Positions 1 to 64,000 of a stretch of DNA of 64,000 nucleotides are shown piece by piece (the stretch's first letter is position 1; each line of letters opens with the position of its first letter). The translations under genes and the position numbers were made by a program. Where the stretch lies: the NCBI GenBank assembly GCA_003342815.1, contig PTEX01000206.1, forward strand, positions 868,001 to 932,000, in the 5' to 3' direction. The notes under the pieces were generated by a model. It saw only the letters and a list, made by a program, of their open reading frames with translations, was not told the DNA's origin and made no database searches. This DNA is from Eudromia elegans. Its lineage: Eukaryota > Chordata > Aves > Tinamiformes > Tinamidae.

Positions 1-1010
1 CTTTTCAATTTTGCTGGAACCTGATTGTTCTGCTGCTGGAGAAAATTGCACTCAGTTCAGAACTTGGTAGAATAAGGAAATAAGGAATAAGGAAATGAGC
101 TACCAGATGGCTGTATGGACTGAATTTAGAGAAAATAAGGAAGTTCTGTTCCTTCATATTTCAAGAAAAATGCTTCTTTCCTGCTTGATTTCAACCTTTT
201 ATAATATAGATATTTTTGTCCAATGTAGTTTCTAAAGGAGGAATTAGAAAGCTGAGAAAAGTAAGATGAAGAGTGAAAAAAGTGACATCTTCAGGGTTGT
301 TTCTCAGGGTAGTATCCTGATTCTGACTCTGGATAAGGAAGACCTCAACTCCAGCATGAATTTCTAGATCTCTTAATCAGAGTGTAATGTGTGGCAAGAG
401 CATTTTATAGACACATGTATTCTCATGAAGGGCATCTATTTTTTTTTTTTTGGGCACTCTGTCTCCTAATTTGTTTCTGTTTATTTTTTTTTATCCTTAC
501 TTTTCCCTTTTCAAGTTATCTTCCCATATTCTGGTTTAAGAACTACAACAACTGCATAATAGTAAGGAAGAGTAGTTTCATTATTAAGTCAGGGATACTG
601 AGGAAAGGTCTGGCTATACCATAAAAAACCAGTAGCTTAAGCTTCCTTATCCAAGGTTATGTTGGGTATGTGCCTGCCATGTGAAGTTTTTAAAAAATAA
701 TCCTTTTTGTATTCTAACGGTTCAACAAAGCTATGATTATAAAACATTCACACTGAATAATTTATAAGTTAAAATAACTAAAATTTTAGGAGGTAAAATG
801 AGATATATAGATCTCATAAAATTTTGTGTCCCAAGGGTTTTTCGTTACGCTTAAACTACAAAATTAACATATGCAAAAAAGCTGGTATTCATTATATTAA
901 AGAACTTATTCAGGAAGGAATTTAGTTTTCAAAGTGTCTTTCATTTACATGAGGAAACTTGACGGTTAGTTCATCCCATTACAATGTAGTAAGATTGGAA
1001 TCTAACTCTT

Positions 1011-1054
1011 AATCCTTTTTCATTTTTTTAAATAATCCTTTTTCATTTTTTTAA
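1011..1054. repeat. 21-bp direct tandem duplication
   Basis: The 21-base unit AATCC-T5-CA-T7-AA occurs at 1011-1031 and again at 1034-1054 with no mismatch. It looks like a recent local duplication or replication slippage. Confidence 0.85.
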
Positions 1055-2579
1055 TAACCTCTCTATTATTTAGGCTAAACTGCAAGACTTTAAAGTAAGT
1101 GTCTTTAGAAATGACTCTAAGACTTTATAACTTAATACTTTTTCTTACATAGGATTTTCTTTGTGCATTTATATTTAGTGTTGGAGAAGTCTCTACGAAC
1201 ATAACATATTTTAAGTATTTTTCAATGAAGCACTTCAATTTTATTCTTAAAATAAAGCTTAGACAGCTTCCCCCCTTAACTCACAGCTATCCCTATGAAT
1301 CATACCTTGCTGCTGTTTTTGTCTGATGCACAAAATCTGAGGAAAAGGATCCTGAGTGATAAACTCAACTTTCCTTCCAGCCAGGCACATCTGTAAAAAT
1401 TCACTTCCTTACCAGCACTTTATTTTCCATCATTTGTAACTGCCTTCTTGTTCTAGCTCTACTGCCATGAGCTAGAGGCTGGTAACAAATTTAAATAGCT
1501 TTGAAAAGGACCAATTCCCTCTCTCATCTCTGCATCTCCCAGGTCTTGTAATTCTGTTATCTCCATTGCTTGCTTGCTTGCTTCTCCTGCTGTAGAGATG
1601 CACGTAATATCCTTAGCCTGATAATAGTTATTTTTTATATACGAAGTAATAAGCATGATATATTTATGAAACTCGCTAATAAAACAAATGAACAGAAACA
1701 TTCTTATCTTTCACATTGCACAACTAATTTCATTAAATAAAAAGTAAAAATCTAATCCTGAAATGCTCTTGTGGAATTCTGGTAATTTCCTCCAGATTTC
1801 CATTGATTACATGTTTTTAGCAGAAAATGTTTGGTGAGTTTTCTATTTTGTCATGCTCACTTCTGGTTAGTTTTTAGCTTAGAACAAGACAACAGTCAGC
1901 TAACTTTGTCAAGATGGTTCTAATCAAATCAGAAAATCCTGAAACACTAAAAGATTAGATTTTAAAAGTCAATACAACCAAAATTGCAGTGCATTTTCCC
2001 AATAATCATTTTGTGTCCACAGTCAAACAAAATTATGGTTGACATAGATTAAATATATGTATCTATGTGTATATTTAATTAAGACATTTCAGTAGGAGGA
2101 TAAATATTTGACCTCTTTTCTCATCACTGCGTGGGTATTTGAGAATTTTAGCAGATCATAGTGTCCAAAATGTGTATATTTATGTCTGGCAGTGAACTTC
2201 CTCTGTCAATTCCTCTTGAAAATAGGCAAGAATATATATTGAAGAATCTGACTGAGAAAAATGGATTGCAAAGCATTACGTAAGGACTTTTTTTTTTCAG
2301 AAAATCAAGATGTAAAGAATATGATGAATGTGAACAAGAGTCCAAAATAGTTCTGCAGAGCTGTAGATTCTAGCAGTCTCTTGCTAATTGCATCTGACCA
2401 TCTGAATCTTAAATTGCAACTATAGGATAGGATAGTCACCCAGCCTCAGCAAGGAGCTCTAAAGTGCATCTACATGATAACATGAGATACAAGATAATAT
2501 AGCTAAGCACCTAAACTGTATATAATTCCTGAATCAGAACAAGGGACTTAAATTGTGCTACTCTAAGTCTCAGACCCTT

Positions 2580-2662
2580 AAAAAAAAAAAAAAAAAAAAA
2601 TCCCGTGGAATAGGACAGTATGTATGTATTAATAGATTAGCAGTAATTAAAAAAAAAAAAAA
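2580..2662. repeat. Two poly(A) runs
   Basis: A run of 21 A at 2580-2600 is followed by a shorter run at 2649-2662. No recognisable retroposed body lies to the left of either run, so these may be simple low-complexity sequence rather than processed-transcript tails. Confidence 0.7.
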
Positions 2663-5372
2663 ATATTTATCCCTAAGTAAAGATATGGAAAATTACTATG
2701 TTCTTGTCTTTTAAGAAAGACTAGCTATAAAAATTTGCTGGCTGCCCTTGTTGCTCCACCAGCTCCTCTTGGGACTTTTCTGGCTGCATAATCACTAGCT
2801 CTCTGAACTCAGTCTATTTAACACAACAATTAATTGAAGAGTAATCTCAGAAATATACTAAGTGGGAACTCAGTGATATTACTCGTCACTTAGTGGTTTG
2901 CTACTTCTCCAAATTTCTGCTTGAATATAGAACATAAGAGCTCTATTTGTAAGCTTGGATACTGAATGTAGGATTTATTTAAGCCAACTTGAGATACTTC
3001 CAGCAAGGCTAATGGTGTAGATTCACCTCTGATGTATGTATCATCACACCCTAATATTGATTTGGATTTGAAATATTTCCAGATGAATCACACTTGCTGG
3101 TACTTATTTGTCTTCATTGTTTTAAAGGGAAAATATGATTAGCTCATGTAAAAATGTCTGAAGTTAATCAACATAAATTTCACTTCAAACATTTATGCCA
3201 CCTATCTAGCTTGCTACCAGCTCTGGGGCCGGTCACAGGTAAAACCTGAAGAGAGAACACGTTGTAAAGGTAGGAAGAGACAAGATCTAAGGCATAGGCT
3301 TTTCCAGTGTTTCCAGTGGCATGGAATCATTGTGTTTAACATACTGTATTTAGCAAACTGTACTTTAAATCATCTAATACTTCTTATCCAACACACATGG
3401 AAATCAAGCCTTTGGTGATGAATTGTGAGTTCCATTAAAGAAAGTTAGTTCTTAAATATAACATTTTGTTTTGTGAAGTATTGCTTCTGTAATCCCTCTA
3501 CAGTCTTTGATCCTACTTCAGAATTTCTTGGATGCTGTTTCAAGCTTTCTCTCACTGTCCTTCATTAAAAAGTCCTAGGCTTGTTTCTGTCAGCCTTTTT
3601 GAAGTGGAATATATGGGGAAATCTGCATTTGCTTAATTCCATTCTTGCCCAGAAAGTCTTTTAACTGCATCTTTGTAAAATCTGACTAGCTTTTTGTGAC
3701 AAGAGGCATTATTGTGTAAAGCTTCGTGAACATTTCATAAATGACAGCAGTAGTATTTGAGGTCCTTGCATGCACTTACTCCCAGCAAAAGCATTATTAA
3801 GAGTAAAATATTTTTTCCACTTTATGGACTTGCAAGTTGGTATGTAAGGCAAGCCATCAAACCTACCAAACAGCACATGTGCCTTCCCAGCAGTCCTTCT
3901 CTCATGCCATTGAAGTGTGCTTGTTTTCCCTTTATCCTCCATCAATGGGGCAGATAAAAGTCTCATCTTTATATATGCATATATTATAATTATGATAAGA
4001 CTACATTTCTCAAAGAAAGAGTAATGTTCAGCTCCACTGTGAGACTTGGACACGTAGTAATTTTGTCAGTCTTTAATATCTTTTCTTAAACAAGTGTGTG
4101 TCTAACATATAAAGTATCGAATAAAAGGTTTAAATTTTGTCTTGGATAATGAACAAATAGTTCCAAGTAGCTTTCTAAGCTCCCCAAACATTCATGTTAG
4201 ATGGATATCCTTCCTCAGGGGGTTATGAAAGGTCTGGAAATAGCCTGAAACATGTGAAAGAAATAATGAAAGACAAATAAATACAGCCTTTTTTTTTTTT
4301 TTTTTTAATGGAAGGATTTTTTTTTGGTGAGGAGGAAGTGGGTAGAAATTAAGAAATAATGAAAGCACTAGCAGACATGGTACTTCTATTTCAGTTTTGG
4401 TGTTTTCATAAGATCCTTTAATCTGTAGTTCCTTAATTGATTTTTTTTCAAATGATGAACCTTTTCATGATGATTCAGTGAAACAATCTTTAAATTGCAA
4501 AAGGATTTCAATATCTGATTTTTGTTATTTTGAAAAAAAAAGGCTTGCATTTACTTGATTAATCCAAAGCTACAAAGGTTGTCCATGAAATAGAGTGGAA
4601 AGTGAAATGTGCCCTGCAAAAGCAAAGGATCATGCAGGATCCCTTGCTCTGTTGCACTGAGATCACAATTTGATTTGATTATCTGCTAAATTTATTTGTG
4701 AACCTTGTGAATGTAGTCTTAATTGAGACCTCGCCTTGATACTGTGATTTGTATTTCATTAAGGTAGTTGTTTTACTGAGCTAGTTAATTAGCTTGGTAA
4801 TCTGCTTAAAAGCACTTATTTGTTATTTTTTTAAAAATAATCTATTAAAAGTAGATAGAATGAGTTTATTCTGTCAAATGGCAACATGAGTCACAAACAC
4901 AAGGATACTGCTAATTTTGTGTAAGATATCTGTACAGCTTTAGGCCCTCTTTTCAGATTATACATAAGTGTTTTAATACTCATAGTGAGAAAGTATTTGC
5001 GACTTTTATCAGTTTCCTCTTCTGAATACCAGCAAAACATTCAGCTTAATATTTTATTCTTGTTTGACACAGCTAGTAAAATCCTTGAGGCTCAGGGAAA
5101 GCATGTAATTTGGAGACTAAACCGACTATGGGTTCACAATCTACAAAGCTGCAGATAGTCTTATGTAATTGAAATACACAATACAGGTAAAGAGCTTTTG
5201 GATATTGTTATCACTTTTAAGTAAATTAACACTTTGTAGTTCAGTTTTCTCTTGAGAGCATTAATTCCATTCCAGGTTTGGATCTTTGTATGCAATCCGA
5301 CACCCTCTGCCTGCTTCTGTTTCTTCTAGATTTCCTATGCTCACTTCTTGCATTAATTTATGAGTTATACCA

Positions 5373-5394
5373 GCTTTTTTTTTAAAAAAAAAGC
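5373..5394. repeat. Perfect palindrome GC-T9-A9-GC
   Basis: The 22 bases read GC, nine T, nine A, GC and equal their own reverse complement. Similar T-then-A blocks occur at about 9239-9254 and 32464-32482. Such symmetrical tracts are strongly bent and nucleosome-unfavourable DNA. They can also arise as slipped-strand products. Confidence 0.85.
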
Positions 5395-6313
5395 AGTGTG
5401 CACCTCTGTCTTCCTACCCCTTGCATTAAAACATCTTGCACTTTATACTTTACACTTTACACATAGGAATACTCTGTCTTCCAGACCATGAGATTCCACC
5501 AGAAAATAAAAAAAGTGAAAATTTCTGGTTGGAGGCTATTTTGATGTTTGTGCATCTTGAGCTAACTAACAAATGCAAAATGAGTACCTCCAAAGGATGT
5601 CCATCCACTGAGCTCCACCTTTTGCTTAATTGCCTTAATTATCCTTGCCTTCAGAAAATAAATGAGAAAAAAAAATCCATTCTGCTATTAATTATATCCA
5701 TGATAAACTGTTTTGGAAAAGACTAAGTCTCCTCCCCACTCCCCATTTGTCTATTAAACGTAACTTAAACAATTCCTATACAATTCAATACTTCTTTTAG
5801 AGGCTAAAACAAAATTTAATCTCTTCAGCTCTGTAGTTACATTGTGCTTTTTCACCATGACCCTGATATTCTTTTCTAATACCAGATGCTGAACTTCGGT
5901 ATATAAGGTGTTGCAATTTATAACATCTAAAGAAAGTCCTTTAAACTTTCTGAGAGAATCTGCATTTTGTTGTCTTTGGTATTAAAGATTCTTTCGTCAA
6001 AGTTTCTTTTTGTTGTGAGACATTACATTGCATTTCAATTATCTAATTCCTAATTGAACTTCCCAGCTTTCTCATAGTTTGAGATTCCTGTGTCTGTCCT
6101 GTCTGAAGAACTAAAAATCTTCCAGTATGCAAAATAATGCAAAATAAGAACCAGAGCTTAGATCTGTCTCTGCTTATCTCCCCTGACACAGGTCTGGTAA
6201 GCATTGTCAGAGTGTGTCAAATACCCCAGTTTAGACAGATTTAAGTATGGCAGCATCTTTATTTTCAGAGAGATCACCCCAACCCTTCCATCCCAGAGAT
6301 CTGAGTGTAAACC

Positions 6314-6517
6314 ATGCATTCGGAGGAAAGAAGATTGAACTTAGTTCCTGCTGGTCAGGAGATTCAGACTCAGACATCCTCTGGGACTTCACCTGAACCA
6401 CAAGCTATGGGATGCAGAAAAAAGACTTTCTATACCATAATGAAACACAACAAATCAAAAAAGGATCCTGAGGTAGAAACAGTAAATGAGTATGCCAACC
6501 TCCTGCTGAGAACATAA
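6314..6517 (+). CDS. Unassigned 67-codon ORF, possible exon
   Basis: Starting at the ATG, the translation is hydrophilic and unlike the low-complexity ORFs around it (rich in S, E, K and Q; begins MHSEERRLNL). A pyrimidine-rich acceptor (TTTATTTTCAG) lies about 45 bases upstream. An in-frame stop sits two codons before the ATG, so as a coding exon it would have to contain the start. The only donors are weak (GAG|GTAGAA and ACA|GTAAAT). I do not recognise the product. It could be a first coding exon of the gene whose possible 3' ends lie at 9393 and 10339, but the exon phases do not join directly (this one would end in phase 0, while those need one leftover base). Chance is a serious alternative. 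Confidence 0.18.
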   Translation: MHSEERRLNLVPAGQEIQTQTSSGTSPEPQAMGCRKKTFYTIMKHNKSKKDPEVETVNEYANLLLRT

Positions 6518-9304
6518 AATTGCTTTTTTGAGAGAAAGTAAACATAGATTCGCATCCCTTTTTCAAAAACTGTTCATTTTGCATAGTTCTTGGGTAAATA
6601 ATACAAACATTTTTCCATAGCTGAAATTATGTGTGTACATATCCATCAAAAAAGGGACACCCGGTTTTCATCTTTATGCTTTAAAATAAATGTCCTCAGC
6701 ATGCTAGAAAACATTCAATGAAAGATGCTGGGCTGTGGATTCAGAGAAGGTGATTCATGGTAATGCTAAAGGACTTTTAGCTCCTTGAAATGAGACAAGA
6801 AATAGGGAGAATATTCACCCTATACCAGTATGAGCAAGGAACAACTTCCTTACAAACATTGCCCTCAGGAGTACCACAGTTTGGTTTCTTCTCTTAAGGA
6901 TAATTTTGAATTGACATGCAATCTGTGATTAGGAAATATATGTGTCTAGTAAAAGACAGAATAAAACCTAGGGGTAAAGAAAAGAAGAAGATAAATGGGA
7001 GAATGATACCAGAGTCATTAGCAAGACATGATTTGCACGTTGGTGGACATAAAGGGAACCTCACATTAGTTGCCCTGGTTCTGCTCTCAGCTTCTCTGCT
7101 GGAACAGTTTGCTTCAGCAGAGCTACTTGCTCACTATGATATAAGAGACAACAGAACTAAGCCTCTTGTGTGAGCAGGGATTAGTGAGATGTAAAGATTA
7201 CAAGAGCAGGCACATATTTTATTAACAAAACTCTGCCTAGAAGTCCAGGAAGTTAAGGAAGATTTTTTTTTCTGGCTAGTGCTTCTAGTGCTAGTGCTTC
7301 TCTGTGTCAGGCCTGCTGCGGTTTATGGGCAACTCACAGATCCATCTATAATGAAGGCAAGACCACCATAACTTTAGGGTTTTTTTTTTCTTCCTATCCT
7401 GCCAAATGATCTATCTGACAACTGTACTCTTCAAAAAAAGTTCTTAAATATTTAATTAAATCCTTGTGCTTTCCTAACTCTTTTCCTAAGCTGGCTGTGA
7501 CCAAAGAACTTAAATCTTGAAAGCAGCATCCTGAAAAAAGACTGTCATTGCATTACTGTGAACAAAACCACTAGAACCAAAATAACACTAATATCGATTA
7601 CACTACAAAATTTTCTGATGAAAGAAATCAAGCATGATAATATTTTCACAGTAATCATTGAGTCTGGAGCAGGGAATAAAAGATCAGCATTAAAACTAAA
7701 CCCTCATAGTACCATATATCAAAATCTCTGTAATAATGTCCTAAAAAAAACCAACTAAACAAAAAGTAAACAAACAAAAAAAACATACCAGCCTTGGTAT
7801 TTCTCTTTCCAACTTGTTACAAAGACTGTAACCAAAACAGCAATTGAATAAATGCTAGCTCCAGGGAATAAAAATCATCCTATTCTTTAAGTATTTAGAT
7901 AAACCTACTTTTGTAGGTATTAGGTGTTTTCAAGGTGTTTTCAACTTCTTAAATAATTTTTTTTCCCCAAGATATAGTAGATTAAGATTTAGAATATTAG
8001 AAAATCCCTTTCTCCCCTGCCATGCCCAGGAACAGCTTTCCTTCCTAGGCCCTGGTCACTGGGGATTGCTGCATCTGCACACACATCGGCTGCGCAGCAC
8101 GGAGACTGTGGAACTTGCTGCTCCCTGCTACTCTGGGGAAAAGTAGCAGTGGATGAAGCAGAAAGTTTTGAAGTAATTGCCAACTCTATAAGAGAGGAAT
8201 GTTTTGCTTATTCAGTCATGCTGCTTGTAGCAAGATTTAAATAATAAAAAATAAGCCCACAGATTTACAGAAATGGATTGAAGTTATAAAAAGCTAAACA
8301 ATAAAATATGTTTTTAAAATTTATTTAACAATAAAGATTTGTTCTAACAGTTTCAGCATCTCCACTGACCTTCAGATCTGACTAGAGGACAAAAGAAAAA
8401 TCCTTTCAGGATGAACATGTTTTTGAGAGTTCTTACAGATATAGTTTTTCAGCCTGTATTTTTGAAAGTTTTTGCTGAAGTCCTTCAAGCTAGGATTTTG
8501 AGTAAAACTTTGCTTGCTCATTCTTAGATGAAATTCTCTGCACATTTCTTTTCCTGTTTATTATCCTGTTTTCATTTCCTGTGAATTAGCACCAGGACAT
8601 GCAAGGAACTAAGTCCACTCCCTCATGTCTTCTTCCTTAACGTTTGTTGATTAATATCTCTGCACCTTAATTAGCACATTCCTGGCTTCACGTTTCTTTC
8701 TGCCATTACTGACTTCTGAGAAGATACTGGTTAAATGGTATTGTGAGAAATATCTATGCTCAGTCATCTTACTGAATCCCTAATTTTACTTCCTGCTTTA
8801 TGTAAATATTAAACATGCAATAACAAATGGTGAAACTGGGAATAGTGTGCTCTGACTAGATAATAAGTCCCCCTCTCTCCAACTGTTCTGGTCTTAAGTG
8901 GAATCTTCTGGAGGCCTTGCCTGTTGAAACACCTATGCAGAATATACATGCCAAGTCACTGATTCTTTTTAACTCCCTATTTGTAGTTGTGAGTGGATCT
9001 ATCAGAAGAAATGCTTTTAATAATTCCAGCTAATGAAACTTTTTGAATTTTATTTACTTGCTTTTACATTTGTAATCGGAATCCTTCATCTCTTTCTTCA
9101 GAGTACTTGACCATACACTTGTCACTCTCCTTGAATGTTGTCCTCTGTTAGCGCTGGAACTAACAAGTGTGTGAACCTTACTTCTTAACAAATCTCTGTC
9201 AAGAATACAAAATATTTTATCATTAATATGGAAATGGATTTTTTTTAAAAAAATCAAAGATTTAATTTATGTTGACAATGATCTCTCTCTTCAAAACCAT
9301 ACAG

Positions 9305-9393
9305 GCATAGCTGAATTCCGAAAGCAATTTCAGGAGAATGAAGCCAAAGACAAAGAGTTATTTGATCCTTTTGAAGATTTAAACAGGGAATGA
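9305..9393 (+). CDS. Candidate terminal exon, unrecognised gene (left gene, end 1)
   Basis: A good acceptor (a TCTCTCTTC-containing tract, then ACAG) precedes 28 codons and TGA. The only open frame starts IAEFRKQFQENE and ends FDPFEDLNRE. It is charged and coiled-coil-like at first, then acidic. The first two exon bases finish a codon, so the previous exon must leave one base. No GT donor of any quality occurs before the stop, so the exon would be terminal. No AATAAA follows closely. The protein is not recognised, and the upstream exons were not found. The neighbouring exon at 10248-10339 needs the same phase, which suggests alternative last exons of one transcript unit. Confidence 0.35.
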
Positions 9394-10247
9394 CTATCAC
9401 AGTTGGGTTTGTCACTCCTGAACTCCTCAGCTGTCAAGATTTTTAATCCCATATAGAGGCAAAATGTCAGGTTTTTTCAACAGCTTAATAGTGTGACACT
9501 TTTAAAATTCATTAGTCCTAGTATTGCTATCTCTCTTTCTCTCTTGTATTTTAATTTTGATTTTTTTTTTTAGCTTTCATTTTTGTGTCAGTTTTCTAGT
9601 CTGTTTTGGCCACCTGTGGCAAAACTTCAATATGATTCTGTTCTAGTGATTAAGCAGATCTCGCAGTGCTGTAGGTCTGATGCCCCAGGCTGTGACCCAG
9701 AGTCCAGATCTGAGCCTAGAGCCTCACTAAGCAAAGCAAAGGTAAAGACTGAACCTAGGGCTTCTCATACTCACCCAGCACTGAACATTGTAGTACAACC
9801 ACCTTTTGGTGCTGTACTAATGTGAGCTAAGATCTAAGTGCTGAAAGTGAGTATTTATGTTCCTGGCCAAACTGACATCTAGACGTTTTATGAATTGAAG
9901 ATATATGCTGGTGCCAAAATAAATTCTTCTAGGAAAGTGAATCATAAATTCCTGTTGAGAAAATCAATTATCTGTTAGGTGATTGTTTAGAAAGATTCAA
10001 AAATAACTAGGTTGCTATTAAGAGATTTGCGGATTTTTCAACATAAAAATCATATTTCTGCTTACATTATTCTGTGGTAATTAGAAGTAACAGCAAGTAT
10101 GTCATAAGCTAGAGAGCATGAAAATGTATCTTTTCCTTCTTTTAATTGTTTATTCATTCATGGCACATTGATAAGTTCTCTGTAGTCAGTTTTCCTCTGT
10201 GTGTTTTGTGTGTTGTTGTTTTTTTTTTTTTATTATTTTTTTTAAAG

Positions 10248-10339
10248 TCATTGAAACAGACATAAGAGAGAGAGAAGAAAGGAAAAGAAGAGTTTATGAG
10301 CATGCCTCCTCTAGGTCTTTCATGGAAATTGAACAGTAA
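10248..10339 (+). CDS. Candidate terminal exon, unrecognised gene (left gene, end 2)
   Basis: A long T-rich tract ending in TTTAAAG is followed by the only stop-free frame: 29 codons, highly charged (an EREERKRR core, ending SFMEIEQ), then TAA. The exon begins with two bases that complete a codon, the same phase as 9305-9393. AATAAA lies only 9 bases after the stop (10349-10354), which would give a very short 3' UTR and supports a transcript end here. Purine-rich low-complexity DNA (AGAGAGAGAGAAGAAAGG) can produce such charged peptides by chance, so the call is tentative. The product is unrecognised. Confidence 0.35.
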
Positions 10340-10348
10340 AAGTCCTGG

Positions 10349-10354
10349 AATAAA
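10349..10354 (+). promoter_or_regulatory. Poly(A) signal AATAAA
   Basis: A canonical hexamer 9 bases after the TAA of the 10248-10339 exon candidate. Cleavage would be expected 10-30 bases further on, about 400 bp before the GC-rich island of the next gene. Confidence 0.4.
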
Positions 10355-10739
10355 ACCTTATTGTACTATTTGACACCAGCTTCCCAGTAGAATATGACCC
10401 ATTGATTGCTATCTGAGTCTAATCATCTAAGCATTTTTTTTGTTCATCCATTTTTCTACTCATCCAGAATGTATGATTCTCCCCTTCTGTAAGATGGAGA
10501 TGAGATATATTTTTGCCATTTTCTCATTCTTTTGCCAATTTTCTCATTCTTTTCCTTCATTTCATGAAATCTACTCTTTCAAATTATCAGGCCACATGCT
10601 GGACGTTCAGAAAGGAGACTCAGGGAGATGGCTAAGATGGTGAAAGGAGGCATGGAATGTGCCTGTTGCTATGTGGTTTGAGTCATTTTAAACCATACTT
10701 TGGACCCAAGTTATGATTGTGGTTGATGAAGGTTATTCA

Positions 10740-11285
10740 AAAGCTCAGGACATGTACGCAGCACAGTGCTTGTGCAGGGATGTCGCTGTCGAGGCTGCTG
10801 ATAGTTGAGAGCATTTTGTGTAGGATAAAGAATCCCTGGAGCCCCGGCCTGAGCCGGGTTGTCCTGGTTGCGCAAAAGGGTTCTGAGAAAACAGAACGTG
10901 CCTTTATGAGCTGCAGGAAGGCAGGGGATGGTGTGAGGCTCCTTGAGGATGGTGGCAGGTCCTTGGGGATCTTTTCTGGAGACGGATGATGTCGGAGTGT
11001 CCCGCATGCCTGTGCAGGGGGGTTTGTGGCAGCGCTCCTGCGGAGGGGACGGTGCTGCCACCCGTCGCTGCTGCTGCCCCACGTGAGTGTGCAACCCTGT
11101 GCCGTGCTGGTGCTGCCTGGGGCTCCTGCTGCTCTCCCTTAGCCAGGGGTTTCATCCTAAAACCGAGTGAAGCTCTGCGCACAGGCAAGGGGCACTGCAC
11201 AAGCACGTGTAGCCCGTGTGCGTGCCCAGCGGTCTGCACTGCCCCTCACCTGCTCCCAGGCCACACCGATTCAAACCCAGCTTAA
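10740..11285. promoter_or_regulatory. GC-rich, CpG-enriched island, possible promoter
   Basis: About 540 bp stand out from the AT-rich, CpG-poor surroundings. I count roughly 24 CpG dinucleotides, including GCGC, CACGTG and CCGTCG contexts. The ORFs that overlap here on both strands are expected in GC-rich DNA. The island contains an ATG-ATG followed by a clean GTGAGTG donor at 11083. It lies between the possible poly(A) site of the left gene and the first solid exon of the split gene. The simplest reading is a CpG-island promoter with a first exon. A decayed GC-rich repeat is the main alternative; no TATA box was identified. Confidence 0.45.
10986..11082 (+). CDS. Candidate first coding exon of the split gene
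   Basis: Reading from the ATG at 10986 (or the adjacent ATG at 10989, which has A at -3), 32 codons run to CCAC|GTGAGTG, leaving one base. The next solid exon at 17458 needs exactly one base, so the frame continues. The peptide starts MMSECPACLCRGVCGS and ends in an alanine-rich stretch. It is Cys- and Ala-rich and has no clear signal peptide or membrane segment. Its position in the CpG-rich island supports a 5' exon. GC-rich DNA stays open by chance and the donor was chosen by eye, so the exon could also be 5' UTR, with translation starting elsewhere. Confidence 0.33.
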
Positions 11286-14200
11286 TGAGCTTCTTTACAC
11301 TCAATTTCAATTTTCATGATAAAATATTCACAGAGGAACTGTGTTTCAAGCTTTACCTCCCCATACTCTCCCTCCCTTGGCACCATTTTATAACAGGTGT
11401 TATAAATATCATAAAAAAATGCATTGTACCATTCCTTAAGATAGTTATATCATTGCGAAGGAAAGCTGTATTTGTACTGGAGGATGAGCTTGTAAGGTAA
11501 TATGAGTACACTTTAAATTGGCAAAGAGTATTCAGTTCTTGGGGAAAAATATTTACACATTTTCAAACAATACTCTAGGAACCAGCTATAAATAATTCAC
11601 ATCTATCCTTACTAAGATTTTTATGTCCAGTGGACAATAACATGGAATATAAAATCTGTATTATATGATAATATATTAATAGCTCAGAGATGAAGACATT
11701 ATAATTAATATAGCCTTCCTATTATGACTAGTTTTCTATTTGGAAAAGTAGAGGAAGTAATAGTTACTTCCGAGCTGTAGCTGAATATAATAATTTGTTG
11801 ATGAATACAGCAAGCTAGAAACCAGTGTTCAAAGTGTTTTTTCCTCTGTATTTCACATCTATCTCAGGATTATACTTGGGAGTAAGTAAAAGAAAAGTGA
11901 AAAAAACAAATGAGAGGAGTTTCCAAAAACTGCCAGTACTGGCCAAGCTTGATCCAAATAAAGAGTTTGCAATTAGATTTGGAAACAGTAGAGCTTGGCT
12001 AACATGATGCATTGGGAAAAATCCTACTCTATTTTATTTCTTCAAAGATCATGGACCAATGCAATTCAGCTGGAAGGTGAAATTCTACTATCTTAAAAAA
12101 TAAAAGAATGAAAGAAAGAAGAATAGATTTAAGTGCAGTGTCTATTTAGCATCTAAAATGGCTATTCTAAAGCTCTTGCACCTCATGCAGCTAAAACCAT
12201 CATTAAGGACTTTGTCGATAATCCTAAATTTGGAATGGCCTAGGTACTAAAGCAAGGTGATTTCTTTCACTTTTTCAGTGATCTCAGGTCAGAAAATTTT
12301 TGCAAAGAAAGAAAATACAGAAATGATATCTTCTAGATAAGATACTAGAGGAAAAAAAAAAAAAAACAAAAAAACCAAAAAACCCAACAAAACCCAACAG
12401 AATTATTTTCTGCTTGTAGGCACTTTGAAATAATCTGGTGACAGAACTCACATTCATTTCAACAAGGACAGAAAGGCTGAGATGATTAACTTTTCCTTTT
12501 TTAACTGCTCTCAAATGACTGCTGCTGCTTTCTGAGCCAAAATTCATCCTGTACAAGTAGAACAATTACCACATCCATTCTTGTCTGAAAACCCCACGAA
12601 AATCCCTGAACAGTTAAGAATCTGAGCTCTAATACTGATAGTTTTCCATCTGTCACAATGAATTGCTAAGAAGGATTAGAAAATAAAGCTAATTTACTGG
12701 AATTAAAATGAATTAAGTAACGAATGACAGTAAATTACAGATGAAAACAGGGAACACTAACTCTGAGAAGAAAAAACCTTTTGTTTTAAAATGTTTTTCT
12801 TCAAAATGAATATGCATTTTATGTTGCCAGCCTTTATCAGAGATTTATTTTCGACATTTCTTCTTCCAGTTGAGATGATTGTGACTTTTACACCTTGCAC
12901 GACGCATATCTCTGGCACTCATCAGATATCACTTAGTGTGGCCCAATCATTCTCAGGGATGAGTCAGGGGCAGCTGAATGTGTCACATCCATCCAAAGGC
13001 TATGCTAGCATTGCTTCATTAGGCTCAGACTGCACATCCAGGGGTAAGACAGTTAAGCAGCTGGGCCACTTTCAGCTTTCTTGCTCCCCAAACTTTCTTT
13101 AAATATTTTACATCCTCCCCTCCTCATCCTCCAGCCTCACCAAAATGCAATCCCTGTCTTCCAGTCCCATAGTGCAGAACAGGTTTTAGTGTATTCTTAT
13201 TGTAGCACCAACAGCTTTTTGCAAAGTGACTTGAACATTGAAGGAAATACAATATTATCTCAAAAGGAGACATATATTCATCCATGTGCAACGTCTGTCT
13301 TGATAAAGTAAATATTTTGTCAAGCAGTAGAGCATTATGGGACAGCCCTGGAAAGCCAGAGGCAAACTGATACGCTGCCGTGTTTGTGCAGGCTTGAATT
13401 AAGCAGGCATGAATTCCTCAAGTGTAAATGTGGGCTGCAGATGCGTCTTAGAGAAGGGTGCAGAAGATGGATTTTGTTGCTGCACTACCTGCCCTAGAGC
13501 ATGCAGGAGCTTATTCCTCTTTGGTAAGAGTGAATTTTGTATATGGGCTCAGGTAGGCATTAGTAGTGTGTGCTGCAAGTACACTTTGGGTAGTTCTTCA
13601 ACTGCTTATCTTTGATTTCGGTATTTTTGAACCTGCTTTGGTACCAAAGGATGCACTCAGTGCCCTTTTAGTATTCATTCTAGACAGCTTCTCCATGGCT
13701 ACTACAAAACTCAACCTTCTGGACTTAATATGGCAAACCTCTAACAAACCCAAGAGAGCTTTTGTAAGTGATTCTTTTCACTGATTTTGAATTTACTGCT
13801 TTGCTTTATTTTATTATATATATAATAATATATTATTGTTTTATTTGTGTGAGTGCTTTACTTGAGGATGGAAAAGACAGCTTGGAGCTCAAAATGGAAG
13901 TTTGTGGGCAAAATGCATAAGCAAGTGTGATTCCTCCTGCTTGAGCTTTATAGGAGAACAGATAATATTGCTCTCTGAGAAGGAAAAATTTCTTCTCTTT
14001 CCTTCACATCTTTCTCTTTTATAAGCTAATGTCCTCCTCAGCCCTCTGTGGCGCCACTACATCCATCCATCACCATCCTTAAACATTTTAACTAAAAATA
14101 AAAGAGATGCTACTTCCTCGGGTGGCAGAACATTTTGCCCAAAATTACCTGATTTCTGAGATTCTTTACATTTACTGTCCCATGGTCTGAAGCCAGGCCT

Positions 14201-15477
14201 TTTGTGGTGATTTTCTGGACATTTTGTGGGTCTTATTGAAGTTCTCAGGCATTTGAAAGGAGGGAAGTTTGCTCAGAGTCTTTATCTTTAATTGTTCATT
14301 GTATCTTAAAAAGAGTAAAACTGATATGTTTATTTTTATTTATTATTTGTGGTTTAAGTAATGATAAATTGTTATGGGTTTTGTCTTTATGCATCTTCAT
14401 ACGGAAGTAAGTTATAAATTAAGTTTCTCATTCAGAAAAAAATGCTTTATAGTAGAAGTGAACAAATGGAACTAGATGTAGAGCATAACAACTGTATTGC
14501 TGTAGGATTTTTATAATGGCTAATGGAGTAGGCAAATGTGACATACTTGCATAATCAGTCATTTAAAGTATTTATTAAAATTAAAATTGTAGAAATTATG
14601 TGGATAGTAATCAGTTTTCATTATAGTCCTTTCCACATTTCAGTGCTATAATTAGATTGTGGCATCTGTCATTGCTGATTAATATGTAGATAGCTTTATC
14701 TTCCCACCAAGATTTACTGTGTACCAAGTCAAAACTTTGATCGTCTAAAAATATGAAATAAAAAGTGGTAGTAGTTTGTAATTTTTGAAAGGAGCCTCTG
14801 CTGTGTAAAAATTCTCTAATTAGTGTTTCTCCCTACGTTCTCTGAAGTGAGACTATCCCAGCAGGAGCTGTACAATTGTCTGTGAGCAGCATGGGATTGA
14901 GGGAACCTCGGCAGTTCTTTTGGGGCTTGGAAAGTGACACTTAGCCTTTCTTAAAGCCGTGTGCTGTAAGCATGTACATAGAGAAGAGGGTATGAAGAAA
15001 AGCAATCCCTTCAAAACTGCGGAAGATTTAAATGCTTTTGGTCCTGCTGTGGTCTGCAGAGGCTTGATTTCAGTCTCAGTTGTACTAGGATTCTTCTTTA
15101 TGCATATTTTTGGCTGTTGTCATGAAAAGCTGTCTACTATAAACAAGTGACATCAGTCCCTGGTGTGTTTCTTCAGCCACTGGGATGCTAGAATGCTGAG
15201 CAAGCCTGATTTTTTCAAAGATATCTAATATATCTTATCTATAGAATGATTAATAGAGCTGGATGATGACCTGGCATTGGTCTGCTTAGGCACTCTCTTG
15301 TTTCTCTTGGGAACTGTGGGCTGTAGTTTCATGATTTTCTGGATGTAGCAACAAGGATAGCTTACAAAGGAGCTTATCAAGTGGCTTCTCATATTGCATG
15401 TTCCTCCTTCTCTGCCAGATTTCACTGTCTCTTTGGTTCACAATTTTTTTTTTCTTTTTATGTGTGTGGGTCTTCAG

Positions 15478-15560
15478 TGAAAACTGAACCGCTAAGCGGA
15501 TCTAAGCTGAAAGATATCCTCAGAAATGAAGCTCAGGCAGCAACATCTGGGCAGAACTGA
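15478..15560 (+). CDS. Candidate alternative terminal exon of the split gene
   Basis: After a strong pyrimidine tract (T10-C-T5 and GGGTCTTCAG), the only open frame gives 26 codons and TGA. The peptide begins KTEPLSGSKLKDIL and ends AATSGQN, a plausible hydrophilic C-terminus. The first two bases complete a codon, so it accepts the one-base phase left by exon 10986-11082 and competes with exon 17458-17533. No donor exists before the stop, and no AATAAA was seen close by. Splicing to it would give a very short product of about 59 residues. The exon is unproven and unrecognised. Confidence 0.25.
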
Positions 15561-16604
15561 GGATGAGATGGGACGTAATAGTTTGTTTCTTTGCCAAAAT
15601 CAGAGAGACTCTATGGACTCACTCTAATTAGCTTTGTACTGTAAATCACAGGCAAATCAGGTAAGCACAACTGCTAAACCAAGGTGTACCTTGCGCATGT
15701 CATCTCAGGACTGGATATCGACCCTCCCCAACACCTTTTAGAATATTTGCTCTGTGTTAGACGACCTATTTGGACTAATTTTGCCATCAGTTTCTAAACC
15801 CAGGCAAAACTTTCACTTATTTGTGCTCTTCTTCCATAGACTGAAGATATGTTTCCTAAACATGTATGTCTTCATACTAGGAGGGCAGAAGCCAAATGCC
15901 ACATATCTTTGTTGGATGATAGAGACGAACAAAGACAACTTTCAGCATGTGACACTGAAGAAGTGGTTTCAGCACAGAGAACAACCTTGGCTGTGTCTGG
16001 GCTGTAACGTGCAGCCAGTGAAACCCTTCACAGGGAGCTGGCGGGCAGCTTCTCCCAGACCCACAAGGGTAGTGGAGCCTCTTTGCACAGTTAGCACAGC
16101 GAGTTGCAGGGGTTGACCCTCACATTTGTATAGGACTTGTTCAAGTCTCATGGAGATCATCTCTCAAATCTTACTTTTTCTTTGTAAGCTTTAGAGTTCT
16201 AAATAGTTCATGTTTACAGCCAGCTATGAGAATCATTAAAGTTAATGAGCAATTAACTGGAGTACAACAGTGAACTCAAGTTTTGAATTCTTAGTGTTTG
16301 GCACACTCATAAATTGGTTGTTGAGATGAGGTGAAAAACCCTAGACAGCACCAGGGAAAGATAAGGTCATTGAACTGACTTTGATTTTAACTTAAAACAT
16401 CTGTCTGCAATGTTCAGTCTTGATCCTGGCTTGCCAACCAGTAGAAATAAAAGGGAAAGGAAAAGCCTCTATTTAATAGAGGAGAGAAAAAGAAAAAGCC
16501 CATAGTAGTAATGGTAGTGCTGGTCATGACAGTGTATGAAATATTGGATGGAATTTGACAGTCTACTACAGGGCAACGTGTTTTTCCTTTTCAGATGCAG
16601 CTTG

Positions 16605-16698
16605 CATACGTATACATATGCTTATATATATATGTATATATAGAGCACACACACACACGTACATACATATATATATATGTATGCATATATGCTATATA
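16605..16698. repeat. Compound TA/CA/GTATA microsatellite
   Basis: An interrupted alternating purine-pyrimidine tract: ATACATATG, (TA)n, (CA)5, then ACATACATATATATATATG. It can form cruciform or Z-like structures and is likely to vary in length between individuals. Confidence 0.85.
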
Positions 16699-17457
16699 CA
16701 ATGTGACCCAGTAGAATAGATATCTTAACAGCTTTCCAAGGTGGTTTGGCTAGAAGTATTATCCAGCTGCTTTTTGGCTCTTAGTGCAGGTAGTGGAAAT
16801 TCCCTGTGGGAGATGGCAAGGTGGAATGCTGGTGCTTACGAGTTTGTTGGAGGAGAAAATTAAATGATGTTTCCAGTCCTGCTGCAAAGTCTTGAACATC
16901 AAGGGATGGGAACAGTGAAGGCGACCTCTTTTTGCTCTTAGCCCCAGGATTATTGTAGACGAAACTTAGCCAAAAGCAGTCCTCTTCACTCCTTTTAGTC
17001 AATGTATGGGACTTCTGGGGCTATATCCTATGCTGAAGCAATTGTAGGGTTTTTTTTTTTTTGCCGGGGGAGTGAGGGGAAAAGGTTAATGGTTTAACTT
17101 GCTTGCCATTTACCTCACTGGTTCAATCCATTTTACGTATAAGATAAAAAAAGATTAGTTTCTTTGTAAGAGAAGTCTTACTGGACAACTTGATAATCAC
17201 AACAGTTTATGCTTGAGAAGTTCAGGAATAGAAAAGCAGAAGAATAAAAATGGAAACTGAGGGGCAGTTAGAGCGCATCTGTGCCAGTTTGCACAGGGTC
17301 TCCTTGCATTTCTGTTTCAAGCTCATCCTGTTTAGCCACTCTGCCCAGGTAGAATTTCTGCCCCATAATGATAAAAGCCTCGTCTGAATATCTGAATCTT
17401 TCAGATCTTTTATTTTCCCTATAAATAAAATTTGTATTTTTTTATTCATTCTTTTAG

Positions 17458-17533
17458 ATAAGAAAAGAATTTCCCGGAGAGTGAATTACTTTTACTTGGA
17501 TGAATTGTGCAACATCAGTGGTCTCCAGAACAG
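17458..17533 (+). CDS. Internal coding exon of an unrecognised split gene
   Basis: A 76-base exon with a T-rich acceptor (TTCTTTTAG) and donor AACAG|GTAACT. Two frames are closed by stops. The only open frame (24 full codons) reads KKRISRRVNYFYLD, then ELCNISGLQN. It is basic first and then mixed. It needs one base from the previous exon and leaves two (AG). The two following acceptors on the plus strand with open, protein-like frames, 20134 and 23635, both take exactly one base. That phase agreement across kilobases is the main evidence for a real gene. No domain is recognised. The K/R cluster could be a nuclear targeting signal; this is an inference. Confidence 0.6.
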
Positions 17534-18353
17534 GTAACTTCTAAACCTATTCAAGAATATTTGTGCAACATTGAAGGATGAGATAGTTAAAATGGTTCTT
17601 GAGGTGTGGTTGTGGTTTGAGAAGTCTGTAAGGAAAATATACGTGTTCTAATTTGTTCTCTGCAGCACTGCTTTCTCTATTTAGTCAAAAATAAATACAT
17701 CTTACTCTAAGAAACATCCCAGAATTCCAGAATTAGAAGAAATTGAAGTGTATTATGCCTTGGAAGTATACTTCTTCACTACTCCAATACTAATAAAAGT
17801 TTTGAGTGCTATTTAGGAGCTCAAACCCTTTCAAAACGCATTGCCGATAGGTTTATCATTGATGTTCTGGAATGGCATCTGTATTAGGACTAGATTATGC
17901 AGGTGAAGCTGATTATTCTGAGAAATATTTTTGAAAATTCAGTTCCTTGACAAAACTGTGTTAAGGGGGAAAAAATATATCTATTTGTACTAGTACTGTT
18001 AAAGCACCATGTATGTTATGTCCTGCATTGACACAGGTAAAATGTGATACAGTATTTTACAGCAACGCAAATAGACAGATGTCTGTCCTTGGAAAAAAAA
18101 TCTTCATACAACAAAGTTTCTGAGCATGGAGAATCTCAGCCAGAGCACTACATTTATGCAGCTATTTCATTTATTATGCTAAAGATCACTTGTTTGTGCA
18201 GCAAGTTGCTTCTCTGATTTTGGATGAGATACATTTCATGCAGATCACATTTTTGTGAAGATATGCAGCCATCCAAAAAATTTAAATCAAAGATTTTATT
18301 TTCTAATTAAAAATAAGATTTAAGGCATATTAAGCAGAGAGATTTCATTATGC

Positions 18354-18378
18354 AAAAAAAAAAAAAAAAAAAAAAAAA
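18354..18378. repeat. Poly(A) run, 25 bases
   Basis: An uninterrupted A25 after TTATGC. No retroposed gene body was recognised upstream and no flanking duplication was found. Confidence 0.85.
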
Positions 18379-20133
18379 GTGAATTGCATAGTGCTGTGAC
18401 TGATTAATTTATTGCAGGTATCCCAATCATATTGTCCCATAATAAGCAGTTCATGAAAAGGAGCAAAGAGAGGGCAAGGAGGAGGAGGAGGGAGCTGACA
18501 GTAAAAGGAGAATGTGACTGCTTATGCCCAGTCCAAACAAGGGGACTAGAAATCAAAAGTACAGATGTAAAGACAGGCAGGTGAAGTGGTCAAAAAAGCT
18601 GTGCAACTTCTTTTGGGCATATGTGCTAACACTTTACTGCAGTTTCATCTCCCAAGTACAAGACTATTCTAACTCTGGTGTTAGGATTCTTCCGGCTTAA
18701 GATAGTTCTAAAGGAGATGTGATACATGCTAAAAGTGATGCCTCTCTCCCATTCTTGTGAAATTTGTCCTCTTCCAAATTTCTGCCTTTCCGTAAGCACT
18801 TTCTGTTATTTATCGCCCATCTTCATTATTTCTTTAACAGAATCAAAATTATTTCCCACTAAAATTAGGTGCAGTTGCTTTACTCTCCATGTTTTCTGCT
18901 GAAAAAAACAGTCAACCAGATCTTTGATTTTTTTTTAATGAGACTTTTTGGGATTCCTCTATGTTGGTTATTAATATCTATGTTGTTTTAGTCTATTTGT
19001 AATTTTTCGTGCCTTCCTTCTAATACAAGACAATTCTTTATGGGGAACTCCAAGATCCCTTTAAAATTAAGACCACTATTTTATTTTTCCTTAGCTAAAT
19101 TAAATTAGATTTTACAGCAATATCGGTCTTTATTTTGTAATGTGAAAATGAACTTGAGCACGTTTCTGAATACTGGCCATAAGGTTCATGGGCCTCATAT
19201 CCACAAGGTCTTTCCACAGGGTGGTCTCAGAGCATTAATCTTTAGTCAGGATGAGGTGTGATGCACTTGGGTCTGTGTTACCCTGTCTGTTCTGTTAGCA
19301 GGAGGGAGAACTTGGGCTTCCCTGCAAAGATTCTCTAGACCATGTCCTGGAGCTTTTAGTCCTTAGGGTTTATGCTGTGGTTGACAGATGAGTCATCTGT
19401 TCATTAGGCCTATATTCACATCATCATAATTTCCCAAAGTGGCAACTGAATAAATTGTGGTTAGTAGTTTGGTGTGATTTAACCCCAGGATCTGGAAAGG
19501 AGGGTTGCTTTAGTTCAGCACGGCACTGAGAAGCCATATGGCAGAGAATGATTCAGAAAGACATGGGGTCTCCAAGGCAGAATGGGTTCACTAGATGAGG
19601 TTGAAACACTGCTTCAAGTCTTAGATACAGCTTCCCCAGGGATACACTGGGAATCTCTGTGCTCTGCTACTGACATCCCTGAAGAGCAGGCAGCCTTGGG
19701 GGAGGAAATACTGGCCCTTTTGGGAGAAGATCTTTACACACTTTAGTGGGGCTAACAGTTTTAGCTAAGATTGCAGTTGTTTTCCTTGTGTAGACAGTCT
19801 GGAACTGATAAGTACCATTTTGCTGCAGATATGTCATGTTTCAGCAATTGTTTAGGGCTGCTTTTTCACTCTGCAAATAAGGACACTATTATTAATTAGA
19901 TCATTAGTAAAAGCAGCCATTCAAAGCAAAACTGTCTCTTTTTTTATCTTTATGCTTTGTTACTTGTTACAAATATGAAATATAGATGATCAGAAAAGGC
20001 AGTTAGGAATGCAAGACTAGACATTTTTAAGATCAATCAAAATGGCCAGTTTTCAATAGACTGTTGTAATGCCTTTCTTCAAAGAGGAAAGCTTACTGCT
20101 TTGCACTCTAACAATATCTTTTTCCCCTTCAAG

Positions 20134-20287
20134 GAGCAAAAAAAAGAGACTATCAGTTTTTGAGTCTTTGGAACCAGATAGCTGTTATTCCTCTGTTGAA
20201 AACAAAATGCAGATTAAAACTACAGCAGCAAGGGAATTAGCTAAACACGGGCATTCATCCTGTTCACACTCCGAAGCTTCCATGTAA
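20134..20287 (+). CDS. Alternative terminal or cassette exon of the split gene
   Basis: The acceptor (TCTTTTTCCCCTTCAAG) is strong. Its first G completes the AG left by exon 17458-17533 to give Arg, after which 50 codons run to TAA. The translation starts SKKKRLSVFESLEPD, contains a YSSVENK segment and ends in a Ser/His/Cys-rich tail. SKKKRLS is a possible nuclear signal or basophilic kinase site (inference). Joined to the preceding exons it gives about 108 residues. ATTAAA, a variant poly(A) signal, is at 20342-20347. Alternatively a weak donor inside the stop context (CAT|GTAAAT) would make a symmetrical 150-base cassette that splices in frame to 23635. The product is unrecognised. Confidence 0.42.
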
Positions 20288-21977
20288 ATGAGACTAGTTT
20301 TGATTAATCATAGCTTAGAGAATTTTCCTATGCATAAGTCAATTAAAAACACGTTAGAACAGCTGTTAATGCTCAGACACATGCAGGCTAAACTGATTGC
20401 TAGCATCAATCTGTTAGCTAGCTGTATATTAGGATACTTAAAAAGGTAGAAAGTTTGCTCTGGTAGGTTGCTTGGTGCAGACTTGTCATCCAAAACAATG
20501 TGTTTCTTCAGAAATTCACTTTAATTTTTTTTTTTCATATTCTGCACACTAAAACAAACAAAAGGAAGATACATATTTAATTTTACTTATTTCCCCGAAG
20601 TTTAAATAGCTCTTTCTTCTCAACTGTTAGAAAAATTAAAGGAAGCATATCCAACATATGCTGAAAGAGAAATACACAAGAGGTTTCACATCTTTTGCTT
20701 TTGTTGCTACTTGTTTTTTCTAAGTTTTTGGGGCAAAGATTGAAAGGTCCTACCTGCTCTTCAGGACGATGCTCCTAGTGCTTCTCTTACTGCATTACCC
20801 ACTTCTATCTCTCTTTCTCTGGCCTTGGTGGTTTCTTGGTAAGATTTCCAGAAGAATATTGGACCTTTCCCTAAGTTATCAGTTATTATGTCAACTTCTA
20901 AGGAAGCTCATTCAGCCAAATGTCACAACTTCAGCTCAGTGGCTCTGATGAGCCACCTCTGCTGCGGCTCATGCGTTAGTTGTTTTTGCTACCAGCTAAC
21001 ACAAAGACTCTATCCTAAACTCGCACACCAAGGATATAATATTTGGGAATTACCCTATCTTCCACAATCTGTCAGTCTCGACATGCTTGTCTGGGAAACA
21101 AAAGCCTAGAAACAGGAGATTTGACTTCACTAAGAAGTGACCTGGGTTGGTTTTGCAATGTTTATATGTAACTGCAATATATAAGTATCTCCTCCAGCAC
21201 AAAAGCAAATAACCTTCCCTGCTAAAATCTGTTTAATTTTATATGAACTCTCACGTGACACATCTTCACACGAAGCTTAACAGAAAAACTAAGAAATCTC
21301 TAATTTGAGCCCTCCCTGCTTTATAGTTCAAAAGAGAGGTAGAGCATAGACCGCCTAATGTGACTTGAGGTTGCAGTTATCACAGAGCACATGACAGAAA
21401 AGATGGTATGAAAGCAGCCTTGCAGTTTACCCTTATTGTAGCAAAATTTAAATGGCTTATCTTATTCATCTGAGAAAAAAATATCTTATTCACAAACACT
21501 CACCGTGTCCAAAGCAAGGCAAACCTCTCTCACAAAACTTCACTTTTCTTAAAGCAATCCCATGGGCTTTCACATAATGAGCAATTAATTAAGGGAAAAA
21601 GCAAAAAACAAGTATACAACATAGACATGGCCTCATGTTTATAAGGCCCTGCAGACCCTTACAGATGTGGTTCTAGGATGTCAGGTATTTGCAAAATCAG
21701 ATAGCTTGGTGAGAATATGCATATGAAAACTGCAGGTTAGGCTACTTTGTAATGCAGTTCAGTTCACAGATAGAACATGTTTTGCACAGAATTTGCTATT
21801 TATTTCTGCTTTGTGGAGGAAAAAGGGTTATTTCACAGTTTGCTAGGGGGATACATTAAATTGGAAATGTTCAGGAAATAAGTGCTTGATTTTGACTAAA
21901 GTATTTTAAATTTTCCTTATGAATGTGTTCTTCCAAGGAGAAGAAGGGCATAGTTTTGAACTTCACATATCCAGTGA

Positions 21978-22020
21978 GCAGAGAAAACAAAAATCCCTAG
22001 CAGAGAAAACAAAAATCTCT
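21978..22020. repeat. 21-bp tandem duplication
   Basis: GCAGAGAAAACAAAAATCYCT is present at 21978-21998 and 22000-22020 with one substitution. It is a recent local duplication within the putative intron. Confidence 0.85.
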
Positions 22021-23634
22021 AACTGATCTTGAATCCTAACGATTACCTCCTTGGGCACGTGTACATGTGTAACAGCACCAAACAACAAACTGAGTCCTGA
22101 AGTTAAATGGGAGCAACTGCCTTCACCTGCACAGCTGTCTCCTTATAGATGCAAAGGAAAGTGGCCCCTCCACAGGGAGGAGCATGACAAGCTTACATGA
22201 CTGGTTTTCTCTGGCAAACTGAGAAGATATTTAATAATACATGTGTATTGAATACATTTCAGGTTGAGTTTTCTTGATGGCAATAATCTTTTCATCTGGA
22301 ACATTTCAGAAACGTATTTCTGAAAAATGTCAAGATATATTTCTTCAAGATAGCACCTAATTGGGACAGTTTAGCCATGGACCAAGATGTTAGTGAAACA
22401 GTATAAATGCAGTGTGAAGCTGCACCTGCTTTTTTATATATAAAGTAGAAAGTGGATATTTTCATTTCCTTTGGCTCTTTCATAAGAAATGCATATGCTT
22501 TAAGTAACTATTTCTATGTCTAATTAATCTGGAGGGAGGTTTATGTTAAGCGCATTAACAGAAGGATGAACGCCTGTAGTAGACTTTTATGACCTTACCT
22601 CCTCCCAGCTGATCTTATTATTACTATTTTAATTAATAAGGCAGGACTGCATATTGTGTGTTAATGACATTTATTATGATCATGTTTTTATATTGTGTAT
22701 AGGTGTATTCACACCTCCATTTAATTATTATATTTAATTTATTGTATTAATTATTATATTTATCATGTGAAAAGATTTTTTATTTGTGTGTTATAGTAGC
22801 TTTTATCAGAAGTAACTGCAATAGATGAATCTGTGTGTGTATAGTAGAGGCAATATCTGAGTACTTTTTATTAGACCACCTAGTTAAAATTGGAAAAAAA
22901 AATGGAAACATCAAAACTTTTTTTCTTCAGAATGGACCAACATAGCAGAGCTTTGAATTCATTATTGGCTTTGACATTCCAAGTGCCCTGCCATCCTGTG
23001 AATTCCCTTGTGACATGCATCACCATCTTTATTTATTTTTCTGTACTTTCTCAGGGTTATTTCTGTCTCCATGCTTTCCATAACCATGGAGCATAACTGT
23101 AGACTTGCACTGCTGACATCTTACAATCTCCTGTGACTTTTGGCATTGGTCATAGATGCTCACAAACAATTCCAATAATTTTATGTAGCTGCTTGCATGA
23201 GCAATGAACTGTATTAGTCCTGGGTTTTTCAATGCCCTGGAGAAGGCTGCCTCTGGAAGGCTTTGATGGGAGAACATTGGCAAGTTCTAAACAAGTCCAT
23301 GTTGCTCAAACTGCAAAAGTAAAACTGAAAAGGAAGGACATCATCTTCTATGCAGGTCTGAAGAGAAAATTCTCATGGGAGATTTTCTCCCTGTAGGTCA
23401 AAGAGAGTCTTATTTTAAGTGGTGCCTGAAAAATGATTTTTGCTTCTGCTAGTCTTTGGAAGTTTCTGTGTGGACTCTTCAACTGTTTAACCTTATTATG
23501 GGAAGCACACTCCTAAGGCAGTAGTGTTGTTTCATTTGGAAAAACATAACTTTACTTTTTCAGTTGCATTATGTCCAAGGCATTATGTCGCATTATGTCT
23601 AGCCTGTGTGCTTTATATTTTCACTTTCTTTTAG

Positions 23635-23748
23635 TAACGATCCATGCATCAATGAAAGAGCTCATCAGAAGTTTATTGAACTTTATCCTAAAGTGTTCTA
23701 CAAAGAAAAGAGAATATTGCCAAGAATTCCTGAAGCAGCTCTCAAAAG
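23635..23748 (+). CDS. Internal coding exon of an unrecognised split gene
   Basis: A 114-base exon with a strong acceptor (TATTTTCACTTTCTTTTAG) and donor AAAAG|GTAACT. Taking one base after the AG of exon 17458-17533 gives Ser, then 37 codons, including PCINERAHQKFIELYPKVF and ILPRIPEAALK. It leaves AG, and the G starting exon 35256 completes Arg. A second frame is also open within this exon alone, but continuing it into 35256 meets a stop, while the chosen frame runs through both exons. The peptide is hydrophilic with an aromatic FIELYPKVFY core and no signal or membrane segment. The family is not recognised. Confidence 0.6.
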
Positions 23749-24845
23749 GTAACTTATATCCTCTTGAATCCTTTTTGCAGGGGAATGACATTTCTTTTCT
23801 TGTTTTTGAGAGATATTAAGAAATAAAAGCACAAGATATTATCAGGTCAAGCTTTACAACTGCATATGATGGAGCAGCTGCAGAAGACAAAGATTAGTAG
23901 CTAGTGCTAAATTCATTTTCTGCATGAGCAGAAACATCTGTTCATTGCTAAGAAGTACATTTGTCCAACCTTTCAAAACATTTTTGGTTACACAGACGGA
24001 CTTCTCAGTGTGATGCTAGATTCAGAGGGAGAAAAAAGAACATGTCTGCTGTTATCTTATTAATTTCATTTTATCTGGAAAAAAAAAGGTGGGGTGTATA
24101 GAAAGAACAAATGCATCTATGTGTACGTATGCATATGTTGGTCTGTAGTTGCACTATGCTCTGTGCCTCAGTTATAAAGCTCCAGGTCCCAAGCCTTTGA
24201 TTAGGGGTCAGAGTTATTCCCAAGCAGGCACTGTTCCAGGGTCCATATTTTCAGGAGCTGCCCAGGGCACAGTGATATGTTGTTGCATCTGCCACCTCAG
24301 AAACTGCTGCAGTCACAGGTTTGGGAAGGAGGAAGGTTTCTGCAAACCATCTAAGATAGCTGAATATTCAAGACCAACAAAAGGTCCTACTCTGTGAGAA
24401 GGATGCTGTGGACATAGGGCAAGGACTAGGTTCCTGTCTCACCCTGGAACTCAGTAGCAGCTGCCAGTTGTGCCTCTCCCCTTGGAGATCTCTTGGAGTG
24501 CACAGAGCTCCTGTGGGGCAACGCACTGAGTGGACATTTGGTCCCAGAAGCCAGAGTCTTGCTGACAGTTGAAGTGGTTCTGTAAGGTAATTTCTGTTTT
24601 TTTCCCTAAATGGGAAACATTTTTTGTAATTTACATCCTCTCATGCTCTCTCACATTAGCAATGCTGTATAAAACAGAAGTGAAACTAAGATTACCAGTA
24701 TTATATTGCCACAGTTGAAAAACACACATTTCTAGGTCATTGATCAAATTAGTCCTTGATTTATAGCTCCAGACCCCTCAATGAGAGCTACAAAACATGC
24801 TGGTTTTGCAGACATTTTTCTTATACAGCTCTGAGATGTGTATAA

Positions 24846-24876
24846 ACAGTATTGAAATAATTGAATTCAATACTGT
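24846..24876. repeat. 11-bp perfect inverted repeat (hairpin)
   Basis: ACAGTATTGAA at 24846-24856 and its exact complement TTCAATACTGT at 24866-24876 are separated by 9 bases. The RNA would form an 11-bp stem. The arms are AT-rich, and no miRNA-like longer stem extends outside them. Confidence 0.8.
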
Positions 24877-25149
24877 AATTTTTGCTCTCACCACGTTAGC
24901 TTTATCTGCATGTTTATAGGTAAAATGACGAGGTAAAAAAAGTTCCTTCATTTCTGTCTACCTCAACTTTGTTATCACTGGCAGACACTGGGTTGCAAAC
25001 TTGTGTCTTAAGTTCTCCTTTTTCCTTTGGAAAGAATTACCTACAGGTATCAGTGGGATTACAGCATGTGTATCTGAAGACAGAATTTGGCCTAGTGACT
25101 TTAGCTTGTTTGCATCCAGCTAAGCTGCAGAGTGCTGTGTAGGGAATTG

Positions 25150-25420
25150 TTCGTACTAGTAGGCAAATATTGTAATTGCTAGATTATAGACAAGAGCCCT
25201 GCAGCAACAGCGCTGAGCGAAGCAGCCCGAGCTTTGCATATTTAGATTCTCCTGCTCCTGCATTCAGGCTCTGCGGCGATCTGTGGTTGTTTTCTTTTGG
25301 GACTGCTGAAGTTAGATTGCAAAATCTTAATTATGTGCAACCCCAGTTTGCATATGCTAATTTACAAGTGTCTCATTTGGGTAGTTCCTCTTTTTGTTTT
25401 CTGTAAGCAAATGAGGTCTT
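25150..25420. promoter_or_regulatory. Possible conserved regulatory block with POU-type sites
   Basis: A non-repetitive block with two octamer-like motifs (CTTTGCATATTT near 25233, and TTTGCATATGCTAAT near 25348) and several CpGs (GCGCTGAGCGAAGC, GCGGCGATC) in an otherwise CpG-poor intron. This composition is typical of conserved enhancers. Conservation itself cannot be judged here, so the call is an inference. Confidence 0.2.
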
Positions 25421-27417
25421 TCAACAGATCTCCTACTCCAAACATGTCTTCCTCTTTCTAAAATTCCAATCTGATCATATGGGCATCATTTGAAAGCACT
25501 AATATGTTCTCATTTTATTTTTGATTCCCAAAGTGTGTACAGCATGTAAAATCACCGCAATAAAAGTGTGACCAGCACAGGATCTCAGTTAAAACATTGC
25601 ATGATATATGAGTACACTGTTGGCTCTTTTAAGATCTCATTCAGAGATGCAAGTCAAACCTGGAACTCTAAGTGAAATGTTCTTTATTTAGATGAATCTT
25701 AAACCTACCAAAAAATATCTCAAAAGGTCAGAAATATAGAAAGGAAGACAGCTGTAATCTGTGGCTAATGTGATATGTTTTTGTTTTCACATATAATGCA
25801 TTTAGTTTGCTACAATTGTCTTATTAAAGCTTTCTTCTGGTTCTTAAAGTTGTGGAAAACTCTGCTACAGGGCAAGAGAAGATTAATGGAAAATCAGTCA
25901 GCTGGATCACTTAGTTAACCCGGTGAGGGTGTTGTAACTGGCCTTCATGAGCCTGAAGAAGGGGGCACAAAACGACTTACAGGGTGCTTGGATGGAACCA
26001 GGAAATTCTGCCAGGAAGATTTTACAAGCCTGAGTTAAGGGCTCAGGAAGAAAAGCCGCTTTTAATGCACCAAGCAATCAGCTCATAGGAAGTGCTGATG
26101 AGATGCAAATTCCATCTTCCTAACAGTAAGAAAGAAGTTTACTGTAGGAAGCATTTAGGCATTTAATTCCAGGAAAGGCTTCAGGGCTGTGAATCTTAAG
26201 ATGTCTTTTAAATAAACACACATCAGTCCTATCCTTTGTTTCAAGAGACTACCAAAGATGAAAGAAGAGGATGTCATCTCTTCTGTGAAGTGTTCTAATG
26301 GTTATGGCATCCATCCATCCAGAGAGAGATCTGATTTTTTTTTTTCCTCTGTCTCCCAACTGATAGTCTATGTTATTTGGGAGGAAGCACTCTTGTCCTT
26401 TTGGAGCTTCTGTTTCATTACATTTAAATCTCTGAGCTGGAGAAAATGATGTCCCGTAGCTTACCCTGGATTAGTAGCCTCGACACCAGCAAAGGGAGTC
26501 CAGCGTCTTAGAGATTCCTCTCCTTCATCCCCTTGTTTTCATTTGGCTTTTCCAGCTAATCGTAAATTTGTGTCTTTAGTGTTTCATTGATGTAAAATCA
26601 GTGTAATTGAGTTGGATAAAAAAAGAAAAAAACTTTAGAACTTTGTGAATCAAAATTTGGAACAAAACTTCCAGTCTTTTGCATCTAAGGTAGGAAATGG
26701 GCTGGAAAGGAACATTACTCGGTGTGGAACCCTCTTCACTTATCACTGTTGACTTCTCCACCAGTAAGTTTATGGTGCCATGGAGAGCGTACATGCTCTG
26801 CTACACAGAAATTTTTTCTGCTACAGATAATTAGCCTTTTGTTTTCTTATGGATAAGTTGTCCAGGTTCTCACACAAATATGATACCTTCAGTTAATGCA
26901 AAAGTGCTAATGTTTTAAGGATTCTTATAATGTACTGATGCATGCAGTGAAGATAGATCTAGAGGTCTCTATCATGATAACTTCCACTGAGCCCCATGTG
27001 AGTTGCCCCAAGAAATTTGCCTCAGGCAAATGTGTTGCTTCCCTGCCAGAAGTCAGCAAGGAACTTTAAATGTTGAGGAACAGCATTTGGCCTGTCACTG
27101 TTTTAGTTCACTCGAATTTGTAAACAAAATTCCTGGGAAGATTCTTTGTTTCTCATTTCTTTCCTAGTGCTATGAGTTTAAGTAATATCTCCCATTACAT
27201 CAGAGCATGTTAGTTTCATGGAGTATTTGAGGATTTTTATTAAGGGTTTACAAGTATGGGACAAGAACATCTTTATTCATTCACTGCATAAGGTCCCAGT
27301 CAAGTTCAAATCCTGTAGCTTGAATCAGTAGAAACCACAAAGAAGACTACCACAATTTTCCAAGATGTTTTGAATTATATGGACACTATTGCTGCAATGT
27401 CAGACTCTAAAGTGTTA

Positions 27418-27841
27418 CAGTTTCACAGAACGGTTGAAATTGGAAGGGACCTCTGGAGATCATCTAGTCCAAAAAGTCCACCAGGGCACATTGCTGGCTC
27501 ATGGTCCTCATGTCCACCAGGACCCTCTCATCCTTCTCTGCACAGCTGCTCTCCTGCAGGTCACCCCCAGCCTGTCCTAGTGCCTGTGGTTGTTTCTCCC
27601 CACATGCAGGACCCTGCACTTGCTTTTCCTGCGCTGCACGAGGTTCCTCTCTGCCAACTCTCCAACCCTCCCAGGCCCCTCTGGATTGCGGCACAGATCT
27701 CTGGGGTATCAGCCACTCCTCTCGGTTCTGTACGGTTCTCAAACTTGCTGAGCGTGAACGCTGTTGCTTCTTCCAGGTCATGGAACAATGCTGAACCCCG
27801 TACTGACCCCTAGGGGCACAGCTCGCTACAGGCCTCCAAAT
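27418..27841 (-). mobile_element. CR1 LINE, 5'-truncated 3' fragment
   Basis: Read on the minus strand, this is the avian CR1 3' end. The left edge carries CAGAACGGTTG, GGAAGGGACCTCTGG and GATCATCTAGTCC. Further right come the characteristic phrases CTGGGGTATCAGCCACTCCT, CAAACTTGCTGAG, CTTCTTCCAGGTCAT and TACTGACCCCTAGGGG. CR1 elements are non-LTR retrotransposons, usually truncated at the 5' end and without poly(A) tails, as seen here. The ORFs of up to 147 codons on both strands in this interval are products of the element, not host genes. It is moderately diverged and carries stops, so it should be inactive. Confidence 0.9.
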
Positions 27842-28207
27842 TAATAAATATAAGGGCAGAGAGATTGCTTTAGACTTGCGTGTTCGGCCTTCTGCCACTC
27901 AGAGCTAAAACTCTGGGATTATTTTAACATTTTTAATATGCCAAGATATATTAAGAGATACATTGGAACATGGCACTAGCTATTTTCAACTTTTAATCAT
28001 GAAGAACAATTGGAATGGCTACATATTAAGCAGCAATTGCCCCAGATATCCTTGAGAAAACAGAAAGATCTTAGAGAAAGATTGTTATATGACAATATGT
28101 ACTCCTTCATGGAAATGTATTGTTTAAATATAATCTATTCCAGTGTTTACACTGACAGGACTCTGTGGCAGTCACAGATAGTCAATGTCCTCTGTCTTCT
28201 CTTTCAG

Positions 28208-28261
28208 AGAGCCATTCAACAAATTACAGCAATCCGGCAATCCCCCCCCTTTTTTTTAGTG
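28208..28261 (+). CDS. Possible 54-base cassette (poison) exon
   Basis: An excellent acceptor (CCTCTGTCTTCTCTTTCAG) and donor (AGTG|GTGAGT) frame 54 bases. In the phase set by exon 23635-23748 the peptide EPFNKLQQSGNPPPFF runs into TAG at the end of a C8-T8 homopolymer. Inclusion would therefore truncate the product. Because 54 is a multiple of three, skipping it keeps the frame into 35256. The other two frames are open through the exon, so it could also belong to an unrelated transcript. The C8-T8 run is prone to length change, which affects any reading. Confidence 0.28.
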
Positions 28262-29334
28262 GTGAGTTTCTTCAAGCTTCACATGGAAGAAATATATATT
28301 GATATATTTTGCAGCCAAAGCTTTCATTCTTGCTGAACCACTGAAAACTGTTTCTGAAATATATTCTGAATGACCCTTTAAATCATCACTGTCTCTTCTA
28401 TGTAGTTTAGCTTACAAGTAAACTAAAGATGAATAAGCTAATAATCTTATACACATATATTTAGTGCAAGATATAAGGCATAAAGAAAGAATCATGTTTG
28501 GCTACGTCCTTTTCATCTTCAAATATTATTTTTTTTTTCTTTTAGTTTTCTCTGAGGGATATGAATGATCCTAATAAAAAAGTTCAAACATTGCCAAAAA
28601 TACAGTTTACTCTATCAAGTCAAACTCCACTAAGTTTTATAAGCCAAAGAATAAAGATAATATAGAGGCAATGCTCAGAAAGAGCTTTCCAGACTGGGGA
28701 AGAGAGACTAGGTCATTGAACACAGAAATAAGAATGGAGACAAGCTGTCATGTGTTTTGCAAGAGGTGAAGAGATGCTTTCACATTAAATATAAAAAATT
28801 TACAGAGTCTTCCAGTGTGAAACATTTCTTTCTTCATTTTTTCCCCCCTGAAGTATTATGGAATTCAGTGGAAAAACACCAGAATTTGCTAAGAATTAAA
28901 TATCAAGCAAACCCAATTTACCAGAGATCCCAGAGAGAATGGAGTTGAGAAACGAGGTTTTTGACTTATTAAGTGACTTCTTGTGCTCTTTCAGAGTTGG
29001 AATCTTTTGATCCTTTCTCTCATAATGCAGTGTCAAAGTTCGCAGTAAAATTGTATCATGAACAGGGCAACTTATAAACCTGCCATCCCCAGGACAGGGT
29101 ACTGACACCTGGTTAACATTGCTCATTGCAATTTATGGCCACTAATTTATAGATATATGAGGAGAATCAAGTTTTATTCAGTGAAAGATTTTTGCACAAG
29201 TTTTAAAATTTGAATTATCTCTTTCATATAAAATAAATAGCTGTAAAATAATGATTTTGGCAGTGAGTCAGTCCAGAATGATAAACATTGCTTCCCTTAA
29301 ATGACAATCTGAATTGCTAGTGGCTTAATCAAAC

Positions 29335-29353
29335 AGAGAGAGAGAGAGAGAGA
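29335..29353. repeat. (AG)n microsatellite
   Basis: About nine uninterrupted AG units. Confidence 0.9.
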
Positions 29354-29769
29354 CAGTTAAAATATATCCTGGTCTTAAATGTTATTTCAATAATGCAATA
29401 AAGTTAAGTTCAACTTTCAGGAAAATGTGTGCATGCTATAGAGGAAAGTCTACGTTATGAGAAGTCTTACTTGCCTTTTTAAAATATTGGTGAACTTCTT
29501 AACTGGTAGAGTTACAGAAGAACTGGAAGGTTGTTTAGATGGTTATCTTGGTTTAGTTTAAGTGGAGTTGGATATAAATGGAAGTTGAACAGAAATAAGC
29601 CATTCTACAGTTAGATGTAAATCTGTATAGGAACTAAGCTTAAATCAATCAATGTCATCTCTGTAAATACTCTTTAGAAACTTCTGTGTGTGCTCCCTTT
29701 GGTTCCTATCATTATCCTCTCTCACACTGTGGCCTTTAAGCAACTTTTCTAATGATCTCTGCTCATTAC

Positions 29770-29774
29770 ATATT
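29770..29774. repeat. Target-site duplication, left copy (ATATT)
   Basis: Five bases next to the TG end of the solo LTR, identical to 30539-30543. Confidence 0.85.
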
Positions 29775-30538
29775 TGTCCCGATCCGCTGTCGGGAGAGGT
29801 TTCGATACGATCCCAAGAGCGAGATTAAGACACAAACGAGGTCAAATGCTATGCAACCTTGTAAGCTGTATTTTCATAATCGTGATAGAATAGAGACAAG
29901 AAGGGAAAAAGGAAAAAAAAAAGAAAAGAAAGAGACATAAAGAAAGAGAGAGATGCAGCAAGATTATAGTTACCACCACCACCAGTCCAGCTACATTCCG
30001 TCAGTTCCACCTCGGTGCGGGTGTTGGTATCTGGAAGAAGAGGCCGCTCTCGATGCTGGTGATGATCTCTTGAGAGGGTTCAAATGACGACGAAGAAGAA
30101 ACCGCTGCTCCCTCGGTGTGCAGGAGAAGAAGTCTCTCGGTGCTGGAGGAGAGGAAGAAGGCCTCTCTCCATGGAGGAAAACGTAGTCCTTTTATTGTCC
30201 CAGTTCTTGAAGATTCCGCCCACTTGAAGATTTCTGGTACGTGCCGTCCGTGTCCTACGTGCTGGGTGCTCTGGTGCTCCTCTTCCCCCCCAGCTTGAGT
30301 GCTCATGCTGCCTGGAGGGCACTGCTGGGCATTGTNAGCCCAAAAAGTCACAGATCCTCAAGATGATGTCACAGTCTTCCTGATGCNGCAGTTAAGAGGT
30401 GTGAATGGTGCAGCAACAACATTGAGATAAGCACATCAACCGTTGTTCTTGGGCTGATATCAGTNTTGGGTTGATATCACAGTATCAATGATGTGGCAAC
30501 AATGTCGAGACAAACATAGCCCAAAATAGTCTCTTACA
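29775..30538 (-). mobile_element. Solo LTR of an endogenous retrovirus, with 5-bp target duplication
   Basis: A 764-bp segment begins TGTCCC and ends CTTACA on the plus strand (TG...CA ends). It is flanked on both sides by ATATT (29770-29774 and 30539-30543). On the minus strand a poly(A) signal, AATAAA, lies near 30195, between a U3 of about 340 bp and a long R-U5. There is no internal gag, pol or env sequence on either side, so this is a solo LTR left by recombination. The U5 part holds degenerate repeats built around CTCGGTG and GAAGAAG; the U3 part holds two copies of a GGGYTGATATCA motif. ORFs inside, up to 116 codons, are fortuitous. Three unresolved bases (30336, 30387, 30465) fall in the U3. 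A 5-bp duplication is typical of some avian ERV groups, but the family was not identified. Confidence 0.88.
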
Positions 30539-30543
30539 ATATT
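30539..30543. repeat. Target-site duplication, right copy (ATATT)
   Basis: Five bases next to the CA end of the solo LTR, identical to 29770-29774. The identity suggests that insertion and LTR recombination are not very old. Confidence 0.85.
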
Positions 30544-31126
30544 TGCTGTGGGGTTTTTTTGTTTGTTTTGTTTTCTTTTGTTTTGTGTTTTTATTTATTA
30601 TTTTTTTTAGCACAGGTGACACTAGTACCTGTGTGCGAGTGCTGATGGCATTACAGGATAAGCAGCAAAATCTTTACATCTATAAATGAAATTCCTGGTC
30701 TCCTGTGCATGTCAGCACTGCTGCTCTCTTCCTTGTGTCCATAAAGGGTCATACTTGTTATAATCATGTAGGTAAAGTCCTAGTTCGGGAAGGACATGCA
30801 GCTGCATAGCGGCCCATAAATTGAACATTTATTCTTTCTGACAGCAGTAGTGGAATTATTCTCATCTCACACATAAGTGTCACAGCTTGCTTTTCTCCCA
30901 AGTGCATCTTGCCTTAGCAGAGGTGTCAATGCAGCGATGTTGTGCATGCTAATACATTTGCTGCCCTTTTCCCCAGCCATGTGCAGAATTTCCCCTAGAT
31001 AATTCATGCTGAGGGATACATAAGAGGAGGCACTTATTATTTACTGGACATTAGAGGTCCCAGTTATATATATCAGATATTCACTAGACTCCAGACAATT
31101 TCCAAAGCTGTATTTATAAAGTTACA

Positions 31127-31145
31127 GAGCAGAGCTGCTCTGCTC
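31127..31145. repeat. 19-bp palindrome GAGCAGAGC-T-GCTCTGCTC
   Basis: Two perfect 9-base arms around one T. It has the dyad form of a binding site for a dimeric protein, and is too tight for a stable RNA hairpin loop. No factor is assigned. Confidence 0.75.
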
Positions 31146-33076
31146 AGCGGTTTATGCATCATATTTGTTCAGAAAACACAGATGACTTTAATTGTGTAAT
31201 TCAATTTCACAGAAAGAAGCCTTCGCAAGAGTGAGAGACAGACATTTCTGACACCCAGACTCTCAGTGCTGCTAGCAGTTTTTGTTTGCCTATTAGTGCC
31301 ATTTTCCAAATGTTGAAGCTTGTGTTGACTGATTTATCCCTGTTTGCCCTCTCTCCTAACTACCTCACTTCTCACAGATCAAGTATTTTGCTTTCTAGGG
31401 GGAAATGCTGTGAAATAATGGGAATACACAACTAGGATCATTGCTAGGCAGATTATTTTAGGGTTTTTACTTCATATGTGGAATGTATCATTCCTATGTA
31501 GAGATTTGTTGTTGATTCACTTGCTTCCTCCACAATATTTTGCCTGGTCTCATTTTCTTCTGCTACTAGTAGCCATGCACCCTCCAGATTACCTCAAATT
31601 GTAATTATCTGTCTGGGATTTGGAGTAACTCTTGTAAGAAGAAAGGATGTGCAATACAGCTTTGTATACTGCGGTCTTGCCAGCACACTTTATGGACAGA
31701 CATAACAACCATATCCTGTAGACTGTATCGTAGCTATCTGTGTGGCCCTAGCTTTAACCATTTGGAAGTAATTTAAGCCTCACATTTTCCATGGTGTCTT
31801 GTGAGCATCAGGCTTAATCTGAGGTGTTTTCTAAGTGGGGGCTGTGAGTAATGTTGCACAAACGGGGCTAAAGTCTCAGAAAGTTCCACTTGCCAGTGGG
31901 CTGTACCTTTCCTCACCTCAGAGAGAAGGAAGGAAGATAAGATATTTTGAACTGGGATCCATGCACGTGCAGAAGGAATTCTGATTAAATTTGCATGACT
32001 TGTTATTTATTGCTCTGCATTACTCCTATGTGGAATCTCTGAGAATCAACCCCCCATTGTTCATGCAGGGCCCCTGTTGGAAAAGTTTGTGCAATCAGGA
32101 ATGGAGCCATGTGATATAGGAAGCGAGTCATTCTCAGAGTTAATCACAACTGTGTATTGCTTAAAGGTTTGTTTGCAGGGAACAGATCACAAATAATCTG
32201 TCAGTTGTACAATCTGTTCACATAAAATACTTTATTCTGAATAAAATATTACATCTTAAATCCATGCTGTCCATGGGCAACTCATAAACAGAAAGAGGGC
32301 CTGAATTTAACAAACCCGTTATTTGCTCAAAATGCTCAGGACCACTGCTTTGTTTGAATTCTATTATTATTTCTTTTTAACTGCTGAGTTCTTCCTCAGT
32401 ACCATGTGGTGGATATTTTCAATGCTATATAACAAATTACATTAACTTTAGTTCCTTGAATTTCTTTTTTTTTAAAAAAAAGGCGAATGTTACAGAAATG
32501 TTACAGGTGTAAGCAAAAGTTGCTATCTATAGGGACAGAATCCCATTGTTCTTTGTAATATACAAGGGTCTGGAAGGGACTCTTAGAAAGGGTGATTTTG
32601 CAGGGTAATTATAATTCTGTGCTAACACTCGTAAAATCCCTGATTTTTTTGAACACTCTTATCTGATATAATATAAATGGTAATTTTGGACCATTTGGAA
32701 ATAGTATGGTATAAGCCAGAATATGGTATTCTAGAACCGAATTAAATGTTGATGTGGGAAGTGACTGTATCTACCCCAGTAAAAGTACTCATTAAGAATT
32801 GCAAAGCTTTGATGAGGAAACTATGATGAAGACTAAAATTAATTCTGACATGGTTAAAACATAAATAGTTTATAGTTTCCTTATCATCAAGACTTCTTAA
32901 TAGAATCTAATTTAACTGATAAATTTAAAATGCAACTGCATTTCCCTAGGACTTTTGCAGCTTCCATTCGCCTACTGAAATTTTTATCTTGCAGCTATTC
33001 TATTCTTCATGTATGCATAAATAGCTTCTCCTGGAATATCATCAAGTGAAACACAAATTGTATTGCAACCAGAATG

Positions 33077-33077
<1 letters not shown>

Positions 33078-33122
<45 letters not shown>
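33078..33122. repeat. (ATT)15 microsatellite
   Basis: Fifteen uninterrupted ATT units within the putative intron; length polymorphism is likely. Confidence 0.95.
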
Positions 33123-33908
33123 TCTGTAAGGAGATTATCAGCAATATTATAGGAAATAAATTTTATGGGAGCATACTATATATCAAGAGGAAAGTGTGTA
33201 GCTGATCTAAGGGAGAAGTTTTAGCGAGGTCTGTGTCTTGTAAGATGGGTAGAAGTCATAGCTAAAAGAGAAACATCAGAGGAGATGACTAATTGAAATA
33301 TTCTACTTTTTTCGTTGTTATTTTTAATTTCTGAAATGCAGTCAGTGAAGTATGGGAATGACAATTACGTCAAACTATTGGAAAGAAAAAGCAGGAAAGA
33401 GGAAAATCATAACAAAATTATGACTGTTGAATTGGTAATGAGGCCACATGGGCTAGTTGTACATTTGGTCTTAATCAGGCTATAGAAAATACTAAGAACT
33501 AGGAAATACTAAAGAGGAAGAGCACTATATAAATTTGATTCTTTATTTCCATTTGACATGGTGAGAAGTGGAGATGCAATGAGCTGCCTTGGGAGTACAC
33601 TGCACTGGGTTGTTTCAGAACAGTGCCCAAGGTGGTGCAAAATCAGGACTCCACCTGTATGAGCAGAGTCCAAATGTAAAGATTAATGAACTTTCGCATT
33701 CATGATGCAAACTCCTAACTTTTTTTGCTTCTCATAATAGGTTGAATTAGAAGTATGTGTGAGGCTAGAAGTGTTAGGGAAACATGTTCAGAACTGAATT
33801 TTGTAGTTAGTGGTATTGATATTGCATGTGGCACAAGGTGTTCACTGTTCAGTAAACACATGCTGTGATGACTCTTATCAGAAATTCAAAACTGGTTATC
33901 TACTTTCA

Positions 33909-33913
<5 letters not shown>

Positions 33914-33943
<30 letters not shown>
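33914..33943. repeat. Poly(T) run, 30 bases
   Basis: T30, equivalent to A30 on the minus strand. No retroposed gene body or target duplication was recognised beside it. Confidence 0.9.
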
Positions 33944-33944
<1 letters not shown>

Positions 33945-34409
33945 TGAATGGACTGGGAAATCTGCCTAAATTGTGAAGACTTAAGCTTTTTAAGAAACAA
34001 TGTTTGCTGGTTCCCAGCATAGAATCGTGATTCCAGTTTATTAAAGCCGTGATTCCAGCTGCTTATATTACAGGAAAACAAAGAGGGGAAAAGGAGAGTT
34101 AAATAAGCACCTTTATTCAAAGTAGTGTTTTGGTGCCTACTCTCCACTGAAATCCTTGGAAACTGGGCAGTTAATTATCTTAGTGTGGATGAACACTACA
34201 TGCTGTTATGCTGTTATCAGGTTATTCAGTTACTGTTATCTGTCTTAAAGGATTTGACTTCTTCTCTGTTTTTAGTCTGCATCTCTGCAAATTATTCCAT
34301 TTTGTTTCCAAATTTTTATTTTTTCATTGTAATAGGAATTAAAATATTCAAAATAATGTTTCTATTCTTAATAAAATGGATTTATTGTTCTTTATTACGA
34401 AACCTGCTT

Positions 34410-34623
34410 TCAGATAGCCTGAATGACGGGCTGTTCTGGCCCTGGAAATGACCGGTATCTTGACTTTTATACAAGAAGCCTGAAGGAATATCTTGAAATT
34501 ACAGCTGAGGGAGCCCTGAGCAGCTGGATAGCCAAGAATCTGCGAGGTCCACAGCGAAGCAAGCCACATAGTCCAAAATATAGCTTAAAGTCAAATCTTT
34601 TCTTCTGTCACACAGTTCAATAG
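34410..34623 (+). other. Open, CpG-containing segment of unknown nature
   Basis: GC-richer than its surroundings, with several CpGs, and open on both strands. The plus-strand frame reads DRYLDFYTRSLKEYLEI, then a segment ending WIAKNLRGPQ. A fair acceptor (CCTGCTTTCAG) lies at its left, but a TGA follows within three codons in this frame. The only downstream donor (GAG|GTCCAC) is poor. It may be a decayed mobile element. No family was recognised. Confidence 0.3.
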
Positions 34624-35255
34624 GAAAAGAAGGAATGAAAATAACTGTACTCACATAAAAATTAAAACATGCATCATTTTGCTCTAGTGACTGGAGGGGA
34701 GTGCTAATGATGCAACCTCTGAATAACACTTACTGATAAAACCTTTTGTAGGGTAGTTGATTTCATATGCCTACAAAATTTAGCTAGTAAATACACCATC
34801 AACCATTCAAATTGTTACACTTTTTAAACCTATACACAAGTGACTTCACTTTGCACTGTAATGGACAAAATTTGCCTATCAGGTGCTTCTAGATTGGATA
34901 AAGGGAAGAGTAGCCTTGGGCAAAAGCTGGACAGTTTTGTTCACTGTCGCTTTTACACAAAAATGAATTTTTGAATGCTTTCCAAACTGATAACTAAATA
35001 AACTGATAAAGAGAGAAGCTAGAATTCTTTTTAAAAATATTGATTTTTTTCCAGATATATAGCTCTCTTTCATGTGATATTTTCTTTTTTTCTTTTTTAA
35101 TTGGAACCACTTTACATATAAGAGTTAAATAAATAACTAATTAAATAAATAAATAATAGTTAAAGAAGGGCCCTTTGCTACCTGAAGTGTTATAGCAGTA
35201 TTGTTCTAAGTGTGTGTGAGACACATGTCTTATAAAACTGTCTGTTGTGTTTTAG

Positions 35256-35411
35256 GAAACCAAAACCTGTCAATGAGAATCAAACAGAGGTTGAAAAATA
35301 TCATGATATTGGTAGCTACCTTAAGAAGATCAGGGGTATCCCCAAAATTGAGCAAGAATCTCTTCAGAAAAGGGAGCATATCAACATGCTGATAAGAATA
35401 CTCAAGAAGGT
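35256..35411 (+). CDS. Internal coding exon of an unrecognised split gene
   Basis: The acceptor TGTTGTGTTTTAG is followed by an exon whose first G completes Arg with the AG left by 23635-23748. Then 51 codons run to a double donor: AAG|GTGTAAG (end 35409) or AAGGT|GTAAGT (end 35411). The second is the better consensus and gives the phase that fits exon 42456. Peptide landmarks are KPKPVNENQTEVEKYHDIG, YLKKIRGIPKIEQESL and KREHINMLIRILKK, which is hydrophilic, helical-looking and very charged. One alternative frame stays open to an in-exon TGA, but does not connect to the neighbouring exons. This is the longest and most protein-like exon in the window. The family is unrecognised. Confidence 0.62.
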
Positions 35412-36208
35412 GTAAGTATTAAGATCAAAATTCACTTTTAACTTTGGTAATGAGGGAAGAAAAAGAACTTCATTTAGATTTGGGATAAGAAGGCAAGCAA
35501 AACAAAGAATATACTAGTAAAATGAGGAATATGATCTCACAGTAATCTTCAGTGATGATCTACACTACTATTGACACATTTTGCTCCACTTCATGTGGCA
35601 TCCTTAGATTTCAGACTCTTTAGAGAGAAGGATGTGTGTTTCACAGCTGTTTCTGAAGTACCTACTCTGTGTCTGCTTTTACCCCACAATCAAGATGCTA
35701 ACAAGAATCTTGGGTTGCATTCCAAGTGCGTATTTTCTACCTGGAGTTGTTACCGTATTTAGAATAAGCACTAGAATGCTGCATTAGTAGAGTAATTGAA
35801 AGATTGGGACTGTTTTTTTGAAGACCTATAGTTAATCTATTTCTTTGCACTGAAGAAAAACTCCACTGATGACTACTTGTATTTCATCATCTCTTTGCAA
35901 TAGTAATTCTACTAACTTAAATGAAAATAAGCATCTTAAGTATATTCTTCTTGCACTGGAAACTCAGAGTGAACCTTTTCTTTTACTTTGATGTTAACTA
36001 CATGCTTACACTTGGCCAAACCTCTCTTGCAGGCATTAGTTCTCTGCCATCTCACTGTTGCGGGCAAACTTGCAGGGGTTGGGGCGTAAATTTGGTAAGA
36101 GATGAATCCTCTTGCCTTCCAGCCGATCCTCAAAAGTTAGAGGGACTGGGGGTGGCTGGACTCATCTCCTAATACGGATACCAAATTCTGTGGTAACTCT
36201 AAGCCTGA

Positions 36209-36389
36209 CTCTGGCAGTACCAAATTCACCAACAGTGTCAACTGCAGGTCCGATCACCTTCCAAACAGCGAATCAAGTTCACAGGTAGTATGATCAACTA
36301 CCCGACTCTGGTAGGATCAGGTTCAGGAAGAGCCTGTTGACTGTAGGTCCGATTGCCTTCGAAACAAGTGGTCGAGTTCACGAATAGAA
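36209..36389 (-). repeat. Tandemly duplicated unit of about 90 bp inside the LTR
   Basis: Two diverged copies, about 36209-36291 and 36303-36389. Both begin ACTCTGG, share CTGYAGGTCCGAT and CCTTC-AAAC in the middle, and end in a GAGTTCACG/AAGTTCACA motif. They lie on the U5 side of the poly(A) signal. Confidence 0.75.
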
Positions 36390-37039
36390 GAATTTATTCA
36401 AATGCAACATTTAGAGAACAGGTTTTGGATGTCAGTACAGGAAATTCTCTACTATAGTGTGGGGGTCTTAGCTAGTGCCTAGTGTAAGAATGCACAATCA
36501 TCACAAAATGCACAATCCCAGAAGATGGGAGAGGGCTCTCAGTCTTGACCCAAGTCAAGTGTCTCCTCGGGCAGTGTCCTGACCTGAGGGGAGGAAAGGG
36601 GTTCAGCCTGTCTACTCCGTCTACTGATCCACAAGTTATGATGGAGTCCTCCCTCTCTCCTCTTCTTCCTTAGTTCCTCTTCCTCCTTTCCCCATTCCTT
36701 CTTCTTCTTCCTTCTTTCTCAGTTCCTTTTTCTTCTCCCTACCTCCCTCCTTAGTTCACTTTTTATATATTTTCTTTTAGAGTTAGGTGGAACTTGAGTC
36801 ACTCTACTCATAGTTACTTTTGTTATTGTTTGGTTTAAAAAGTCTTCCGAGTTAATAAAAAATCTAGAGAGCAGGTTCAGTGAGGAGTGGTCGTTCCTTG
36901 GAAGTGGGTGATTTCCAGGATGGCGTTGTGTATTGGTATTATAATGAGATTAAAGTGAGGAGAAGTTGAGTAAAGTCCATGGAAGGGACTGATCTGCCAC
37001 CATTGTTGGCCCAGCAGGGTACATCTGATCCTACTATGT

Positions 37040-37215
37040 GGCTTATCAGCTGCATGGTACATCCAGGTTGTCACCTCTGCAGGGAGTACAACGGAGTTTG
37101 CCCGCGGTGTCTTCACTCTGCTCCAACCTCCATTCACTCATGGGGCACCATCAGGTTACCACGTTCGCAGGGAAGCCAACAAAGAATGGTCATGGTGTCT
37201 CCTTTCTGCTCCACT
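37040..37215 (-). repeat. Duplicated unit of about 80 bp in the U3 of the LTR
   Basis: Two diverged copies share CATC(C)AGGTT, a CGCAGGGA/TGCAGGGA motif and the stretch GGTGTCTYC-TCTGCTCCA, around 37060-37130 and 37145-37215. Such U3 repeats often carry enhancer sites; this is known for LTRs generally and inferred here. Confidence 0.6.
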
Positions 37216-38840
37216 CTTCCTTTACTTGAATTAGTGTGTACTAGGGGGGCAGATTGTGATGCCAAGGGAATTGTGGAGAAGTAGATTCTATACATACCAA
37301 CCATCCTAGAAATGGAAACTGTCTCTCACCTCAGGCAAGCCTCTGTATTGCCCTAGCTTCTGTTAGGCCCTGTTTTTTTCTAATTTCCTCTTTCTCCAGG
37401 AATTCTCTCACACCCACTGATATCTATATGGATTTATAGTATACACAACACCAGGCACACAGCAAACTGGCTTCAGGGGACTATCTCATTTAGCTGTTCT
37501 GATCATTCTAGCATTTTAAAGAGTTACACTTTTAAAATATTTCTACTTTAAAGAACTAAATTATTCTTATTTTCATGCTCACAGTTATTATGTTGTACTG
37601 ATTAGTTGCAAAATGTTAATTGATCTGCCCTGCAGAAATGTCAGATACTGCTGTGGCCACCAGTTTGCCAGGCTGCAAATGGTGGGAGGTGGTTGGGGAA
37701 GGTGAGTGAACGGCTGCATGTGCAGTGTGAGTAGAACTCGTCAATAATGTTGCCTGATTTAGTAATTGTAGCTTTGACTTAGCAAGGGACAGGGAGAATG
37801 AAGTACAAGACTTTTGCTTCATTTTTCTTGTAGCTTCAGCACTGTCATCTATTTATTTAGTTCAAGAGTACAGGCTTATCTAACCTCCAAAGCTGGACTT
37901 TTCTAACTATTTCACTATAAATGAAGTGGTATGACCTGACATCCATTTTCAATGCTTTTAAAATCATATTTTACATTTGCACAGTTTTGATAGCACTTTA
38001 AGGACACACTAGTGATAGTGTTGGAGGTGCAAGCAGATGAAATCAAAGACGCCCTTAGTCTGCTTCCAACTACCACTTCTACAGCTCCTCTGGAGCATCC
38101 TGCCCCCAAAGCTCTGCTGGAATGTTTATTCTATTGTTTCTTCGAATTAATATGGGACAGCATAGAAACAAAAAAAACCCTTTTATTTTCTTTAATGGGA
38201 TTGCTTTCCGTAATCCAAATATTTTACAGATCTGGTTTGGGGAAGAGTTAAACAGTTCTGTCAATGTAACTGGCAGGAGAAAAGTGTGGGAACAAACAGC
38301 TGACAGCGGGTGAGAGGTGGTAAAGATTTAAACCAGAGCTGCTGCTGAGAAGTCTCTAGTGTAAGTCCTTGACGTAATCAAACTGTTATATTCCAAACAT
38401 AAAAATTCTTTTAGAAGGTGTCAGTGCTCAAGAAAACCAGAATTTCATCTTCAGAATCCTTGGCAATCTCCCATTGACTTCAGTGAGCCAGGATGTCAGC
38501 TGTGTTTGCTGAATGCGGTCATGGCATGGACTAGCCAGTAGATAATTTCTGACACTTAGAGATATTTCATTATCCCTAATCTCATGTAAATGTGAGCTGT
38601 TGTTGAAAGATTCCTTCCCACTTCCCCTCCTGCCTTTGGCTGCATGTTTCCAGTATTTCACTTGTGTTACATCCAATGGCAGTTTAGCCCACTACTAAAA
38701 GAATAAACCCCAAACAAACACAAAATCAGGTTCCCATTAGGTTGAAGTGACTCATCTTGCAGCTGTGGATTTGTTACATCATGCAAGGCAGTGAGCAAGC
38801 CACTGAGGTTGAAGAAGAGACCACCCCACCAGCCATAATG

Positions 38841-38877
38841 GTTCCAACTTGTTCCAACTGGTTCCAACTTGTTCCAA
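38841..38877. repeat. (GTTCCAACTK)4 minisatellite
   Basis: Four head-to-tail copies of a 10-base unit, GTTCCAACTT or GTTCCAACTG, the last one ending after seven bases. Confidence 0.9.
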
Positions 38878-39241
38878 ATATGCTCCTTTACTCTGGGAGA
38901 GCCAATCCCACCCTTCATCCCCCTTGCCTTTCCTCGTGTCCATATGAGCATTTGTGTTCCAGCAACACGGAGTTTGAGAAATAATCATTGAAGTTACCAG
39001 CCCTGACCAAGTTTAACATATAAACATATTGCCATAAGGAAAAGCTTAAGTGCAAAGGCAAAGTTCGGTGGCCACAGTCAAACAGATACTGGTTTTTTGC
39101 AACTGTAATGCTGGCTTAAAGTGTATGTGAAGCATTAGACCTAGGATATAGCTTTAAGGCATCCTAAACTAATCTAAACCAGCCTTCTGCATCACTGCTG
39201 CATCCTTCAGTCTCTCTCTTTGCGTCTGTGCTGGTATTCAT

Positions 39242-39312
39242 GTGATGTGACTGCAAGCGAATTTCTGAGAAGTTTCTGCAGGCAAGTGATGTGACTGCAA
39301 GTGAGTTTCTGA
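39242..39312. repeat. 27-bp direct duplication, period 44
   Basis: GTGATGTGACTGCAAG followed by YGARTTTCTGA occurs at 39242-39268 and 39286-39312 with two substitutions. Confidence 0.85.
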
Positions 39313-41639
39313 TGCTGCAGCAAGGAGAGGTGGTCAGGGAGCAGGGGAAGTGTTCTCCAGTGTGGAAATCCTGCTGGCCTGGGAGGACTTTGTACATTCT
39401 CTCTATTGCCATGTGTGATGGTGCTTGGTTCATACTGCCAAAAAGCAGTGGGATGAGGTGTCCCTCCTGGAAGCAGCAGATGATCCTTTCCCTGTTAGTG
39501 AGCTGATCATTTTATTGTCTCCCTTTCCTCTCTTCTCCTGAGTTCATTCTTTCCTCTTTGTACAGAGGGGAGATAAATGCAACACGGTCTTAAGATGGTC
39601 CATGAGCATACTCTGCTTTGAAGGCTGAGCCCATATTGCAGGCCACATTCAGGGTAAGAGGCAAGACAGAACTAGGAAGGCTCTCAGCTCTCCCAAGCTA
39701 AGAAAATCTGACTTTGCCACTGCGAGTGCAATGCTGGGCTGAGGTAATCATATGAGGGGCAGCTAGGCAGGGGTCAAGCTGTGCACTGTGCACTGGCTGA
39801 TAGAACCTTTGAAAGCATTCAGACCTGTGGAAGATAAGATGTACCTGCATGGTTTCCACATTTTTCAGAGAAAAGCATCAGAATATAAAGGTGTATTAAA
39901 GAAATCATCTACTGGAAATGCTTTCTTTGATTCAAAATGAGGTGTTTTATTTTGTTTTGTTTGTTTTGTTTTGTTTGTTAGATGTGATGTTAACTTTAAT
40001 TTTAAATTTCTTCCATGTTTTAAAACGAAAATGTCATTTCAAAACAGAATATGCAAGTAGTGTTTTACCTTGAAATTTGCAATCACTGACTCAGAAAATG
40101 CAATATTCCCATATTTTTTTTCTTCCAAAGAAAGCATTAGCTAAATTTAACTCAAGCTTATAATGTATTTTGGGTCTTTGAAGCTCCATTTTCATCAAAT
40201 CCTATATTGGTTGAAATATTCTTAGCTTTCGAGGCTCAGATAGGTACTCAGAGGCATGCAGGCTCTGCTCTGCCCTGCTGCATCCTCGCCACCTACAGGG
40301 GCGCTGACTACTTCAAAGCTGGATCATTGCTGGTACGTGGTGACAAAGCAGTACACAGCCCTGGTGGCTCCAAAAATGTGGAAAGGGCAAAAATATCGTA
40401 ATCTATAGGTAGGCTGTTCCCATACCATCTGGAGGATTAAATTTATGAAATTTATTTATTTTTGGTATTTTTGCATTAAGCAAATAGTCTCCATGTGTGC
40501 AATCTTTAAAACAACAAAGCAAAATAAAACTTCATGATTTTCCCATTCAAAATAAGTATAATGTAAAATTAAAAATGAATTATGCTGGTCAGTTATTTTC
40601 AGTTCATAGAGCTGTCTCACTGAAAGTTCCAGTATTTGTGTTTTATGAAATTTTGTTACAACAAACAGATTCCTGAGGCAAATATTTACTCATAAAACAT
40701 GAAAACTCTCCACTGCCTTTTTGGTGCTGCAGTATTTAAAAATGGATTGCATATTAATTTAACTCCGGGCTCTTGGGCCTTCATTCAGCCAACACTGAAA
40801 ACATGTTTCTGAGCTGACGTGAGTAAATCATTTCGAGTTTTTATTGTAGGGAGATTTTCAGAATTGCTCTGTCAGAATTGACCCTGCTTCTTAGACACTA
40901 ATTTCAGCAGAGCAAAGTTAAATTTAAGTAGTAAGCTTTTTTGAAAATCTTGCTTACCAGAGGACAGCTTGAGACAGCAACATTTTTAGAAAATTGCACT
41001 TATTCCTTATACCAGAACATCCTCATTGCAGACGCTAGTAGAGATGTGGTTTTTGACTCTAATGGACAAAAGGCTGAATAAGAACTTGAGGATTTGACCC
41101 TGTGTATTTTTCTTTCTTTGATCTTACAATATTACTTTCTGGTGGTATTTATCCTTTTTGCTTCTGGCTTCCTTTGGTAAATGAATATATGTGGAGCTAT
41201 TAAAAATTCCCTTGAATCAGCTAATTATTTTTATATTTGTGGGTGTCCCCTACATTAAATCTTTTCTGAACTCCCACTGCTCCAGACAGCCTTGGTTTCT
41301 GACCACCCAAGTACACAATCCAGTGGAAATGCAACATTGAAACTTCTCCTTGATCTTCCTGAAAAAGGCCCTGTCCTGTCATGGTTTTGCATTCTTCAGC
41401 TGAAAATCCACTAATTACACAACAGATAATTAGGAACATATAAAATCCGCACAAAAAAAAACCCCAACAACATTAAAATCACCTCACAGCAGAAAATGAA
41501 GACAGATTATCTAATACTAGTAAAGGATTATACCATAGAATATGCATTATTATTATCTGCAAATTATTATTGTATTCTCATTATTATCTGGAAAAAGAAA
41601 ATGTGATGATCTCTAACTGCCTGTTGGACACATTTTGTG

Positions 41640-41723
41640 TTATTTTATTTTATTTTATTATTTTATTTTATTTTATTTTATTTTATTTTATTTTATTTTA
41701 TTTTATTTTATTTTATTTTATTT
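41640..41723. repeat. (TTTTA)n microsatellite, about 84 bp
   Basis: About sixteen TTTTA units with one shortened unit near 41659. It is the longest simple repeat in the window and likely to be length-variable. Confidence 0.95.
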
Positions 41724-42455
41724 ATGGATTTCTTGCTGATATCTGAGTGAGTGCATTCTGGATTATCATGAGCTCATGAGCATCAGAACTAAGATGAAGC
41801 CATATCTCTATTTTAAAATGGGATCAGTTTATCAGTGTAATGCGATAACTATTATGAACCTCATTTCTTTTTATTTCAATGGCTTCACTAGGTTACGTTA
41901 CTTTTTTCATCATCCTTTTTTAGCAACATTCATTTTGGGACCAGGTATAGACATCTGCAAGATGAATAATGGAATTAATTTTTCAGGAGGTTTTGGGAAG
42001 ATTGTCTATTTCAAAATCTTTCATAAAGCTGTTTTTGAAAATGTTCATTCGATGAATTATTCTGCAGTGTGATCCTGGCCTTCTAAATTCACCTTTCCGA
42101 CTGTGATAAAAAAAAAATCAAGTGGATTGCCTAAACTTTGCTTCTGAGACGTGTTAGAAGGTGGCTTATGATTAAGTATAAGAAGTATAAGAAATATTAT
42201 TAGAAATTTTTAGTAGCTGCCATCATGGGTGATGTTGAAGTGAAAGTTTTTTAATGATTAAATCTTTACCTTGCTAGAAAGAACACACAGTCTTTAAACT
42301 TTTCAATGGACTAATAAATAAACTTCTAAATAATGCAAGGGAATGAAGTAATGTTTGATGATATTTTACTGATATTTTTATCGGTGATTATCCTGTCTTA
42401 CTCAGGATTAATCTCTGTTTTTTTTTTTTATTTAACTTTTTCTTTTTTTCCCCAG

Positions 42456-42618
42456 TCACTGTCAGACAATGTCAAAATCCTGTGTCTCATCTAGCAAAGT
42501 ATGGAGAACACATCTTCAATATATCAACACTGAACAGTTGTTTTTTCTAGAGGATTTTAATTTTCAGCAAAATATTCTGCCAAAGTGTTTTCATGTGACT
42601 TTATTTCAAAGCTTTTAA
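42456..42618 (+). CDS. Candidate last coding exon of the split gene
   Basis: The acceptor is the strongest in the window (a long T-rich tract ending CTTTTTTTCCCCAG). Using the GT-ending donor of exon 35256-35411, the first T completes Val. Then 53 codons run to TAA, including QTMSKSCVSSSKVWRTHL and LEDFNFQQNILPKCF. The predicted whole product is about 201 residues. AATAAA at 42908-42913 gives a 3' UTR of about 300 bases. If instead the donor at 35409 is used, the frame ends after 12 codons (SLSDNVKILCLI). The third frame is open for 30 codons too. The exon is more certain than its reading frame. Confidence 0.42.
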
Positions 42619-42907
42619 GCCAACAAACCCATTTATTCCCTAAATCACCCATATCCCATCTTTAAAATATTGGAAAACTGTGCCATTCAGTCTAAAATTA
42701 TCTTTGGAAAAGCTAGGTGAGGTAGACCAATTTGTTTATGAGTAGAGAAAAAATGACATTTTGCACATTTTTGAACTGTTATTCTGGATGAGCTTAATAG
42801 CTGGAGACACCAGAACATTCAGTACAGAATTATGCTAGAGCTCAATCCAAAACTCACAGTCCTGCTCAGAGCCTAGACAGTAGTCAGCTGTTTGCATAGG
42901 ATGCCTT

Positions 42908-42913
42908 AATAAA
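42908..42913 (+). promoter_or_regulatory. Poly(A) signal AATAAA
   Basis: The first canonical hexamer after the TAA at 42616-42618. It marks the probable transcript end of the split gene. Confidence 0.45.
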
Positions 42914-45900
42914 GTCTTTACACATCAGCAAAGTCTTTAAGTCAAATTTCCTTTCTCCAAAAATTTCATTTCTCCAGCATCATCCCTGTGAAAAATCTCT
43001 TACATAAGTGAGGATGGATTTGCACATATATAGCTGTCATTTGTGTCTTCAGGCAAAGTACATAAAACCCTCCCACCCAGAAACAAAAGCACAGTGAAAA
43101 AGCATTTGGAAGCTGAATATATTCCTGTAGCTTTCCTCTGTCTAAACAAGGCTAAATCCAAAATGAACATGCCCAGATTTGTGGTATATAGGTGAGGATC
43201 AGAACATCGGCCACTGCAGATTTCCTCTGAGTGTGCGTGTGTGTGTGTTTGTATGCAGGCACTGAAAACAGGAAGGAGAAGCGGGCTGAAGACGTTTGGG
43301 TTATTTCAGAAAAAAAAAAAAATTACAAAATTACCTTTTTTTCCCCTTATGTAGAACTTTTAGATCACACCTTATGTCCTGTAGAGCTTTTAAAAGGCTT
43401 TTCTATTTTAGAGTTGGACTTCCTTACAAATGCGTGGCGTGTGACTTCGGTGACTGTGACGTGCTGATTTCCAAAAGGGGACAAAACATAGCCATTTTGT
43501 AACCTGTGGAGACTGCTCGACTTCTTTCATGCAAAGACCTTCTGACTTCTGCTAATTAAGTGTTTCTTAATCAAGGCTCTTTTCCTACAACACAAGCTCT
43601 GTCTCCCATGATTCTTTAGCCTTTCCACTTCCTGAAGTAAAAGTTTAGATTCTAAATTCATAAGAATGATAAATATTAATACTATGAATCATACTGATTG
43701 AGCTGATCCCTATATTTAAAATTGCATAAGAGACCTGATACTGTCATCATGAGTAATGCTCCTGGAACTGAGGCGTCAGGATGATGGATAACCGTGTATG
43801 CTAAACTGTTGCCATATAGACTGGTCCTAAAATCAAGCTTAAAAAAAAAAAGGAATCAAAATGTCATAGTAGTATTTCGTTAACTAAAAGAAACACTATG
43901 CTAACCTTTTCAAGTAATTCAAGTTTTCTTAGTTGTATTACCCTTCCAGCTGAGGTGGTGAAGTAGGAGTTTGTGAACTTGCTTATGAAGTTTAGAATTT
44001 TAGGGTACTTCTTTTCTAATAACACTGAATATTGTAGCCTGTTTTTCTATAATGATAACCATTCCCTTTAGAATTGCTTTAAATTTAATTGGCTAAGTTA
44101 ATTTGTGGAATATTCCCTATACACAGTGGGACAAATGAAAGTAGTGACTAATTTGAGCAGTCAAAGCCAGCTGGAAAGGCCGATTAGCACCATCAGAGTT
44201 CTGTCTCTCTCGCTGTTCAAAAATGCTGTGGATCCCCTTGTTGCCTCTTCTGAAAATGTCTAGCAAACACAAAGTTGAGCAGCTGTATGCATGATGCTAT
44301 ACATAAAAATGTCATCCCATTTGCAGTAGGGAGCGTGGGATGTTTTGGGGGGAAGCATCTCACAGAAAAAAGCACTATTATTATTCCCTCATCCCTTTTT
44401 TAGTCTTTAACACTTTGGGCAGATACTAACTAATGTAGATTAGTAGACCCAGCAGACAGCAAGGCATTTTGTGTATTTACTCTGTTTTTATGTCTCTGCT
44501 ATTGTGTTTGCTTTGGTAGACAGGGTGTGGGTTATGGTGATTTAGATGTGGGTGGACAGGGTACCGTGGCACACATAATTACGACGCGAGCAGAACTATT
44601 CAGTTTTGAAAACTTGCAGTTACCTGGGCTTTATCTCATTTCCATTTAAAGGTATATGTTGATCTTTAAACTTTTACATTACCTCATTATTGTTCTTGTT
44701 AAAAGTTTTTGTTAACAATACTGTTGTAAAAATAACTCTAGCATAGAGAAGCATATATCAAATCAATTTTTGGACTTTCTCATAGTTTATCTTCAGCTGA
44801 GCAAACTGCATGAAATATTGTTAAATTTATTCATAATTTTTATCAGAAATTTGCGCAAATGAGGTAAATTGTTTATTATCTCTTTATCTAATGTGAGCCA
44901 AAGTAAAGCCATTGATTTATATGAAATTAAAATTAATACTTATTCATTTGTCTCTGTAGGACATACAAAAATACGTTGTCTGCTTCTGAATGTTTAGTTG
45001 ATACAAAAAATGATGTTACAAAACATTGCTAGACAAATTCTGGGACCATATCTATATATTCTTCATAATACAATGTGTGTTTGGTTTTTTTTGTAAAATA
45101 ATTTCTCTCCTGATTTCACTTGAGTTCTGGGGAAATTTGCACTATTTGATAACTGACCATTCCTCTATCACATTGTGATATTAGCAGTGTAAATATTCTA
45201 GACTATAAATATTCTTTTGAAACTGTGAACCAATGACTTGATAGATCATCAAGGGCTTCCTGAATTTGGAAAAAGCCTGAAACTGTACGTTTGTCAAAAT
45301 TGTTTATTTCTATGTTGTGCTGTTTTCATGTGACTTCCTAATGGTAAGTGAAATATCAGCCTTGCTTCCAATTTCTACCCTGAACATCCAAGCACAAGAA
45401 TCCAACCAGTGTGCTTATCTCTCAGTTGCAAGCTGCTCTCCTTGCTTTCTCAGGTGCCAAAAATTCCAGCTGTCCAATATCCCACTGTGAAGATCTTCAG
45501 TTTCCCCTGGCAGCTTTTATGAAGCAGTTAACATTATCTTTATAAAAACCTTATAGTAGATCTTAAGTTGAAAATGCCAGGGATAGTCTAAAACTAACAG
45601 AATAAAAATGTGGAGGTTGGCGACAGGTTCGATTATTCATGTTCAGGCTCATCTAAAGAATGATCTTTTTTTTTCTTAGCACTTTGAAGACGGTGTGGGA
45701 ATTTTTCTGCAGTTGATAAGAGTTCAGCAACTCTGCTGGTGTTGGATGTGTTTAACATCAGTGGCCACAGACATGACTGGAAATGATTCTCTCTGGAATA
45801 GCAGATTTCTCTGAAGCTGGGTTTTTATGTGCACACAGAACTCCAGATCTGAGGCTCTTAATGAGCTGACAGCGCTACATAGAAATTGCTTTTTATTACT

Positions 45901-46280
45901 GACCAAGCAAAATGGTTTCTGTCATCAAATGTTCAGCATCTAACGGCGTGAAAGTTGTTTGTGTGCTCTACTGTTTACATGCCTATAAAATGCACTCCAA
46001 GTCTCACTAGTCCTCACATGGTCCTCAAATACCACTTAGAAATGCATGAACTTTGGACATATGATGGCACTGTTGTGCCTGAACTAACTCTGGTGATTAC
46101 ATGCCCCTTGCTATGTTGGGTTTTACTCTTCCATACTCAGGAAAACAACAACAACAAAAACAAAACCAGAACTACTCTTTGTAGATTTTAAAGAAATCTT
46201 TTTGTAACAATCCTGTATTTTCACTCCATCACTAACTTCTACCCTTCAGATATATTTACCAAGTACTCATTCTGTTTTCG

Positions 46281-46342
46281 TAGAATCACAGAATGATTAA
46301 GGTTGGAAGGGACCTCTAGAGATCATCTAGTCCAACCCCCCG
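46281..46342 (-). mobile_element. CR1 LINE, 3'-terminal fragment
   Basis: About 62 bp with the CR1 3' end on the minus strand: TAGAATCACAGAATG, GGTTGGAAGGGACCTC and GATCATCTAGTCCAACC. It is a severely 5'-truncated copy. Confidence 0.88.
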
Positions 46343-48147
46343 CTTTAATTTTTAATATTGTCACTTAGTCTTTTCAGGCACTGCTTTTTCTTCTGTATGT
46401 TGTGGAAAGACTAGGAGGAGGAAGTATTTGAATTTTTTTTGTTATCATTATTATTTTTACCATCAGCATAGCTTGCTTTAAGAAAGGAGCTTTCAGCAGA
46501 GCAGCAGGCCCACAAACACAAATTCATGTACGTGGACTTGGAGTCCTTTGTAGCCCTGGGGCCGCCTAAAACTAGCACAGGACTGATTACACAGCATATC
46601 CTGTAGGAAACCAGATAGGATCCTTCCTGCTTCCTACACAGGGGCAATAAACGAGACCCAAAAGGTCAGGGAATCTAAGGAGGACCAGAAAAGGGAAGCT
46701 ACATCCTTTCGTTCCAATGCCAGCAAAATGTGGTTGTTATTTTTGCTTTGGTACTCTTTTTGAAAGTCATAGTCAACTTCAAAGAGAAAATATGGGGAGT
46801 TGTGCATCACACAAACTTTTGCTTGACATTTTGAAGCAGTTCGTACAACTGCTGGTGTTCATTGTCAACAGTGATGCAGGCACAAAGGAGGCACTTTGCA
46901 GCACACTGCAGCTTGTTTCCCTCCAGGAAAGCAGGAGGCAGGTATATACATATGCTCCTTTCCCATGTAGCTGTCACAACGCTTGCATGCAAAGCTCATC
47001 TCCACCCATGGAATACCAACCACCCTCTGTGAGTTTGCCCTGGCATATTACATTTCTGTGACTCCCCAGGATCTTTTCTGTCTTTCCCCTGCCTGTGCAA
47101 AACCATGGCATACATTTACCTGATAGATTGTTGCCAGAATTCTTTGTCCAGGTGATTAATTGATGTCTAAAGTGAACAGAGTGGGATTTTCTAGCCAGTA
47201 GGCATTTTCTTCTGAGATTTATTTGGTATCTAATTGCCTGTTTGGAAGAGGAACAACACAGTGTTGCTACATCTGATGATTGAAATGGAATTATTACAGA
47301 ATTTTGGAATAAGATGTGTCTGAGAAGCAGCTCCTCAGAAAACAATTAATGTCATGGAGGACTACAAAGTGAATTGAAGTCAGCAATCTCATATGATTTT
47401 GCAAGATGCCACAGAATACGGTGTATGAGGAGGAAAAATGGCCTGTGAGAGAGGTCAAGTGATCCCTCTTCTCAGACGATATATTATGTCTATTTTTGAG
47501 CTCTGTTGTTGATGGAAGGTAGATCAGCTGGTGAAAATCTAGAAGAGAGTTGCAAAGTGAACACAGCTGGAAAACTTGATTTATGAGGAAAGACAGAACA
47601 CTTTTTTTAAAGAAAACTTACAGTGCTATATAAATAAATGAACTTTGCAGATAGGAAAAGCTCTAGCTGTATGGGTTGCTGTTTCTGTGCTTGGTAATAT
47701 AACAGTTGGTTTTACAGGCACCCCCTTCTCACCGAGGCAGGTTGTTTGTCTTCTCTCCAGTGCCTGGATGAAACCAGAGCCGCCCACTCGGTATTCCAGT
47801 GCTCTGGTTGTGACCAGGAGTGACAGAAGTGGTTGTAGGTGTGTTATTATTTGTTGAAAATAGATGAATCTTAGGGAATGTTTCCTACCACCATCTTAAC
47901 TTTATCAAAACTTTATCTGTCAGGGAATACAGAGGATTTAGCCTGTTCTGGAACTGAGAATCTGCAAAAGGAATAACCACCCTCAACAAGTGCTCAGATG
48001 GGGGCTGTTACTGATCACTTTTCTTATGCAATTTAGAGGCAAGGAACAAAACCAGCTCATCTCCAGTTCAGCTCCTTCAAATATTGTATTTTTTTGTTTG
48101 TGTTGAATCCACATTTGAGTTCTGAATTTGAGTTTCTTCTGTTTTGT

Positions 48148-48216
48148 CTCCCTTCCCCTTCCCTTTCTCCTTCCCCTTCCCCTTCCTTCACCTTCTCCTC
48201 CCCCTTTCTTTCTCCA
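48148..48216. repeat. Polypyrimidine tract (CCTT/CTTCC-rich)
   Basis: A nearly pure C/T strand of about 70 bases with repeated TTCCCC units, the only interruption being the A in TTCACC. Mirror-like homopurine-homopyrimidine DNA of this type can form triplex (H-DNA) structures. Confidence 0.85.
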
Positions 48217-49639
48217 ACACAGTCCTCTCTTTTATATCCTCCTTACCTTTATTAAAGGAATAATATGACCTTTGTATGACAGAGATTTGCTTAAGTATTT
48301 AGTCCCTGAGATATTTTTGTGACAATAATTTATACCTTGGATGGGAAATGCCAACCTAAAAAAACCCCCAAACCAGTTTTGAACTACATCTTTTTTTTTG
48401 CCTGATAACTCTTTTGGTCATCTGTGTGTATATTGTTAGTTTTAGTTAGTTAGCTGTTAGTTTTATGAATGCATATTGTGGATATATTGTGGCCTTTATT
48501 TAAGATCTATATAGAAAAATTACACTGGATTTGTTTCTCAGATGTGTGCCAGCAACATTCCTAAGTCCATTTTCTTTGATTTTTTCATCTCCTGTTGCTC
48601 CTATGAAGTTGAAGAATAATTTTTGCTGTCTTCATGTTTTTTTTTTCTATTGATTTGACCATCCTTTTCCAATATGCCTCAAATTTCAAGTTTTACTGTA
48701 TGCATAGAAACTTCTATTTCATCTTTGTAGAAGATAAGTTATTATTACTCAAATGATACAATACTTCTCTCCTTGTATTTTAAAAACATTGTCATCTAGA
48801 TTTAATAAGAATTGCTCTCCTCACTTCTCTGATTTTGTTTCAATTGAAAAGCATTTTCATGGTGCAGAAATGAAAGAATTAACTCTCGTGCTTGACAAAT
48901 GAGTTTTTTCTTCTAGCCTTTCCAGTTCTATCAAGTTAAGAACTCCACAGGAGCATGTATAGTACTTATTTTGACTGAACTTATTTCCTGGTATTGTGCC
49001 TGAGCTCCAAGTAATACTTCAAAATCACATTGTCAATATTTCTTTCCATTCAAGTTAAGCTCTTTGATAATCCTTCTTAAATGTGTGGAAGTAAAACTTC
49101 ATGTTTCCATTATGTTTTTCTACTTACACCGTCAGAAAAAAAAAAACACTAACAAGTTTCCTGTAGTTTTTAGTCAGCGCCATAAAGCTTATCACTGGAT
49201 ACACAATGCTCAAATAATCCTGACACAGTGACCTCTATCTCTGCTTCTCAATCACGTTTCACAAAATGTTCTGCAGTAAAAATTGTGGTGCTTTGGTCAG
49301 ACAATTTAAACAAAAGCCTTTTTCTAATTCTCTCTAAACTTGCTGGGTTGTCACTCCAGTATAGAATCAGTCAGACTATTAAAAAAATCTGAAGAAAAAT
49401 GTACCTGAAACAAACAAATGAATAAAGCTAGCTAAGTATTACCTTTCTCATTTGGAACCATCACAACATGCACTAAGAGAAATGTGTGCTTTTAGTTATA
49501 GCCTAGTTTCCCAAAGAAACAATGCTTATGGGAATTGTGTGCCCATTTGCTTCTCTATCTGTCAACCAATCTCAGTTTAATTTCTTATAGACAGAAAGTT
49601 ATGATGTGTGAAATTTGCAGAGAGGTAGAGAAGGGAGCC

Positions 49640-50260
49640 CAAGATTAGTATCCCAGTACAGGAAAATGCAGCCTATATGCTTGTCAGATATACTAGGTCA
49701 CCATTCAGTACTTTCAGGTGGGGTCTACTGATTTTATTCAAGATAGGAAGGACAAAGGCGAATGCTGAAGATTACTTTACAAGACTGAAGAATGGTCAAC
49801 AAAATAACAAGTTCAATATAGATGAATGCAAAGTGATAGTCATGAGGAAAAATTGTCTTTGAATTACACTTAATGTTCTCTGAGCTGACTGTTACCAATC
49901 AGAAATGAGAGCTATCTGTTATGATTGACAGTTTAAGGACAATTTCCGGCCTATGCTTGGTTATAGTTAAAAAGGCAAGTCAATGGTTAAGAACTATTAA
50001 TAAAATTAAGAACTATTAAGAAAAGAAATGTTAGGAAACAATATATTACCATTGTGTAATTCCAACATCTTGAATTCAGTGTACAGTTCTGGTCCTTCCA
50101 TCTCATAAGGATTGTATTTGAAGCAGCAGTGGTGTAGAGTATGATAGGGACAATAAAAATGTGAAACAGCTTCTATCTAAGACTAAGATACTTCAGATTA
50201 GGAAAGAGGTGATTTAGGGGGAATATAAAACTGGAAGAAGTTAGGGAACCAGCTTCGAGA
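49640..50260 (+). mobile_element. Ancient L3/CR1-like LINE, 3' part
   Basis: A decayed reverse-transcriptase 3' region in sense orientation. The peptide NNKFNIDECKVIVM matches the conserved F-N-x-D-K-C-K-V-M motif near the end of CR1/L3 ORF2. The following DNA has the usual sequence order of the L3 tail: GTGTACAGTTCTGGTCC, CTCATAAGGAT, AAGATACTTCAG and GGGGGAATATAAAACT. It contains many stops, so it is a fossil. Confidence 0.7.
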
Positions 50261-51179
50261 GAGACAAAATGAGATAATAATAAAGTTTGTGCTAGTTCAA
50301 GGGAGATCCTTTGGGGAACCTTTGGTTAATGATTAGGGTCATTAAATTTACTAGCCACAGCAGGACAAGAAAATCAAGGAAATTTTGGAGCTGAGGCAGA
50401 AAATAGACAGAAAATATAGTTGTAACTGAGGGCAGAATATTGGGATGATTACATTTGCTTTTAGCTAGTCTCATGTCACTTATATACTTTAGAGAGACCA
50501 AATTAGTGCTGAGAGGAGCAGCAATGTGCACACAACAGCAGCGTTCTGTCCAGCATGTTAGCTGGCTGACTTCCACATTTCTATCAGCAGGCCCATGAAT
50601 ATACACAAGCTCCAGCATCACTTAGAGCAAATGCCCTCCAAGCAATTTGGAGACATGCAAATGCCAGGGCCATTGCTGGAAGGATGGATTTAGATGTGAA
50701 GCTGGCGCTACTATCTCAGAGGAGTTCAGGGAGTCGAAGGCTGTGAGTTCATCAGCAGCTGAGCCTCATTAGTTATGCTGCCCATGGAGAAATGTGTTGC
50801 TATGTCTCTTGCCTCGTCTTCCCTTTGGTTATCATGCTAGATATCAAAAAAAAGAAGTTTTTTTTCCCTAAAAAAGTATTCTGTCCCTTTATATAATATC
50901 TTACATAATCTTTTGTATGTTACACAATCAGAGAAATAACGATAACAAAACTCAACAACAGCCCAAATTTTCCCAGATTAACATTTTAAGCAGATAATTA
51001 ATTATTTAATTATTGTGGATTGACTGCATTAAAGCAACAGGATTATTGAAAATTCTGTTGTTTGCAGAGGGCTGATTACCCTCCTGTGTGTAGCCAGTCC
51101 CTGGTAAATTAACATAAGTAGAATATAGAATTATTAAAACCAATCTAAAATCTTAGCCAACCCTTGAAGAAGTATGTTT

Positions 51180-51350
51180 CTATAGAAACACAGAACTAAT
51201 CTTTGTAACATTCTCTCTGTCTTTCTTATAAGGTAAGCCTTCAATTTTTTCAGCATCAGAGATGTCACCAGGCATTAGAGTTCTCTGAGGCTTATTCCTT
51301 ACCTTTGCTGTTTGCAGTATTAACTTCCTGACCCCAGGAGATACAAATGA
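51180..51350 (-). CDS. Candidate minus-strand exon, unrecognised
   Basis: On the minus strand an acceptor CCTAGACTTTTGCAG ends at 51351. A 48-base exon follows (51303-51350, reading SFVSPGVRKLILQTAK) with a consensus donor AAAG|GTAAGG. If the donor is ignored, the frame stays open to TAG at 51180, giving 56 codons that stay hydrophilic (PGDISDAEKIEGLPYKKD). So it could be either a 48-base internal exon or a terminal exon. No AATAAA was found close downstream on that strand. No partner exons with matching phase were found. The family is unrecognised. Confidence 0.27.
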   Translation of the reverse strand, partial: SFVSPGVRKLILQTAKVRNKPQRTLMPGDISDAEKIEGLPYKKDRENVTKISSVFL

Positions 51351-53105
51351 CTGCAAAAGTCTAGGCTGCTTCATGTTAGGGACCTTTTCCATCAAGAGTT
51401 GGTTTGGTAAATATATTAGGAAATGCATACAAGGGCTATAGGTTTTAACTTCTATTTGGTTTTTCCTCCTTGATGACAGAGGTTTTTGGGGGACTATTCA
51501 CAGCAGAATTAGATCTTAGAAATTCCATATGACAGTCTTCAGAGTAAACATAGAGCCTTTTTGTGTCTGATCAGATTCCATAATTATATGCTTTATTTGC
51601 AAAGCTAGTGATTTTAAGACATACATTCTACCACAACTTCTTTCCCAAGGATGGATTATTTTGGTTAAATAGCCTAGAACAACTCAGAGAGAAGGCTGTT
51701 TACTATAAAGTTTCTGATTGCTTTTTTTACTTATTTACAAATATTTTCCTAAATGCAATTTAAGCATTTTTATATCATGTAGAAGAATTGAATAAAAATC
51801 TCATTCATATTGCAAATTTCAATTTCAAGTTGTCTTTGAGCAAGTGTTTTGTAATCAGAAAGTTAAAAGAAGCCCACATCATATTAATGTACTACTTGAT
51901 AGAAATTTCCAGTAAAAGAACAAGCATACTGACACTTTTTTAATTAATGCTGATTGTAGCCAAACAAGTCTAGAAAATAGTTTAGATAATGCGCAATAAG
52001 GAATAATTTCTGATGAAGTAGCTTAAGCTTAAAAAAGTCGTAGGACTGGTTGTGGCAGAGGACAGCTGACTAACTACTTTGTATTGTCTGACACTTGCAC
52101 ATAATCATCTTGGAAAGTTAATAATGCCACTGCATTAAATAAAATTCGTAAACTGCAGAGCAGATCTAGGTGTATGATCTGACAAGGTCCTTGTTCTTTG
52201 GGAGTTTAGTCTTTAGAGGACACAAAACAAAAAGTATTATGGAAATAACTTTGAAGACTAGTAAAAGAAGCTTAATTGTTTAGTAAGTGGAGATGCAATC
52301 TGAAGGTAAATCTTGCTGCTCCTGGAAGGTATGCGAATAGAACAATTTACCCTTGAAAGTCAGTGAAGAAAGGAAATTTTAAGGAAACATATACTTAAAT
52401 TGTCATTCAAACAATAAAGTTTTGCTTAGTTTAACTCCATTTAACCTAGCCAAGGTCTTCTTCATAGAGTGCATATCACTGTCTGTAGTCTGAAGGTTAG
52501 TTTTGCTGTCTTAAAAGGAGACCTCTTTTTTGTATTGTCTTGGTCATATGAATAAAACGAATAAATAGTCCATGTTTCCTAAATCTGTACCTCAACCATG
52601 ATTTGAGGAATGTTTTTTATTGGCAGTGTTCACTGAGATATTTTTCTTAATATTGTTCATGTTATATTTTTCCTATATTCCTATATTTCTTCTATTCCTA
52701 CATTTCCTATGTATGTTTATTTTAGGAATGCATAACATTTTTGCTTCTTTGTGTGTGTATGTTTTTATTATAAACTGAAGTAGTGAACATTTTTAACTTA
52801 TTTCCAAATATTTTACTAAAAGTAGCTAAGAGGAACTTGTTACATCATAGATTTCTTTTTTACAAATAAAATATGCTATCTAATTGCTGATTGTAAATTG
52901 ATGAAAACAGTTTTGAAAGTTGTTTTGCTTATATGCAAAACTAGGAGATGTCTTCCAGGAAATTAATGCAGGATCCCTAATCTAGGGGTATCAGAGTTCT
53001 TATTTTTGTGTCTGCTTTCCAAGGATGTTGACAGTTCCTATGTCCTCATATGTATTTATGTACCTATGCCAACTGGGTTCTTCGTGTCGAATTTTCTGTA
53101 GTGTG

Positions 53106-53402
53106 TTATAAATATCTGAAGGAGGTGTGGTATAATATCAGTTCGATATTTTCTTGAATATTCTTGAGAAAAGTGTGGGTATTTACTGCTTCTTCACTTT
53201 TGGCCAATTCACAGGCTAATGCATTAGGAATAGGATTCTTGTTCAGCCTTCTAGTTTTGGTATTTGATAAACATATATTTTTAAATAAGTAGACTATTAT
53301 TTTTCTGACAATTTCTGACATTTTCTGCACATTTAATTTTTTTAAAGGCAATTTTGTAATTGCTTGTCCTATATCAAAATATTGTTTTGCACTTTGATGC
53401 AT
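53106..53402 (-). CDS. 98-codon minus-strand ORF, unassigned
   Basis: One of the longest ORFs outside the mobile elements, notable because the DNA is very AT-rich and stops should be frequent. The N-terminal half is Lys/Ile-rich low complexity. The C-terminal half is more protein-like (NPIPNALACELAKSEEAV, then FLKNIQENIEL). A weak donor (GCA|GTAAAT) lies inside. It may be a fossil transposon, a single-exon gene remnant, or chance. No family was recognised. Confidence 0.2.
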   Translation of the reverse strand: MHQSAKQYFDIGQAITKLPLKKLNVQKMSEIVRKIIVYLFKNICLSNTKTRRLNKNPIPNALACELAKSEEAVNTHTFLKNIQENIELILYHTSFRYL

Positions 53403-54321
53403 TCATAAATTCTGTCATAAGTGCTCTTGTAACTATTTATGCAAATACCTTAATCAAAAAATAAATTTTGTTAGTGGAACTTTAGTTCAAGAATCACATT
53501 AACATTTTAAATATCTTTTTTTTTCAGTCTTGAATAACAAGTACTTTTAATCACACAGTGAGTTCAAATCTTTAACTACTGTATTAATTAGTGAACATGT
53601 TTTGTTAATGTTACTTGATGTCTGATACGCCTCCGAAAATCAAAGCAAATCTGTTTGATTTTATATTTTTTAATTGTTTTGTTTTCTGCTTCAAACTAGC
53701 TAGACCTATTCTTAAATTCAATCAAAGTAATTACTACATAAAAATTGAAACCACAAAGAGTCAGTATGCTTTGTTGTGTACTTGTGGTCACTCTCAAAAT
53801 AAGCTTCTGTAAAGCACAACCATAATGAAATCCTAGGCTGTTGTCTAGTAACAACTTCCCCGTAAAACTTCTGGGAAGATCTTAAGCACAGAAATTATAT
53901 CCAGAAAAATGTTTATTTAAAGTTAAAGGGACATTTGTTCTTTTCTTGTTCTTCCTTTTCTTAAGTTTTCTTTTTTCTTTTTCTCGCTTTTTTTTGTTTT
54001 GTTTTGTTGTTGTTTAACATGTTCTCTGACTAAGAAAGAATGCTATAATTTTATAGACTGAAAGAAATTCATTTTGGTGTAGGAAGAAAAGCAAAAGGCC
54101 TGCACATGTCTTATGTCCCACTTCTACTTCAGGTGATTAGTGAGGCTTTTTGCTGGCAGTTTCCATGGCAGTTTCCATGTATTATCCACCAGCAGGTGAT
54201 GCTATCTTGTTACTTGTAAACAAAATCAATGATTATTTGCTGTGGTACTTATCTTGCTTGCTCTCTAAGCACTTGAAAATGTGGGTAAGATTGTAGTTGC
54301 TGTTCATTTTTTGTGTTATCT

Positions 54322-54960
54322 CATTAGAGAATCAGAGAACAGTAAGCCAGACACAGACCTCAAGGGGTCATGTAGTTCACTGCAGATGGGAGGATTAAGT
54401 ATGCTTAGATATACCTGACTGTGTATAATCTTTTCCTAAAAATCTTCAAAAGAGATTTCACAATGCCTCTGGAATACTTATTAGTGTGTCTTTGCACTCG
54501 TGGAGAGGGAAAATATTCTTCGCTATCTAAGATAAACCTGCTTTATCAGTTGCTCTGATTCCGTCTCATTCTACTTCCAGACACTTGGAAAACGATTGTT
54601 ATTCTCTTTATAGTAGTCATTTGGAAGATTGTTATCCATATCCTTCCTCAGTCCTCTCTTTTCTAGACCAAACAAATCTAAGTCCTTCAACTTCCCTAGA
54701 GGTCATTTTTCTAAAACTAGAATCATTCTTGAAACCTCCACAATGGATTATTTCTAATTTGCTTTTGTCTCTCTTAAAATCCCAAAGCTGGAGAGCAAGC
54801 CCCAGTTCTTCTCTATAGCATTATTACTTGATTGGTAATTCTCCATTTTATGTTTAGCCATTTCAATTCTTCTTCAGTATAGTGCAAGTGAAATTGCCAA
54901 ATTTCAAACTGTGACTTTCAGATTAAAAAAAGACTAGAATTACTTTAATTAGAACTGAAC
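54322..54960 (-). mobile_element. Ancient L3/CR1-like LINE, 3' part
   Basis: Read antisense on the plus strand, it has the order of phrases typical of old CR1/L3 tails: AGAATCAGAGAACAG, TATTCTTCGCTATCTAAG, ATAGTAGTCATTTGGA, CTTCCTCAGTCCTCTCTTTTCTA, CCTTCAACTTCCCTAGAGGTC and GAATCATTCTTG. It is heavily mutated. It is opposite in orientation to, and about 4 kb from, the other L3-like fossil. Confidence 0.8.
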
Positions 54961-57900
54961 ACATCTTTCCAGATTCTAAAATTGTTCCTCAAAATGTTCT
55001 GAGTTCCTTTTGGCTTAGTATTCTCTTATTTCTGTAGTACTGAGTCATAATTCTGAGCCTAATAATTTTAATAAGATGTTTCATTGTGCCTCTATGTATC
55101 TTTCAGCAAAGAGGGAATAGGGAGGGAGTTACAGTTCCCCTACCTACGTAAAACTGAACCTGGTGGAAATCAAGGACACTGATGAATTTTCTGTGGGATC
55201 ATTAGATGCTGGAAGGAGAAAAAAAAAAATGTGTTTTGTCATCTGACTTTTGTTTTTCCAAGTTGTTTAAAGTACTTATTTTTTCCCATTTTTGGTACTA
55301 AGAAGGTTCTTGGAAATGATACTTTTAATCCTCAATGTTCATATCCAGCTAGCATAATTTTCCGAGGCATCTATTTTTATTTAATTTTCCAAATATGATT
55401 TTGAAAGCCTAATTTTCATTCTGGAAAGCATCCAGACTTAGAGTTTTGGCTTGAACATGTATTTTCAGCTTTGTTTCATATTTAAATGACAGCCAGCATA
55501 AGGCAGAAGGATGTTTTCTGTTTTGTGGCTTCATTTTTTTTTTTTTTTTTATTCTCTTTCGGAGCACTAGTTTTTTACTGATTTTTATTTTTTTTTTAAA
55601 TTCTTCTCACCAAAAAGTAGATACCTAATATATGACAGAGAAGATCTTCCTTAAAATTGTTCATCTTCCAAAACTGAGATGGATCCTGGCTTTTTTTTGT
55701 GTGTGTGTCTGTGCTTGATGTCTGTGTCACATCACCTATCAATGTGTGCACATTCAGTGGAAGGATGTTCAGGTTTCTAATTACAAGGCAAGAAATAACA
55801 TAGGCTATATTCTGAAGCCAAAATAACTATCCCAAAGAAGCTCTGCCACTGTACTGGTCCAGGAAAAGGAGTCATCCTTTATCCATTGCGTTAAGGGGAA
55901 AAGGGAAAGGAAAGAGAAAGAGTGATAGTGAGAAAAACATTCACGACAGAACATCTACATTTTGTCTGTGTCTTCCTGAGTCAAGGAAACATTCAAATTT
56001 GCATTTCTACTGATTAATTAAATTACTCTCAGTAAATCCCTGCTTAATCTCAAAGAATCTGTAGTGCTTTAAAGGAATGCTGACACAAGCTAATGTTAAT
56101 GAATCTCTGAATATAAGTAATCCAAACAACTTTTGTATAAACATTTCATTAGCACCATTTCCCCCTCTTATTTGCAACATTAGGCAAAAGACAAGAAAAG
56201 ACAAGACATATGATACGTACTGTTTCTACCTATCCATAAAGAAATTAGGTTTATTTAATGAGATTGTTCTTGGCAAATCTGTGTTTATTGTTATTCATGC
56301 CTTTTGTAATTAACTTGAATTTGTGGGGTGAATATGAAACAAATACTAGGGAATCTGACTTTGCATTTTTTTTTTTATGATTATCATTTGTTAGGAAAGC
56401 TCTCCAGTTTGCACAGATCTACATGCTAACATGTGTTTTACAGATATTCCATTCGAGCATTACATTTTGGATTAAAGGTTCAGGTGTCACATCGATTTCT
56501 TGTGGTAGTCTTCCTGTCTTTTGACACACAGGGCAGCCTCTCATGCTTCTGTGCTCAAAGAAGAGAGGTTGACTGAGCTTCTTTTGTTCTATTCTTATTT
56601 CAGTTATTCATATTATTTCAAACGTTAAGATCAGAATGATATCTGGAGAGTATCTATTAATGATTTAATTTAGGTATCTCAGTTTCAGCAGTACAATGTG
56701 AAAGGGTCCATAACACTAAGTCATAGAATAACATGGTGTTAGCTTAAGCTTGACAGCAAGTTTTTACATTCTGGATACAATCTGGGGATAGCTCCAGATT
56801 GAATTTACAAAAGGCAGAAATCCTGTGGACTGCAAGGTTATATTTCCAACAAAAATCTAAATTTATTTTATATTTGTTTCAACATTCTCAGTCCTCATCC
56901 TCTTTCATTCAGTGGATATTGTTTTAGGCAATAAAGTAGATCTGGAAAATAGTTGCTTCTTGGCTTATCTTAAAAACTTTATCAAAAGACTTTTAAAAGT
57001 ACAAAATGCGCAACATCTTCTATAGATAGTATTTCAAAAGAATATATTTGAATGATGACATGCCTTTTGTAATCTCTTCTTATCTCTTCAGTGGGAAAAA
57101 AATACCTTATGCATATTGTAGAAAGAAATATATTTGAAATGTATTTGAAAATGGGGCCATCTATTTCAACAGTAAATGTGTGAAAAATAATGAGGTCCCA
57201 GGACTGATAAATTAATAAAACATAAAAAGAGTGTGATTTAAGACAAGGCTTTGAGTTGTAAATAAGAGAATCTCCTGGAATTTGTGTGAGGTTTTTTTTT
57301 TTTTGTTCTTGAATTTGTGTGATATATATTTCAAACTTTTCTCATGATCTTTTGCCCCCTTAGAAAAGTTGTGATACTCAGGGATGCAAGGTATTAACTT
57401 GCAGAGAGTAGAAAAGTAAGCATTCCTAGCAATCTCCAAAAGCAGTAGGATTCCAGGATTACCATCTGCCGATCAGTCTCACTGCTACATTAAGCAAATT
57501 CTGTTTAGCCTTTGGCTGCTTGCAGCAAAATCACCCAGATTTGTCAACTGAAAGATGAAATTTTCTGCCTTTTTTAAAATTTTGCATATTGATACATTTA
57601 CATGAAAGCCTTCTGGATTGTGAGTTATGGTGTGGAAGAAAGAAGTTTCTCTTGCAGTGCTTCCGACATCACACCTTGTGGGCACACCAGACAGGTTCTA
57701 AAACCCTCTTGTACATTGACAAAATTGCTACTTGAGCTCTACTTAATAGCTTCATTTCATGGCAAATATGTAAAATGCTTGAAGGATTTTCTAGTGCTTC
57801 CCTCTGCTATTCGTTCCTGCTGCACTGGGAAGAGGGTGCGCACCTGGTATGTGGAAGAGCTTATTCTGCTCTGGTTTATTTCTGAGATGTGGGCCTTCCT

Positions 57901-58166
57901 TTTGCTCAGATGCCCAAACCATTGGGTTTGAGGCTCTAAGGGGATGTGAAGGCGAGGGAGGTACAGGAGTGGCAAGAAGGAAACCCATTGTTTTCTATAG
58001 TTGCCTCTGCTCCATTTTTTTTTTATATGAACAGTGAAACTTGCTGGAACAGAAAATGGCATTCTACCTGCCTAGGAAATGTTTTACCATAAAACTGAAG
58101 TGTTATATTTGATCTGAGGCTCTGTTAATATTCAGGGAGTATTTCTTGTAAAATAAGAATCAGAGG

Positions 58167-58194
58167 AAAAAAAAAAAAAAAAAAAAAAAAAAAA
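58167..58194. repeat. Poly(A) run, 28 bases
   Basis: Uninterrupted A28 followed by GAAGAG. No retroposed body was recognised. Confidence 0.9.
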
Positions 58195-58383
58195 GAAGAG
58201 ATTTTCTTTCAGTCTAATGGCATACACCTGCTAAATGCAAGAACATCCAAATGTCAGGTCTGAATCAGACGGGATCATTTTGCAACTGCATCTGCTATTA
58301 TCCTAACTGCCCTGGTAGTTGAGTATGCTTTATTCAGTTCAGCTTTTTATTTTCTGTGAAAATGGAACATTTCACTGGGTCAG

Positions 58384-58600
58384 AAATCAAACAGATGGGA
58401 ATTGCTCCCTCGGTACATGGGAGCTCTAAAACCTTGTCCCATTGCACCAACTGTTTGGCCATTTACCAGGGCACAAATGTACCATGTAGGATAACTGGGA
58501 GCTCCCCTCCTACCAGCAGTGTGAATGTCCCACTGACCCATGACTGGGGCACCTTCCAGCACACTGGCAGCATATGTCAGAATGTCAGTAGATTTCTTGG
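58384..58600 (+). CDS. Candidate internal exon, unrecognised
   Basis: A 217-base segment between an acceptor (TTTCACTGGGTCAG) and the strong donor CTTGG|GTGAGC, with a second donor CACAG|GTAACC ten bases later. The open frame gives 71 codons, including IAPSVHGSSKTLSHCTNC and VNVPLTHDWGTFQHTG. It is rich in Ser, Thr, Cys and His, unlike the usual AT-rich chance ORFs. The stop of this frame falls inside the donor, as expected if the exon really ends there. It takes one base at the start and leaves two. A minus-strand ORF overlaps it, no partner exon was found, and the acceptor's pyrimidine tract is weak. Confidence 0.27.
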
Positions 58601-61591
58601 GTGAGCACAGGTAACCAAAGCCCCTCTCCTCTAATGAGCACAGAGGAATAAAATGTGTTGCTTCACACCAAATCTTTGCAGGAGTTAGAGCTCAAAATGT
58701 TGAAATTGGTTTTATTCAAATCAAACTATTTCAAATATAGAAAACTGAACTGAAAAATAGACAACTCGCTGCTTATTTTGCAAGCCAGCACAGCTTAGTT
58801 AAAGTACATTTTGCTTTTACATAAAACTATCAGAACAGTAATTTTTAGTCAATCAGCTCCATTGTTTGTATCTTTTTCAAGCATGGGGCCAGGCCAAGAC
58901 AACAAATGAACATTTGAACTAGAATGAGGCTTTTTTTACTTACCATATTTTATTCCAAATATACTTGTTCTATTTATTTATTTATTTTTATTAAGCCCCA
59001 TTCTGTGTTTTAGCAAGGAAAATAGATAAAGTTCATATACCATCAGTCGTACAGGAGGCAGTTCCAGAGTGCTAAAGTTTCACACTATTGTGATAAATCT
59101 TTTTTATAGAGCCAGATTTACGAAGGCATATACCCTTCCTAAATTCTGTTCCTGATAAACCAATGAAACAGTGAACAGAAAATATTCTCTCCTCTGCTAT
59201 TTGAGATGTTAGTTGCTTTTTTTCACTATTTAAACACTTCCACCAGCACAGAAACCAATCCTCCTTTTCAGCACTGTTTCTTTGAAACAAGCAGTGTTTC
59301 TATGAATGTTGTCTCGATGAAAACCTCAACTGATATCAGCATAGCTTTTTATAATGAATTAAAATCATTAAAAAAATCTGAAAGTGCTGCCTATTCTTTT
59401 CTCCATGTTTTGGGTTTGCAAACTGTGAAAACTCTCCACCTAACTCTCCACTTTCACCTGCCTCTTTTCTATCTGCAGGGTAGATCTAATAATCTGTTAA
59501 TTGACAGAACACCAAATTGCTTGCTTTACAAGTATTGTCCATGCCAGAAGTTTGCCTGTCCTCTTGCCAACTTGTTGAAAGTTGAACAGCTCTGGTGACA
59601 ATATACTTGTTCAGAGACTTCTGCCTCGGGGTTGTCACGTGCTAGGATGGGGAAGGACACCCAGGCTGCCAACAGCTTGAGGACCCTCCTTGCCTTGAGG
59701 AGCAAATCAGCCCCATGCACCCCTTGCATAATTCTAAGTGGAAGAGACCTCAGAAAGGAAAGACATTCAATGCTGGCTAAAGAAATGTGACAAAAATGTT
59801 GATATGTATTTTCTGTCCAATCTCCAAATTTAAGCAGGGAGATAAACTTTTTAACTTTAACTTTTCCTCTTCTCCCCCACTATGTTTTATTTATCCAGAA
59901 ACACAAGAAAAATGTACGATTTTATATGCAAAAAAAAGAAAATATGATATTGCATACATTTATGTGACATTGCTATGAACAATGATTTGTATAGAACATA
60001 ACTTTATAATGAAATACAGCTAAAAAAAGTGAAAATAATTAGAGATAAATAAATGTTTCAATGTATTATTTTGCTGTTTGTACCTCACAAGTATTTCAAG
60101 ATCAGGGAGTATGAAATATTGAGTGATGATTCAGAATGATTCCACATTTGTTGCAGAGCTGTGATGGTATGTGTTGTATGTAACACATTCACCATAGTTG
60201 CACAGTGATGAAATGAAAGATTAAAAAACTTCTTTTTGAGCGCTATTTTTCCTAGAAAATAGAGTAAAAGATCCTGTGAAAAATACAGTTATCCTATATT
60301 TGAAAGCCCTTAGGTGCTCAGCATTAGTTATCTTTTTGATTTTTCTTAATAGAGATGCTTGAATTAAGTTTTGTTAGGCAGTCTCAATTTTAGAATTATA
60401 TGTGGGCTCTTTTTTAGAACATGTGAAAGTAAAAGTAATTTCTAAAGACCTGATAGATGAAAACCACCCCAATTATGTGACTGTTTGGGGATACACATAA
60501 AAACTGTAAAACTGAGTAAATACTCAAATTCCATATAAATTTTAAATATTTTTTGTTCTATAAATTTATATTAAAACTGGGAGTCTGAATATCAACTGCT
60601 TACGTATGGAAAAGAGACAAGTAGAGGAGTAAAGCAGACAGAATTGGTAGTTATTGTAGTCTGTAGCTATTGCCTCCTGTGGTGCAAATTGCCAGCACAG
60701 TTTAGTTTACAACAGATGAAATGGATAATCAGTGCTATCCAGCGCTATTTTTTAGTCTATGATTGTTTTGTTGAAGTAGTTATTTGTTCATTGGAGAAAG
60801 AGCACAGCAGAATGTGAGATTAGGACTTATACTAATGCAGAATCAATACTGCACCGTAAAACCAAAATTCATTGGATTTAGGACAAAGCATACTCTCAAG
60901 TTTTAACAATTTCCTGTCGTTAACAGTTTGCCCTGGAAATATTTTAATTATATAATGTTGTTAGTCTACTGACCCATGATGCTAAACTAGCTGTGTAGCA
61001 TCACTATAATATTTTCTATGCACTTCAAGTCCATCTTTAATAAAAACTGCAATTATGATCCTGCTCAGCAACAGAAATTATCGTGGTGGCTAATGTAAGT
61101 ACAAATATAAGGCCTGAACTGGATCCACAAGGGTGGACTCTTGCTCCACTATATTATCAGTCCTGTTGGATTTTAAAGCTTTGTCAGAATAGATCTAATT
61201 GTAGAACTGAGGCTGCAGGATACACAGTGCTTGGAATCTACTGAGAAGACAGGCTGTATTATGGTAAATTGCAAATAGCTTTTTATCATTATTTATTCTT
61301 ACTCTTTTTACAGCTCTGCTACATTCTAAAGTATCAGCATGTTTGAATAAACCCCCAGAGCAAGCCTATAATCTAAGAAGCATATTTGCTTTCAAGAGTT
61401 TTAAAATGTCTGCTAATCTGTCATGGTAGCTTTTGGCACAATCTTATGTTTTTGAGCCTTGAGTATACTTGCCGATCAAGCATTCTCAGAGCTTCATAGC
61501 CTTGTGAAATGAGGCTATCAGAAGAGCTGATTTGCTCATCATAAGGAATGTTAAACATTTCTGCATCTGTTGTTCATCAGAGCATATGAAG

Positions 61592-61625
61592 CTTTATTTA
61601 TTTATTTGCTTATTTATTTATTTTT
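61592..61625. repeat. (TTTA)n microsatellite
   Basis: About eight TTTA units, one interrupted by GC. Confidence 0.9.
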
Positions 61626-63196
61626 GTTATGAAAAGTAGCCATGAGGTCTTTCTCTTCCCTCATCCTCTCTTTTTCTCTCTCTCCCTCATTGCACACATA
61701 TTTATGTGCATAATTGTCAGAATGAATCAACAGAAACATGTCAGTGGAAAAAAGAGTTGCAAGATTCTATTCCAAAGGCCCACAAGTAGGTCTATTACCT
61801 TGTACATGAAGCCGTGCCTTCATCCTCCTCTCACTGCCCTCATACTATGTATTATATTCAATTCTAGAAAAAAAAATGCAGCAAGGCCCTTATTTGTTTT
61901 TGGTTTTTTCCCAATGTTTTTGAGGTTAGAGGGGTAATTTGATGACAGCGGTACTAAATGAGGAAAAAAAAATAATAAAAAGTTTAGACACATTGATGAA
62001 GAAGATCTCTCGGGTCACTTGTGCTATATAATCTCAGTTTTTCAAATCATGCACTGAAGCATGAATTTGAGATAGACCCTTTTTAGATTGTTCCTTCAAC
62101 ATTTGCTAACTTGAGAATGAACAGTACACTCAGGCAATATAATTAGTACAAGTAGTAGTTTGTACAGTGTTGTTTTTTTACATTTAGACCTTTGTTTTTC
62201 TAAAAAGTCTACCTTTCCAATTCTTATTAAGTCATAAAATTTTGACACTACTGGATTGCAGTTACTGGAAAGAAGACATTTTAATGCATGAAATGGGAGT
62301 GTACGTCAAAGAAAGAGATTGGAGTGCTATGTACGTTATTTGTTCCATGCATGTGATGATTGACAATATTATTTAGAGCCCCTATAACTGACAGGAGTAA
62401 AATGCTTTACATTTCACAGTGCGCAATCCAGTCAGATGAGTGGGATGGTTTGCATCTGTCAGGTCTTTAGAAACAAATGTTCTGTCACCTAAAGTTACAA
62501 ACAGGTGAGTGCTGGGGAACATTGCTATCTTCTGTAGTCTTTGTTACACAAAGACCTGCTAATGTGAACAGTCAGAAGCTTTAACAATTTATAATCAAGA
62601 TATTTCATAGCAAACTAAAATGGAATTTTATGGATTATATGTTGGCTGTGCCCTGGGCTTGTATGTGGATATGTAAATACAGAGTCAAAGAATCCTGTTA
62701 AACTCTCTTATTTGTAGAAACCTAGACTGAATTAGAAAACTGTAGCAGGTCATATGGGCAGTATAGAGCATAAACAGAGGAGTGAGTGTAAGGGGAGTGA
62801 GTGAAATTGTGAATGACCTACTTAGCATCGGGAATTGAACTCTCCAGAAGCAGAGCAACCTGTTCCCACTCATCAATCTACTTTTCAGTCTAAACACATC
62901 AAAGTAACAAAATGTTCCTCTTTGTGTGGTAAATTTATGTGCATGGGGAACTCATTTTTATGACAGTGACTGACTGAGATGCTCTTCAAAATGCAGGCTC
63001 TGATGTATATTTTGCTGTCATTGGGTATTCTCGTGTGGAGTACATGGTAGGGATTACCTGAACAGCAAAGACAGATTTTAGTGTTTCAGTCTTTCAGTGC
63101 TTATTATGGTAGTACTCAAATAGCCTCCAACTTGACAATGACCATGCATTCAGAGCATGTGTTTCTGCTCGGGCCAGTAACCGACCTTCTGTGTAG

Positions 63197-63433
63197 TCAC
63201 AGAATCATAGGATCATTACGGCTGGAAAAGAGCTTCAAGATCATTGAGACCAAACAAAAGTCCTTCTACACTATGTCTGTTAAACTATGTTTCTAAGTGT
63301 CTCATCTACACGTTCCTTGAACACTGGTAAGGATGGTAACTACCCCACTTCTCTGGGTAGCCTATGCCAATGCTTGACTATTCTTTCCATGTAGAAACTT
63401 TTCCTAATGTCTAACTGAACCTCCCCTGGATAG
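63197..63433 (-). mobile_element. CR1 LINE, 5'-truncated 3' fragment
   Basis: About 237 bp of antisense CR1 3' sequence. It has TCACAGAATCATAGGATC at the left, then GGCTGGAAAAGAGCTTC and AAGATCATTGAG, then ATGGTAACTACCCCACTTC, CCAATGCTTGACTATTCTTT and AACCTCCCCTGG. The subfamily differs from the copy at 27418 (GGAAAA rather than GGAAGGG). Confidence 0.88.
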
Positions 63434-64000
63434 CAGACAAGAAAAGAAAAGCTGTAGCCTGGAGGACCCAGGCTAAGGCTGTGCTGTTAAATAAAAAAGA
63501 GAGGACCATGAGCTAATCTCTGCCATTGAATAGCTCCCACTTCTACAACTTAGAGTTGGAGCAATGTTCTCTTGGAAGAATTACTACCACTAGTTCAGAA
63601 GAGACTCAAGAGTGAATTAACTCAAACCTTTCAGGTGATACTGGGCTTCAGTGTTTGAACTTGCTCTCTGATCTTTTATTTAGCAATACAGATACACTTC
63701 TGGAGTCTTCTCAGCAGAGATTGGTGTGTATACCTGAATCTAACTACTTGTATGTTCGTATATATGCTTTTTCATTGAACTTTTTGCTTTGTTTTGTTTC
63801 ACCTTTTTCATGTTTTTCACTTTCAAGCCAAGGCCAAGTTTGAGTAACCAGCAGACTATTATATATTCTCCCCACTCCTGTGCTCTTAGCTATAAATGTG
63901 CTTCCACTGTGAGATAACATATTCAAAGCTTTCATAATGTATTTTCAAACGAATAATATATTTTATTATACAATGGGCAAATATTATATAAAAAGAGTCT
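63434..64000. other. Non-coding end of the window
   Basis: AT-rich, with two short overlapping ORFs on opposite strands (63655-63843 and 63744-63935) that have no supporting signals. Nothing was recognised. Confidence 0.5.

Follow-up and report, generated by a model that had tools for sequence, protein, structure and literature searches.

The PKA regulatory subunits and EPAC2 (RAPGEF4) are among the closest described counterparts of the gene discussed here, tandem cyclic-nucleotide-binding (CNB) domains being common to them and to CNBD1. An arginine that follows the FGE motif has a role in cAMP binding. CNBD1 itself is a poorly studied, testis-listed gene. Its human form is listed among the testis-specific genes for which no mouse model has been reported (in an excerpt of PMC7436996), CNBD1 is a marker of an age-enriched state of Sertoli cells in an atlas of the primate testis (in a passage of PMC10691849) and it is raised in treated neuroblastoma (as part of PMC4941301 states). 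In the dog, where the gene order at the locus is WWP1, CPNE3, CNGB3, CNBD1, MMP16, a deletion takes CNBD1 exons 1-4 with its breakpoint in the middle of intron 4, and passages of the same paper report no apparent phenotypic consequence of CNBD1 loss in dogs with that deletion (PMC3639114), which speaks against a vital role of CNBD1. A literature search for CNBD1 together with birds gave no match, and one for CNBD1 together with chicken gave no title on a bird CNBD1; the letters CNBD1 mean something else in several papers.

Identity and extent of the split gene

We analysed a stretch of 64,000 nucleotides from the palaeognath Eudromia elegans (contig PTEX01000206.1, positions 868,001 to 932,000), hereafter the window, in which a first-pass annotation had described an unrecognised, possibly lineage-restricted split gene of five exons between positions 10986 and 42618. 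All of its exon coordinates are correct, and joining the five exons does give 201 residues. The three middle exons have good splice sites, as had been claimed. Following the numbering of turtle CNBD1, whose first exon is inferred from the turtle protein, these are coding exon 2 (17458-17533, + strand, starting in phase 1 and ending in phase 2; borders ttttag|AT and CAG|gtaact), exon 3 (23635-23748, + strand, phase 2 to phase 2; ttttag|TA and AAG|gtaact) and exon 4 (35256-35411, + strand, phase 2 to phase 2; ttttag|GA and GT|gtaagt). Joined across two phase-2 introns, they are open in one of the three frames. Agreement in phase alone is weak evidence, because under a rule loose enough to admit exons 2-4 the window contains 22 open candidates for internal exons on its + strand and 12 on its - strand. 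It is homology that makes these exons real and confirms their borders. Their product of 114 residues is 79% identical to ostrich CNBD1 over all 114 residues (E 3.5e-46 against a database of 5.8 billion proteins) and, in a search admitting longer proteins, 84% identical to tinamou CNBD1 with 80% of the query aligned (E 2.8e-41). Exon by exon, identical residues number 21/25 (ostrich) and 17/25 (turtle) for exon 2, 31/38 (ostrich), 33/38 (tinamou) and 21/38 (turtle) for exon 3, and 44/52 (tinamou) for exon 4.

A profile built from three sequences retrieved 76 proteins at a cut-off of E <= 1e-5, 71 of them named CNBD1 or CNBD1-like and the other five hypothetical or unnamed. The source organisms are mammals, turtles, lizards, alligator, python, lancelets and birds. 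Orthologues named CNBD1 belong to turtles, lizards, mammals, alligator and four palaeognath birds; lancelet proteins named CNBD1-like are also within the profile's reach. The split gene of Eudromia elegans is the already named vertebrate gene CNBD1 and not a new one, still less one restricted to a lineage. In a tree of seven rows it stands beside Nothoprocta with a support of 81/85, under the threshold for a starred node.

Examination of the next 200 kb of the contig to the right of the window revealed nine more CNBD1 coding exons, in order and on the same strand, 41 to 127 kb past the right edge. Numbered onward from the window (window-extended coordinates, all on the + strand), they are exon 5 at 105220-105365, exon 6 at 109579-109739, exon 7 at 124845-124979, exon 8 at 127247-127379, exon 9 at 148547-148656, exon 10 at 151474-151624, exon 11 at 170745-170812, exon 12 at 188669-188728 and exon 13 at 190785-190934, which includes the stop codon. 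The codon split across the junction of exons 4 and 5 gives V followed by PILRT, exactly as in tinamou CNBD1 (VPILRT). A TTTA tetranucleotide repeat (window-extended 170700-170744) ends at the acceptor of exon 11 and may serve as its pyrimidine-rich tract.

All twelve exons (2-13) are collinear with CNBD1 and keep AG/GT borders, frame and matching splice phases; the donors of exon 10 (gtacgc) and exon 12 (gtacta) fall short of the strong consensus. Joined, they encode 485 residues free of internal stops. Similarity to the named orthologues extends over their whole known length, the model being 87% identical to the tinamou protein over 371 columns, 59% to that of a sea turtle over 486 and 46% to that of the platypus over 496. 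Taken singly, exons 2-13 are each 40-73% identical to turtle CNBD1, and exons 3-10 each 80-98% identical to the tinamou protein. From exon 2 to the stop codon the gene spans about 173 kb, of which intron 4 accounts for 69.8 kb. The middle three exons are almost certainly coding exons 2-4, in the 5' portion of a + strand CNBD1 gene that looks complete in its sequence, its exon 1 and start codon being candidates at most. The gene does not end at 42618, as first annotated; it continues to about 190934 (window-extended), and the figure of 201 residues fails as a product size beside the 485 encoded by exons 2-13.

Terminal exon candidates and alternative readings

The proposed first exon (10986-11082, + strand) lies in a weak CpG cluster, a candidate promoter region, and its donor fits exon 2 in phase. 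CpG count per 300 bases is here the highest in 84 kb (16, with GC 0.65 and an observed/expected ratio of 0.51); a second cluster at 30001 has 15 CpGs per 300 bases and a higher ratio, 0.67. Single ambiguous bases occur at 30336, 30387 and 30465, within a stretch richer in GC and CpG at about 30.0-30.5 kb. In the window, 25 donors that precede exon 2 can be paired with an in-phase ATG, that at 11082 among them, and four of these, again including the candidate, read GTGAGT or GTAAGT. Nevertheless, 10986-11082 bears no distinctive similarity to turtle exon 1. When turtle first-exon peptides were compared with phase-1 donors having an in-frame ATG (54 donors and 82 ATG-donor pairs in the window and 20 kb upstream), no clear winner emerged, the candidate tying for third to fifth place with a score of 11.0 against a best of 12.0; in a further scan, ungapped and with no ATG required, it was absent from the best twelve rows. 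The region has no second copy within the 284 kb compared. It is thus an unproven candidate, and the true first exon could sit farther upstream than the 20 kb covered. Residues 1-96 of the tinamou model and the N-terminal MTVKSG of ostrich have no convincing counterpart beside exon 2. The tinamou N-terminal residues do find partial matches upstream of the window, and part of them recurs at several sites of the 284 kb; this recurring part is, by inference, repeat-derived.

The proposed last exon (42456-42618, + strand) lies inside CNBD1 intron 4 and fits in phase. Under a rule requiring phase 2 and at least 25 codons, the stretch 35412-64000 contains 25 terminal candidates including this one, where about 22 would be expected from the opposite strand (49 in 64 kb). 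Fifteen of the 25 have a poly(A) signal within 400 bases; the AATAAA nearest to 42456-42618, at 42908, lies 290 bases past its stop. No counterpart exists in tinamou or turtle CNBD1, both of which run directly from exon 4 to exon 5, and in the 284 kb compared the region gives one 42-base match at 83%. With its count at chance level and no homologue, we reject it as part of CNBD1. Both points also weigh against the five-exon reading, in which 10986-11082 and 42456-42618 would bound a short separate gene or a CNBD1 isoform cut short within intron 4. That reading can point to phases that fit throughout, to a first exon in the densest CpGs of the 84 kb with one of the four GTGAGT or GTAAGT donors, to a last exon among the longer candidates (54 codons, a length reached by 4/25) and to the ostrich CNBD1 record, which is likewise short at 168 residues. 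The C-terminal residues of ostrich, however, show no match to 42456-42618; they correspond to an out-of-frame reading of exon 10 (51% across 45 residues, E 1.6e-9). With the last exon at chance level and the direct passage from exon 4 to exon 5 in both relatives, we regard such a short gene or isoform as highly improbable.

A decaying CNBD1 pseudogene, with recognisable exons whose protein is no longer made, would agree with the scarcity and incompleteness of bird records (5 of the 76 matches) and with an exon 1 that is not located with certainty. Decay is hardly compatible, though, with frame, splice borders and phase kept in every one of the twelve exons, with 485 residues uninterrupted by a stop and with the high identity to tinamou in each of the exons compared, so that this too is very unlikely. 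Finally, the abundance of open, spliceable stretches on both strands of the window would allow splice-like signals and an open frame to arise by chance where there is no gene. For the middle three exons this is refuted by their similarity to a named orthologue over all 114 residues, and its probability is practically nil. A complete-looking CNBD1 gene is the reading we adopt: the observation of three exons is correct, but its extension at the 3' end and the label 'unrecognised' are wrong.

Domains, fold and possible function

The first-pass annotation saw no known domain in the product because the CNB domains are encoded by CNBD1 exons downstream of the window. For the same reason neither the 201-residue nor the 114-residue peptide gave a family in Pfam, and a PDB sequence search with the shorter one gave no match. 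The tinamou CNBD1 record (475 residues) carries PF00027 at residues 371-465 (E 9.4e-13, in two stretches), the Pfam scan of this protein giving no other family; exons 8-10 of Eudromia elegans encode the equivalent region. The family profile matches EPAC2 (1o7f) with a summed E of 2.3e-16 from four weak stretches, and PKA RI-alpha with E 1.6e-5 to 6.3e-5, where no stretch passes alone.

An AlphaFold2 model of turtle CNBD1 has a mean pLDDT of 74.8. Within residues 121-420, 25 of the 30 ten-residue blocks reach 85 or more, with dips at 201-240 and 251-260, while residues 1-120 are of mixed confidence (blocks of 34-83). The leading Foldseek matches of this model are PKA and PKG chains, with E 3.0e-16 at rank 1; the second, 4x6r_B, has TM scores of 0.38 by query and 0.64 by target at 17% identity. 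Over the best 50 rows, identity is 12-18% and TM 0.19-0.38 by query length, the match covering the CNB domains and not the N-terminal part encoded by exons 2-4. Both the turtle orthologue and the family profile hence display a tandem CNB fold.

The pocket sets CNBD1 apart from the PKA regulatory subunits and EPAC2. We aligned 47 homologues out of the 76 matches, leaving out 29 near-duplicates, fragments and odd models. In the second CNB domain, the glutamate of FGE is present in 47/47 and an arginine at EPAC2's position in 0/47, the letters in that column being F (36), S (8), A (1), V (1) and L (1). Counting all 76 proteins, the motif occurs in 74, every one of which is without the arginine (F 61, S 10, A 1, V 1, L 1); the other two are the ostrich record, in which the region is missing, and an owl fragment, in which FGE is present and the proline absent. 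The Eudromia elegans model has phenylalanine here. A phosphate-binding cassette with arginine after FGE, as expected of a cAMP sensor of the PKA regulatory subunit or EPAC kind, is not found in the CNBD1 proteins compared.

CNBD1 might be a regulator with the architecture of a PKA regulatory subunit or of EPAC, in which two CNB domains would follow a conserved N-terminal extension about 115 residues long (contributed by exons 2-4), and which would be used mainly in testis, as listed for man; we give this proposal roughly an even chance. It draws on resemblance, on the fold of the turtle relative and on a mammalian expression list. Since the second CNB domain keeps FGE without EPAC2's arginine, the nucleotide pocket looks degenerate, which makes a ligand-independent or atypical-ligand regulator or scaffold more likely than an ordinary cAMP sensor. 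From fold and motif we infer that CNBD1 would be a PKA-R-like pseudo-sensor rather than a sensor of cAMP.

CNBD1 in other birds

Birds contribute five of the 76 profile matches, one name being shown per cluster: tinamou, ostrich, rhea, kiwi and an owl fragment of 88 residues. The palaeognath records have their coding parts in the same order and frame as the Eudromia elegans model, but all four are incomplete, whereas the model has exons 2-13. The ostrich record consists of exons 2-4 followed by the out-of-frame match to exon 10, the rhea record begins at exon 5, the kiwi record passes from an intron-4-like stretch into exon 5, and the tinamou record is without exon 2 and exons 11-13. The rhea and kiwi proteins end in LSTQ and LSMQ, equal or close to what reading through the exon 10 donor yields in Eudromia elegans (LSTQ), and these two records probably miss exons 11-13. 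In Eudromia elegans, exons 10-13 are intact (contig 1019474-1058934; window-extended 151474-190934). A segment of intron 4 (window-extended 93555-93641) resembles the first 29 residues of kiwi CNBD1 at 86% but contains a stop, so the N-terminus given for kiwi may be intronic sequence annotated by mistake.

We had considered the owl fragment as a sign of decay in other birds. It is 71% identical to kiwi, and so is Eudromia elegans over the same region; being no more diverged than Eudromia elegans CNBD1, it was dropped as such a sign. The small number of bird records hints at a possible loss or poor annotation of CNBD1 in other birds, within a database search that is non-exhaustive. A wider picture, in which CNBD1 would act in the male germ line as a pseudo-sensor with tandem CNB domains, independent of cAMP, and would be complete in palaeognaths but broken or lost in most other birds, is offered tentatively, and we consider it rather doubtful.

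A false new gene is thereby removed and replaced by a CNBD1 exon model fuller than the bird records with which it was compared. If the pattern among birds holds, loss of CNBD1 in other birds could be used to probe the purpose of the gene, and bird lineages would, if the wider picture is true, constitute a natural test of CNBD1 function.
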